A DNA stretch of 64,000 bases from Mesostigma viride (Eukaryota; Streptophyta; Mesostigmatophyceae; Mesostigmatales; Mesostigmataceae), in contig RPFO01000310.1 in assembly GCA_009746045.1 (NCBI GenBank), forward strand, positions 1,517,263 through 1,581,262, read 5' to 3'. The notes beneath the pieces were generated by a model, which was not told the DNA's origin, did no database searches, and was given only the letters and a program-made list of their open reading frames with translations. The position numbers were made by a program, and so were the translations under genes. Shown here piece by piece: positions 1-64,000 of this stretch; position 1 is the first letter of the stretch, and every line of letters begins with the position of its first letter.

Positions 1-5
1 CCGAG

Positions 6-365
6 GTGCTCGAGGATGCCAACGACAATGGAGGGGGGATAAAGAGTTGGATCATGGCTACTCGCCAAGGGGGGTGGAGGAACCAGGAAAGCAGGAAGGT
101 GGTCATGAACATCGCCCTGGCCATGGACACACTCTTCAAGGAGTTGGGGCCGGCAGCCGGGGAGTTGGCTGGGGTAGAGTATCTCATGAGGGTGGTGGCA
201 GCCATGCTCCTAGTGGAGAGCCAGGGGTCAGGAGGGTGGAAGGTGGCTGGCCACCTCCTTGCTCTCAAGGAAGATGCCTCCTTGGTGAGCAACCCGGCCA
301 TGAAGATGGCCCTGCAAAGCGCCACGATGATGGAGAAGCTGGGCAAGGCCCAGCAAACCAAGTAA
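6..365 (+). CDS. C-terminal part of a gag-like ORF of the PAT-like element
   Basis: A frame open from the window edge ends with TAA at 363-365, just ahead of the reverse-transcriptase ORF. The roughly 119 visible residues are helical-looking and rich in Ala, Met and Lys, with no zinc knuckle. I recognise no domain. Its place upstream of the reverse transcriptase is where DIRS-order elements carry ORF1/gag. The protein start lies outside the window. The overlapping plus-strand frame that starts at 47 is taken as read-through until about position 413. Confidence 0.45.
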   Translation: MLEDANDNGGGIKSWIMATRQGGWRNQESRKVVMNIALAMDTLFKELGPAAGELAGVEYLMRVVAAMLLVESQGSGGWKVAGHLLALKEDASLVSNPAMKMALQSATMMEKLGKAQQTK

Positions 366-412
366 ACACCGAAAGGGTAAACCGCTCCCCCTTCCCACTG
401 CCTCTTCCTACA

Positions 413-2956
413 ATGCCTCTAAGCACTACGTGGGGGAGAGTGAGGTCAGCACGCAGACGCCAGCGTGCAACTCGCCGCCGCCGGACCTTCACTCTACAAC
501 ACAAGGTGATTACGTGGTTGAATTGGCTATGGCACGGGGGGGCAGACCCTCCGCCTAAATCTGGAGGCGCGTGCTCCAGAGGAACGGCGGAGGCCCTGAA
601 AAGGGTCAAGAAGCACTGCGAGTGGTACAGTCGCCGCGTAACCGGCGTTGCGACAGGCCCCGCAGAAGGAAGTGATCTAATCTATGGGAAATGTAATAAG
701 TATGAACAACTTGTGGCGGAGCGGGTGAGTCTGCCGAAGCGCGAGGTGGCAGGAAAGGCGAAGCTGCTGGATTTGCTGGCGCTACGACCTAGTTGGCGAG
801 AGGTGTACGCGAGCGAAGCCAACTGCATCAAGCCGGAGGTGGCTGCCAGTGCGAGGTATTGGAATGTACCTGCCCCCAGCCGAGGGTGCACCATGGCGGA
901 GTGGGGCAAGTTGATGGGGAGGGCAGCGGACGTGGGGATGGTGGAGTTCCGAGAGACGCGGCCAAAGTGGGTAGACGGATGTTTTGGGGTGGCCAAAGGA
1001 GTGGGGGAGTTAAGGCTCATTGTGAATAAGAAGTTGGGGAACGCACTGTGGGTGGACCCCCCTAAGACGGTGTTACCCCACCTGGGCATATACTCGGAGG
1101 TCTATATCAAGGGTCGGTGCTACACGGCCAAGAGCGATCTGGTCTCGTATTACTATACCATCCAAGTGCCGGAGTGGTGGTGGGATTATCAAGGGCTACC
1201 TGATGTGTGGTCCACCGATGTCGGGCTGCCGGGGCGGCGGAGGAGGGTGTGGCCAGTGCTGAAAGTGCTGGCCATGGGGCACTCCCACGCTGTAGCGCTA
1301 GGGGAAGCCATCCATGAGATGGTCCTCTATGCCACGGGCGCTTTGGATCCTAGACGGCAGGTGAACCGCCTCACAAGTGTAGGGGAGCTGACCGTGCTTC
1401 GGAATGCATGGGGTAACCCAACCGCCCTAGCCATCGAGTACAAGGAGGAGAGCACGAGGGAGATGCAAATCGACCTTGAGGACCCCCCTGCCCCTATGGT
1501 ATCCATCACTATTGATGACCTGGTGGTCAGCAATGGGCGCACGTGCGAGGCGGTGAATCGCTTAATCGCGAGTGCTATTGAAGACGGGTACGCGCCTAAC
1601 AACCTTGTGCCCTCCAAGGACAAGACGATCATGGCTAGCCCGGAGGGGGAGGACGAGCTAGAAGCTCTGGGTGTTGTTCACCGGCGGGATGGGGTGTTGG
1701 AGCCGACAGCTAAGCAGCTCACCCTTGTGGTTGCGCACACTCGTGTACTCCTCGAGAGGGGACGCGCTACCGCTGAGGCGCTGGCGGCCGTCGTGGGCCG
1801 GTGGGTGTGGCTGCAGATGCTCAGCCGCACTTGCTTGTCCATATGGCAGCAGAGTTTTAAGTTCATCAACCTCAAGGGGTGGGGCCAGCGAACGCGACCT
1901 TTGTGGCAAGGTGTGCGCGATGAGCTCGAGTGTGCCATGGCGTTGGCCCCCATGCTCCGTGTGGACCGGGGGGCTGCCCTGGCTCCGGTGGTGGTGGCCT
2001 CGGATGCGTCTAGTTTTGGGCAGGGGGTTGTCTACGCTGAGATGGCCCCAGCTGAGGTGACGGAATTAGCTCGGGCCCGGGAGGTGCGGGGTTACCCAAC
2101 CCTCCTCACCCCAGGTGAGGCCATGTATGCCGGGCCTAGACCCTTGACCAAGGCCGCGGAAAAAGCCATCATCCACGGGCGATGGCGCGTCGGGATCAAG
2201 AGTCGCTGGCGCGATTCGACCATGCACATCAACGAGAAGGAAGTGCGGGCCGCTGTGAAGGGGGTGGAGCGCTCGGCCCGGAACCTCGGAACATGGGGTA
2301 AGCGGGTGGTGAGGTTAGTGGACTCCACTGCCGCTTTGGGCTGCTTGGCTAAAGGGCGTTCCTCTTCTTACCGGTTAAACAAGCAATGCCGCCGGTTGTG
2401 CGCTCTTACGTTGGTCACCGGCAGCCGCTCACAATGGGTCTGGACGCCAAGTGAGCTTCAGCCTGCGGATGGGCCTTCGCGGGGGCTTTCCATGGCTGCC
2501 TCGGTGGCCGGGTGGGTCCGCGATTTGACTCGCGAGGGTGTTCATCCCAATCCCGGGCCTCGGCTTGGCGCTAGCTACTTGACCCTTCTTGAGGGCAAGG
2601 TGAAGCCGGCTACTTTGATGGTTTACCATCGGGGTCTTAGGTCCTTTTTCGCATGGTGGGCGAGCCGGCGGGGTCGGGTTGGCAGCTTGTTGCGCGGCTT
2701 GACGATAGAGGAATACTATTGCGAGTATGTCGCTTGGGCGCACTCACGGTGTTACAGCCGCCAGTTGTGTGTCAATGCGCTTATGGGCCTGAATTTGTAC
2801 TTCCCCCGGGAGGTGCGGGATTGGGCCTTGGCACGAAGTGTTTTGGCTGGCTGGCGCACGTTGGCACCCCCTCGTGCCCCCCCCCCATTCCATGGGAGGC
2901 TGCGTTTGCGCTTGCTTGTACTATGGTGCTCCAGCGGCAGCCTCGTGCGGCTATGA
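413..2956 (+). CDS. Reverse transcriptase-RNase H polyprotein with N-terminal part of tyrosine recombinase
   Basis: The frame is open from further left, but the ATG at 413 is the first one clear of the gag-like ORF. The reverse-transcriptase palm shows KSDLVSYYYTIQV near 1129 (first catalytic Asp) and TIDDLVVSN near 1510 (the ..DD box in the form used by DIRS-type enzymes). RNase H follows: VASDASSFGQG near 1998, NEKEVRAA near 2230, VDSTAALG near 2320, and the closing QPADGPSRG near 2460. After a GVHPNPGP motif (2537-2560) the frame enters the SAM-like core-binding half of a tyrosine recombinase. It then leaves the conserved frame at the C10 run 2877-2886 and stops at 2956. The domain order RT, RNase H, YR is typical of DIRS-order elements. 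Confidence 0.85.
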   Translation: MPLSTTWGRVRSARRRQRATRRRRTFTLQHKVITWLNWLWHGGADPPPKSGGACSRGTAEALKRVKKHCEWYSRRVTGVATGPAEGSDLIYGKCNKYEQLVAERVSLPKREVAGKAKLLDLLALRPSWREVYASEANCIKPEVAASARYWNVPAPSRGCTMAEWGKLMGRAADVGMVEFRETRPKWVDGCFGVAKGVGELRLIVNKKLGNALWVDPPKTVLPHLGIYSEVYIKGRCYTAKSDLVSYYYTIQVPEWWWDYQGLPDVWSTDVGLPGRRRRVWPVLKVLAMGHSHAVALGEAIHEMVLYATGALDPRRQVNRLTSVGELTVLRNAWGNPTALAIEYKEESTREMQIDLEDPPAPMVSITIDDLVVSNGRTCEAVNRLIASAIEDGYAPNNLVPSKDKTIMASPEGEDELEALGVVHRRDGVLEPTAKQLTLVVAHTRVLLERGRATAEALAAVVGRWVWLQMLSRTCLSIWQQSFKFINLKGWGQRTRPLWQGVRDELECAMALAPMLRVDRGAALAPVVVASDASSFGQGVVYAEMAPAEVTELARAREVRGYPTLLTPGEAMYAGPRPLTKAAEKAIIHGRWRVGIKSRWRDSTMHINEKEVRAAVKGVERSARNLGTWGKRVVRLVDSTAALGCLAKGRSSSYRLNKQCRRLCALTLVTGSRSQWVWTPSELQPADGPSRGLSMAASVAGWVRDLTREGVHPNPGPRLGASYLTLLEGKVKPATLMVYHRGLRSFFAWWASRRGRVGSLLRGLTIEEYYCEYVAWAHSRCYSRQLCVNALMGLNLYFPREVRDWALARSVLAGWRTLAPPRAPPPFHGRLRLRLLVLWCSSGSLVRL
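2531..2560 (+). other. 2A-like ribosome-skipping motif (candidate)
   Basis: The codons read REGVHPNPGP, exactly between the RNase H end and the start of the recombinase. The invariant NPGP core and the Val three residues before NPGP are present. The usual Glu of the DxExNPGP consensus is replaced by His, a variant also seen in 2A-like sequences of other retroelements. The position is what one would expect if separate RT-RNase H and recombinase products are made from one ORF. Activity is inferred only. Confidence 0.5.
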
Positions 2957-3489
2957 TGGTCATCGTTATTTTCCAACAATACCTGCGGGTATCGGAGGCG
3001 CTCAACCTGTTGGTCGGCCATGTGCGCTTGCAGCCTGATGTTCGGTTGCGGGGTTCGCAGCGGGGCGCCTTGTTGTTGATGTCAGCTAAGACGGCTAAGG
3101 GGGAGGTGCAGTCTGTGGTGATCGAGGATGTCATGACTGAGACCCTCTTGCGGGCTTGTATGCGTGGCAAGGCGGCCTGGGAGCGGGTGTTCCCTTACGA
3201 TTATGCCCAGTTCAGCCGGGTTTGGCATCAGGCCACGCAAGCTTTGGGGGTCGACACGGTGTTTACCATTCACGGGCTGCGGCATGGGGGGGCTACCTAT
3301 GATTTTTTGCGGCAGCGCAGCATGGCTGATATTCAGCATCGGGGTCGCTGGCGCAGCAGCAAAACTGTCGCCCACTATGTGGGATTGCACCGGAGCTTGG
3401 CCCTCACCCTTCCTGACGCCCTGGTTCGGGCTATCGCCGCCTGCCCCCCGCGCATTTGGCGGAGCGTCTTTTCTCTGCCTTCCTCTTAA
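2887..3489 (+). CDS. Tyrosine recombinase catalytic domain (frame -1 to the RT ORF)
   Basis: This continues the recombinase begun in the upstream ORF, one frame back, straight after the C10 run at 2877-2886. The catalytic set is complete and correctly ordered: Arg in YLRVSEALNLL (near 2990), His-x-x-Arg in IHGLRHGGAT (near 3270), the second His in IQHRGRW (near 3335), and the nucleophile Tyr in TVAHYVGLH (near 3375). Such enzymes insert the circular cDNA without an integrase. A frame open from 2653 overlaps the upstream ORF but is not conserved before about 2887. The break fits one missing C, by sequencing error or mutation. A programmed -1 shift on the C run is less likely. Confidence 0.8.
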   Translation: MPWEAAFALACTMVLQRQPRAAMMVIVIFQQYLRVSEALNLLVGHVRLQPDVRLRGSQRGALLLMSAKTAKGEVQSVVIEDVMTETLLRACMRGKAAWERVFPYDYAQFSRVWHQATQALGVDTVFTIHGLRHGGATYDFLRQRSMADIQHRGRWRSSKTVAHYVGLHRSLALTLPDALVRAIAACPPRIWRSVFSLPSS

Positions 3490-3565
3490 GTTCCCTTCAT
3501 TCTTGTCTTATGCGTCCACCGGTTTTTGTTTTGCCCCTGGCTTGGGTCGCCAGGGAGGGATGTAA

Positions 3566-3699
3566 GGGTAAGGCTAGCCTTTTTGGACATAAAGTGTTCC
3601 CATGGGTAAGGATGGCCAGTTGAGGGCCACTTCCCGATGTGCTCTACTTATTGTTTTAATAAAGAGTCTGGTTACCCTGGAGTTCCACGGTTAATAGAA
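3566..3699 (+). repeat. B1 split direct repeat of the PAT-like element, with poly(A) signal
   Basis: These 134 bp are identical to 4112-4245, beginning gggtaaggctagcc and ending ttaatagaa. The copy starts 76 bp after the recombinase stop and contains AATAAA at 3658-3663, a likely polyadenylation signal. It is the first member of the B1-A2-B2 set. Confidence 0.85.
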
Positions 3700-4111
3700 T
3701 CGGGGTTCTCTGAACATAGTTTCTTTATAGTGATACGGAAGGGGAGCCGCTGATGCTAGGTGAAATAGAGCTGGGTGATGTGATCGTAATAAGGTTGATT
3801 AGGCTTCTAGTGTACGAGTATTACGGAAGATATGGCCTAATTGTTGCGGCCCATACCTTGACGGTGTGCTGAGTACCTTGACGACGGATTTTTGCGTCTA
3901 GGTTCTCCTAGCAGATCTGTGATTGCGGACGGGTTTGCAACAGGCAATATCTGAAGTAAAACTTGACGGCTAAAACTGTTTAGAGGCCGTTGCCGGATCT
4001 GGCCGTTGGTAGAGAGCCGTTGGCCTTGAAACACGATAAAAGCTTGCTCACCTAGCTCATGGCGGTCTCTTTTGTTTTCCCACCCGCCCTCCCTGTGTGT
4101 TGCCTGTTTGG
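3700..4111 (+). repeat. A2 segment of the split repeat
   Basis: These 412 bp are bounded by the two identical B copies and hold no convincing coding region. By the structure of PAT-group elements this should be a copy of the A1 repeat at the element's 5' end, outside the window. That match is predicted, not seen. Confidence 0.65.
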
Positions 4112-4245
4112 GGGTAAGGCTAGCCTTTTTGGACATAAAGTGTTCCCATGGGTAAGGATGGCCAGTTGAGGGCCACTTCCCGATGTGCTCTACTTATTGT
4201 TTTAATAAAGAGTCTGGTTACCCTGGAGTTCCACGGTTAATAGAA
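4112..4245 (+). repeat. B2 split direct repeat, right end of the element
   Basis: This is the second identical 134 bp copy, with AATAAA at 4204-4209. The sequence beyond 4245 differs from that beyond 3699, so 4245 marks the right end of the element. Confidence 0.8.
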
Positions 4246-4781
4246 ACTGATATTTTTGGTAAAAGAATAAATAATTGAACCATGGCGTGTAAGGAAACAA
4301 TGCTACGCAGCTAATGACATGGTCAAGCCGATGAAAACCTGGATCTCTAGTGTGTCATACCTTGGGTGGGAGATGCTTGGATAGAAGCTCATTCGTCCGC
4401 CGTAAAATAAACTGCAACGCAGCCACCAAAGCAAAAAAATTGTTCACATCAGTCATTGGCAGCGAAAAAAAAAAAAAAAAAAGCAGGGCATGCATCAGAT
4501 GGCACATTTGACTGAAGGCATTAAGCTGTACAAAAAGTTATACATCTTTTCATTTGGCTGGATTGCCTAGCACACTCCAGCTGGTACTCTCACTTCAATG
4601 CTGAATTACAGCTTGGCATCGCAAATGGCCCCGTTTACATTATTCTTTGCATTGTGTGTTTACCATTGCATTCACGTGTTGTAATTACCATCCCATTTTC
4701 ACGCCAATCGCGATTCAGATTCATGTATCCTAAGTGCATAGCACACATAAATGATATAATACACATAGAAACACCCCCCAC
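4246..4781. other. Intron DNA of RAD54, no gene seen
   Basis: This lies between the retroelement end and the 5' splice site of RAD54 exon 8 (4782-4877, minus strand). It holds an A18 run (4465-4482) and no ORF or recognised repeat. Confidence 0.6.
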
Positions 4782-7700
4782 CTGGTTTACTCTCGTGCTC
4801 AGCTCCGCCGCGCGCTCATCCGCCTTTCTGCGCTCGTCGTCCGTGGCCTCAGGCTCCCTCCCCGTCAGAATGGGCGCCTGGTGTGGGTGGGTGGTGTTCG
4901 CAGGAGGTGTATGTGGAAGGTGTGTGTGGGAGGTATGTGTGGGAGGTGTGTGTGGAAGGTGTGTGTGGGAGGTATGTGTGGGAGGTGTGTGTGGGAGGTA
5001 TGTGTGGGAGGTATGTGTGGGAGGTGTGTGTGGGAGGTGTGTGTGGGAGGTGTGTGTGGGATGTGTGTGTAGGAGGTATGTGTGGGAGGTGTGTGTGGAA
5101 GGTGTGTGTGGGAGGTGTGTGTGGGAGGTGTGTGTGGGAGGTATGTGTGGGAGGTATGTGTGGGAGGTGTGTGTGGGAGGTGTGTGTGGGAGGTATGTGT
5201 GGGAGGTGTGTGTGGGAGGTGTGTGTGGGAGGTGTGTGTGGGAGGTGTGTGTGGGAGGTATGTGTGGGAGGTATGTGTGGGAGGTGTGTGTGGGAGGTGT
5301 GTGTGGGAGGTATGTGTGGGAGGTGTGTGTGGGAGGTGTGTGTGGGAGGTGTGTGTGGGAGGTGTGTGTGGGAGGTGTGTGTGGGAGGTGTGTGTGGGAG
5401 GTGTGTGTGGGAGGTGTGTGTGGGAGGTGTGTGTGGGAGGTGTGTGTGGGAGGTGTGTGTGGGAGGTGTGTGTGGGAGGTGTGTGTGGGAGGTGTGTGTG
5501 GGAGGTGTGTGTGGGAGGTGTGTGTGGGAGGTGTGTGTGGGAGGTGTGTGTGGGAGGTGTGAGTGGAGTGCGGGTGTGGGAGGTATGTGTGGGAGGTGTG
5601 TGTGGGAGGTGTGTGTGGGAGGTATGTGTGGGAGGTGTGTGTGGGAGGTGTGTGTGGGAGGTGTGTGTGGGAGGTGTGTGTGGGAGGTGTGTGTGGGAGG
5701 TGTGTGTGGGAGGTGTGTGTGGGAGGTGTGTGTGGGATGTGTGTGTGGGAGGTATGTGTGGGAGGTGTGTGTGGAAGGTGTGTGTGGGAGGTATGTGTGG
5801 GAGGTGTGTGTGGGAGGTATGTGTGGGAGGTATGTGTGGGAGGTGTGTGTGGGAGGTGTGTGTGGGAGGTGTGTGTGGGAGGTGTGTGTGGGAGGTGTGT
5901 GTGGGAGGTGTGTGTGGGAGGTATGTGTGGGAGGTATGTGTGGGAGGTGTGTGTGGGAGGTGTGTGTGGGAGGTATGTGTGGGAGGTGTGTGTGGGAGGT
6001 GTGTGTGGGAGGTGTGTGTGGGAGGTGTGTGTGGGAGGTGTGTGTGGGAGGTGTGTGTGGGAGGTGTGTGTGGGAGGTGTGTGTGGGAGGTGTGTGTGGG
6101 AGGTGTGTGTGGGAGGTGTGTGTGGGAGGTGTGCGTGGGAGGTGTGTGTGGGAGGTGTGTGTGGGAGGTGTGAGTGGAGTGCGGGTGTGGGAGGTGCGTG
6201 GGGAGGGAAATTCAAGAAAGGAAAGGGAGAGCGGCCGCCGGATTTGATTACACATGTGCTTTATTACACACGCAGCTTATTTTGGGGCTGAAGTAGAGAA
6301 TAAATTAGTAAGGGCACAGAAGGCATGGAATAGTTACATAGGGCACAGAAGGCACGGATTAGATAGGGCACAGAAGGCAAGGAGTAACGTAATATATCAG
6401 CTGTCTGTTCTCAACAGCAAGAACTGGGGTCTCATTCAAGGCTGCCTCGCATTTTGCTGCTAAAAAATTCAAAAAAAAACATAAGCAGGCTTTAACTCCC
6501 CACGCATATCCCTCCTCAGGCTAAGCTCCAGATAGTTGCATAATGGTACATAAAGAAAAGACTGCATGATGACAATGCACAAGGAAATGGCCTGCTGTTA
6601 TAAATGGTTCTGGCTTGTCTTCAGTGGCAGAAGAATCACCAATGGCAACTTTTGCTGGTCAGCTTGCATAGGCTGACTTGCCCCAACCCCCACATCCCGC
6701 TTCCAGCACATCCCACTCAACCGCACCCTCCCGGTACCCCCATGGCCATGCCAATGGTCACATACTTCGTAGTAGCGCCGGAACGCCGCCTGGTCACCCA
6801 GAATGCCCGGGTTGGTGAAGCTGACCATCGCGTAGAACTCGTCGAGGTCGTTCTGATGGGAAACGATGAAGCAATCAAGGAGAGAAACATTGCAGACATG
6901 GTACGATGTTGTCGCTTAGAACTCATCCAGGTCGTTCTGATGGCTTGGTGGCCAGGGCGATAATGAGGCAGCCAGACGAGCCAAGAGGAACGCGGGCATG
7001 TTGCAGGCATGTTGCAGGCATGTTGCAGGCACGTTGCAGGCACATTGCAGGCATGTTGCAGGGATTTTGCAGGAATGTTGCAGGGATGTTGCATGGATGT
7101 CGCAGGGATGTTGCAGGCATGTTGCAGGGATGTTGCTGGCATGTTGCGGTCATGTTGCGGGCACGTTAGGATATGCTGTAGCATAGAACCCGTCCAGTCC
7201 TGTCCAGCGTCCTGTCCAGGTCGCTTCCATGAGTTTGTTTGACAGTTGCGTGACGTTGACGACAAAAATTATAGAGCAAGCCAGGGCACAAATATTCAAG
7301 GTTGCAGGTGCAGATACAAGCTGGGACAAGCAGAAGCGGAAATAACACCACTCCCTAATTCCTAGCTCTCTGCACAGGGGTGGCCAAGCCTTTGACGGCT
7401 GCCTTCTTCGGCTCATAAAGCAAAATGAAGCCAAATGAAAGATCGCAGACAGGTCCAACCACTTCAAGTACCGCAGATGGTATCGTGGAGTAGAGGGCGA
7501 CGGTCGAGATGGAGCCTACGCTTCAGGCTCCAGGCACATAAGAGGGCCTAGGCACACAAGGTGTTAATGCAGTTGTGACTGAAAGCAATATGCCAGCAGA
7601 TCTTAGAAGGCAGCAGGGCTATATCCTTACCAAAAGGCCAGAGACGCTTCCACTTGGGCATCCCACAATCTAGGCAATACTAGGCAAAATGCACGGAAGT

Positions 7701-10700
7701 CGTGCAATTACACACACAGGCGACTAGAACATGGGAAACCGACCCCTCGACGGGGGTCGCCCTCGCGGAGCCTAGGCATAGATTGAGAAAAATAAGGACC
7801 TTAAGCATTCACAGCCTATTGCTCCAAGGGAGGGCACACGGCTGTCTCCCCTTGCATTTCCATATGCCTCCTGCCTAGTTGGGTCATGGTACCTGGTTGG
7901 CCTGAGGTGCGTGCATTCATTTTATCGCTTCATGAGCTCCCAACAGAGGCCCATGCTTTATTACTAATATTTATTTTTGTTTTTTCGGTTACCTGCATAG
8001 GCGTTCCTGATAGCAGCACTCGCCTCCGGCACGACAGCATGGAGAGAGCCTGGAACGGAATGCACACGTAGTAGGAAACAAAACATAGGCACAGCCAGGC
8101 GCATGGACGGTGCACAGGCAACGCAATGCAGAGGGGGGCGAGACTGAAGTATTAGGACACCTTGCTATTAGTGGCGCGACGTGGGCAGCTAGCTCATCTG
8201 GCTTAGCTTGCGCATGCATTAGGGATGATTGAATGGGGACGGTACCTCCTTTTGTGCACTGCCAGTCTGAAGCACTGGCAACCGCTTTGACTTCTTGGGG
8301 ATGGAAGGCACATTTATATGGCAAGAAGCACAAAAGAAAGGTAATGCATACAAAAAAATTAAGTTCAGTTACATCCGGCAACCCTGTAGGAGCTCTAGCT
8401 AGGGCCTAACTTCTCTGATTCCATACTTGTAGAGAGCGAGCGAACAGCTTCCCTGTGCCAGTTCAAAAAGCAACCGGGCCCACATTACCTGCATCACAAG
8501 CATGGCTTTTCTTAGAGCCGGTGCGCAACGCCTGTGGCTTCCATGTTCCTATGGTTTCCAGTTATCAGTTCTACTGGATTTTTAGGACTAGGTTGAAAGT
8601 ATTCTATTCCAGCATTTGAGCTTACCTGCGTGGTGAGCGTGGCCTCGTTCTTGAGCCGGTGCGCCTCGTCACAGATGAGCAGGTCGCACGCGCCCTTGGC
8701 CTTGAAGCGCTCGGCGTGCAGGCGGAACGTCTCGTACGAGATGATCAGGATCTGGGAATCCAGAAAGAAGAGCGATAGGAAATCTTAAAGGTAGTCAGCA
8801 GGGGATAGAAGAGCCCAAGTGCAGAGGAGACGTCTCTTAGGAGATGGTCAGGGTTTGTAGGGTGTGCGTGAGACGGGTGTGCATGATGAGGGAAATGAGG
8901 TAAGAATAGGGCATCACTGTAGTAGCTGATCTAAGCACTCGGCTTGCAGGCGGAAGGACTCACCAGATGCCAAGAGGATGTGGGCAGCGATAAAGGTGGG
9001 CATGGAGAGGGAGCATGATACGCTGAGGTATTCGTGAGGGATAAAAGTGCTCAAGGGAAGGCAGAACGCCTCACTTAAGGTAATGAGTTTCTAGACAGCG
9101 GAGAAAAGAGGCGGGAAAGGAAATAAAAATGATGGTGAGAGGAAGAGCTGGACGGCAGAGCTACCAAGAATGCTCGGCTGAGCTACCAACCATGGTCGGC
9201 TGAGCGACCAACAACGCTTGGCACAGCAACCAACCATGGTCGGCTGAGCTACCAACAACGCTCGGCTGAGCTACCAAAAATGCTTGGTCCAATCTACAAA
9301 CAAGGCCTTGGACAGCTCCCCTACCTGGCCCTGGTTGGAGTGACCCAGGAAGCGCGTGATGCCCTTGATGACATCCGCACGGCTGGACTCGCAGAGCGCG
9401 ATGGGGGAGGCGCGGCCCGGGATCCACTTGTGGATCTCCGACTCCCAGTTGCTGACCAGGCTGGTGGGGGTCACGATGATCACGCGCTTGGCGACGGGGG
9501 AGCCATCAAAGCCGTTGCGCATGAGGGTCCACATGAGGGACACGCCCTGGAGGGTGGGGAAGGGGGGGAGTGGCAGGGATGAGCGGAGGCAGTGACCGCA
9601 CAGGAAAGTATAGGTTGTTGTTGACTTGGAAATCTCATCTCCTTACACTAGCTCTTTTATTTATTTTTACTTTAATTTAAAATCCAGCAAACAGGGTTGG
9701 ATGGTTATGTTGATTATTTCAAGGATGGACTGGGGCCTTACATGTTAAGGATCAACTGTAGGAAGCTGGTTCTATTGCATTGCTATAGAACCACCTGGAC
9801 GGCATGGATGTATGCCAGAACCCACTTACCTGTAGCAGCACCATCAAAATGGAATCACGGCATTGTCGATGGGCTGCAGAAATCGACAGAACATGCAGAG
9901 CGGCTATGCATACCTTACCACTGGAACTGGCTAGGTACTTCACAAGCAATAACAAGCAATATGTGCCAGCACGGCAACAGCAAGTGATATCTGGCAGCAC
10001 GGAAACGTTGAATGAGGTGGAAGACTTCATAACCTAAAAATGAACTTACGAGCTGTAAGAGACCGTGGCGGCCAGCTGTCTGTTCTTGAAGAACAGGACA
10101 CACAATACTAGAATACCTACTCCACAGCACAAAATTCCAGCCAAGCTTCCAAGAATCCGCTTCAACACCCTCAATGATGGAGACACAGAGCTAACACAGT
10201 AGATCAGCTAGCAGCGTAGGCATACCTGCAGGGTCTTGCCGAGCCCCATGTCGTCGGCCAGGATGCAGCCGAGGTAGCGTGGCTCGTTCTCCGGCACGTC
10301 TGTGCTGGCATCCGCGGGCGCTTCTGGCTCCTGCGCCGCGGCTGCCCCTTTCTTCTTGGGCTTTTCTGGCGGCTTCCAGTCGCAGAACTCGCGCAGGCCC
10401 GTGACGCACTCGAACATGAACTGGACGCCCTCCCTGCGTAGTGTGTTATCCCCCCAAGATCATACAGAGGTATTTAATGCTCGTATATACATGTAAGTTA
10501 TGCTAGAGTTGAATAATCGAGAAATACGTCCGCACACGGGCATCTTCCCCAAAGGTTGCCCACGGAAGAAGTAGCCACTTTATCCACTTCTGTGCATACG
10601 CTTCTTCTTCTTGTGTGGACTTCGAAAAATCCACACAAGGGCATGTCTTCAAAAGGAGCCTCCATCAAGAGGCAGGTGACGACAGAAGAGGAGAGGAAGC

Positions 10701-12293
10701 CAGAAGAGGACAGAAGGGAAGGGGATGCCAGAAAAGGACATGCCTTTACTCTCTAACCTTCCTCCGACCGCGGGTGCTTGTGCAGCCACCAAGACCAGCC
10801 CCTCTCCCTCCCCCTCCCTCACAAGCGTACACACACGACGCCACCTATGGGCTCGGCAAAAACTTCATTAAGCGAGGGGCCACCACGACACGGAAAGACA
10901 TCAACCAACCCATCTCCCTTTCCCCCCACCCTCTCTCACACATACACACACAACTCTAAAAACTTACCTCTGGTGCTCGCGCAAAAACTTCACCAAGCAA
11001 GGGTCCACCACCACCGGCCTCGATTTCTCCGTGACCTTGACACCCGTGGGCACGGGGCCACCGTCCGCAGGGTCCCAGAGAACGAGCGGCTCGATATCCG
11101 GCGCCAGCTCCTCCTGAGGAATCTCAGGGGCCGCGGGGGGCATGGGCAGGGGGAGACTCATGCTGGGCCCCTTGCACGCGAGCAGCCATGGCACGAATAG
11201 CCGTCGTGCACTGAGTCGTCGGAGGAGCTCGGCGCTGTGTCCTTGTACGCCGGGGCAGGGCGACTGGAAGGGCCGGCGTATGACGGCGGCTCCTTCAGAC
11301 ACGGTGAGGATGGAGGGCAGGAGGGGCTTGCGGCGGATGACGAGGTTGTCGCTGTCGTGTGGAGCAATAAATAGGAAAAACGATAGCAAAAAATGTTGTG
11401 GGAATGCTCTTTAGAAGGAGTAAGAAAGGAACGCAGCAATCATGATGGTAATTATCATGATAATAATAATTCTTAAACAATGAAGGCAAAAGTGCATACA
11501 AGAGGGGGGGACAGTGTGAAAGAGGGGGTGAGAGAGAGGAGAGGGAGGGGTGCGCGGGGGGTTGTGAAGGAAACAAACCATAGCCAAGGAATTTTGATGG
11601 CCTTGCATGTGGCAATCATCACCCCAATTCAACTGATGTCAGTCTGTCATGCCACAGCATTTTTATAATTACCGAAAGCACTATAGTATACTGTAGACCC
11701 TGCTTGCTGCTATCAAAAGCGGTGAATTATAATGCCTGCCAAGCATTCAGGCGACAGATTCTTCGTCAAAAGTGTCTCGTGCACGCGTTGTATAATCCAA
11801 AATACCATGAGCAGGGAGGTGAGGAGGGAGACTCTATGTTAACTAGTATGTTTTCTACGGCCACTCTGAAAGACGGGGAAAGTATTTTGGAGGGACCACG
11901 AGTCCCAGCAACGGCAGCGGCAAGCCAATCAAACTGCCGAGGATGAAGCAGAATGGCAAGGGGGATCACCAAACAGATAACGTACCTTAATATTCCTTCC
12001 ACGTTGGCATTCTTAACGGTAAGCTGGTTTGGCGGAACAACAACTGGCGGGCGAACAAACTTCTTCGTCTTAGAAGTGTCCTCTGAAGCGATGTCGGTCT
12101 TGGCCTTCTTGGCGGCTCCGTCCGCCTCCGCGGCCAATTCTTCGTAATCCTCTGGCGAGATGAGCTTATTACAGCCGGTGCCGGGCTCATAGGATTCATA
12201 GGACGGGCACATCCATCCACCAGGGCAGTCTTCGGTCTCATCTATACGTTGTAACGCGCACTTTTCGCAGCTTTCGCACAAAATTTTTGTCAT
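4782..12293 (-). CDS. RAD54: RAD54-type SNF2 DNA translocase, first eight exons (3' part outside window)
   Basis: Exons in transcript order: 11986-12293, 10968-11351, 10226-10433, 9325-9546, 8626-8751, 7993-8049, 6766-6852, 4782-4877. All have GT-AG borders and join in one frame (496 codons). The start ATG at 12293 has an in-frame TAG just upstream. RAD54 remodels DNA with RAD51 during homologous recombination in the nucleus. Seen: Walker A in [11 protein letters not shown] (exon 3), motif Ia in [10 protein letters not shown] (exon 4), [11 protein letters not shown] and the DEAH box in [12 protein letters not shown] (exon 5), motif III in LLSGTPMQ (exon 6), then [16 protein letters not shown] (exon 7). 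The family part begins near [13 protein letters not shown] and matches plant RAD54 best. The first 50 residues look like a CW-type zinc finger, which is unusual. The C-terminal RecA lobe must lie left of the retroelement. Confidence 0.93.
4903..6197. repeat. 13 bp minisatellite filling RAD54 intron 7
   Basis: About 100 copies of a 13 bp unit (gtgtgtgtgggag on the plus strand), with variants gtatgtgtgggag, gtgtgtgtggaag and gtgtgtgtgggat. An odd block, gtgagtggagtgcgggtgtg, occurs near 5560 and again near 6170. That suggests a larger duplication of about 610 bp (47 units) inside the array. The array starts 26 bp from the 3' splice site of exon 8, so in the transcript it is a very long C-rich tract. 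Because 13 is not a multiple of 3, most frames stay open; the long ORFs here are not genes. Confidence 0.95.
6311..6388. repeat. Three short copies of a cacagaaggca repeat
   Basis: agggcacagaaggca occurs three times, 25-35 bp apart (6312, 6339 and 6367), within RAD54 intron 7. The rest of 6198-6765 holds nothing I recognise. Confidence 0.6.
6996..7165. repeat. 11 bp minisatellite in RAD54 intron 6
   Basis: About 15 imperfect copies of atgttgcaggc, some with g or a changes. The array lies in the 1.1 kb intron between exons 6 and 7, between two decayed copies of the exon 7 acceptor edge (6909-6945 and 7178-7200). Confidence 0.85.
9158..9295. repeat. About 22 bp tandem repeat in RAD54 intron 4
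   Basis: Roughly six degenerate copies of a unit containing gctaccaacaacgctcggct. It lies between exon 5 (8626-8751) and exon 4 (9325-9546). The same intron has a copy of the exon 5 edge at 8932-8970. Confidence 0.7.
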
Positions 12294-13677
12294 CGCAGCC
12301 TACCCACGCGATGGCTGAATACACAGGGTATCAACAGAGCATATCTTAGTTTGTCTCCAGATCACGTGAAGGTGACCTCTTGGTGGCACAGAAACTGGAA
12401 GCACACCACCCTGAGCGCCATGTACGCAGACCTCCGGCGGAAAGCGGCCCATGAATTTGCATTTACCAAAGCGGGGTTTTCAAAATCACCACAGCGGAAC
12501 TTAATCAAGAGCTATCGCACCAATCTGAACATAAATTCGCTTTGGTACATTGGAAGGGCCAAACGCTAGCGTTATGGTAACCATAGCAGTGTTCTGAATT
12601 AGATGCCTAGGCAGTTAGGCACTCTGGATGCTGCAGAGACATGAATGAACCAGCAAATTTCCAGGCTATGGCTGCCAACAACGACCCCGGCAAACAACTT
12701 CATTATTGCCGCATCCAAGCAGGAGATACAGCCATACAGGGTAGTGCGAGGGAAATTCAACTGTTCGGCCGGACTTACAGTCTCTCGCCAGCGCATTTTA
12801 GCGCGTGAAGGGAAAGCCCCACGTCTCACGCAGCTCTTGACCGGACAATCCAGTATTAGCCAATCACAGGTCTACAAGCAGAGCAAGTACCAAAAACAGC
12901 GGTGGGTCCATCAGGCTGGAGATCACGGCGGTACCGTTTTTGCGCAAGAGTGGATCGAATCGATTCGACCCGCATCGGCAAATTCCTAGCCGACGCTTGT
13001 CCGACCGCGGCCGTCTCGGTGAAGACTTTGAGAAGTTTGGGGAAAGCTTCTGTGAAACCAAGTCAGCGCGGCGGGCCGCGCAGGCGAAACCTAACTGTTT
13101 AGGGTTATCGGGCACTCTCGGTCCAGAGAGCGCCCCCCGAGATCGAAACGGCTTATCGAAATCGCTCGAGGTTTGCCATGTATATAGTGACCTCTCTCAA
13201 GCAAAAGCTTGCGTTGGTGTGAGTTTTGGACCGTTCATTTCACGATCCAACGCCCCAGTTACTCGGAAATAAGCGCGACGCTTGTGTACGTCAGAATAAA
13301 ATTGCCGTTGGATCAAAGATCCATCGTCCAATTAGTAGACGCCAATGGAAACTTGCCGCTTCCACACACAGCCCGGCGGCTGACAGCTTTATTTCTGTCC
13401 CCTTCGCCAATGGGCCGCAAGGCCGCAGCCCAGGCGGCCATGCCACGGGCAAAGCCTGGGCAAAGTGAAGTATTAGGTAAGTAGCTTTACAGTGCAGCCG
13501 GATAATTATTATACACAGCAGCATTGCAGCAGCATGCATCATCTCAATTTTGCATGGCACTGGGAGGAGAAGTAAGGAAACGGTGCCGCCCTTGCGTCCC
13601 ATCGGATGATTCCGCCTGCTTTAGTCACCCTTTGAAACGACTGGATGTGAGAAATCGTAGTTACGCCGAGGATTAGA
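12294..13677. other. Intergenic region between RAD54 and SUA5
   Basis: The two genes are transcribed away from each other, so this stretch should hold both promoters. No ORF with protein-like composition and no repeat was recognised. I could not assign a TATA box or transcription start. Confidence 0.5.
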
Positions 13678-14040
13678 TTGTTTTTTGGTTACCTGGGCGG
13701 CCGCCTCGGACGGAATGCGGTCTCCAGGATTACCGGGCGCGCGTTCGATATCGAGACTTCCAGTTTCTGTCTGATGCTGCGCTGCGGCATTTTAGGCAGT
13801 CATTTTCCGGCTTGCCCTCAATCACAAGAGCGTAGTTGCTGCAATTTCCCAACGGGAGAGCGGGCGCGGGCGCCATTACAACCACCCTTGCACTGGGGGT
13901 TAGGAGCCGCAAGGGATTTCGATTTGCCCTTTCGAAATGGATTAACAACGCCGTCGGGCCGTTCGTCCGCTACAAAGCTCTTCACGCATAACCGAGCTGC
14001 ATTTCTCATTGCGTCAGCGACCGCCGCACGCTACGCCACC

Positions 14041-15816
14041 ATGGTCCCCAACCCACCGCAATGTGAGAACGGCTTCAACACTGTAATCTGGCCGGCAGAT
14101 GCCGACGGTATCGCGCTCGCCGCCAAATGGCTGCAAGAGGGCCAGGCGGTTGGTTTCCCCACCGAGACCGTCTACGGGCTCGGAGCCGACGCCTCCCGAG
14201 ACGAGGCCGTGAAGCGCATTTTCTCCGCCAAGGGCCGGCCCGCCGATAACCCGCTCATTTGCCACGTGGCGAGCGCCGAGGCGGCCAGGAACATCGTCAC
14301 CGGTTTCGACGGCTCGGATGGCATCGTCCAACATCTGGCATCCACGTTCTGGCCTGGCCCGCTGACCCTGGTTCTCCCCGTTCGCCAGCATGAGGACCCC
14401 AGCCGCATCCTAGTCTCTCGCCTCGTGACCGCCGGGCTGGACACAGTGGGCGTGCGCGTCCCCTCCCACCCGGTCGCGTTAGCACTCTTGCAGGCTTGTG
14501 GGCCAAATATAGCCGTCGCGGCCCCCTCGGCGAATTTGAGCGGGCGGCCGAGCCCGACGTGTGCGGAGCACGTGCTAAGGGACCTCCAGGGACGTATACC
14601 AGGCGTGCTCGACGGGGGGGACTGCCACGTGGGGGTCGAATCAACCGTGTTGGACTGCACTTGCCGCCCGTTTGTGATCCTGCGCCCGGGCGGCGTCACG
14701 CTGGCTCAGCTCAGGGGGGTCTTGGGCGCTCAGAATGTGGTCATGGGGTCTGGCTCGGTGGAGAAGATCTCCCCCGCTGATGCTGTCGCCGGCACGAATA
14801 CCAATCCTCATGCTTCTGTGTCTGGCACGGGTCGCCATCCTTCTGCTATCGCTGGCAGCAACGACCGTGCTAATTCTGTCGCCGGCACCCATGATGCCAC
14901 CGTCACTAGCAGGCATGCTGCTGCTAGTGATGCTGTCTTGGGATCAGCCAGGGATGGCCAAGGGGCCAATGGTGTCGTCGCAAAGGCAGCTGAAAATGGC
15001 ATCGCTGCGAACGGTATTGTTGCAAGTGGAATTGCTGCGAATTCTGCAGAGAGCGGCTCATCCCATGACGCTAACAGGGATGGTTCACTGCGCACGGGTG
15101 CTGAGGATGGTCTTGGCTCATCTCGGGGGGATGCCGAGGGCGGGGCATCCCACGAGGGGCATGGCAAGAAACCGTCGGGCCCCAAGGCACCAGGCATGAA
15201 ATACGTCCACTACGCACCGAGGCGCGCCGCCATCCATTTCGTGTCGAGCATGGATCAGGCCAGGCTGAATGAGCTGGTCGCAGAGGCCAAGGCGAGGGGG
15301 CAGCGGGTGGGGGTGATGCGGCCGCGGACAGGTGGGGAAGCGGGGAGCGACGAGGCGGTTGCTGACGCTGACGGCGGTGGCCCGTCCCAGGCTCGGGCGG
15401 GTCCAATCAATGGGGCGGTGACATGTGGCAGCGTATCAGAGGGGGCCGTGTTGGATGGGCGCCGAGGGGGGGGTGAGCATACCGCGGGAACGGACTTGGC
15501 TGAGGGGGAGACTCAGGTCAATGGGTTTAATGGGGGAAATGGGGGGTATGGTGCCCGTGCTTTGAATGGGGTCAGTGAGACGGGTGGCCATGCTGATACC
15601 GGCGGGGCATGCGCTGACGTCGTCAGGTACTGCGGGTCGGCGGTGGACCTTGAGAGCGCGGCCAGGGAGCTGTACCGGTGCCTGCGCTCGTTTGACGAGG
15701 ACGAGGATGTGGGGCGTGGCGTGGATGTCGTCTTTGCGTATGGGTTTTCGGCAGATACCGTGGGCGAGGCGGTGCTTAATCGGCTGCTGCATGCGAGCCG
15801 GAAGACGGTGGAATGA
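14041..15816 (+). CDS. SUA5: Threonylcarbamoyl-AMP synthase (Sua5/YrdC family)
   Basis: This enzyme makes threonylcarbamoyl-AMP from threonine, bicarbonate and ATP for the t6A37 modification of tRNAs that read ANN codons. The 591-residue product has a YrdC domain at about residues 15-230, with GFPTETVYGLGADA, the KGRPADNPL loop and SANLSG near residue 163. The C-terminal Sua5 domain begins at PGMKYVHYAP, near residue 385. The start at 14041 sits in a perfect GCCACCATGG context. The frame is open further upstream with another ATG at 13774, which would add an Arg/Ser/Ala-rich leader that could be an organelle transit peptide. The protein is longer than usual (350-430 residues) because of two low-complexity inserts: about 231-380 (Ala/Ser/Gly/Asn) between the domains, and about 435-525 (Gly-rich) inside the Sua5 domain. 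No intron is seen. Confidence 0.93.
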   Translation: MVPNPPQCENGFNTVIWPADADGIALAAKWLQEGQAVGFPTETVYGLGADASRDEAVKRIFSAKGRPADNPLICHVASAEAARNIVTGFDGSDGIVQHLASTFWPGPLTLVLPVRQHEDPSRILVSRLVTAGLDTVGVRVPSHPVALALLQACGPNIAVAAPSANLSGRPSPTCAEHVLRDLQGRIPGVLDGGDCHVGVESTVLDCTCRPFVILRPGGVTLAQLRGVLGAQNVVMGSGSVEKISPADAVAGTNTNPHASVSGTGRHPSAIAGSNDRANSVAGTHDATVTSRHAAASDAVLGSARDGQGANGVVAKAAENGIAANGIVASGIAANSAESGSSHDANRDGSLRTGAEDGLGSSRGDAEGGASHEGHGKKPSGPKAPGMKYVHYAPRRAAIHFVSSMDQARLNELVAEAKARGQRVGVMRPRTGGEAGSDEAVADADGGGPSQARAGPINGAVTCGSVSEGAVLDGRRGGGEHTAGTDLAEGETQVNGFNGGNGGYGARALNGVSETGGHADTGGACADVVRYCGSAVDLESAARELYRCLRSFDEDEDVGRGVDVVFAYGFSADTVGEAVLNRLLHASRKTVE

Positions 15817-17067
15817 TGAGGCTACAGTGTTATTTTCTTTTGCAATCCACCGATTGAGAGAATTCTTTCAACCTAGCTGCGCTTGTGCCACTAATTTATT
15901 AACGGGGTCGCCATCACTGGCAAGAGTATATATTCTGGAAACTTGTCGGCTGGCCTGCTGGGTCATAGCATTGCAGTTACTGGGGCTAAGTCAGAACCGC
16001 AGGTTTTATTATATTGAGAATGACCAAATTACCTGGGACCACACAATTATCTACACGGGCAAGGACAAGAGTCACAAGACAGACGGGATATCAGAAGAAA
16101 ATACCCATTAATTTGAAGTACGACAAGTATAATCATCCATCTTTGACACAGTCACATGAATATCTAATTACAAATGGCATGCGCTCTGAGCAACATAACT
16201 GCAATGCAATATCAGTTCGTACTCGGAGCAATATCAACGACAGGGGCATTGCGGCCCTCCCCACCCACAGTGCCGGGGTTGTGTTCATGTACTTCTCGTC
16301 GGATTCATTTGCAGATCGCGTTTTCCGCGTTTTCCGCGGCCTGGCACTGAACGCAAAGGTTTTCACCTTTGCGGAGTGTCTGATCAGAATGTACTTCTTG
16401 CCGCCAACCAGGCTTGTCGGCCGCCTTTCTCCACTACATGAAGAAGTTAGGCAATATAGGCAGTTGATGTTGAGCGATGTTTACCATGCTATTCATTACA
16501 AACCATTCCTAAGCTTCTCGGGAAACGCCGGCCCCTGAATGCAATGAGATTATTTCAAAATGACAGCTCACACAACGCTGGCACGACTTCCGTTGGAAAG
16601 CAAAACAGAAAATAACCTACCAGGCCAGGCGGTGTCTTAAACACGCCACCATGAAGGCAGTATATAAACGAGGCAATGCTTGGAAGCCGTATTCAGATTC
16701 CTCTTTCAAATATAGATGCGCTTGTCGGTGGCGCTGACTCGGGCCATGGCTGACATCATGCTCCGCCGTACGCGGGCTGATTTTGCGGTGCAGCAGGGCT
16801 AATAGGTTCCTCCCGTTAGGAGTTTCCATTGGTCTTATCGTAGTATAGAGCTTTGACATGGCTCTGTATATAGGTTTATAGCTGGGCGTTTGCTTTGGTT
16901 TGAGTGATTTCACTCTGCTGTAAGTAATTATATTTTTTAAAAATAGATGCAGCCCGGCAGGCAGTCATTGTGAATCCTGATACCAAATTTTTAAACTTTG
17001 GTGATAGAGCGCAAAGGATATCAGTGCAGCACCAAAAAAAACGGCAGTCCCATGGCTATATAATGGC
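15817..17067. other. Intergenic, no gene seen
   Basis: AT-richer DNA downstream of SUA5. Several short ORFs exist in all frames but none has a recognisable domain. No tandem repeat was seen. Confidence 0.5.
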
Positions 17068-18897
17068 CAGCTACCGCCGTTCACCGAGCTCGAGCTGAGC
17101 ACCGCCGCCAAGCAACTCCGCTTCTACGCCGCCGTTGGACCTGACCAGCTCCCAGCCCCGGTGATTAAGCTGACGGCGCTCACGGGGTTCCTGCTTGACG
17201 TCTGCAACCGGATCCTGCTTGCCGACGCGCCGCCGATTCCTGAGTGGCAGCACAGCTACCGTATTATGCTGTACAAAAACAAAGGTTCCCCCGTGATGAC
17301 CCCGCCAACTACAGAGGAGTCTGCATCCAGAGCGCCGCACTCAAGTTGTTCATGCGCATGATCCTCAACCGCCTTCGTTCTGCTCTCGACTGTCACTCTC
17401 GACTGTTAATTAATAGACACGTGACTGCGTCACGTGAGCATAAGTCCTCAGTGGGAGGGGAACATGGGACGGAATGGATGGTGTAAGCTATCTAGGTCCT
17501 AGTTACAGGGGTGTGGGCACCGCGGCCCGAATCGCCATGACTGTCACCTTGGGGAAAGTCAAATGGGCTTCTGTCCTGGGCGCAACACCGTCATGGCCAT
17601 CTTCGTCGCGCGTCGCCTCTTCGAGGAAATCGCTCTCCTGCAACCTGGTGAGTTTCCCGCCATCCTGATCTTCGTCGACTTCATCAAGGCTTTGGATTCT
17701 GTCCTCTGGGACGCTCTATGGGCTGTACTTGCTCGCGCTCGCGTCCCCACTCCCCTGATTAACGTCATCCGCACGCTGTATGAGGGGTCGACCACTTCGG
17801 TGCGCACTCAACACGGCATTACCCCGTCATGCCCACTGCAGACCGGCGTCTGGCAGGGTTGCGTCCTGTCGCCGTACCTGTTTATTATTGTAGCGGATTA
17901 TGTTATGCGCCAGGCACGTGCTCGCTTTGCTAGCATTGCAGGCCGTGCCCCTGGCCTAGCGATCACGAACGAGCTTGGGGAATTAAGGGGGGCCGACTAA
18001 CAAGCAGATTTTACTAGCTGACCTCATTTATGCCGACGACATCACGCTCATCGAGAAGCCGGAGTCTGCCCAACTTTGGCTGGACTGCCTGGCGCTCGAG
18101 GCTCAGGCGGTTGGTGTAGAAATCAGCCCCAAAACGGAGGCCCTGGCCCTCGGCATGGTAGGGCCCCCACCCACACTTTGCCTCTTAGACGATGCCGAGG
18201 TCAACTACCCTCCTTCAGGCCGCTTCAAGCTGCTCGCCAGTTGGCTTCCCGACTGCGAGGACGACCTGACGACACGGATCGGCATGGCGTGGGCGCACCT
18301 CCATGACCACCGCCGCTGGTGGAGCAACCCCGCCCTACCCCGGATCGTCAAGCGTGACCTCTTCAAGGTCGTCATTCTGACGATCCTGACCTACGGCGCC
18401 GAGACCTGGACACTGACGCAGGAGGAGCTGGAGCAACGACTCGACGGCAACGTCACCAAGATGCTGCGCCAGGCCCTTAACATCCCCTTTGGTTTGCACA
18501 TTAGTAATGAGAATCTGTACGCTGATTTGCCCTATGTTTCCCACATTATTAGGCACAGGCGCCTGGGCCTAGCCGGGCACCTGGCTTGCACAGATCAGGT
18601 AGAAACATCAGATAGACTAGCTGGCACCAAGCCCGCCCAGCCTGGGCGATATGTCCTCACCTGGCGTGCCCCCGGCCGCGCGCGGCAGGGCCGCCACCCG
18701 TGGACTTTTCGTGATAGACTCGGCATGGACATGTGCTACACTAGACGTGACGGGCTCACACCCGGGCAGCCTCCTGGTTTGTCTGTAATATGGAGGCAGA
18801 TGGTGCGCAAGGATAGATGGCAAGTAGTGATGAAGGAGACCACCCCCAAGCCTGTGGGGGCTCCGCGTGTGACCAAGTATGGCATTCATAGCGATTC
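17068..18897 (+). pseudogene. 5'-truncated LINE reverse transcriptase, broken (RTE-like)
   Basis: Homology begins abruptly with PPFTELELSTAAKQL and VGPDQLPAPVIKL. The frame then slips by -1 in a C5 run (about 17287-17291) to DDPANYRGVCIQS and LKLFMRMILNRL. The coding sequence is next interrupted by a 142 bp insertion (17397-17538). It resumes with ESQMGFCPGRNT, FVDFIKALDSVLWD and WQGCVLSPYLF, and after a stop at 17998-18000 with YADDITLIEK. The C-terminal part, from about 18155, has LTYGAETWTLTQEELEQRL and HRRLGLAGHLACTDQ, a pattern typical of RTE-like LINE tails. No endonuclease part remains. Two fragments of the same family lie at 39075-39838 and 40083-40510. Confidence 0.8.
17397..17538 (+). 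mobile_element. 142 bp insertion with 9 bp target duplication inside the LINE
   Basis: The insertion is flanked by GACTGTCAC at 17388-17396 and 17539-17547. Taking out the insert and one copy restores the RT reading frame across this point. It contains ttaattaatagacacgtgac near its left end and a palindromic cacgtgactgcgtcacgtg. It is too short to code. A near-identical inverted copy lies at 18898-19022, and shorter related stretches lie near 20739-20775 and 20939-21010. It could be a MITE or a solo terminal repeat. Confidence 0.65.
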
Positions 18898-19022
18898 GGG
18901 CCGCGGTGCCCACACCCCTGTAACTAGGACCTAGATAGCTTACACCATCCATTCCATCCCATGTACCCCTCCCACTGAGGACTTATGCTATAACGTGACG
19001 CAGTCACGTGTCTATTAATTAA
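18898..19022 (-). repeat. Inverted second copy of the 142 bp repeat
   Basis: The reverse complement matches 17407-17538 almost throughout, with differences such as ttatagcataag in place of gagcataag. It replaces the expected 3' end of the LINE. The two copies thus form an inverted pair about 1.36 kb apart. Confidence 0.75.
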
Positions 19023-19299
19023 TTTAATTAATAATGGCCAGGCCTGGGGCTAGCCAAATTCTTTCAAGCCGTTTAGAAATCAATTGCCCGGGCAGTTTGC
19101 GGGGGGGGCTGCACAATGAGTGCGGTTGGCTGCACTCATCCCAGGCATCATTCTCCGCTATCAGTGCGCGAGGTCGTTTCAGTCTAAGATGATCACGCAC
19201 TGCACCGCAAAGAAGAAGAGGAAAATTTAGATGGCAAGTGTCAGGCATCCGTCTGCAGCTTACGTTGTTCACTGCTACAGCAGCTTCAACTGGCGCCCT

Positions 19300-19927
19300 T
19301 TAAGTATCCGTGTCAAATACTGAGACACGAGCAAAGCATTTCTCGTAATACACCATGGTGTGACCGTCGTCAGGATCCACTTCGCGGCGGCTTTCCACGA
19401 AACCGCGCGCCTCAGTCCCAAAATTGGCAAGCCGGTCACATGAAGTCGTTAGTCAACAACACAGCTTTGCAGAACCCCTGCTCAGCAGCCCAGCTTTCCA
19501 AATGCTCTAGCAACTGGCTGCCCACCCCACTTCGCCTTGCCTTTTCTACTACGCTCATCCTCCTGATCTCGGCAATCCCCTTGTCCGCATCCAGGACCTG
19601 GAGGCCCACCATCCCCAACACGTCGTCATCGTCATCGGGGTGCACAGCGACCCAACAGCAGCCAAGACACCGTGAGGTAGGCGGCGCAGTCAAGTCGTAT
19701 ACTTCCTCAATGCAACCCAGATCGCCCTGAAAGCAACTTTCAATATACTCCTTGAATAATTCCAAGAGTTGCGGACTTCCGAGGCGACCGTAATAGAGCA
19801 TACCGTCTTTGAAGATTTCCCATACGTGGGGCGCATCTGTAGACCGGTATCTCCTAATGTGAGCCATGAATTGCGGGGGCCTCGCAACTGCCCTAGCTGA
19901 AGCTTCTCGCCCGTCTCCTGCTGTCAT
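19300..19927 (-). CDS. GNAT N-acetyltransferase (NAT8-like), with one frameshift
   Basis: The main frame runs from 19927 to 19436 (163 codons); a second possible start, giving MAHIRRYRS, is at 19867. The acetyl-CoA-binding region is clear: VLGMVGLQVLDAD, IAEIRRMSV and the RRSGVGSQLLEHL loop (motif A). HIRRYRSTDAPHVWEIFKDG resembles the N-terminus of NAT8-type enzymes. The frame stops in LLTNDFM, but a +1 shift at the catgtgacc site (about 19437) continues in a conserved-looking tail with DGHTMVYYEK and a stop at 19300. The substrate cannot be told. The shift could be an assembly error or an early pseudogene. No intron was found. Confidence 0.75.
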
Positions 19928-20524
19928 AAAGAGTACTCTTAGTTGGCAAGTGAACGCGCTGTCAATTTAGGCCATGCAGCACAGTTATCACGCGGCATTT
20001 ATGGTCCCCCGCCTTTCATCATGCAGTACATGCCATGCCAGAGCGGCCATCGGCAACAGCTGTTGGCAAACTGAAGTCTGATAAACATCCTGGATGCCTT
20101 GTCGCCACGTGTCCAGGAGATCCGTGCGGAAACGAGCTCGTGCTGTCACTTCTTGAGGGCTTGAGACTTGAGACCCGATCGAGGCATGGCGGCGGCCGGC
20201 GGCAGCAGGCGGCGCCGGCGAGGCGTGGCTCGGCGCCGGCAGCGCCCCATGCAGTGAGCAATCGCCGCCGGGCCTCGGGATCGATTTCATCCTGGCCACT
20301 CGATAAAACCTCATTGGCAGCTCGATCATATGTCGGTCAGGCCCAAGGGCCTTACAGCATGATACAGTTGGTCAAACACCAGTGTCAGTTTCACACTTCA
20401 AATGCGGTCTAGATTGGTCAGCCGGTTAGGTACCGACCATTGCGGACTAGCTGAACTAATTGATCACACAGTTTGACAAAATCAGTATATTATGGAATTC
20501 CAAAAACAGTAGGCTTATGAGATT
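19928..20524. other. Intergenic, no gene seen
   Basis: A GC-rich stretch with ggcggc runs lies at about 20180-20240. There is no recognisable coding region. It ends at the left TA of the pogo-like element. Confidence 0.5.
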
Positions 20525-21217
20525 TACCGTAGTGGTCAAAATCACTTTGCGACAAACCTACTTTGCGACCCCAAAACTGGGTGAAATTTATAGTTTGCGA
20601 CCCAAAATGAAGGAAAAGTTTTAGGTTAGCGAGCCCATCGACTTGTTTATGGTCAGTGGCAGGTACCCAGCTTATCAATGAGTCATCTGTCACAGATTAG
20701 TCTGATTAGTTATAATATAGGGCCGGGCATGGCCCTGAGTGGTCACGTGTCTAGGTATTAATTAATTAATTTATGGTTTTGAGTGGCCCGGTGCGGCCAT
20801 GGAAGGTGAGGCCGGCATGCACTTCATGATAGGTAATGATTTTCCATTAAACACTAGGCGTAACATTTCATTATGTTGAGTCCTCAGCAGTCCATGATTA
20901 ATTAATTAATTAATGTACAAGTGTCGGCGCGGTCCGGCACGTGAGCATAATGAGCGTTCCTCCGTCAACTGATGGGAGGACTAGAACATGGCCGGCACTC
21001 CATGATCACTATGGTGTAAAACCCAACAAACATGACATGGCAGATGCAAACAGAGAGCATGGCACTCCATGATAACTAGGGTGTACCATGGACAAGGTAC
21101 CCAATTAAAAGGCTGCCACAAAGGTAAGGACGCTGACCATAAACACCGGCAATCGTGATGAAAGAAACCGACGTGAATGTCACAATGAGGAAATCTCAAT
21201 GTGCAGCGACTAACTTC

Positions 21218-22222
21218 TCAGTCTTCCATGGCATCATCATCATCATCATCACCACCATCATCGCCCATGGTGGGTTCCTCGCCATCGGCAGCGATGGTGG
21301 GATCCAAGCACGCGGCTGCCACCTGGTCGGGGGTGCGGTCAGCATCGCGGTCTTGCATGATTGCATCCACAATGCCGGCCCCCGCAGCAATGGGGTCCTT
21401 GGGCTCATCAGGGCCGTCATCTGGCATGACGTTCCTCCCGGGGAAGATGACGCCATTTGCCACAGCCAAAGCGGCCTCCCGCTGAAACTCTGCATCCCAT
21501 GCCTTGAGGAGACCTGGCTTTTCCCATCCCTTGGCCATGACACCGGGGTTATCACGGCACCACGCCCATGCTGCCCGGCACCATTCTACCGTCAGGGGCT
21601 TGATGTTGGACATCTTGATGTTGACCTTGGATGACGCCTCCTTGGCGGTGTGTCCCTCATCCATGAGCCGCTGCACCTCCCCCATCAGCCAGGCGGAAGA
21701 TGCGTTCGCCACGCCCACCTTGAAGGGGCGCTGGAAAATGACGTCCATGGGCTGGCCCACGGGTGTGCAGCCACCGTGCACAAACAGCAGAATTATCCAT
21801 GGGTACAGTTCCGCCACCTTGCGCTGCATGTCATCGGACCGGTGGACTGACCAGCAGTCCCACAAGACCACGCACCGTTGGCTCTCAAGGGGTCCCCGGC
21901 CCTTTGCAGCCACCTTCTTCCTCAGGAATGGCACGAGGATGTGCTTGAACCACTGGAGCATGGTGGCATACGAGCTCCAGTGGTTGTTGGTGAACGTGAA
22001 GTGCCACCTCTTCACGTCCGGGTGGGTGCGGTCGGGGGGGGGGGGCAGGCAACGAATGGTGGTGCCCGTGTAAATCATCTGCATGGGCAGCACCTCACCC
22101 GTCGCCGCCATCGCAGGCACGACCGTGATCTGGCGGCGGTCATCTTGGCCATGAAGCTTGACATCTTTGCTGCCTTTCTTGGCGCGCGTCTTGCCGGCGC
22201 CATACCCCGGGTTGGTCTGTAC
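21218..22222 (-). pseudogene. pogo-like DDE transposase, C-terminal half
   Basis: The frame starts abruptly at 22222 with VQTNPGYGAGKTRAKKGSKD, the strand just after the first catalytic Asp in this family. It then reads ITVVPAMAATGEVLPMQ, VVLWDCWSVHRSDDM (second Asp) and GGCTPVGQPMDVIFQRPFK (third Asp). It ends in an Asp-rich tail at 21218. The missing N-terminal half lies at 33690-34676 on the same strand, separated by the nested insertion. An ORF starting at 22120 inside this half is therefore not a complete gene. Confidence 0.88.
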
Positions 22223-22516
22223 GCCGTACGAATGCGATAAAATGCGGGATAAAGCATATTTTGGGCCTCCACGTATTTTACGCGTATTTTACGTCAGACT
22301 ACGCGGTTTGGACTTAGAATTTTTCGGGGGTACCAGCGGGCAGCGGGCACTGGCGCGGTGCCCAGGTTCTGGGCGCGGCGCGCTCACTGCACATTTGAGA
22401 TTTTTACTACTAGAAGTAGATGCGTACAGTTCTTTTCATTAAGCGCAAGCCTTGCAAAATGTTTGGCCGGTAGGAGACAGCTAGGACTAGGTACATAACG
22501 CATAACAAGCTTAAGG

Positions 22517-22543
22517 GGGGGGGGATGCTTCGCATCCCCCCCC
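22517..22543 (-). other. Perfect 12 bp hairpin, candidate Helitron 3' terminator
   Basis: The stem GGGGGGGGATGC pairs with GCATCCCCCCCC around a 3 nt loop (TTC). It lies on the side of the Helitron where the 3' hairpin should be, with the coding genes upstream on the minus strand. Helitrons end shortly after such a hairpin. Here the next CTAG on the minus strand is about 40 nt further on, which is rather far. Confidence 0.4.
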
Positions 22544-23079
22544 AAAAGAAGCCGTAAAGAAGCCGTAGTCGACGGAGTTTCGATGCGTTGAACTGGGAAA
22601 ATTGATTGAGAGCTTCTGGGAGTTTTTGCTTTGTGATTGCGATACGGAAGATTTCGGTCGAGATTGCGCTCAGTTTGGTTTTTCAAGTAACCGTAAATCG
22701 ATAGAAGCAAAAGAAGTCAAGGATGAGTTGACAACTTGTAGATACGGAATCTTCTGAATAAATGAGAGAAAGAAATGTCGTCAAGGCCGGGTGTATCTGT
22801 ATGAAGCGTGTGTTGCGGTGAGTGGGGATAGCTGATGCATCGCTGAGTAGTGGCGGTGTTGTTTTCCTGTGTTTCTCAGTCGTTGCGGCTTCGGAGTCTG
22901 TGTTTCTTGAGCCTTCGAGTTGTGTATCAGTTTGAGACGATCGTTTTGTCCTGTACTGGATTTTATTTCGCGGACCAGTGCTAGAGTTCAAGAACGATTT
23001 TCTCTCTTTGGCATGGTCGATGATCGGTAAGCAACATAATTTTTATCTCTCGCAATTCAGATTTCTTTTTATTATCATC

Positions 23080-23833
23080 ATGAGCTTTTCGCATTTTGAG
23101 CTTCGTGGAACATTCATGGGTGGTGGCAAGACGTATGTTCGCAGGGGGGAGAGTAGTAGCCGAAATGAAGAATATTTCGGTCTTTTGGTTGTTGATGCAA
23201 ACACGGATGTGAAAATTTGCGGGTCAAACTGGGCAATGGATAGCGAGATTCAAGAAATGCTTTCTGGCAAGTCATATTCGATCAGTGGTAATTATTTCCG
23301 TCAAGAAGACAATAAGTATTTTTCCAGGTAAGCTTTTAATGGTTTTAGTCGTCTTGGCTTTTAGTTATTGATTTGCTGAAGTCGCTTATTGGTGAAGAAG
23401 ACGTCTTATTGTGTTAGCCGTCTCTTTTGCTGTGCTTTCATTTTTTCTTTGGATGCATATATTGCAATCTCGTTTCTTTTACAGGACGGTGTATTACCCT
23501 CGTGTGATCAAGCCGATTGAGCATATTGACGAGATTCCTAACGTCGTTCTTCATTTGCGGGACAATCTGCGAGGTCTTGGCGATGGTGATTGTGTTGATC
23601 TGCTGGGCTACCTCGTCAGCATCCAGAAGGACATGAAGCTCAGGGATCGACCTATTCATTTCAGTTTGATTGACTTGGATATTGGTGAGGGATCGCCTTT
23701 GCGGTTGTCTGTGTGGGAAGAGGTCGATCGTGAACTTCTGGCACGCCAAGACGAGATTGTGCTACTTGGACTGAAGAACGTCGACGTAGTCGTAAGGGAA
23801 TGCGCGAGTCGCCGGCTGTTGTCGGCGTCTTAG
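23080..23833 (+). CDS. RPA70-like single-stranded DNA-binding protein carried by the Helitron
   Basis: Two exons, 23080-23327 and 23485-23833, have a CAG|GTAAGC donor and a TTTTACAG acceptor and join in frame (198 residues). The product shows the layout of two RPA1 OB-folds. The first part has KTYVRRGESSSRNEEYFGLL, MLSGKSYSISGNYFRQ and VYYPRVIKPIEHIDEIPNVV. The second has VDLLGYLVSIQKD, DRPIHFSLIDLDIGEGSPLR, LSVWEEV, VLLGLKNVDV and the closing RRLLSAS. Binding of single-stranded DNA during rolling-circle transposition is the likely role, by family. An upstream exon is possible (a CAG sits just before 23061). Its last 72 bp overlap the last 72 bp of the helicase gene on the other strand. Confidence 0.75.
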
Positions 23834-26830
23834 GATGTCGGCGACGTCGATGCCCGCCTGTTCGAATGTGTCGCGATATCGTGTGACAATTCGGTCCCAA
23901 TTGTGTGGCGTATGGAACATGGGCACGTGCGCGGCGTTCGCGATGTGCTGCAACATCGCCACGAACACTTCTGAATGCGTTTGTGCTGGTGGAGGTAGGA
24001 CGCGATTACGCTCGTGATCATCTCGCATGGGTCGACGGCCGACGCCAATGTGGCGCCGGCAGAGCATGCAATGCACGTCGTCTATTCTGCATGTCGTGGC
24101 CCATCGGCGCAGGCACGTGAGGTGGACGTTCTTCCAATGATCGCAATCCCGCCACATAAAGCTGCCACACGCTAGTACCTCCCTGCCGTCATCGTCGTCG
24201 ACGGGGGTGAGACAGATGACGCAGTTCGTTTCTTCGTCGGGGCGCGTCGTGTCGTCGTTGGGTGCCGTCGCGTCGGTTGACGTAGCTGGTGCCGGCGGTA
24301 CGGTCTCGCCGGCTGTTGCGATCGTGGGTGGCGGTCCGTCGGGCTCGTCGACCGGAGTACGTGGGAGTAGAAGCTCCTGGAACACGATGTTCTGCGTGCG
24401 CACGCGGCCGTCGGGCTCGATCTGAGACGGGTCCACGAGAAGCAGGAGGCCGTCACGACTGCCCAGGACTCGGCTGATGGCTACGCCGAGTTGCCCGTGG
24501 TCAAACAGCCGTCTCCGAAGGTCGACGACCACCCGGCTGAGTGATCGCGACTGCACGCCGTGCATCGTCGTGCCGCCGTAGTACATCAACGGGAATTGGT
24601 GCCGATGGATCAAGATCGTCCCTGCGCGACCGCGACCGGCCGATTCGCCCAGGCGGAAGGGGAATGTGATGGTAGGCAGCGTGATCTGTTCCCCCTGTAC
24701 GCCGTCTGCGTCGACGTGCCTGACGACGACGACGTGAGCGCCGATGCGGTCGAGGATGACCGTCTGACGACGCGCCAGACGTGCTCCGTGCAGGTTCCTT
24801 GCGATCGAGTAGACCTCCCCTTCTCGTAACGCCAGCTCGCTGTCCGGTATCGTCGGCGAGCGGAAGTGCGCCATGGTCGCCTCCGCGTCGCGGACGACGT
24901 GGTCGCGCTGCTCTTCGATGACCTGATGTCGCGCCAACGCCGTCCTGTGGATGGACGTCCTCGTCGCCTCGGTCGCTCGCGCCGCGATGCGTGACTGCAG
25001 ATTCTCGTTGAACGTCGTCGCGTCCGCGTTCACTGACGCGATGTACTGGTGCGCGCATACTTGCGCGGCGTGGGCGTTCTCGCCGTCTAGTATGTTGTCC
25101 GGGAAAACGAATTGCGCCGCGACGGCGAGCTCGCTTGTTCGCGGCAGCCATGCTGGCAACAGCACGTTTCCGTCGTTGTCGGTCGGGTGAGTGCCGTCAA
25201 CGATCGTGTCGATCAAGGCTGCCAACTCCGGATCCGCGTTGGCGCGGTGATTCGTGATCAGAGTACGCACTTCGACCTGGTCGCGCCACCACGGCAGGTG
25301 ATGGATCATTGTCTGGGCTCGCTGCGACGGGTCTGTCACGCCCACCGTCACCGGGGGCGTCTGGCGAAAGTCGCCGGCCAGGATGACGATCGGCACGCCG
25401 CCGAATGCGTGGCGCTCGCTCGCTCGCTCGCGGCAATCGGCGGCGCGTTCGGAGACGGCGTCCATGTCCCTGGCGTTTGTGCTCGCCGCCTCGTCCCAAA
25501 GGATGACGTCCAGCCTCCTCATGAACTCGCCCATGCCCGACGCGCTCTCGAACTGGCATCGGATCGGCTCCATCGACAATCGCTCGTCGCCTGCGTGCAC
25601 GGCGATGTGGAATCGCGCGTGCGCCGTTATGGCGGTGGCGTACTGCGATGCTGCGATGCCCGTGGATGCGACGACGGTCATCAGACGGTCGGGGGGCAGC
25701 AGTCTGTTGTCCACGATGAGCCTCGCGATGATCATTCGCATTAGGAAGGTCTTGCCTCGTCCGGGCCCGCCCTCTATGAAGAAGATCCGCGACGGCGGAG
25801 GCGGCTCACCGCGCTCGTCGGCGTCGCGATGCTCGGTCAGCGCGTCGACGATCTCGTCGAGGATGCGATGCTGTTCGTCGGCCAGCCTTCGTTCGTGATC
25901 TCGCAGAAAGTCTCGTGACTCGCCGCGCATGCGTTCCCTTTCCTCCATCGCCTCGCGGACGACCGTCGGCATGGTCTGATGACGACCGGACTGCAGTCGC
26001 TCTCGCCATCGCTGCGCGCGGTCGTCCCAGTCGGCCAGGCCGAGCTCGGCGAAGGAGCGGCCGGACTGTCGGATGCGAATGTCGAACCACGCGATCAGCT
26101 CGTCTTGCCGGTCTTGTCGACCACGCTCTGCCGCGTGCGTGAAATCTGAAGTCAGTGCGTGAAGCAGCTGCTCGTCCTCGATGGCGCGCGCGATGCCCAA
26201 CGCGCCGTCCTCGAGCATGATCGTCGCCATGACTCGCAGGTTTCGAGGCGTCGCGCCCATGTCGATCGCTTCGCGGATCGCGACCTCGATCTCGTCGTCG
26301 AGCGACAGGAAACCCAGCGCGACCGCCGCCTCCTGAAAAGTCGCATACTCGAGCCCTCTCACGGTGCGCAGTTCGCGAATCGTCCTCGGCTGTCGGTGTC
26401 TCCCGGTGGCGAAGGGCGGGTTGCCGTGGCGCAGGATCAGGAGCAACGACCACATCTCGACCTCGCTCGGCCGCACCGACAGGATGCGGCTGACGATGCC
26501 GCGGACGCCGCCGCGCCGTTCTCTGCGTCGGCGCACGTACCTCCTGAAGCCGCTTGCCTCCGTGAACCCGTCTGGCACGTCGGCGAGCGACGTCGACCTT
26601 CTCACGATTCGGTACGTTTCGTGGTAGTCCCTCATGCCGAGCGCGTCGTACGGTTCGCCCGCTGGGCGGTGCAGCCATCGCTCCATGTCTGTCGGGCCGC
26701 GGGATTCCCCCGTCGCGTTCACCCCTGTGCCTTCGTCCCTCTCCTCGTCCCCGTCATCGTGTCTGCGGTCGTGCTCGTCTTCGGCGTCGTGCTCGATCGC
26801 GCCTCGCGTCGACCAGTACTCGTCGTCCAT
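23762..26830 (-). CDS. PIF1-like Helitron helicase with C-terminal RING-like finger
   Basis: The protein has about 1022 residues from the ATG at 26830. The N-terminal region PTDMERWLHRP, YDALGMRDYHETY matches the stretch that precedes the helicase in Helitron RepHel proteins. The helicase core follows: Walker A GGPGRGKTFLMRM near residue 352, VVASTGIAASQY, Walker B VILWDEAAS, ILAGDFRQTPPV, and TLITNHRANADPE. The C-terminus (about 870-935) has CVICLTPV, LACGSFMWRDCDHW, VHLTCLRRW and CMLCRR, spaced like a RING finger. In plants and fungi Rep and helicase are usually one protein. Here they are two ORFs about 0.7 kb apart. Its 3' end overlaps the RPA-like gene on the other strand. Confidence 0.9.
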   Translation of the reverse strand: MDDEYWSTRGAIEHDAEDEHDRRHDDGDEERDEGTGVNATGESRGPTDMERWLHRPAGEPYDALGMRDYHETYRIVRRSTSLADVPDGFTEASGFRRYVRRRRERRGGVRGIVSRILSVRPSEVEMWSLLLILRHGNPPFATGRHRQPRTIRELRTVRGLEYATFQEAAVALGFLSLDDEIEVAIREAIDMGATPRNLRVMATIMLEDGALGIARAIEDEQLLHALTSDFTHAAERGRQDRQDELIAWFDIRIRQSGRSFAELGLADWDDRAQRWRERLQSGRHQTMPTVVREAMEERERMRGESRDFLRDHERRLADEQHRILDEIVDALTEHRDADERGEPPPPSRIFFIEGGPGRGKTFLMRMIIARLIVDNRLLPPDRLMTVVASTGIAASQYATAITAHARFHIAVHAGDERLSMEPIRCQFESASGMGEFMRRLDVILWDEAASTNARDMDAVSERAADCRERASERHAFGGVPIVILAGDFRQTPPVTVGVTDPSQRAQTMIHHLPWWRDQVEVRTLITNHRANADPELAALIDTIVDGTHPTDNDGNVLLPAWLPRTSELAVAAQFVFPDNILDGENAHAAQVCAHQYIASVNADATTFNENLQSRIAARATEATRTSIHRTALARHQVIEEQRDHVVRDAEATMAHFRSPTIPDSELALREGEVYSIARNLHGARLARRQTVILDRIGAHVVVVRHVDADGVQGEQITLPTITFPFRLGESAGRGRAGTILIHRHQFPLMYYGGTTMHGVQSRSLSRVVVDLRRRLFDHGQLGVAISRVLGSRDGLLLLVDPSQIEPDGRVRTQNIVFQELLLPRTPVDEPDGPPPTIATAGETVPPAPATSTDATAPNDDTTRPDEETNCVICLTPVDDDDGREVLACGSFMWRDCDHWKNVHLTCLRRWATTCRIDDVHCMLCRRHIGVGRRPMRDDHERNRVLPPPAQTHSEVFVAMLQHIANAAHVPMFHTPHNWDRIVTRYRDTFEQAGIDVADILRRRQQPATRAFPYDYVDVLQSK

Positions 26831-26838
26831 CAAGTTTC

Positions 26839-27611
26839 GTTTAAGTGGCCAGCCGGAGCGGCTGCTTAGGTTTTAGCGGACAAGTGTTCGAAGCGCGTCA
26901 TTGGTGAATTACTTGGGAACTTGGGTTTCCCCGCGAAACTCCAACCGCACGTTCAGATTTCCAAATCTCAAGTAAAGTTCGGCGCAACTTTCTGAACGGG
27001 GGCAGTTGACGAGCAGCATTCCTCCGGACGAATGAATTGCGTTCCATACTTGCGCAAAATTTTGAAAGGTAGCTTGCGTGCAGCCCTACTAAAATTTGCG
27101 CGGACGTTCAGATTTCCAAATCTCGGGTAAATTTCGGCGGAACTTTCTGAACGGGGGTAGTTGGCGGGCAGCGTTCCTCCAGACGAATGAAATGCGTTCC
27201 ATACTAGCGCAAAATTTTGAAAGGTAGCTTGCGTGCAGCCCTACTAAAATTTGCGCGAAGTGTGGGACTGAAAATTCGTAACGGAAACTTTTTGGTAGTT
27301 GCCGTCACTTCCTTTTGTGCAAACGTGTGCAAACGTGTGGGAGTGAAAATTCGTAACGGAAACGTTTTGGTAGTTGCCGTCACTTCATTTTGCGCGAGTG
27401 TTAGGCTGAAAATTCGTAACGGAAACTTTTTGGTAGTTGGCGTCACTTCCTTTGGTTCGACTGAAAATTCGCTGAAATTCGCTGAATTCGTACCGTAGCC
27501 TAATTTTAAGTACCTCGAAGTGACGGGGCACCTAAAAATTTGCCCACAAGTACACTTGGCAGCGCGCTCACTGGGAAAAATTGTACAGCCGCTCCGGCGG
27601 GCCACTTGAAC
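26839..27611. repeat. Inverted-repeat-bounded 0.77 kb segment between Rep and helicase
   Basis: 26839-26864 and 27586-27611 are inverted copies (24 of 26 bases; core agtggcc, gccggagcggctg). Inside are a direct repeat of about 155 bp (26951-27105 and 27106-27260) and three copies of a 64-74 bp unit starting tgaaaattcgtaacggaaac (27269, 27343, 27407). No stretch inside has protein-like composition. It separates what is normally one RepHel ORF, so it looks like a small TIR element inserted there, or a structured spacer. Confidence 0.7.
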
Positions 27612-29719
27612 GAATTGTAATGGTCGACGCGCCTCGCCTCGCCCTGCTCCATCGGGACCAGGAACGACAGCCGCAAGACGGACGGCTGTATCGTGACGAG
27701 CGGGAACGTATGCCCTCCCAGGATTCGCCAGCACCCCTGCATGCTGCCGATGCGACGGCTCATCGCGAACAGGAGCCCGTGGTCGCTCGGGTTGATGCCG
27801 AGACTCATCAGGACCGTGTCGTCGATGCGCCCCGAGGGTAGCAGGTACTCGAGCAGGTACTCGTAGACGCCTATCGACCCGAGCACCTCGGCGCAGACGT
27901 GGCCGCCCCACGCTCTCAATATGACGAGCTGCGTGGGCACGAGCAGTGCGTACTCGGGGCGTCGACGACGGTACACGACTCGCCCGTTCTCGTTCACCGT
28001 CGTCTGCGGCGCAATCGGCATCGGGTACCCCCACACGCACGTCCCCGTCTGGCCCAGGCATCGGTCCGAGTGGTGGTGCACCTGGTAGCGGCGCATCAGT
28101 TCGCGCAGTTCCGGATCGTCGGGCGCCTCGGCCGTTATGAGTCGGTCGATCTCGGCGTATGTGAGTGGCGGTGTCGCCGGGTCGCTCGAGCGCGAGAACA
28201 CGATGTGTATGTGCGGCAGCCCGCCGTGTTGGAACTGGATCACCTCGATCCACGTGTCCGGCTCCTGGTTCCCGCAAAAGACCTGTCGCAATATCGGCCT
28301 GACTCGTCGCAGTCGGGCATTGAAGATTCGGCACACCATGTCGAACCGGTCTGCCGCGGTCATGCCCTCGAGCAGTTCTGCCCTGATCTCCGGCCAGTTC
28401 GGGTTCGCGGTCAGCGTGATGAAGAAGTGCGGCCGTCCGCCGCCGGTGCTACCGCTGCAGACGGCCAACGCGTCGTCCAGATGCGCGCGATACCAGGCTG
28501 GGCCGCCGACGAACGAATGCGACAAATACGTCTCGCCAGCTGCACCGTGCGTCCTCCGTCTCTCGAAATCGACGTGGGCATCGTCCACCCTGGTAAAGTT
28601 CTCGCAGGCGAAGGCCTGCGACAGCCGTCCCATCTGCGTCTGAAATCCGGCTCGCAAGATGCCCCCGCGAGCCCATCGACTCAGCGTCGTTCCTCGTTCC
28701 GGGCTCCACGCCTGTTCCTCCAACCCGTCCGGAAAGAGGATCGGGTACTGAGCGAGCTCGTACAGTGGGCTCAACACGCTGACGCGCGTCGGCCTGTCTT
28801 CCGCGACGTGTTGTAGCAGGAATGTCCTGACCTCTTCTTGCCGCTCGCTCCCCGTGGTGACGTCGTACAGTAGTCGAACGACGCCGATCTCGTCGTCGTC
28901 GACCCGCTCGCGCTCTCCAACGACGTGCACGCGAAAAGGGACAGCTTGGCTGACGCGATCGCGTAGTTGCTCGCCCCCTTGCGCTGGTCGATACGTCTGC
29001 ACGACGCGATTCGAACGCGCCAGGTCGCGCCTCAGGTCGCGCAGCGCGTCCGGGTGCCTGCGTATGAGCTGCTCCCACTCGCCACCGCGGGCTTCGCCGC
29101 CCAGTGCTTGGTCTTGGCGTGCCGAGTCTCGGTCCGAGTCGTGCATGATCCAGCGGTGCGGGCCCGAGGTCGGCTCGGACGCAGCTCTGATGATGTGGTA
29201 CGCCCGACCCAATAGCACGACGTTATGTGTCGCACTCCGCGCGTGTTCCCAATGGCTCCAATGCAGCGCCATCGAGGACACCGCGGTCAAGTTGTTTGCG
29301 ATATTGGACACGCGACGCCACGCCTGCGACTCGTCGTCCGACGCTACGCTCGGGAAAAATCGCGACACGACGCGCTCGGCGTCCTGCGACAACCTGACGG
29401 CGGGGACCACGTGTCTCCCTCGGCCGCAACAGAGACTCTCAGGCTCTTCGTGCATCAGTCGGATGCCGCAGTGCGTGCATGGATTCGGTCGCCAGAGGAC
29501 CGCGATCTGGCCATGCCGCAATCTCCACTGCGCTATCGCGTCGCGTGCGACCATCAACTCGGCGTCCCTCCTCCTCAAATATGATGTCACCGTCTCTCCA
29601 TCCGCCCTGGCCAATGACGTAACTCGCCGAATGACATCGGCGATCTCGTCCTCCGCCCCCTGTACCCTGCCGTGCCTGCAGTCATCGTTAACACGATCAT
29701 CAACATGCAATACAATCAC
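27506..29719 (-). CDS. Helitron Rep (HUH replication initiator)
   Basis: The 737-residue frame contains the Helitron-like N-terminal region and the HUH nuclease. PHFFITLTANPNWPEI is followed by WIEVIQFQHGGLPHIHIVF, which holds the two metal-binding His (near residue 505). YEYLLEYLL near residue 616 holds the paired Tyr that cut and join DNA. The last 40 or so residues, after HYNSFKWPAG, run into the inverted-repeat segment and are probably not native. Small exons encoding a basic N-terminal part may lie upstream (30424-31123). The ORF start is simply the farthest in-frame start and is not confirmed. Confidence 0.88.
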   Translation of the reverse strand: MIVLHVDDRVNDDCRHGRVQGAEDEIADVIRRVTSLARADGETVTSYLRRRDAELMVARDAIAQWRLRHGQIAVLWRPNPCTHCGIRLMHEEPESLCCGRGRHVVPAVRLSQDAERVVSRFFPSVASDDESQAWRRVSNIANNLTAVSSMALHWSHWEHARSATHNVVLLGRAYHIIRAASEPTSGPHRWIMHDSDRDSARQDQALGGEARGGEWEQLIRRHPDALRDLRRDLARSNRVVQTYRPAQGGEQLRDRVSQAVPFRVHVVGERERVDDDEIGVVRLLYDVTTGSERQEEVRTFLLQHVAEDRPTRVSVLSPLYELAQYPILFPDGLEEQAWSPERGTTLSRWARGGILRAGFQTQMGRLSQAFACENFTRVDDAHVDFERRRTHGAAGETYLSHSFVGGPAWYRAHLDDALAVCSGSTGGGRPHFFITLTANPNWPEIRAELLEGMTAADRFDMVCRIFNARLRRVRPILRQVFCGNQEPDTWIEVIQFQHGGLPHIHIVFSRSSDPATPPLTYAEIDRLITAEAPDDPELRELMRRYQVHHHSDRCLGQTGTCVWGYPMPIAPQTTVNENGRVVYRRRRPEYALLVPTQLVILRAWGGHVCAEVLGSIGVYEYLLEYLLPSGRIDDTVLMSLGINPSDHGLLFAMSRRIGSMQGCWRILGGHTFPLVTIQPSVLRLSFLVPMEQGEARRVDHYNSFKWPAGAAVQFFPVSALPSVLVGKFLGAPSLRGT

Positions 29720-31344
29720 GTTTGTGAGTCAGCACATACATATGTTTAATGATGTCAAGAAAAAGAAACACATATGTGATAATGAGGTCAAGAAAATTTC
29801 GCCATAGCTTCCGCAGCTTGATGGAGTAAAAAGAAAATTTTGTCAACAATCTAATGAAACATATAAAAAGAAGAAACAATGTGATGATGAGGTCAAAGAA
29901 GACTTGGACTTTCAATAAATTAATGTTTATAAATCATGTTGAGAAGAAGAAACATACGCACGATAACATAGTCAAGAAAATTTTGCCATAGCTTCCGCTG
30001 CTCAACAAAGTAAGAAGAAAATTTTGCATAGCTTCCGTAGCTCGACAAAGTAACAGATGTCATAGTCGATACGAAGCCAACTAAAAAAGTCTTCGGTTCC
30101 TCTTGACTTGGACTTTAATTAAAATTAATGTCTATAAATCATGTCGAGAAGAAGAAACATACACATGATAACATATTGATCAGAATACACATGATAACAT
30201 AGTCAAGAAAATTTTGCCATAGCTTCCGCAGCTCGACAAAGTAAGAAGAAAATTTTGCCATAGCTTCCGTAGCTTGACAAAGTAACAGATGTGCTAGTGG
30301 ATACGAAGCCAACTAAAAAAGAAGACTTGGACTTGGATGGAAACAATTCTAATACCATACTAGGCTTTTGTCATGCCAAAACAATCCATCTTAACCAATG
30401 AATTCAGATAAATTTTCACCTTTGAGATACTCTTCTCCGTCCTTGACGCTGTCGATTCGCTTCGTCTCGTTGATGTCTGCGAAAACAAAAGTACTCATTA
30501 ATGCAATATGAAAAGACAAAAAAATTCCACATAACTGCCATGAAAAGCATGAAAAGCGTAAGCTCCGCATCACATGCTAAGGATGAAAAGCGTTGTCATA
30601 CGAAAAAGAAGACTCGGACTTTACAGAAAACATAATCTCACCTCAGAAGTTCTTCCCCTTCGTCGTTTCTCCTCGTGATCTCCAAGTGGCGCTCGCTGAG
30701 AAAGTCTTCGTCTTCTTCGTTTCTCCTCGCAATTTCTAATTGATGCTGCCTGTAATAACAGGCATCAGTCGAGTAAGATAAGACGTCAAGCGATTTTTCA
30801 AACAAAGGACTCTGAAAAAAGGGTTCGGCGTCTTTGAAACTCGCCATTTCTAACTGACGCTCCCTACAAAAGCCGCAAAAAGTTCGTCATTTGATGAGGA
30901 AGATAATATGAGTTGAGCAAGATAATATGAGTCGCTTGATGAAGATCATAGCAACAACTAACCTTCGTCTCTGTTGTCTTTGTACGTTTTGTTGATGTCG
31001 CTGCACACGTTGCCGACTAAATCTATTTTGTCTCTCCCGTAACAGTTGGTTTATTTCTAGATGTTGTCGTGATTGTCTTCTTCTTTCTATCCTTAATCTA
31101 CGACTCTCTCTGCTATTTTCCATCTATGTCATCTGTCTCAGCAATTGAAATCTCCGACAATATTCTCCTTGTCTAACATCTTCTTCCTCATAAGCGACGA
31201 GCTTCCCGTGGCCCGTAAGACAAATCGCCATTGCCTATCGGTCAATTTGCAGTCGTCATGCAGTGCGTTTATCGGTCTTGAGTCACCATACGCGAATAGA
31301 CTGGAAACTTCGTGACTTGAATGAAACGCAAGATATTGTACACA
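29720..31344 (-). other. Helitron 5' region with candidate small exons and AT-rich repeats
   Basis: 29740-30330 holds four or five copies of a unit with aaaattttgccatagcttcc. From 31123 leftwards the minus strand encodes a basic stretch, RRQSRQHLEINQLLRERQNR, which ends at an AAG|GTTAGT donor (30963). Next come ERQLEMASFKDAEPFF (from 30863), HQLEIARRNEEDEDFL and ERHLEITRRNDEGEELL (30751-30644, GAG|GTGAGA donor), and INETKRIDSVKDGEEYLK (about 30479-30432). The LEIxRRN motif is repeated. Arg/Gln-rich N-termini of this kind occur in Helitron proteins, so these may be 5' exons of Rep. The exon borders are only partly consistent. Confidence 0.4.
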
Positions 31345-32256
31345 GGACGGCCGATGGTTTTTCGTATGGTTAGAGATACAGACAGTTGCAAAATCCTAAA
31401 CCGCAACTTTCGACGACTTAGAAAATTTAGTCAGCTTCAAACCGAACGTCTATTGGCCAACCTACGACGATCGTCGTAGGTTGGTACATGGCTAGCGGCC
31501 ACGTTCTGGTCTGAGCACGGATTGTGGCGGCCGTTGGTCGAAGTTTCACGTCTTGATCAAGACCCAGTTTCGGTGAGCCTGTCAGAAAGTTTGGTCAGTT
31601 TCGCGCGTAGTTGGTCGAAGTTTCACGTCTTGATCATGACCCAGTTTCGCTCAGCCAACCTACGACGATCGTCGTAGGTTGGTACATGGCTAGCGGCCAC
31701 GTTCTGGTCTGAGCACGGCCGATGGTTTTTCGTATGGTTAGAGATACAGACAGTTGCAAAATCCTAAACCGCAACTTTCGACGACTTAGAAAATTTAGTC
31801 AGCTTCAAACCGAACGTCTATTGGCCAACCTACGACGATCGTCGTAGGTTGGTACATGGCTAGCGGCCACGTTCTGGTCTGAGCACGGCCGATGGTTTTT
31901 CGTATGGTTAGAGATACAGACAGTTGCAAAATCCTAAACCGCAACTTTCGACGACTTAGAAAATTTAGTCAGCTTCAAACCGAACGTCTATTGGCCAACC
32001 TACGACGATCGTCGTAGGTTGGTACATGGCTAGCGGCCACGTTCTGGTCTGAGCACGGATTGTGGCGGCCGTTGGTCGAAGTTTCACGTCTTGATCAAGA
32101 CCCAGTTTCGGTGAGCCTGTCAGAAAGTTTGGTCAGTTTCGCGCGTAGTTGGTCGAAGTTTCACGTCTTGATCATGACCCAGTTTCGCTCAGCCAACCTA
32201 CGACGATCGTCGTAGGTTGGTACATGGCTAGCGGCCACGTTCTGGTCTGAGCACGG
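31345..32256. repeat. Array of two alternating repeat blocks, each with a 28 bp perfect palindrome
   Basis: Blocks of 170 bp and 198 bp alternate. Each has the same perfect palindrome (CCAACCTACGACGA plus its reverse complement), at 31457-31484, 31655-31682, 31825-31852, 31995-32022 and 32193-32220. The centre-to-centre spacings are 198, 170, 170 and 198. Each palindrome is followed by ggtacatggctagcggccac and tctggtctgagcacgg. The short blocks begin gccgatggtttttcgtatgg; the long ones contain aagtttcacgtcttgatca twice. The copies are nearly identical, so the amplification is recent. Confidence 0.9.
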
Positions 32257-32259
32257 ATT

Positions 32260-32674
32260 GTGGCGGCCGTAAGACAAAAGTGTAAGACAAAAGCCGTCAA
32301 TCCGACCGTCACTCTAGTAGACGACCCAGTTTCGGTGAGCCGACAGGTGGCAAGGCGTTATAGATCTACCAACTACGCTCCAGTCAAGCTCGATCGATTC
32401 GCTAACGTCAAAATGTCGCGTGACGACTTTAAAGCCATTAAAGATTTCAGCGAGTGAACGCCAATCGTATCCCACTGCACCAACGCGCTCCGTCCGCCGC
32501 CCAAGATACGCCGTCTTCCGTCTAACCACGCACGGAATCCTGTACGATCTCCAAATTCCGTCGACTTGCGCCCAACGGGAAAAGGCGAAAAGGACACCCG
32601 TCGATCACGAGTTGATCACTGAATTCCGTAAAAAACTACGGCGTACGGGCCACAGGATGCCCGATGGTTTTTAA
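32260..32674 (+). other. Open stretch of unknown nature at the outer end of the Helitron
   Basis: One plus-strand frame (32260-32457) reads SVSRQVARRYRSTNYAPV and KLDRFANVKMSRDDFKAIKD. An overlapping frame runs 32420-32674 with HELITEFRKKLRRTGHRMPD. The composition is protein-like but matches no family I know. It could be captured gene sequence or chance. Confidence 0.25.
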
Positions 32675-32794
32675 TATAGTTGATAACAGTGTGCCAGCAA
32701 ATGCCAGCTGTGCTACTGACGGTGTAATGCAATATAGCGACGACGAGGCCAGTGCGACTGTGCGACAGTGTGCAGCCATTTTCGACTTGCAGCC

Positions 32795-33397
32795 ATGAAG
32801 AAGAAAGGGCCTGAATGGGATTTCGTTCTCGAGAAGAAAGAAGCAGTCACAGATGCTGTTAGTAACAAAACGCAGTTTGTGTCGAATAAGTTCTGCTCAT
32901 TTTGCAACAAGAAGTTCTCATACGGGGCGGGGGCAATCAGCGTATTCCGAGTCCGTGCACACTTTGCCGGAATCGCAGGGGAAGGGATGTTACCCTGCGA
33001 CAAAATTCCACCGAATATCCGGAGCAGGTTTCTCAGGATTGCTAACAACAAGTCGCAGCAGTCAGACGCCAAGAAGCAGCACAATTTGAACAGGGCAATG
33101 GCGGAGATGGGAGGGGCTGCGCCGGCTGACTTGTCGTCGGTTCCCAGCAAAGTCCAGCTGAGCATCACCAAATGGCTGGTTCCCGTCGACGAGAAAGGTG
33201 TCCAGCTGCTGGCTGCCGTATTTTTTATCGAGAACGGCATTGCCTTCAATGCGGCTGAGAGCGCCTCTTTCAAGCAGATGGTGGCCGGCATGATCCAGTA
33301 CAAAGGAGGGCACGTCACCCCTCCTTCTCGGAAGTTGTGTCTTATGTCCTCTCATGCATTATATAGTGGATGGCTTTCCTTACAATCAATTAATTAA
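32795..33397 (+). pseudogene. hAT-like transposase N-terminal fragment with BED-type zinc finger
   Basis: From the ATG at 32795 the frame has a BED-like finger: FCSFCNKKFSYGAGAI, then FRVRAHFAGIAGEGMLPC, giving C-x2-C and a His/Cys pair. It then has KWLVPVDEKGVQLLAAVFF and IENGIAFNAAESASFKQMV, the conserved segment that opens plant-type hAT transposases. Homology ends near 33340 and the catalytic domain and dimerisation region are missing. A cagtgtgccagc 32 bp ahead of the surrounding reading (32687) resembles a hAT inverted-repeat end, but no partner end was found. Confidence 0.7.
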
Positions 33398-33689
33398 TTG
33401 ATTCCTTACTATTCCCGTTGCAGCCTGCTCCCCCCTGCATTTAACAAATCATAATCAGATAGGATTCCAGGGCATAAATGGAAGATGTTAATAAATTAGC
33501 ATATACACCAAATTTCAGTTGCAATAACTGCATGACCATCATCAAGGAGGGTGCTAATTGGGTGACTGACAATTGGACCACAAAAACTGTCGCGTATTTT
33601 ACCGCCGCGTATTTTATACCCCCCACGTATAATGCGCGTATTTGCCAACCCAGTCCACGTATTATACCCCGCACACGTATTTGCCAACC

Positions 33690-34676
33690 CAGCAAGAAGA
33701 TGCCCGTCTGGTCGACGTTGACCACGAACTCTGGCTCGATCTTGTGCGTGTAGACGACGTAGGCCAGGCGCAAAGCCGTTAGCTTGAGCTGGTGCTCCCA
33801 GTCCAAAGGCAGCTTTTGAGCTGCGGAGGTGGGTGTGCGGTAAGAAAGGCGCAGCTTGTCGAGGCAGCGACGACGGATCCATCGGTGGCTGAGATGGAAG
33901 GAGCCACCTTGCTCGACCAGGAGGTTGCCGCATTCATTCTTGAGAATGATCGCCATGAGAAATGGGCGAACAACGCGGGGGATCATCCTAGCGCCAGCCT
34001 CGGACTGGGAGACCAGAAAGTCATCCATCTCGGCTAACACCTCCGAGGGCAGAACCGATTCCCTGCCAGGTCCACCCTGCTGGCCAGGCAGCGGATCATC
34101 ATCCGGCAATGTGTCCGGTGTGTTGAGCCAGAAATCTTGCTCAGCGGCCTCCTTCTTCTGCTGCTGTTTCTCCCAGTACCTGACCACGTTCTCATCCAAG
34201 GTCGCAAACCTCTCAGGCTGCGTCATCTTCAGGTGATTGACCAGAGCCAGCCTTCCGGCATTTGCAAATGCCGAGCTCTTCCTGGCTCTGAGGACGAACT
34301 TTCTGTCCTCGGTGGAATACTTGTGGTATGGCCGCTTTCTGTCCGCTTGAGTGGTGGTGAGCCCCGATAGCAAAGGGCTGTCATCGACAGCTGACTGGTG
34401 ACGCAATTGCAAGGAGGCCACCCCGCCATTGTCCAATGTGGTGACAATGGACTGGACCGGCCGCCCGCCTGCATTCAGATGCCGCAATGATTGAGGCCGC
34501 TTGCCCGAAGTCTGACGGACTTGTGCTTGCCGCTTATCTATCGCTTCCTGCACCGCTGCAGTGTATTGGATCGGTCCCGGAGGTGCTTTGGGACCTGCTG
34601 CCTTCGATGTTGTAAATTTGTAGGCCAGCAGGCTTGACTGCCTGCTGGCCTGCCGGCCTCCCCGCTCTTCTGCCAT
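33690..34676 (-). pseudogene. pogo-like DDE transposase, N-terminal half
   Basis: The start is the ATG at 34676 (MAEERGGRQASR). An HTH-like DNA-binding region follows, including KYSTEDRKFVLRARKS and ARYW-type sequence near RYWEKQQQKKE. Next come MAIILKNECGNLL, RWIRRRCLDKLRLSYRTPTS, and the strand with the first catalytic Asp, FVVNVDQTGIFLL. The conserved reading ends at 33690, where the nested insertion begins, and resumes at 22222. The frame stays open upstream to 34940, but that part covers the TIR and is not coding. Confidence 0.85.
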
Positions 34677-34911
34677 CGTGCAAAGACAACGTGCCTGGCT
34701 GCACAAGCCTTTGGCTTTCGCATGACAAGTGACAAAAGGCGCGAAAGTTTTGGCGCGACGCGTTCGTTCTAGGTACCTGTCTGCGTGCGGCACGGCGCAG
34801 GCGCGACGCGGTAAGTTTTGAACTTTGCGACCCAAAATGAAGCCCATGAAAAGTAGTTTGCGAGGTCGATTCGCAAAGAGGTTTGTCGCAAAGTGATTTT
34901 GACCACTACGG

Positions 34912-36713
34912 TAGTATCTGATAGTCATATCGACATGCATGTGGAAGATTCTCCATTAATTTTGAGGATTTCTTCAGATCATTCGATATGCCTGGCCGTT
35001 TCCCCCCCGCCTGTTACATGGTCGGTCACCGCATTTCATAAATTAATTAATTAATTAATTAATTAAGGGGACGTGCGCCCGCCGAATTTTTTGGCGCCAA
35101 AAATATTCGCGGTACCGCCGTGAAGTTAAAAGTGGGTGCACGGTGCGCGCACCCCTTGCGGAAGTGGCCATGGCGACTGCGTTTAGGCGAAACTAGCCAT
35201 GTAGGGCTAGAGAAATGCAAAAAAAATGCTCGAATGTTGGAGACGATGATTTAATGATGTTGGGTTGTGGCGGCAAGTTGCTGGTTTACAATATCGCTGC
35301 TTTCTTTTACTGCCATCGGCATGGGGGGTAATCTGCATTTTTTGGTCGCGCGGAATAAAATAGAATTCGTGATAGCGGCAGTGAATTCGCAGTTTTGGGG
35401 GGCTTTTTGACCGTAAACGATGCATTAATATCGGTAGCATTGAATTCCAAACCAAACTGGTGCTTTTTGCTACATTTTCGGCTATTCTCGGTAAGTAATT
35501 CTTCAGGCCTGCGCAGTGCATGTCGGAACCTTCCATGGAAGAACGGCCGTTGTTGCGCGCCTGGGCGAGGGATCTGCGAGGGACAGGTATAGATTTGTCG
35601 CGAATGTTATGTGCTATCAGTTCTTTCTTCTATGAGCTCATCGTTCGAAGTTTTTTTCGTTCTTTTTGGGCAGTTTCCGCCAGCTAGCTCGCCGTTGCTT
35701 GCCGTGGTGTTGTCGAATACCTGGTAGATTTAGATTGTTTTCGCTGACGTCGTGGTCAGGGCCGCTTCAGTCGAAGCCTATATCTTCTCGGGAAGGTTTA
35801 AGGCATTTCATAAAACGTGTTCTGGCAAGGATGTTGTGCGTATGGACGCTTCTTGTTGTGTGAGAGTGACGCACCCTCTCTTCGCAGCGGCATCACAGCG
35901 CTCATGCGCTGGAGGGCCGCCAATGGTTTCTTTCCATTTTATCGTGCAGGGGAGGAAGTGTTTTATTGACGATCATGTTGGAGATATTGCATTTGTGTGA
36001 CTGCATGTAGATAGCTACCACCATTGGTTTATTTGAGCTTTCCCTTGATATCATCATGTGAAAAGACTGCAATGTGCTGAGCCAACCATGGTTGACTGCA
36101 TGCAAGCTTTGTATGCCATGATCTCCTTGGTTCCTTGCCCTCCATAGTTCCAGTTTGTTGCCCATCTCAGGTAGGGCAGTTCAGGAGTTGTTGCTGTGTT
36201 GATTAGCTTGGTTGGCATCAACCTTACACTCTAACCTGGGAGAAACATAGAAAATGCTGGTAAGGCATTTTAGTGCCATCATCATTATTGCTATTCACAT
36301 GCTTATTAGTCTGGCCATGCTCGAGGGACGGTTAAGGGGTATGAGGTGTGTGGCCAACCCTGTGTATACTTCATAACATATTCAGCATGGATTTGATGCA
36401 TGTTGGATGGCATGTAAAGTGTAATTGTGTTTATACTTGGTTACTGAGTGTTCCTTAGCGCCTGTCCGGTGGTCGTCTAGGAAACTCATCAGTGCGTGTC
36501 ACAGTGACCCCCAACCTTGAGCATGTGTTGTCATCAGTGTGTAATAGTTATTTATATGTGCTTTTGGTCATAGATTTGCCGAGTTCTAATCATGAAGTTT
36601 ACAAGGTAACCTTGGGTAGAGTATAGTGTATGCTCTCTTGGCATGTATGCCTAGCGATCGTGTTGCTATGCTTGCGTTTGCAAGGTTGGCCATGCCGAGG
36701 GCAGGTAAGGGCA
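34912..36713. other. Intergenic or 5' region of the PHD gene; one candidate first exon
   Basis: There is an (aatt)n run at about 35039-35066. A possible first exon at 35520-35586 (ATG.. MSEPSMEERPLLRAWARD) ends in ACAG|GTATAG. It could belong to the PHD-finger gene at 36714-37208, but no other exon joins them. The rest shows no coding signal. Confidence 0.3.
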
Positions 36714-37208
36714 GATGCGGTGCCTAGCCGTTTGCTTATGGGTGTAGACACCTCCCCCGCTGCCCTTGCACAGCTGGATGAGCTGAGGAAAAAGAGGGAG
36801 TGCCAGCAGGTGGTCAAGAAGACGCTAGAGTACAAGGCTGAGGCAGCCCGGGCGTGGCATGTGAAGCGTGGCCATCGCTGGGATGAGGGCAAGGTAGATG
36901 CCCAGAGGGGCCAGGTCACCTACAGCAAGGGGGTGCACTATGGGGGTGTGGGGGCTGCTACTGGGGGGGCGGGGGCGGGCAGCAATGAGGATGATGATGA
37001 CACTGCACACATCCCTTGCTTGCGCTGCTCTAAGACCGATGCATCTGATGATGACCCTTTCTTGCTGTGCAGCACACCCGGGTGCGATGGGGGGCTCCAC
37101 CTGAGCTGCACGGTCCCTCTCCTGCCCAGCGTACCTGATGGGGACTGGTTCTGCCCAGTTTGCTGCGGGGAAGACTGTGATGATGGCAGTGATAGTGACA
37201 GTGACTAG
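36714..37208 (+). CDS. PHD-finger protein, C-terminal exon
   Basis: The frame is open from 36630, but a likely acceptor (aagggcag) ends at 36713-36714, so the exon probably starts there. A charged helical region (AQLDELRKKRECQQVVKKTL, AWHVKRGHRWDEGKV) precedes a complete C4HC3 PHD finger: CLRC, LLC, PGC, GLHLSC and WFCPVC. The protein ends in a short acidic tail, DDGSDSDSD. PHD fingers usually read histone H3 tails, so a nuclear chromatin role is likely by family. The upstream exons are not identified. Some algal transposons also carry PHD fingers, so a mobile origin cannot be ruled out. Confidence 0.65.
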   Translation, partial: DAVPSRLLMGVDTSPAALAQLDELRKKRECQQVVKKTLEYKAEAARAWHVKRGHRWDEGKVDAQRGQVTYSKGVHYGGVGAATGGAGAGSNEDDDDTAHIPCLRCSKTDASDDDPFLLCSTPGCDGGLHLSCTVPLLPSVPDGDWFCPVCCGEDCDDGSDSDSD

Positions 37209-37738
37209 TATAATGGACGCCCAGGTGGCATGCTGCCAAAGACATAACTTCCACACCGCTTGTCCAAATGCAGCCAGATTTTGCGAGCGTGTGTGTCGAT
37301 GACTAATGGAATTTTAAATATCATGTTTGGCCCATTTCACATGTGTTTGGTATTTTATTATTTTTGGCATGTGTGAAAAACAGCGTTTTTGTACTTGCAA
37401 GAGAATAAAAATTCTAAAGCATGTCAGATATGGGTTGTGAGTGGCTCTAATTTTTGGCCACCCACGACCTGCTTGGAAAATATCATGGCTGGCCTGAATT
37501 GATGTGTGCATTGGCTGGGGCATACTGTGCCCTAATTAGCGTCTTTTTCTATTTTTAGCGCGATACCGGCGCGTGGTTGGGGGTAGAACCATCAATGAAT
37601 GCATGGATAACTCACTAAACATGTTATTTAGGGCCCCTAATCATGGCTGGGCATAATTCAATTGAATTCATATTGAAACAAGTGTATTCCAGTTTTGGGG
37701 GGTTTTGGTGGCACACCTCCCCTTAACTATACTCGTGC
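37209..37738. other. Intergenic, no gene seen
   Basis: AT-rich DNA between the PHD exon and the LINE tail remnant. No coding signal and no repeat was found. Confidence 0.5.
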
Positions 37739-38684
37739 TCCCGTTGGGGAGTCACGTACGGAGCATTAACCCCGATGGATGGATGGATGGATGGATGGAT
37801 GGATGGATGGATGGATGGATGGATGGATGGATGGATGGATGGATGGATGGATGGATGGATGGATGGATGGATGGATGGATGGATGGATGGATGGATGGAT
37901 GGATGGATGGATGGATGGATGGATGGATGGATGGATGGATGGATGGATGGATGGATGGATGGATGGATGGATGGATGGATGGATGGATGGATATGGATGG
38001 ATGGATGGATGGATGGATGGATGGATGGATGGATGGATGGATGGATGGATGGATGGATGGATGGATGGATGGATGGATGGATGGATGGATGGATGGATGG
38101 ATGGATGGATGGATGGATGGATGGATGGATGGATGGATGGATGGATGGATGGATGGATGGATGGATGGATGGATGGATGGATGGATGGATGGATGGATGG
38201 ATGGATGGATGGATGGATGGATGGATGGATGGATGGATGGATGGATGGATGGATGGATGGATGGATGGATGGATGGATGGATGGATGGATGGATGGATGG
38301 ATGGATGGATGGATGGATGGATGGATGGATGGATGGATGGATGGATGGATGGATGGATGGATGGATGGATGGATGGATGGATGGATGGATGGATGGATGG
38401 ATGGATGGATGGATGGATGGATGGATGGATGGATGGATGGATGGATGGATGGATGGATGGATGGATGGATGGATGGATGGATGGATGGATGGATGGATGG
38501 ATGGATGGATGGATGGATGGATGGATGGATGGATGGATGGATGGATGGATGGATGGATGGATGGATGGATGGATGGATGGATGGATGGATGGATGGATGG
38601 ATGGATGGATGGATGGATGGATGGATGGATGGATGGATGGATGGATGGATGGATGGATGGATGGATGGATGGATGGATGGATGG
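37739..38684 (+). repeat. LINE 3' tail remnant followed by (ATGG)n, about 227 copies
   Basis: 37774-38684 is an almost pure ATGG tetranucleotide tract (911 bp), broken once by an extra AT at 37991-37994. The roughly 35 bp in front (gttggggag, cacgtacggagcattaacccc) match the bases just before the ATGG tail of the LINE copy ending at 39838. So the tract is probably the grown 3' tail of a LINE copy truncated almost to nothing. All frames are open (Trp-Met-Asp-Gly or His-Pro-Ser-Ile repeats) but are not genes. Confidence 0.9.
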
Positions 38685-39074
38685 GGACACACACACAGTC
38701 CTACCGGTCTAATCTATCTACAACATCAAGCCAACTCTATTATTCTAAGCTCTCTACCCTAGGGGTCCTGTCTGGCGTTTCATAAAGGATGATCTCAACG
38801 CGCACTTGTCAATGACAGAAGGAGTGTAGTGGCCTGACTTCTATATTGACTAGTGCAAATGTGAGAAGTTACGCGAAATGAGATGAAAATGGATATGAAT
38901 GGGTAGACTGTGTCACGTGAGCTTACTGAGCTAGCATAATTATGAATGGGAAATGACAAACAAATTGAAGAATCCCATAAAACAAATTATGCACTGATGA
39001 ACCTCAGTTTGCGTAATGTCAATTATGAAAGTAGGCTTACTTCATTCAGTTCATGAATTGACTACTAGCAACGG

Positions 39075-39838
39075 TGAGATCCGCATCGGCCTGGCCTGGG
39101 CTAGGCTTCGTTCGCTCATCACCTACTACTGGCGCTTCAACAAGGGCCTGGGCGAGCACCGCAAGCGCATGCTCTTCAAGGTCCTCATCTTCCTCACGGT
39201 GCTTACGTATGGCGCCGAGGCATGGACACTCACGGACACGTTGGCCGCCAAGCTAGACGGCACGGTTTACATGATGCTCCGACAAGTCCTGAATGTAGGG
39301 TTTTCCAAGCATAGGTCATTAGAGTCTTTGTATCAGGGTATGCCTCGCATTTCGGACGAGATTAGGCAGCGTAGGATAGCATTTTCAGGACATCTTGCTC
39401 GCAGCAGTCAGGTAGATACCGCCCTTGGTCTGGCCGGCCCCCAGCGGCTTGGCCAACCAGGGCGGCACATTTTGACCTGGCCTGCTGGCCCCAAGGACAT
39501 TCCTAGAAAGCTAGGTAAACCTGCTATGAACTATACGTCCAGATGTTGCTGGCCGACCTAGTGGTCCCACCTCAGTTTGAACACCGCATTCACTCCTAGC
39601 TCTCTCTTCTTTGGACTGCTATGCAGAATGTTAAGAGGTGGCAGAAGATTGGCCAGGCTCACACGCCAGCCCCTGTGGGCAAGCCCCCCCCCCCCCAAGC
39701 GGAAGGGGCGTTGTGCTGAGTACCAGCCAGCACTTGCCTTGTTGTGGCCAAAACTTCTATTCATTAGTGCTAGCTCTTGTTGGGGAGCCGTCACGGAGTA
39801 TTAACCCCCAATGGATGGATGGATGGATGGATGGATGG
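39075..39838 (+). pseudogene. 5'-truncated LINE fragment with (ATGG)7 tail
   Basis: The reading EIRIGLAWARLRSL, FKVLIFLTVLTYGAEAWTL, IRQRRIAFSGHLARSSQ matches the C-terminal part of the LINE at 17068-18897. Stops appear from 39559 on. The copy ends with tattaaccccca and seven ATGG units at 39811-39838. 5' truncation and a short tandem tail are typical of target-primed insertion. Confidence 0.85.
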
Positions 39839-39840
39839 TT

Positions 39841-40082
39841 GGACAAACAATTATTATACCTGTTCTATTTTATATATATGGTTGTCTCCTTGATATATCT
39901 AATACCTGAACTAACAACAAACTAAGGGACATGCCACGTAGCAGGCCAAGCCGGTAGTGCCATAGCGGTCACGCCAGGCGTTCTTCCCACGGACGTGGGT
40001 GACGAGCCTCTTCATCCCACTGGGGAGGGGATCGTCTTCTCCATGCACCACTTAGCTGCAGGGCCTATATCAAGGAGACAGA
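39841..40082. other. Spacer between two LINE fragments
   Basis: Short unique DNA; nothing recognised. Confidence 0.4.
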
Positions 40083-40510
40083 GGAGTCTATATTATGGCC
40101 TTGTTCTGCATCTTTTTCCACCATATCACGGAGAGGCCGGAGCTCCTTATTTCCTCTTCTAGCTGCATGCTCCTTGAACAGTGCGGGCAGCCCGGTGTCT
40201 CAGATTGTTGGGCCCGTCCCACGTAAGGAGCTAGCTGTGCGGGCCACAGCCTTGCTGTTGGGCCCCGCGACGTGTCTAGTTGGTTGTACGTGCGAGCCAA
40301 GTGCCCGGCTAGCTGTAATCTACACGTTGTTTGATAGTGCTGGTGAGAAGTGGCATGCCCAAATACAAATCTTCTCTAAAAAATGTGTGCACTACATATC
40401 CTACACTGAAAATGGATCTCAACATGTTGGTGCATGACGGCGCCGTCCATCTTCTTCTCGAGGGCGTCGTTGAGGGTCCACGTCTCGGCGCCGTACGTGA
40501 GAGAACCATG
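40083..40510 (-). pseudogene. Decayed LINE fragment, opposite orientation
   Basis: The reverse strand reads TYGAETWTLNDALEKKMDGA, then after frame breaks LAGHLARTYNQLDTS and GLSVIWWKKMQNK. These are the same landmarks as in the two other LINE copies, in the same order. It is older than the 39075-39838 copy, judging by the number of breaks. Confidence 0.7.
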
Positions 40511-41916
40511 CAGGGCCTAAAAAACTTCTACATCAACAATCAACTTCCGCAACATTGAGCAGTTGGCGTGCACTTATAAAGGCAGACTCCCGGCGGTAGG
40601 AACTATGCGGAAAGACTGCGGCTGCTTCATGATTCAACAAAAGACAGGGCGCTTCATGCTTCGAATTGCCATTTGCTGGGCAGATCTCAGTCATCCCATG
40701 CCTTGGCAAATTATCAATGGATGATGTCGTTCACCTTCACTGCATGTGGCACTAATAGGTACATCGGACCTTGAACAAATTATCATGTCCGTGTGCATGA
40801 TGGGTGAGGCTGATTTCCGGGCTAACTCGGAATCAAAGCCATTTGCTGCCATCCACGTTCATCAAGTTCCCAAAATTATTCCTCTCAGTCAGATAGCATG
40901 CGCAGATTGCAAAAATGCATTAGCTGATGCTAGCGATTGACCAACGCCTACTGCCAGGGTAACTTACCCTGAGCCCCCCCCCCTAACCCGGGGGCTGCAC
41001 CCGGGAAATGTCCATCCATAGATACATTGACCATCATCAAGGCCTTATAGACAAGCTATAGGCCCATGGACGCCAAGTCAAGGTTTTTGCATGCACACGC
41101 TCAAGCCCCCAGCCAGTGACATGCAGGCCTTCCTGACTCAGTCATTCGCGCTGGGTTCGAGGTTTTCGAGGGGTCAACCCAACTGAAGGCGTGAATGGCT
41201 CTACTGAAGTGTACTTTAGTAGTACTAATTTGAACTAAAGATACTAAGATATACTATTCTGAACTACTTTGAACTTAGTTAGAATGCCAATATTCTACGC
41301 GACCCAACTGAAGGCGTGAACACAACTTAAGCCAACCCATGTCAATGACTGTTCTTACAGCATCGCCCTCTCCTTCGAAAATAACTGTACAATGCCGGTG
41401 CGGGCATCCATTATACCCACACGCATGCCAAACATCACTGCACTGACATGCCCTACCAGAGCCTAGCGGCACAAACGCCGGGAGAGGGCAGACTTGTCAG
41501 ACATGATGGTCAGTAGTATCCCTTTTCGTGGGCATGCACATTGCCACTGGCCTCCCACACCATCGTGCCTAACCGACCCCGGCGCCCGATGCTACAAAGC
41601 CTCTTCGGGGAGGGGTTGCAGTCTGTGTATGCCATGCAACGAGACAGGCACGTTTCAATTCAATCAATGCTGGATTGGGCGCCCGCTGACCAGATATAAC
41701 CATCCACCGAGTACAGCGGACCACTGGTGCATGGTCTTACGTACAGGCAATGATCGTCTCACAATACACATATATTACCCGCATATCGCTCTCTTCCAGA
41801 TCTCAGGCCTGCATGCGCTGGTTGTCTCACCTGGTAATATCGACAGGCATATATATTGTCTCATCACAGGCATATATAGTGCCTCATCGATCAATATATA
41901 TAGTCCTGAGGCCCGC
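40511..41916. other. Intergenic, no gene seen
   Basis: A short direct repeat, cccaactgaaggcgtgaa, occurs near 41178 and 41303. Nothing coding was recognised. The stretch lies just downstream of the dikinase stop codon at 41917, so the 3' UTR of that gene should be at its right edge. Confidence 0.5.
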
Positions 41917-44900
41917 TCACAGTGGGGGGGAGTTGAACCGCTCCCTCTCTCGCGCTGCCGCCAGCGCGGCCTGTGCGGACGCGAGAATCGCGATCGGGAC
42001 GCGGTACGGCGAGCAGCTCACATAGTCCAGCCCAAGCGAGTCACAGAACGCCACCGAGGCCGGGTCACCCCCGTGCTCCCCGCAGATGCCTATAATTAGC
42101 CGTGGGTTGGCCATCCGCCCTCTCATGATCGCCATGCGCATGAGCTCGCCCACCCCTTCGTTATCCAAGCGCTCAAAGGGGTCGTCAGGGAGCAGCTTGG
42201 ACTTGAGGTAGGAGGGGAGGAACGAGCCGGCGTCATCGCGCGAGAAGCCGTAGGTGCACTGGGTGAGGTCGTTGGTTCCGAACGAGAAGAAGTCGGCGTG
42301 GCGGGCGATCTTGTCAGCGAGCACGCACGCGCGGGGCAGCTCGATCATGGTGCCGATGTCGGGACACCAGTGGGCGCCGCGCTCGTAGTTGACCTGCATG
42401 CAGCCACCCATGCAGGATTGCAGCAGGAGCAAATATTGACATGGTGCATGCAAGTAAATTATGTGGCCGGGTTAAATGCGAATTGTGTCCATATTCAGGT
42501 GTACATTATGGGTGCGCCCGCGCTCGTAGTTTACCTGCAGCAAGCAATCTCAACAAGAATAGCCAAGTTATGTGCCTGCCTGGTGCATGCAAGTAACTTC
42601 CGTAGGTTCATCGTGTCCGTATTCAGGTGTGCACAAAAGTGGGCGCCGCGCTTGTAGTTGGCCAGTAGTTTCACGTGCCCTGTGTACAATTTTTTTTTTT
42701 ATGCCCATACTACCTAGTTAGGTGCAGTGCAGGTACCACCGGCAAGCCGTGGTCGGTTCTCTCGATCAGCTGCGCACGCAATAGCAGATGAATGAATATG
42801 CTCTTCTACCCTCTTATTTGAACTGTTGAATATACTTGCCTGGTCAATCGTCTCACTCAGGTGCGCCCTGAAGGCATCTCAACCAGGTCCACAACTCTTC
42901 ATCTTTATCGCAGTATATTATCAAAATTACACAGCTGCAGGACATAACACCACTTGCCTGGTCCATCGTCTCCGTCCGCTGCGCCCTCCCGAGAACACAG
43001 ACAAACTCAAGCTACGTTGTGTCATCTCTTACGAGTCACGACACAGCATATCATCACGTGCAAACTAGCAAACTATTTCATGACCAGGTGCACTTGCCTG
43101 GTCGATCGTCTCGGTCAGCTGAGCCCTCATCGCCTCCAGCTCCCTTGGCGCGCCCACGAGAGGCACCATGATCTCCACGTGCGCACTTATGCCGCGTGCC
43201 GCCACCGCCAGCGCCGCCTCCGCCACCGCCCGCGCCTGCGCCGCGTAGATCTGCGGGTGGGTGAGCCCAAGTCGGACGCCACGGTGGCCCAGCATCGGGT
43301 TCGCCTCGCGCAGCTGACCGACACGGGCGCGCACCTTTATTGCGGTTGTGACAGGGTGACAAGGCAAATTTCAACATTATTGGTCATTAGGTACCATGCG
43401 AACATGATTCCCCTGCAGGCCAGCCTACTGATAAAGGCTGCAGTTTTTGTATATGCCTGCATAGAAATGTGACATTGTAGAGTCAATGAAGCATCTAGCT
43501 GTGCATGGCCCAGCATGCATCGGGTTGGGCTCGCGTGGTCAGTCCACGCACGCAAGCACTGCCTGTAGTTGGTGTGTGTGTGTGTGTGTGTAAGGAGGGA
43601 AGGTGCGTTGGCATGGGTATGGTTATTGTAGTAACATGGCATAATGTATTGGCAGCGGCCGGCGCGTGGCCCAGCAACCCCTTTTTACCCTCGATCCTCA
43701 GTACGACCATTGCAATAATTCAATTATAAAGGTCCTGCGTATAGATTAAATGGACAGCAATTGATCTCAATGATACTAGAAACCAAACCCAGCCACTTTT
43801 CCCTCGATTGCATGTATTGGAACTAACGGCACGCCCCCGCAAGAAAGCTCCAATGCACGCTACACATTCCAGAACCATACCCCCCCGGAACCATGCATCA
43901 TCCATACACCCTAAACTGCCAACCATGTTGAACCAGGAGCATGACAGGTGTTCCTGCGGGCCATACAATCTAATAATGGGTAGCATCTATTTGTGGAATG
44001 CCGGATGCCGGACGCCGGAGCTATCCGTGGATGCATTATCCAGCCCAGGAATGCATTATATCCCCCCCAGGAATGCAATATGAACCCCCCAGGAATGCAA
44101 TATACAGAAACCAGACATGCACTTGAAAAAAACACGAACGCATAAAAGCAGTATGCAAAGCAAGAAATGCGACTTGAAAATAACCATCACACTTCCAACC
44201 TCATCGATTCCACTAGCCTCATCGGTTCCATTAGCAGTCGCCCGGCTCCAGCACCAGTCATGCCACTCCTACTAGTCAGCTTTCCATACAAGTCACCCGC
44301 CTGCTCCAGTACTAGTCCCCCTGACCCCCGCCTGCTCCAGTACTAGTCCGCCTGACCCCTACTATAGTCATCTGCCCCTATTAGCCTGCCCCTTCTAGTC
44401 TGCCCCTACTAGTCACAAAGCCTGAAAGCCTGAGTGCTAGTACAATAATCTCCCATAAAATGATCCATTCTTATAACACAACAATGCACCACAATCACCC
44501 ACCTGCTCCAGTGGGACGCCCATCAGCCGCGACATCTCCCGCTGCCCCTCCACGTCCTCCGGCAAGAACTCGTGCAGCGGGGGATCCAGCAGCCTTATAG
44601 TGACCGGCCTCCCGTCCATGACCTCCAGTATACCCTCAAAGTCAACCCGCTGCATGGGAACCAACTTCTCCACCGCACGCGCTCGCTCCTCCACGCCTTC
44701 CGCCAGGATCATCTCCCTCACCGCCCCGATCCGGCCCTCCCCGAAGAACATGTGCTCCGTTCGCACGAGGCCAATACCCTCGGCACCGAACGCGACCGCA
44801 CGCCGCGCGTCGTCGGGCGTGTCCGCGTTCGCCAGAACTTTCATGCGCTTGAACTCGGCGCTCCATGCCATCAGCTTGGAGAAGTAGGCGTAGGGCGACA

Positions 44901-47900
44901 TGCCAGATGCAGGCGATAAGCCCGAAGCTGGCAGCCTGGGAGCAGGAGATGCGCAGGAACCATGCGGGACTGTGCTACCAGACGCTTGATTCTCCATGGC
45001 CGGCTGCAAAACCCCATTCTCCCGCGCATGTGGATTCAAGGCCTCCTCACCCTTGTTCCCGGCACCCTGGGCCCCGGCATTTTGTGCCTCATTCTCGGCA
45101 CCCTTTCCCTTGGCAATCTTCTTGTGGGCCTCCTCAAAAGCCTCCTCCCGGCCCTCACTCTCAACTCCAATCGCGACCCCATCTTTCTTGCCCTCCTTCA
45201 CCGCCTCCTCCACCTTCGCATCCTCCTCCTTGTCCCCCTCCTCCTTGCCCTCCCTTACAGCCTCCGTCCCCTCCCCCTCGTCCCCTCCCTCCTCGTTCTC
45301 CTTCCCATCTGCCTCAACCTCCCCCTCCTTTCCACGCCCGCCGTGCCTGCCCCGCGTGACCTGCTCCAGCAGCACCCGCGTGATCTCGCTCGGCGTCGAC
45401 GCCAGCTGGCCCGCAAACACCTCCCCCGTCATCCCGTCGATCGACACCCAGCTCTCAAACTCCCTCAACACCGCGCCCCTCACGACCAGCACCCCTTCCC
45501 CGACATGAATGGCCATCTCCTCCGCACCACACACGCACGGCTTGCCCATCCCGCGCGCCACCACGGCCGCGTGACTCGTCATTCCCCCGTGCTGCGTGAG
45601 AATCCCCGTCGCGACTGCCATTCCTGCGATGTCCTCCGGCGACGTCTCCGACCTTGCGAGGAGCACAGGGACACCCTGGGCCGCCCGTGCCTGCGCCGCC
45701 TCCGCCGAGAGGCACAGCACCCCTGTTGCGGCGCCCGGGCCGGCATTCAACCCCTTCGTAAGCAGCCGGCCGTCCTTCCTTGCGGCCTCCTTCTCCAGCG
45801 GGTCAAACCCAGGGGCGAGCAGGTGGCGGAGGCTAGCGGGGTCCACTCGCCCCACGGCCTCAGCCCGCGAGATCAGCCCCTCGGACTCCATGTCGATGGC
45901 GACGCGGATGCTGGCCAGGGACGTCCGTTTCGCGGTCCTACACTGCAGCATGAACAGCGTCCCACGCTCGATCGTGAACTCCAGGTCCTGCATCTCCCGA
46001 AAGTGGCGCTCGAGCTGGCGCGCGTACCCCAGTAGTTGGCGGAACTGGGCGGGCAGCGCGGTCTCCAGGGGCACCGCGCTGGGCTTGGTGGCGGCCTCCA
46101 GCAGCGAGATGGGCTGCGGCAGGTTGACGATTTCACGAATGAGTCATAGTTGAATGTTAAATCGTATGATGCTGCCCATGCTGCCGATGGTGCCCATGCT
46201 GCCGATGCAACTTGGTAGTGTCAGCAGGTTTTAAAAACCGACCCTCCTACTGACCCTAACTCTGTTTTTTTCAATGATTATACTTCTACATGCCTGCAGT
46301 GCTATTTACAATTATTTATTATTCCACTACTGTGACAGTTTTACATACCTCTGTCATCGTAGTTTGCTGATTGAAAACATACAATCATCGGTTCACCTGC
46401 GACCTCCAGATGCCCGCCACCTCGTTCCTTCCTATTGCGCCAATGGTCATGATAAGAATTCATAGATTTTAGATTAAGTATGTGGGAACGGCCGCATGAG
46501 GGCAAGACCTTGTAGTAACTACCCCAGCAAGCATGATCAGCCAGCCAACACAGCTAACAACTTAATCAAAGAAGTACGACGTGGATTCGTTGAAAATGAC
46601 AAGTTCTGGGAATGAGACAGGCACCATACACAATTTCTCCGCAACATAGGAACAAGCAGGCACTAACCCATACCACAAACAACTACAGGCAGGCAACAGC
46701 TCTGCCGGCGTGCGGAAGGGCCCTACTAAGGTACATCTAAACCGCTATATGCCACAATCAAGTCGGCCGGGAGGTGGAGAAGAAACATGTCTGCCACATT
46801 ATATATCATGACCATGACATTAAATTGACCCATTGATTTATATATTTACCCGCGGCATCCAGATGCCCACCACCAAGTTAAGTGTCACAGTACCTACTAT
46901 TTAGTACTACAACAACCGCATGATAAAAATCAAATAATATTATACCTATGTAAGCTATCTACTCACCTGCGGCGTGCGTATGCCCGCCACCACGTCCTCC
47001 CCCTGCGCGTTCAGCAGGTACTCCCCGTAGATGTTGGGTTCCCCGGTGGCGGGCGAACGGGTGAATGCCACGCCCGTGCCTGAGTCGTCCCCGTAGTTTC
47101 CAAACACCTGCGACGGGGGCAGGTGCATGCCAGGCCCATTATATTGAATGAACAAGGGAACTGAGGGATAATACTTTAATGCCACATCGACCGTACCCGA
47201 GTCATAGTTGTTGCCAAACACCTGCAGGCATGCGGGGACTGTTGAATAGGCGGGTGAGAGGATAGTAGGGCTACTATGTCTGGACCTGAGGCGTCATCAT
47301 GATTGCCAACGGGCAGGTGCATTCCAGGTGTAGTAGTACAGCGGCCATGACCATTATTGAGTGAGCAAGGGACCTGTAGGATTAAATACTTCGCCGGCGA
47401 CTGAATCACCGCCGTATAGTTGCCAAAGACCAGGCTGCAGGCAACAGTAACAACCAACAAGTAACTATAGCAACAAGTCTACCTCACCATGGACCGCGGT
47501 GAGAGCGCGAATACTAACAGATAACAGCAAACGTCGAGTAAAAATAGAATTGTTGAACCTGTTCAGGTCTGCCTCACCATGGACTGCACGATGATGACAG
47601 CAACAGGGTTGCCTCACCATGGACTGCACGATGATGACAGCAACAGGGTTGCCTCACCATGGACTGCACGATGATGACAGCAACAGGGTTGCCTCACCAT
47701 GGACTGCACGATGATGACAGCAACAGGGTTGCCTCACCATGGACTGCACGATGATGACAGCAACAGGGTTGCCTCATCATGGACTGCACGACGATGACAG
47801 CAACAGGGTTGCCTCACCATGGACTGCACGATGATGACAGCAACAGGGTTGCCTCACCATGGACTGCACGATGATGACAGCAACAGGGTTGCCTCATCAT

Positions 47901-49669
47901 GGACTGCACGACGATGACAGCAACAGGGTTGCCTCACCATGGACTGCACGATGATGACAGCAACAGGCTTGCCTCACCATGGACTGCACGATGATGACAG
48001 CAACAGGGTTGCCTCACCATGGACTGCACGATGATGACAGCAACAGGGTTGCCTCACCATGGACTGCACGATGATGACAGCAACAGGCTTGCCTCACCAT
48101 GGACTGCACGATGATGACAGCAACAGGCTTGCCTCACCATGGACTGCACGACGATGACAGCAACAGGCTTGCCTCATCATGGACTGCACGACGATGACAG
48201 CAACAGGGTTGCCTCACCATGGACTGCACGACGATGACAGCAACAGGGTTGCCTCACCATGGACTGCACGATGATGACAGCAACAGGGTTGCCTCACCAT
48301 GGACTGCACGATGATGACAGCAACAGGGTTGCCTCACCATGGACTGCACGATGATGACAGCAACAGGGTTGCCTCACCATGGACTGCACGACGATGACAG
48401 CAACAGGGTTGCCTCACCATGGACTGCACGACGATGACAGCAACAGGGTTGCCTCACCATGGACTGCACGACGATGACAGCAACAGGCTTGCCTCATCAT
48501 GGACTGCACGATGATGACAGCAACAGGGTTGCCTCACCATGGACTGCACAGTCACGGCCGTTCCCCAGTCCTCCGGGATGTGGTTCAGCTGGCGGTACGT
48601 CTGCGCGCGCGGCGAGAACCAGGACGAGAAGACGGCCAGGACCGCGCCCCAGAGCTGCTCCCTCGGATCCTGCGGCAGGGGCCGCCCAATCGCCTTCACG
48701 ATGATCCCCTTATACTCAGCCACGAGCTGGCGCCAGTCGTCCGCGCTCAGGTCCACGTCAAAGGTCTTCCCGAGGCGGCACTTGGCGGCGGAGAGCGCGT
48801 CCTCGAACGCCAGGTGGGGCACGCCGAGGACCACGCCGCCGTACATGGTGACAAAGCGGCGGTAGCTGTCCCAGGCGAAGCGGGGGTTGTTGGTGGCGGA
48901 TGCCAGCAGGTCGACGGTGGCGTCGTTCATGCCGAGGTTGAGCACCTGGATGCCGGGGTCAACGTACGTAGTAAATGCTTAGAAATGTTGTCGAGTCAAA
49001 AAATTATTTTCACTAGAATTGAGTATTGATTTGGTTTGGTGGCGCTTAGTTAGTAATTGTTGGTGATGTATGTTACGATTGACACGAAGATGTGAGTGAT
49101 TAGCTAGAGATATGCAGTAAAATTTGTTGATGTATAGCTAGCAGTGACCAAACCTACGGCTTCGTTAATCGAGACAAGCAAAGGGAATCAGGTGCCTTCC
49201 ACGTCAAGGTGACTACGTATATGAGATTCGCGGTACACAAAGAAACAGCATATATGCACAGCAGATCCGAAACTGCGATTATGGCCGTGGCCCTTACCGT
49301 GTCCATCATGCCGGGCATGGACACCCTGGCCCCGCTTCGGACCGATACAAACAGCGGCATGCCCTCCGCCGCGCCGAACTTGAGCCCGCGGACTTTCTCA
49401 AGCCACGAGATGGCGTCCTCGACCGCGGATCTCAGCTCATCCGATATCTCGGAGTCCGTTCCTTTCGCTGCATAGTACTTAATGCATTGTTCTGTCGTGA
49501 TGGTGAAGCCGGGGGGCACGTTGATGCCGAGCTTGGCCATCTGCGCCAAATTCGCGCCCTTCCCGCCAAGTAGGTTCTTCAACGAGGCATTCCCGTCTGT
49601 GCGGTCCCCTCCCAAATGAAAGACGGGCGGCAAAAAGTGTGCCGCCGGCATGAAAACTGGCGGCGTCAT
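41917..49669 (-). CDS. PPDK: Pyruvate,phosphate dikinase, six exons
   Basis: Exons in transcript order: 49298-49669, 48538-48945, 46967-47107, 44503-46113, 43098-43334, 41917-42393. All are phase 0, giving 1081 residues. The enzyme interconverts pyruvate, ATP and Pi with PEP, AMP and PPi. Seen: ATP-grasp parts [12 protein letters not shown] and [16 protein letters not shown] (exon 1) and [14 protein letters not shown] (exon 3). The phosphohistidine loop [20 protein letters not shown] is in exon 4; its Thr two residues before the His is the site used by plant regulatory kinases. The PEP/pyruvate barrel has [16 protein letters not shown] (exon 4), [12 protein letters not shown] (exon 5), and [11 protein letters not shown] and [10 protein letters not shown] with the catalytic Cys (exon 6). 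Usual length is about 875-950; the excess is an acidic insert in the swivel linker. No transit peptide is evident; a TAA lies directly before the ATG. Intron 5 uses a GC donor. Confidence 0.95.
43572..43592. repeat. (GT)n microsatellite in PPDK intron 4
   Basis: About ten GT units. The same intron has three aggaatgca repeats (44046-44105) and a 31 bp direct repeat (cctgctccagtactagtc, 44299 and 44330) that resembles the exon 4 donor edge. Confidence 0.7.
47571..48530 (-). repeat. 24 tandem 40 bp copies of the PPDK exon 2 / intron 2 junction
   Basis: Each unit reads gcctcaccatggactgcacg then atgatgacagcaacagggtt on the plus strand. It differs only at a few sites (atgatgac/acgatgac, gggtt/ggctt, caccat/catcat). 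The true 5' splice site follows in register at 48531-48553. In transcript sense each unit ends an exon-like GTGCAGTCCATG and continues with GTGAGGCAACC. Every unit therefore repeats the last exon bases and the splice donor; two or three units have ATGATGAGG instead of ATGGTGAGG. Confidence 0.95.
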
Positions 49670-50486
49670 TTACCGTCCAGGTAATGCAAAGTCTACCTGC
49701 AAAGCAGGGAAATACGACGACAAATTCAATTAGAACGAGCGATCCCAACAATATTTACATCCACACACTAAGGCAACTTTGACAAGGGAATGTGAATTCG
49801 GCTTCAGTTGCGCAAAAACGTCATCCTAAATATTTGCCCCCTTCGAAATGCGCAGGCTGCCCGCTTCGTCATTACGTCATCCCCCGCTCCTACCACGCCA
49901 TGCCAGCCCTCGTAAGCGCTCGCCGTCCAGGGACGTGGCGGGAACGGTACAGTCTTGATTCCGCCTGTAGGTGGGCCCGTGGAACATAGTCACGTGGACA
50001 GAGGTGGACAGCCTGCCTGCATAATCATGGAGGCCGTCGCCTTGTTCAGCGGAATACGCTGCCTGCATTCTTACTTTTACTACTGTAGTCGAGGTAGGAC
50101 CGGAGTTCAGTCATGAATAACATGAGGGCATCATTGATCAACAAAACAACACAGCTCTACACTGTAACCTGCTCATACAGCGACCCGTCTCGTCTCGTCA
50201 CGTGAGCATGCAAGGGCTCGCGCTTGTCGCAACAGTCAGCATCTGAGCGAAGTCAGTAAACTGCAAACTACTGCAAAGCTCATGCGCGTGGATCGATCAG
50301 CTGTACGTTTGTACTCCCTTCGTAGTTCCTCTGCCTCCATATTTATAAATCTTCTACTAGAGAAATTCACCAGAATCTAGATCGTACTAAGAGCGACGGA
50401 GCTGGTGCGGCCAAAGCATGTGACCACGGCATGGCCGGCATTATCAAGTAACGTGCGTGTTTGCAACTTGCCCGTTGAAACTCTAC
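49670..50486. other. Intergenic, upstream of PPDK
   Basis: This should contain the PPDK promoter (transcribed leftwards). No coding region and no repeat was found. A TTTGCAG acceptor-like site near 49696-49702 leaves room for a 5' UTR intron. Confidence 0.4.
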
Positions 50487-50668
50487 GGCGGAGCCAATTT
50501 TCGGAAGAGCCTCACCCTTATGCTTGCAAATTCGGGACAAATTCGGTGGATGGATGGATGGATTGACGGATTTTTCATCCCCTATTCCTATGTTTTCTCA
50601 CGTGTACGGCCTTATAAGCTTCGCCAATTCTGGCGAACCTAACGGTTCTTCCGAAAATTGGCTCCGCC
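50487..50668. mobile_element. 182 bp MITE-like element with 25 bp inverted ends
   Basis: The ends ggcggagccaattttcggaa (50487-50511) and the reverse complement of 50644-50668 match in 24 of 25 bases. The interior is non-coding and carries three ggat units. No target duplication is clear, so the assignment as a miniature transposon is an inference from the paired ends and size. Confidence 0.55.
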
Positions 50669-51207
50669 TGATTAGTGATTACGGTCGCCATTGACCTTGC
50701 TTGCGTGCACCTGTTTGGGAGCTAAGGAGCAACCTGTACTTTACCAACCACCACTCCCAAAATCAACGCGCATATTGTTCAATTGTGCTCATTCACTGCT
50801 GTTCGTTGCATCATCCAAGCTGCAAAGACGACAGAGACTTGCCGAGACCCAAATTAAGCATGAAACCCTTTTATGAAGTTTGCATTCTGCGTGAATATAG
50901 GCGAAGCCAGCCAATGTCATCAGCATTTGTGCGAACACTGCAGCTTCCATGACAGCTTCCCAGTGCATTGTCAGCACCTTGCGGCGATTGATGACCTTGC
51001 AAGTTCCGGTTGCAGGAGCGGAACTAGCTGGGCAACCAGGCTGCTATCAATCGCTTCTATTTTCTCGCTACCAGCACTATGAACTTCACAATACCAGCTA
51101 TACCTAATCTATTGCAGGTCTGCAACGCGTGCTAGCTTTTCCACGTTATGGGAGTCTCGTCGTAGTGGTTTTGAGAGGTAGACTGCCCGCAAACCGGTGC
51201 AGGCATT

Positions 51208-54200
51208 ATGGTCAGCTGCAATTTACAATCCCGGCACATCTATGCGGTTTGCCTCCTCGTAGCATTGTCGGCGTTCCATGCCAGCGCAATTTTCCCCCGT
51301 CGACATGATATGCCACCGTTTTCGACTCCGTGGTTTAAGCTGAACAAGAGAACGCACCTGGTGCACGACACCAAGGCCAAGGCGCTGATTTGGAATACAC
51401 CGCAGCATGTGAGTTCAGCAATACGGGCGGTTTCGAATCTCTACGGCATGTCTGCTCTTCTCTAGATCCCTAGAAACCTCTCTTTGATTATTAGCACGAA
51501 TTCATTTGACTCAACACGGCCCGAGGAGATCATGTATAAATAATATGACAAACATCATCCTAGTACAGTGAGGATTTAACCACCCTGTCATGCCACGTGA
51601 CGTTACATATTGCCTCATCATTACATATTACCTCATCTCCTATACCTCCTGTGTTTTGGCCAGGTTTCATGCACATGTATCGTATCATCTAGGAATTCAC
51701 TACTCTACATGTATGTAGTTATAACTGACGATAATCTTTTATTTAACTTGGACTGCCAACATGCTGGCTCTGTTTTCCAACTGCCATCCTGCATCCCAAT
51801 CTCCATTGAACTTTGTTTTATTCTTCCAAATGGTATTACCGCCCCCCGATAAAACTGATGCTTTCCTCAACTGGTATGAATACCATCCATCCAATGGACC
51901 ATCTGCTCTTTCTGCCCAAGTAAAATCTTTTTCGTGCTACCCAGTGCAACCTACTAAAATAGTGCCGAATATATAAGTGAATCATCCAGTTACTTATAAA
52001 AAGCATGGCACGGTCATCGCCACAATATCTCCTTTACTTTCTTTTTCTCAACGGCACAGCGAGCAATGGCATGGCGACGACAGCTGGACTTCATCATCAC
52101 CTAAGTCCCGCTGGACGTCATCATCCCTCCTCTAGTAAAAATAGACATGGTGTGCTGAACAGTGCAAAACCAGTACACTAATCCCATTTTCTTTCTCAAT
52201 AGCAAAGCAAACAATGGCAAGGCGAACCATGGCAAGGCGAACAATGGCGTGCTGAACAGTATCATACTTATTCCTAGCGTTCCTTATTAATGTCATGTCT
52301 GACGCAGCCGGACGTCATCATCACCCACTTCCCGCCTGAGAGCCTGACCCACGTGGGCGACAAGGTGGTCAAGCGCGTGCGATGGATGAGCGGCGGTGGC
52401 AATCAGTGCCCGAGCGAGCTGTTCGAACAAAAGGGGAGCTACTGCAAGGGGGCCATGCCGTGTGCGCACTTCTCCGGTATGTTACCACCGCGGGACATAG
52501 TAAGCACGGATGGGTAGTAGTGTGAATGAATATGCTATCCCTCTTCGTTAACACGGATTGGGTAAGAGAGGTATTAAGGAGTCCCAAGGGAGCTGCTGCG
52601 AGGGGATGATGGCATGCGTGCACGTTTCGGGTCCAAGGATTAAATTTGATGAGTTTTCAATTTTAATTATAATTTAATGGAATTGCGCAACGGCATCATG
52701 GGACATAACAAGGGACTTTATCGACAAATGAATGCTGGTGAGGGTTGTGGGGATGTATGGATGGGTCAGACCCACGCGAAATCATATTAGTAGTTCATTA
52801 TTATTGTGGGGTTGTATGGATGGGTCAGACCCATGTGTCATAAATCCTCAGAGGTTGGATGGGTTAAGCCCATGGTCCAATCCACTGAGATGCAGTATTG
52901 GGTGGATGGGTTAGTAGACTCTCATCGACAGAGTAATGGACTGTAGAGTATCAAGGAGACAACCAGCGCAGGCCAGAAATATGCCAGCGCAGGGCAGAAG
53001 TATGTCAGATCAGTCCCAATAATGTCCCCGCCGACATTGACGAGAATCTACCACCCATGCGTATCTCCTGCGGCCCTTCTCTTCACGTTCTTTTGCACGT
53101 GTGCAGTTCAGGTGGGTGGCAAGGACATGTACAGAGGGCCTCCAGTACCTAGCGCATGCTGGCATCTCCAAGAGTCTATAAGTTCCAAGGGGGTGCCTGT
53201 TTTGTTCTTGTGCAGTTCTCTCTCATTTAGCTTCTCACATCAACCGATCTAAGGGCCTGATTGCTGGCATGGAGCGGTCGGACCCAGTTCTGGGTTTCAG
53301 GTTGTGTACTGCAACACACAGGTAGTCCTCTGTTAGACAACACTCAAATTTAAGTCCTCTGTTAGACAACACTTAATTTTGGACGGGTACTGCCCTCCCG
53401 AGGGGAACCCCACCTGGGTCGTGGGGCTGATTGACAACACGGGGCTGATTGGCCACATGGGGCTGACTGGCCATAGCAGCAGCCACAGGTGCGTTGCACG
53501 AGCTGTCAGGGTCAAGTGCTGTTGTTTCCGCACCTGGGGTGCGCTCCAGCTGGGACAAGTTGGGAAGCATGCAGGGAAGCTGAAGGCGTTGGATATGTTG
53601 AAAGCTCCCCAACTGCTGTCGGTTACCACACATGCGTGCATAGTGTCAGCGCAAAGGGCAGGGGTTGATGCCCTAGCCGTGAACTGCACTTGTTGCGAGC
53701 ACAGATGCGAGGAACAGCCTGCATGCGCGTGTGCTTGCCTGCTTGCATGCATGCTTTTGTGAACGCATGCATGCTATTGGGATGAATGCTCCGAACGCTT
53801 CTTGCACGTATCAGTATTACACGAGTCATTTATCACGTCCCCAGACTTGGCACGGTAAGGGCTCTCGTGTTTAAATTACGTAAGGACTGCAATGTATGCT
53901 ATGCTGGAGGCACGTACAGAAGTGCCATGTATGCATGTATGCAGCCACACATCCGCAGGCCCACCCCAGCCCCCCAACCCTTCTCTGCGAACCCCCACCC
54001 ACCCCACCCTGCCAGCCCACCTGTCTTAGGTCGGTTGCTCATACTGCCCATATTGTCCATAATAGCTCTATATCTATGTCTTGCCTGCTTTAGCTACCTG
54101 TCTTGGCCCTAATAGCTTTATATCTATGTCTTGCCTGCTTTTGCTACCTATATTGTTCACAGCCTACAACATTGCCTGTGCATGCCAAACATTTCGTGCC

Positions 54201-56900
54201 GGTTTCCCCTGCAAGTCTGTCCACAAATCCCTGTCTGCAATGGGCAGCTTTCGTCAGCACTCGACAGTTTACTATGCCGCTTGCCCGCTCACTCATCTCC
54301 TCAAAACGTGCATGACCCAGGTTGCAGAGCATGAGTATGCTCTGGTGCCAACGAGTGTGGCGTGTGGGCTTTGACTGCTCTTCATGGAGCATGTGGTCTA
54401 GCTGTTTTGTTCTTATGTATTTGTTCTAGCTGATTGGGTCTTGTTGGTTTGGTCTAATCAATTCTATTCTATGCTATGTCTGTTTGATATAATTGCCAGG
54501 GCTTTAATGGTCGTCCCCCTCCCCCATCCAGGTTCCCGCAACGATCAACTATCCCGATTCCTGCTATTCATTTATTTGCATAACTATCCTCGCTACATGA
54601 CATTCGTCTTGTTGATTTTTGTATTCTTCCATCCTCGTCACTACAGTGCCTGGCAGGTACGGGGGATTTCCGCATCGGCCTGTTTGACTCGCGTTCGCAT
54701 GAGCTGGGCGAAAAGCAGCTGGTGCGGGCAGACGGCATCACCGAGAGCACGCGGTACGGAGGCATCAACCGCGTGCTGCGGGCGGAGCCCTTTGCGCGGT
54801 ATCGGGGGTACCATTTCCGCATCGTGAGTGCTCCCCTCTGTATGTCCCTCCGCTTGCTTGCCATAGCAGCACTTGTTGCGATGATCCCCAAACTGGCGTT
54901 CGGGGGCACCACATCCGCATCGCGAGCGTTCCCCTTTTCTTCTTCGTGGGATGTTGTGATTAAAACCATCATAGCAGAGATGGCTGCCTCATTGATAGTA
55001 GCATTTGGGGAGGGGTTATCAGGTCCGCCTCGTGAGCTTTCTTTGCTTGTTTGTTCGTGAGCGGCTGCATTAGTTGCTGTAATGATGCACTAGTGGTCTT
55101 GGGGGTACCCCTTCCGCATCGTGAGTTACTGGTAATTCTTGCTACACTCTCCTTGGGGCGACACCTGATGTTGCAGTGTCTGGGAGCGGCGGCTGTGTGC
55201 TCTGTGTTCCTGCTTGCTTCCCGCAGCAGTGGTTGTCACCGTGATAGTCGTGGTACTAAAGATATATTAGTATCACTGTCATTATTATTCTATGGAATTG
55301 TATGTTCTGTATATATTGCCGTTTGGCCACTTGTAAGCTCGTAATTTGATTCAAGTAATGTCATTTTGCAATGCTCCTATCGCCTTCCCACCCCTGAGCC
55401 GCGCAGTACCCCCACCTGAGCCGTTACGCGGAGAAGTATTACGACGAGGAGGGCGGCACGGGCAGCCATGTTCCCTGCAGCATCTACCGCAAGGTGGAGC
55501 CCGACCTGTTTGACAAGTTCCGCGTGCACTACCCTGGGTCGGGCTGCTTTGAGCTGCCGCTGGTGAGCCATGGAGCAAGCTTTTTGATGGTAGCCTATTG
55601 TATATACCTATCATAGTAGGCAAGCATGTTATCTGTAGCAACCTTTATATACCGGCCTATTATAGTAGGCAAGCATGTCCTTCTGTAGCAACCTATATAT
55701 GATATAATACTACTACATAATAACCTATTTTAGCATGCAAGAACGTTCTTCTGTAGTAACCTATTATAAATTACAGTGGGCAAGCATATTCTTCTGTGTC
55801 CCCCGTGGACTATTGTGTCCACCACTGTGTTCAGTGTGGGTTACGTAACCAGGGCAACTGGGGAAACAAATTCAATCAGTTGAGTTTACAGGAAAGTGAC
55901 CGGTTTTGCTCAAATGAATGCCCCATGTTCTCATATTCGTTATAAATGGTTAATGTTTATTCCTAATTAGAACAATGAGTGGGGCACGTAAGGAAGGAAG
56001 GCCTCATCCCGGGTGACTATGCTCCCCTTCTACTATAATCTAGGCCCTACTATGATCTAGGCCGCATCCAGGTGATTCTGCCATCCTTCTACTATGATCT
56101 TGGCCCAATCATGATCTAAGCCTCATCCCAGGTGACTGTGCTACCCTTCTACTATGATGTATCCGTCCATCTCTCTACAGGTAATCATGCTAAGAGGCCC
56201 GTGAATCCTCATTTGCAGTATCCGCTGCACACAAGGTCGAGGAGGCATGCTATCCTCGCCCGTGTCCTTGCATTGGGCAAAGACCATAGCGTGCTTCGAA
56301 GTTCTAACACGATGCTCGCGGGGGGGGAGGTGGGGGGGTCCTTGCGGGGGGTCTTCCTGCGGTGTTTGTGGATCACGAGGAGGTGAGGAAATTTGAACAA
56401 ACCCAGCTGTGGGTTTGCTCTGCAAGATTTGTTTGTGTGTGCAGTGTGTTGAGAGCAAGACTGACACGAAACCAACCCAAAGCCATCGCAAAACCAACCC
56501 AAAATGAACCCAAAACCAATCCCGAGTCAGCAACGAGCATGCTACGCACCCCAAACGGACTCAAGACTAATCTGACATCAACCCCAAACCCACCCCAAAT
56601 TGATCCCAAACCAACTCTAATAAAAACCCACCCTGTGCGCAGGACACCTGGGGCACCCTGGAGATCTCCATCGAGCGTGCCGGCGAGCAGCAGTTCCGCG
56701 TCTCCCTCTCCATGAACGGGCTTGGCTACACCCTGCTCGACGATTGGGCCGCGGGGGGGGCCGTGAGCGCGGAGGCCGAGTACATGCGGTACCACAAACC
56801 GCTCGCGCGGTCGAGGCGACGGGCCATGGTCGATAGCAGCCTGCCCGAGTGGATCGACACGATGGCGATTCAGTTCCCGAATGGGCGGCGGTACAAGTGA
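51208..56900 (+). CDS. Secreted protein of unknown function, five exons
   Basis: Exons: 51208-51408, 52308-52476, 54657-54823, 55407-55562, 56643-56900. All have GT-AG borders and join in one frame (316 residues). The N-terminus carries a signal peptide (hydrophobic YAVCLLVALSAF, likely cleaved after HASA). The rest shows spaced Cys residues (NQCPSELF, YCKGAMPCAH, VPCSIY, GSGCFEL) that suggest disulfides. Short beta-rich strands include GTGDFRIGLFDSRSH, YRGYHFRI, LEISIERAGEQQFRVSLSM and IDTMAIQFPNGRRYK. The pattern resembles a jelly-roll or lectin-like secreted domain, but I cannot name the family. Introns are large. Copies of the exon edges lie in introns 1, 2 and 3 and downstream of the stop. 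Confidence 0.8.
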
Positions 56901-57205
56901 GGATAATGCGTGGTCTTGTTCTGGGCATACTGCGCGGGTTTCTGGACATGATGGCGGTATGAGACCCGAATGAGCGGCGATACAAAGCGTGACCTGCTTG
57001 GGATTGGTCGTGGGTACCTGTAACGAGGTGTTTCGTACAGGATGGATGGCTATTTCACACGACGGCAACCCAGTTCCCCGCTAGGCGGTGGTGCCAGTGA
57101 GAGGCTTGGAAGAGAGGCCTGTGGTTTGCAATGCATGAGCGCCGTTTAATGGCCAGACTGAGTATGCGTGTGAGGGTACCAGTGTACTTGTGGGTATGTT
57201 TGTGT
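56901..57205. other. 3' flank with decayed copies of the last exon end
   Basis: The true end (ttcccgaatgggcggcggta, 56874-56893) recurs in weaker form at 56961-56992 (gacccgaatgagcggcgata) and at 57068-57101 (cagttccccgctaggcggtg), and possibly near 57505. No other feature was seen. Confidence 0.6.
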
Positions 57206-57452
<247 letters not shown>

Positions 57453-58018
57453 GACAGTACATGCATGTGTGCCTGTCTTGATAAGTCACGATTGGGCGTG
57501 ATGGCGATCCACTTCCCCCAACAATACGTAGGGCAGCACCACGAGTAAGCAAGCTGCGTAGTACTATCCAATGGATCCGTGAGACGACCAGCGCATGTGT
57601 ATGGCGCTACGTCCATACCGCAACATGTTTCGGTGCAGATGGCAATTTTTTTTTGTGAGGGTAGTTTGATGCGATAGTGGTGACATCATGCGAGGGAGGT
57701 ACACGGGGTCCCCAGCGACTGGGGGAGCCGCTTGGAAGAGTTGCATGTGTTGTCATATGGGATGACGTTTTGTTGATGGCCAGTTTGCTGTGGGGGAGGG
57801 GAAATGGGGGCACCGGGGCAGGGTCGCCTAAACCGATGGTGGTCCTGATGGCGATCCTCAGCTCGGGATGGTTCACAGATACCTGTATTAAATACCGGTG
57901 ATGACGGGTGTGGCTTTGCTATGCAACTGCGGTTGCTGTGCGTGATGGCAGGTATCACGGTAGGGTGTGGCTGCTTGATGCCATGGCAGTCCTCATTCCC
58001 GATGGGTCATCAGGGAGC
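57453..58018. other. Intergenic, no gene seen
   Basis: Phrases such as gtgatggcgatcc and ggtcctgatggcgatcc recur, possibly more remnants of the upstream gene end. No coding signal was found. Confidence 0.4.
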
Positions 58019-58417
58019 GGGGATATCCAAATACTATGTATGGGGATATCCGAATACTGTGGGGATATCCGAATACTGTGGGGATATCCGAATACTATGG
58101 GGATATCCGAGTACTATGGGGATATCCGAATACTGTGGGGATATCCGAATACTGTGGGGATATCCGAATACTATGGGGATATCCGAATACTATGGGGATA
58201 TCCGAATACTACGGGGATATCCGAATACTACGGGGATATCCGAGTACTATGGGGATATCCGAATACTGTAGGGATATCCGAATACTATGGGGATATCCGA
58301 ATACTACGGGGATATCCGAATACTATGGGGATATCCGAATACTGTGGGGATATCCGAATACTACGGGGATATCCGAATACTATGGGGATATCCGAATACT
58401 ACGGGGATATCCGAATA
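58019..58417. repeat. 19 bp minisatellite with a GGATATCC core
   Basis: About 21 copies of ggggatatccgaatactat, with the last bases varying (ctat, ctgt, ctac). Each unit carries the palindrome GGATATCC. Frames across it stay open by chance. Confidence 0.95.
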
Positions 58418-58839
58418 GGAGTTTGAGAGCCACGTGGTATCGCTGCACCTTTGTTTTTGGGTGACTGTGCACGACCGGCTGGTTTTTACAAGTTTAGATG
58501 ATTTTCTTGCTATGTACATGGAATGTGTCTATGTGTGTGACACGGAGACTGGTTGCAGATGGCAGTCTAGCTTTGGAGTGACCAGTGTGTCCAGAAATAG
58601 ACTTTATCGATGTCTACTACTGAAGTGTGGTGTGCAGCAGAAGCACCACTTAGCCTCCCCCGAATGCCACCCCATCCTCACTATCTAAGCCTCGACTCTG
58701 AAGATCATCATCAATCAACCAGCTCATCTGTTTGTCGGTTTTCATGGGTTTGTGGATTTATTGGTTCGTTGACTTTGGCCACCTTACTGTTTTAACGATT
58801 TTGATTCATTGAAACAAATGGTTGGTTCATCATGTCAGA

Positions 58840-59034
58840 TATGTCAAGTTGGCAGAGGCCCCCGCTGGGAGAGACGGAGCGGACCTAGACACAGCTGGTG
58901 GCGAGCCCGGGCCCAAGATGGTGGACTTGAACTTGCGCCGCAAGCGGGAGCTCGAACAGATTCTCCGAACCGAGGAGGACGAGGAGCGCAAGCAGCTCAT
59001 CGCCAGCTGGCTGTCCAGCACATCAGCTTCGTAG
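58840..59034 (+). CDS. Possible terminal exon of an unidentified gene
   Basis: After an acceptor-like tcatgtcag the frame reads KLAEAPAGRDGADLDTAGG, then a charged helix DLNLRRKRELEQILRTEEDE and ERKQLIASWLSSTSAS before TAG. The composition and codon use resemble real coding sequence. No family is recognised and no upstream exon was found, so it may be a short orphan gene, a last exon or a fragment. Confidence 0.35.
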   Translation, partial: YVKLAEAPAGRDGADLDTAGGEPGPKMVDLNLRRKRELEQILRTEEDEERKQLIASWLSSTSAS

Positions 59035-59888
59035 TCATCTGCAAATGTCTTGTGCGCCAAAAACCTCGCAAGCTGAACTTTACCGATCAAGGCTGGGCAG
59101 AGTGTCTAGCATGCATTGAAATGAATGGAAGTCGCAAGATGGACCTGCATGAGGCAGCCATTCCTCGGCGCATGACACTGCATGTATCAAAGAGACAGCA
59201 TGTATAACTGGACGGCTGCGACACACTTTGCAAGAAGTTCAACGGTGGATGCACGCACAGCCGGAGGCGGGGGTCTGGGTGGATGCCAGGGGCAGTGTAT
59301 CGATTAGTGGCGATATGCCGCCAAATGTGGCGGTGTGGCACTTTTTTTGGCAAAATGTGGCGGTGCCACCCACTTTGACAGGGCTCCCAAGAAGCCACAA
59401 TTTGGCCGTGCTGTTCTACTTTGTAGTTTCGTTTCGCCACAGGGTGGCCGTGCCTGAAGTTCACTCTAGTACAGGTTACGCCACAATTGGCGGTGTCAGC
59501 CGGTCTTCCGGCCGGCGTTCCGCCACAAGCCTCACTAGTACTAGACTACTACTATGAGTACTACTATGACTGACTGACTGACTGACTGCATAGTGCATGT
59601 ACGTAGAGCCCGGCCAAGTGCCAAGTGGCAAGTGGCCCGGTGCCAGAGACCAGAGTGCACTGTGCAGACTGCAGCTTGTGTGCATTTTCACTTTTCAGGC
59701 TTCAGCTGGCTGGCGGGCGGCGGCCTCGCGCCCGGCGCCGATGCCTGAGACGGAGACGCTCGCCCGCCTTGTGTACAGCCAGTACGGCGCCGCGCCGCGC
59801 TGACCCCGCTGCCGGCAGGGTCATTTGCTGCACCAAAAAGCCGGCCCGCCACACGTGGCCGTGCCAAGGCCAATTTTAATTGGCTTAA
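59035..59888. other. Intergenic with many gccac/gtggc motifs
   Basis: 59300-59530 is dense in short complementary motifs (gccgccaaatgtggcggtg, gccacaattggcggtg) that could fold into hairpins. A (gact)5 run lies near 59570-59588. No gene was seen. Confidence 0.45.
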
Positions 59889-61630
59889 CCCGTGTTTTTT
59901 TTTTTAGAACGCGATATACTGCGTTGTAAGCTATTTATAGAACACGTCATAACATCTAGGGAAAATTTTTTTTCATAGTCATGTGTATACTTTCCTGAAA
60001 GCCCATAAATCAAAGGATTTTTTGAGCTACTCAGACCTACAAAATGCTAATTCATTAGAGAGATACACTGGTTTGAATACAGGGGGGTCTGGCCATGACC
60101 GCGATTTGTTGACCCTAGGTCACAAGTCATGTGCTTATTCACAAATGGTTCATGAAAAAAATCTGGCTTCTTGCACGAGCTATGGGCAACATATGCAGGC
60201 TCTGTGAAACAAAACTCAGGCCCATTGGGCCACTGGAGCTATTTTTTATTAGCATTACAATTACAACGCAGTACAACGCAGTGGGAAAAATGAGAGCCCT
60301 TCACAACATGACCCAACGACACGAGCCCCATAAACGGGGATATCATGAGCTAGGAGGGTCAAAACATTGAAAATAGGTGTTGTATAAGTTATACAGCATC
60401 AAACATGCATCAAACATCATGACTGGATTACATAATATGACTGAATCAGGCAGCCATAGCCAAAGCATCATCCACTCTCACAACGTGTTGAGCACATGCC
60501 TCGTGGGAAGGGAGGCACTGGGTTTTCATTCCATAACGTGTGCAATACTGAAAGAAAGAGGCATGTGTAATGCAAAGCTTGGATAGGTTGAGTGATCCAT
60601 GAGCTTACATGCAGGCAAAGATGACGCTGGAATGCATGCTAGCAAATGGTGGCAAGATGCTAACAACGCATGATTATACACCATGATTATGGGCACCTAG
60701 CTGATCTTCTTGCACAATCAACGCAGTATAAACCATCAATATCCAATCCTCACGATATATGCACGGCTTGACGACGTATACAGCACCTAAATACTGCACA
60801 ACTGCAGCCTGCTATGGCTGACATGCAAGCAACGTCGAGTAGGATGGCGGTCTTAGAGAGGCTGGGCAGAGGTCGGTAGAAATAGGTGGAAAACGGGCAG
60901 AAACTAGGTGGAAACACGATATACTTACGCCTGCAAGCACTATTGAGCCGGTGGCAGAGGCCATTTCCAGGAAAATACAGCATACCGTAGCAATAGCCAC
61001 GGTCACGCCTTACGCTATTTGCAGGCACCATCATGCCCGGAGCTACCCAATAAAAGTCTGCACAAATCTCGGTTTAGCCGAGAGTCCGGGCGTTCAGAAT
61101 GAATAAACATGTGTTAAGAAGTCGAAACACCATGGAAATACCAAGCATGGTGCCGCAGCAGACCCGAGTCTTGCCGTAATAATATGTATGCCGGTTTCCA
61201 GGGTTTCCGCATGAAAGTTGGGTGAGAAACTGGAAAAATCTACGTTTCCTTTGCCCCAGTACCTCAACAAACTCGTAGAAACCTAATTATCAACCTTTGA
61301 ACGCATCATCATGGTCGTGCCACCCAACAGCCACTGAAATTCGCGCGAAAACTGGCGAGATCTACCTGCCGCCATCGCCGTCGTCTTCACCTTCGTCCCG
61401 CGAAAATGCCTGATTTCAGTGGTACATATTTGTTTGCAGCTGTCACAAAAAAAATCCAAAAAATACCAGGATTTTTTCTTGAGTTCTACGGGATGTAAGG
61501 AGGCCGTCCACCGAGTTTCAGACCGAAAATCTCGTATCTACTGTGCCTGCCACGTGTCAGATTACAACGCGATACATCGCGTTCTAACCCAGGCTACAAC
61601 GCGATACATCGCGTTGTAAAAAAACACGGG
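59889..61630. mobile_element. Non-autonomous piggyBac-like element flanked by TTAA
   Basis: The left end is TTAA|CCCGTGTTTTTT (TTAA at 59885-59888). The right end is AAAACACGGG|TTAA (TTAA at 61631-61634). CCC-starting TIRs and TTAA target duplications are the hallmark of piggyBac. The inverted ends go on: after the T run, the left side has gaacgcgatatactgcgttg and the right side has two copies of acaacgcgatacatcgcgtt (61564 and 61594), each a near-palindrome. The 1742 bp interior has no transposase ORF, so it would depend on an autonomous relative. Confidence 0.8.
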
Positions 61631-61780
61631 TTAATTAAAGCCACACACTGGCCGAGTAAACTGAAGTTTTCATAGTTCGAAACGCCACAAGTGGCCTAGC
61701 GCCACTAGTAACGAAAACCTTAATCGAATCACTGGCCAGGGGGTGTCAACCTCTGTCCCGATTGCTAGCATATATATCAC

Positions 61781-64000
61781 ATGGCAGGCATCCCGCACGA
61801 ATGGCACCCCCGGCCCGCGGCTGCCCAACCGGTCGGCATCCTCTCGCGCGCCCAGATTGCTGCTCTCCCGGGTTGCTGGGAGGCCGGCTGGGACCCGCCC
61901 CCCCCTCATGTCCGGTCCCTTCTGGAGGGGGACGACCCCGAGTCGGGCTCCTGTGCCATCTGCCTTGAGCCCTTCCGGCCCGGGGGGATGGCTTGTGTCG
62001 CCTGCCCGCGTGCGGCCACACATTCCATCAAGCGTGCATCGCGCGCAGCTTGCTCCACTCCGCGCCGCGCTGCCCGTTGTGCCGGGCTGTTGTGCCGCCC
62101 CCTGGGACTGCGCTTCCTCTCGGCCCGCCCCCGGTCTCGCTGGGTCCCCTGCCGGGTCCCCACCGGGCCCCGGGGCCAGCTGCCTCCCCGACCCCTCGGC
62201 CGCGCCCCCGGCCTCGTTGCCGGGGCCTGGGGTGGTCGCGGGCGCGCTGGCGAGTCCCCCTGGGAGGGGCGCCGGCGTTCTCGATCCCCCTCCGCTGGGG
62301 GTCTCCCCGGTGGGCACTGCCTCCTCCGTGGCCCCGGCGGGCATGCCGGGCGCTGGTCGGGTCGTGGTGCGCGCGCCTGCCGGCCCGGCTGGGGAGACGC
62401 CGCAGGCCCCACGTCCTGCCTTTGCTGGCGCCGCTCCCCGCCACTCAGCGCCCGCCGACGGCCTTCACCGGTGTGCCGTGCTGCTTCCCACGGGGTCCCC
62501 GTGTGCTGGTGTGTTCCACAACCGTAACCTCCTCTGCCAGCACCTTCGCGCTGTGCACCCCGATCTCGGCGCGGCGGATCTGCAGGCCATGAGCTGTTAC
62601 CGGTGCCCGGAAGCTCACTGCCAGCGGGTGTACTCCATTCACGGGCGCGCTCAGCACGCGCGCGCCTGTGTTGCTCAACGGCCCCTCAACCGGCCAGCAG
62701 TCCCGGCCCCCTCCCCCCCTCCCGCCTCGGCTCCCACCGGCTCCCAGCCCCCGCCGCCCGACTACTCGGCCAGTTGGCGTTGGCTTGACACGGTTCCCTG
62801 GGATGCATGCGCCATCAACCCGACGTCTACCCTGACCGACCTCCCCCACCGCGCGCGTAGCCTTTTCGCGCAATGTGCAATCGTTTCTCTCCGGCGCATG
62901 CACGCCGCTCCGGACGACCCGCTGGGCTTTAAACTGCACATGGTGACCCCCCGCCTGCTCCTCACCCCTCTCGGGCGTGGTGTGCGCGGCCTCCAGGGTG
63001 CGGTTATTGCCCGTTGCCGACGCTTTCTGCAGGGGGACTGGGAGGGGCTGTTTGGCGTGCCGCCCCCGCGCACGGCCCGGCTGTCGGGGGAGGTCAACTT
63101 CGAGCGGGTGGCCGCCGACGTCATCCGCCTCGTCCGCGAGGGGCAGCTCAGCCGGGCCATGACCCGCTTGGAAATGGCCAAGCTGGCCCCCGCCAATGCG
63201 GCTACCCTGGCGGCCTTGGAGGCTCTTCACCCTGCGGAGCCCGGATTCCAGCTGCCCGTGCCGGACCCCCTGCCGGCCCCCCTCCGGCTGGACCGCGACT
63301 GCTTCCTGGAGGTGATGCGTGCGGTCCCGCGGGCTTCCTCTACCGGGCCGTCGGGCTGGCGCTACGAGCACTTGGAGGTCCTGGTGGGGCATGGGGGCGA
63401 GGACATTCTCTTTGACACCCTCATTGACCTGGCGGCTGGTCGCGTTCCTCCCGCTGCGCGCGAGTGGTTAGCGGGCGCTCGCCTCCTCGCTCTGCTCAAG
63501 GGTGTCTTGCCCCCCCCGAGGGCAAGGTGCGCCCGATCGCCTGCGGTGAGGTGCTCCGCAAGCTCGTGGGCAAAGTGATCTGCCGCCAAAAGGCGCCCGA
63601 GCTCCGTGCCTTTTTCTGCCCGCCCCTCGCAGCGGGTGAGACCTCGGTGGCGGCCCAGCTGGGGGTGACGACTCCAGGCGGGGCGGATATCCTCATCCAT
63701 TCGGTGCAGGCCTACCTCGAGGCCCACCCCACCCACGCTGTCGTCAAGGTCGACTGCCACAACGCGTTCAACAGTCTGTCCCGCGCCAGCATGTTTGCGG
63801 CCGTCATGGAGTCCTTCGAGGACTTGTACGCTTGGACAGCCGTGTGCTACGGCCAGCCCGGCCAACTGGTTCACATCATGGAGGACGGCACTCGCGGCGG
63901 CCTGCTGTCGCGGTCGGGCACCCAGCAAGGGGACCCCCTGGGACCCCTGTACTTTGCCGCCCCCCTCCAGGGTTGCCTCCAAGCGGTCCATGCTGCCCAC
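61781..64000 (+). mobile_element. LINE with N-terminal RING finger, zinc fingers and reverse transcriptase (3' part outside window)
   Basis: The ATG at 61781 opens MAGIPHEWHPRPAAAQ. A RING finger follows: CAICLEPFRPGG, then one frame back CRLPACGHTFHQACIARS and CPLCR. Next is a Pro/Ala-rich linker. Two C2H2-like fingers come next (HRCAVLLPTGSPCAGVF, LLCQHLRAVHPD; CYRCPEAHCQRVYSIHGRAQ, HARAC). The reverse transcriptase begins at SSTGPSGWRYEHLEVL and continues after another frame break at C8 (63510-63517) with KVRPIACGEVLRKLVGK, VVKVDCHNAFNSLSR and GTQQGDPLGPLYFAAPL at the window edge. No AP endonuclease precedes the RT. Together with the N-terminal zinc fingers this suggests an R2/NeSL-like type with a restriction-like endonuclease downstream, which is not visible here. 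The -1 breaks at G6 and C8 may be sequencing errors. Confidence 0.8.

Follow-up and report, generated by a model that had tools for sequence, protein, structure and literature searches.

Copies of exon edges inside Mesostigma viride introns as probable footprints of local tandem duplication

Introduction

Why would an intron contain repeated copies of the edge of its own exon? The question is raised by a 64,000-nucleotide stretch of the Mesostigma viride genome (hereafter the window), in which introns of three genes hold sense-strand copies of the exon ends that border them. The published assembly of this alga comprises 441,847,188 bp, with a mean intron of 1142 bp and repeats making up 30.1% of intron space, according to the accessible part of the assembly paper (PMC6947507). 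An initial annotation of the window attributed the copies to a local duplication process that is seeded or tolerated at splice junctions and lengthens introns stepwise. Here, we examine where such copies lie, whether junctions are distinguished from other non-coding DNA, how the copies change after they arise, and which explanation fits them best.

Genes in the window

The copies were found in and beside the following genes.

41917-49669, minus strand: PPDK gene; exons 49669-49298, 48945-48538, 47107-46967, 46113-44503, 43334-43098 and 42393-41917
4782-12285, minus strand: RAD54 gene, partial; exon 1 (to 11986), then 11351-10968, 10433-10226, 9546-9325, 8751-8626, 8049-7993, 6852-6766 and 4877-4782
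52308-56900, plus strand: third gene, partial; exons 52308-52476, 54657-54823, 55407-55562 and 56643-56900 (to the stop codon)

Two of these had already been named as PPDK and RAD54, and domain searches agree that both are real genes. Joined at their outermost splice sites, the six PPDK exons give a frame of 1081 aa without internal stops that matches the Pfam domains PPDK_N, PEP-utilizers and PEP-utilizers_C. RAD54 yields a partial open frame of 461 aa with a Pfam SNF2 domain, and its top PDB match is the RAD54-like chain 1z3i. For RAD54, 12285 is only the point from which exon 1 was read, and exon 8 (4877-4782) was placed by prediction and reading only. The third gene gave an open frame of 249 aa (partial) from its four exons; it had no Pfam match, and exons upstream of 52308 were not found. 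The window test set consisted of 14 introns of these three genes, and hence of 28 junctions (14 donors and 14 acceptors).

Approximately 70% of RAD54 intron 7 is a 13-bp satellite of 102 copies (4880-6206), which abuts the acceptor of predicted exon 8. Rich in pyrimidines and placed there, it may provide the intron with its 3' splice-site region.

Exon-edge copies in the window

The last or first 40 exon bases were compared with the adjacent intron in the sense orientation. Under strict scoring, which overlooks decayed copies, 10 of the 28 junctions beat all 40 dinucleotide shuffles of their own intron. Lenient scoring (score at least 85) detected copies at six of 14 donors and five of 14 acceptors (11/28); a 40-bp array in PPDK is absent from this count because the exon part of each unit is too short for a score of 85. 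Adding it brings the total to 12 of the 28 junctions with copies, in sense, of the exon edge beside them. The earlier statement that such copies lie beside at least ten junctions of three genes is thus borne out, and the observation is confirmed as real and wider than first noted. Some single junctions have two or three copies. Moreover, a sensitive self-comparison of the three gene regions returned 107 direct and one inverted local repeats, arrays included. The copies are as follows.

47564-48549, minus strand: 40-bp x 24.5 tandem array at the PPDK exon 2 donor end; unit of 12 exon nt, donor and intron start
47221-47163, 47430-47383 and a weak third at 47309-47249, minus strand: PPDK exon 3 acceptor-edge copies (scores 109, 99 and 80)
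46440-46397 and 46878-46850, minus strand: PPDK exon 3 donor-edge copies (scores 109 and 82)
43506-43559, minus strand: PPDK exon 5 acceptor-edge copy (score 104)
42988-42958, 42890-42840 and 42785-42750, minus strand: three PPDK exon 5 donor-edge copies (GC-type donor; scores 119, 123 and 93)
42662-42606 and 42534-42479, minus strand: two PPDK exon 6 acceptor-edge copies (scores 132 and 98)
10845-10893, minus strand: RAD54 exon 2 donor-edge copy (score 156)
8979-8933 and 8854-8802, minus strand: two RAD54 exon 5 acceptor-edge copies (scores 134 and 122)
8489-8532, minus strand: RAD54 exon 5 donor-edge copy (score 101)
6899-6936, minus strand: RAD54 exon 7 acceptor-edge copy (score 99)
52081-52111, plus strand: acceptor-edge copy of third-gene exon 52308-52476, matching 52305-52335 (31 nt at 84%; outside the 28 junctions tested)
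52586-52630, plus strand: donor-edge copy of third-gene exon 52308-52476 (score 108)
54868-54921 and 55093-55120, plus strand: donor-edge copies of third-gene exon 54657-54823 (scores 87 and 95)
56930-56992 and 57057-57100, plus strand: third-gene stop-codon end, copied twice in DNA that is not part of an intron (scores 149 and 121)

The array at PPDK exon 2, with its 24.5 units, had been described as fresh, with 24 near-identical units. TRF called it at 47570-48549 with 97% matches, and a second array scan placed it at 47564-48549 (period 40, identity 0.97) in the donor-spanning class. At the donor position 21 units read GTGAGGCA and four read ATGAGGCA, with the real site counted in, so about 20 copies retain the donor. 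At RAD54 exon 2 the similarity of the donor copy continues into the intron side (44/58 identical), which none of 160 null comparisons equalled. The two stop-end copies of the third gene compare with a maximum score of 91 in 200 mononucleotide shuffles; the stretch reaching 57101, formerly taken for a splice-junction copy, belongs here. A further row, at a distance of 595 from the PPDK exon 2 acceptor, is not a real copy and extends into exon 1.

GC is the donor dinucleotide of PPDK exon 5 and recurs in two of the copies of that edge. For the predicted donors of loci L009-L028 and the window genes, approximately 11% of those in the trained matrix start with GC rather than GT, a share that seems high. 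Just beyond the third gene, 57204-57454 consists of about 42 GTGAGG units, close to GTGAG, the favoured 5' splice-site letters of this genome.

Survey of further loci

Twenty further loci of 10 kb each were sampled from the same genome (439.9 Mb, 2243 sequences), making up approximately 200 kb of 440 Mb. Eighteen of them were placed on SNF2-domain matches and two flank the window; they were not chosen for repeats. Gene models in these loci (129 exons) are predictions from a simple gene-finding model built on the window genes. On its own training genes, the model placed 26 of 28 splice edges exactly, missed the 57-base RAD54 exon and put one false intron into PPDK exon 4.

We then compared exon-edge 45-mers with the adjacent 800 bases at a score of at least 85. 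Of 230 predicted exon edges, 31 had a sense copy; the controls gave 1/230 (antisense), 2/230 (exon centres) and 2/207 (wrong-side flank). In this sample of about 200 kb of 440 Mb, the excess of edge over centre matches that the initial annotation had proposed to check is therefore present. Seven predicted exons were oriented opposite to the exons around them (L015 4290, L017 8889, L017 4929, L012 1544, L016 4679, L020 4470 and L022 6445). The count of 31/230 keeps all rows and becomes 29/217 without these seven, which were removed by hand, after that count had been seen, from all later exon-row counts. For the examination of the freshest cases only L015 4290 and L017 8889 were removed; L025 701 was additionally left out of the intron-side, decay and junction-reach counts; and exon masking in the intron-interior and lenient edge counts used the full exon list, the seven included.

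Position and anatomy of the copies

All 39 aligned copies with a score of at least 85 ended within 5 nt of the junction, and 31 ended exactly at it, in a local alignment free to stop anywhere. The median distance between a copy and its own junction was 166 nt, and 37 of 41 copies were nearer to that junction than to the other intron end. None of the 41 came within 12 nt of the opposite end; one lay 40 nt from it.

The freshest cases are plain tandem duplications. The exon at L018 7432-7654 has a 101-bp unit made of exon tail and intron head, the exon at L016 5921-6071 is followed by 28-bp units with a donor at the end of each, and at acceptors in L026 and L023 the preceding copies share intron sequence. 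Like the PPDK array, arrays at L010, L011 and L016 repeat, head to tail, a unit of exon end plus intron start, and are thus junction-spanning minisatellites. Across 40 copies, the intron side of the copy was similar to the real intron side in 12 cases at p ≤ 0.05 and in nine at p ≤ 0.0125, the spurious PPDK exon 2 acceptor row being still inside both this set and the set of 39. A faint intron-side signal is to be expected in older copies, because both intron members have changed. However, even among the four copies with approximately 90% or more exon identity, intron-side similarity was found only at L012 2374-2503, with no significant similarity at L012 503-670, L013 3527-4167 and L013 5534-5832; part of the events were therefore more complex than a simple duplication or were later rearranged. 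Overall, copies in the sense orientation and on the intron side, with near-zero counts for antisense, wrong-side and exon-centre matches, are as tandem duplication across the junction would leave them.

Comparison of junctions with other non-coding DNA

Copying was not confined to exon edges. Among intron-interior segments, 48/539 had copies in sense and 1/539 in antisense; in non-coding DNA outside these introns the figures were 72/340 and 3/340. With flanks taken from the same intron, copies were recorded for 24/156 exon edges, 16/140 segments of intron just inside junctions and 76/639 interior segments; neither the edges (p = 0.28) nor the junction-adjacent intron (p = 1) differed clearly from the interior. 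Clean arrays held 10,773 of 77,632 intron bases. Among the clean fresh arrays in 98 introns, 60 were intron-only, four spanned a donor and none an acceptor, and one further array (two rows) lay in an exon. The four junction-spanning cases in 64 compare with 3.2 expected under uniform placement. It had been argued that random repeats would not centre on exon-intron borders again and again. This argument is not supported, as the number of fresh arrays across junctions is about that given by random placement, and exon edges do not clearly exceed the interior. Within the power of the sample, the frequency of duplication was not clearly related to junctions.

One of four stop-codon ends points the same way. 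Four of 33 rows in a stop-edge listing were judged by reading to be true stop ends, GTGAG donors containing TGA and so mimicking stops. One of the four, that of the third gene, has copies, and none were found at the ends of PPDK, of a Sua5 frame and of L028 2899-3345. As there is no splice site at the stop end of the third gene, copying is not limited to junctions.

Against this stand the counts split by score. In the class of 85-150, exon edges (22/156) exceeded the interior (35/639, p = 0.0007), and the comparison with junction-adjacent intron (11/140) gave p = 0.098. In the class of at least 150, edges (2/156) fell below the interior (41/639, p = 0.009). A simulated uniform process came out near parity: its edge-to-interior ratio ran from 0.66 to 1.23 for the middle class and from 0.85 to 1.22 for all copies, while the observed values were approximately 2.6 and 1.29. 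On our reading, junctions look special because a conserved exon is a near-fixed reference for old copies, whereas in intron-intron pairs both members decay. Short fresh units, which carry a small exon share, might also make edge copies score in the middle rather than the high class. This effect and the slower decay of pairs in which one partner is conserved would both push in the observed direction. We give only a small chance to the stronger view that duplications straddling a junction arise or are kept two to three times as often as others, which would make junctions preferred points of intron growth in this lineage, with decoy sites acting as a buffer.

Fate of the copies

Copy and real exon mismatched at 97/558 first (17%), 101/554 second (18%) and 139/547 third (25%) codon positions, and 26 of 39 copies had indels. 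The copies are free of coding constraint; the excess at position 3 is probably due to synonymous drift of the real exon. Splice dinucleotides were kept in 15 of 22 donor copies and 11 of 17 acceptor copies (26/39). With the first two codon positions mismatched at 18%, neutrality would leave approximately 0.68 intact, so decoys are neither kept nor purged detectably. The copies look neutral and decay like neutral sequence, in line with the previous suggestion that duplicates carrying a splice site can be neutral.

Origin of the copies and alternative explanations

The observed features to be explained are the almost purely direct orientation of the copies, their extent up to a junction that lies close by, the tandem geometry of fresh cases, the similar frequency of copying in intron interiors, and the neutral-looking decay. 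Taken together, they make it likely that the copies are footprints of a widespread, position-blind local tandem duplication of the minisatellite type, with junctions being tolerated places rather than special targets. Non-coding DNA is often duplicated head to tail, in clean units that measured 18-101 bp here and are sometimes amplified to at least 20 copies, possibly by replication slippage or unequal exchange. Most duplications within exons would be lost by selection. If such a unit lies across a splice junction, the exon would stay intact through use of the outermost site; the event would therefore survive and the intron would grow. The extra splice-site copy would then slowly decay inside the intron. 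The original proposal of local duplication that lengthens introns stepwise, splice sites included and with copies ranging from fresh to decayed, holds up in this form. Of its two options for junctions, tolerance is retained and seeding is not, in view of the counts for junction-adjacent intron and fresh arrays and of the stop-edge copies.

Duplication might instead be preferentially initiated or retained at junctions, for example through transcription-coupled R-loops or because decoys aid splicing. The edge excess in the 85-150 class speaks for such a preference, as do the 12 affected window junctions and the fact that all 39 aligned copies reach the junction. Nevertheless, we hold it to be unlikely, as junction-adjacent intron is not duplicated above the interior, fresh arrays span junctions about as often as uniform placement predicts, a stop-codon edge is copied too, and splice dinucleotides decay at the neutral rate. 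This last rate also bears on the idea that the copies are functional alternative exons, or exons with alternative splice sites, under selection. Two-thirds of the copies do keep the dinucleotide (26/39), and most donors in the PPDK array are identical to the real one, but such retention equals the neutral expectation, while the spread of mismatches over codon positions and the indels in 26 of 39 copies make selection on them very improbable.

A further reading takes the copies as remains of intron gain, in which exonic proto-splice segments were duplicated in tandem. It would share with the favoured position-blind process both tandem duplication and the presence of exon sequence inside introns. 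The two differ in geometry. By our own derivation, intron gain would put the upstream exon end at the 3' end of the intron and the downstream exon start at its 5' end; the copies are instead clustered near their own junction (37/41) and absent from the 12 nt next to the opposite end (0/41), which leaves intron gain barely credible and makes intron lengthening separable from it. Equally hard to credit is an assembly artefact or chance similarity. The 40-bp array of PPDK could, taken alone, be mis-sized in the assembly, but the accessible text on the Mesostigma viride assembly describes PacBio reads and optical maps (PMC6947507), and decayed copies at approximately 65-90% identity are unlike products of mis-assembly. 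Chance similarity is at odds with the near-zero antisense, exon-centre and wrong-side controls.

Two other candidates were rejected. Templated insertion in end-joining repair should yield both orientations, and a dispersed form of it was set aside on the near absence of antisense copies. No introners or introner-like elements showed up in the window: when it was compared with itself by BLASTN (low-complexity filter on, three arrays excluded), no match was listed between introns of different genes among the three.

Relation to known systems

Intron gain by tandem duplication has reportedly been proposed for a potato intron, and a 2007 paper is said, going by its title, to treat tandem arrays as a source of introns; that title concerns intron origin, not growth of existing introns. 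The same kind of gain was proposed for some Drosophila introns, in the part of the source available (PMC2891723). So far as these accounts extend, the likeness to Mesostigma lies in local tandem duplication that turns exonic into intronic sequence. The difference is that a new intron arises there, whereas here existing introns lengthen and the copies sit at their own junction rather than at the opposite end.

Another close likeness is to human CBS, where, according to the accessible text of one source, the 31-bp VNTR c.1444_1467+7(16_21) forms a tandem array of 16-21 copies across a splice junction (PMC2630376). By its coordinates, the unit consists of 24 exon nt and 7 intron nt, and hence of exon end plus intron start as in PPDK. 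The VNTR described there is, however, one polymorphic locus in one gene, whereas in Mesostigma the same anatomy recurs at many sites, and decayed copies occur alongside. In the same text, the CBS variant 844ins68 is a harmless duplication of part of an intron/exon junction, after which splicing strongly favours one site (PMC2630376). A portion of the junction is duplicated in both systems, but 844ins68, as presented, is a single polymorphism with known splicing, while the Mesostigma copies are diverged, lie at many junctions and are known from DNA alone. Since this source documents for CBS both a tandem duplication and a VNTR that crosses a splice junction, the statement in the initial annotation that no named mechanism covers the pattern cannot be kept.

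On a genome-wide scale, a survey of 12 genomes centred on Daphnia pulex reports that tandem repeats of 7-50 bp add much of the repeat content in all 12, and that repeat density is lowest in coding regions in the three arthropods compared by region (PMC3152781). In the accessible portion of that survey the word 'splice' never occurs and junction-spanning units are not treated (PMC3152781). Among the titles and abstract openings covered, which took in few subscription papers, we found no report of junction-spanning duplication as a genome-wide route of intron growth.

The copies illustrate a route by which introns can grow harmlessly, and approximately one exon edge in seven in our sample has such a copy (24/156). 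Since each exon edge is a nearly fixed reference for older and younger copies, intron lengthening can be ordered in time. Some loci are natural tests of splice-site choice; in PPDK, for instance, the real donor is followed by some 20 near-identical ones. Furthermore, duplicated edges could lead exon finders astray where their splice sites are intact, which calls for caution in gene prediction in this genome.

Other features of the window and assembly

Outside the three genes, the window holds the following.

2641-3489: weak Phage_integrase-like frame (E 1e-6)
17406-19022: inverted repeats (143-nt alignment, 94% identical) flanking a 315-aa frame without a Pfam match
21218-22288: DDE_1 endonuclease-like frame
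23762-29728, minus strand: Helitron-like frames, with Helitron_like_N at 27506-29728, PIF1 at 23762-26872 and a 155-bp tandem duplication between them (26949-27257)
31344-32270: 375-bp direct repeats, 99.7% identical, holding 170-bp units with a 28-bp inverted repeat

The region at 17406-19022 looks like a DNA transposon. Elsewhere in the assembly, contigs C277, C602, C938, C949, C969 and C2160 contain many full and broken copies of psaA and psaB in both orientations, and these plastid contigs seem to be redundantly or wrongly assembled.
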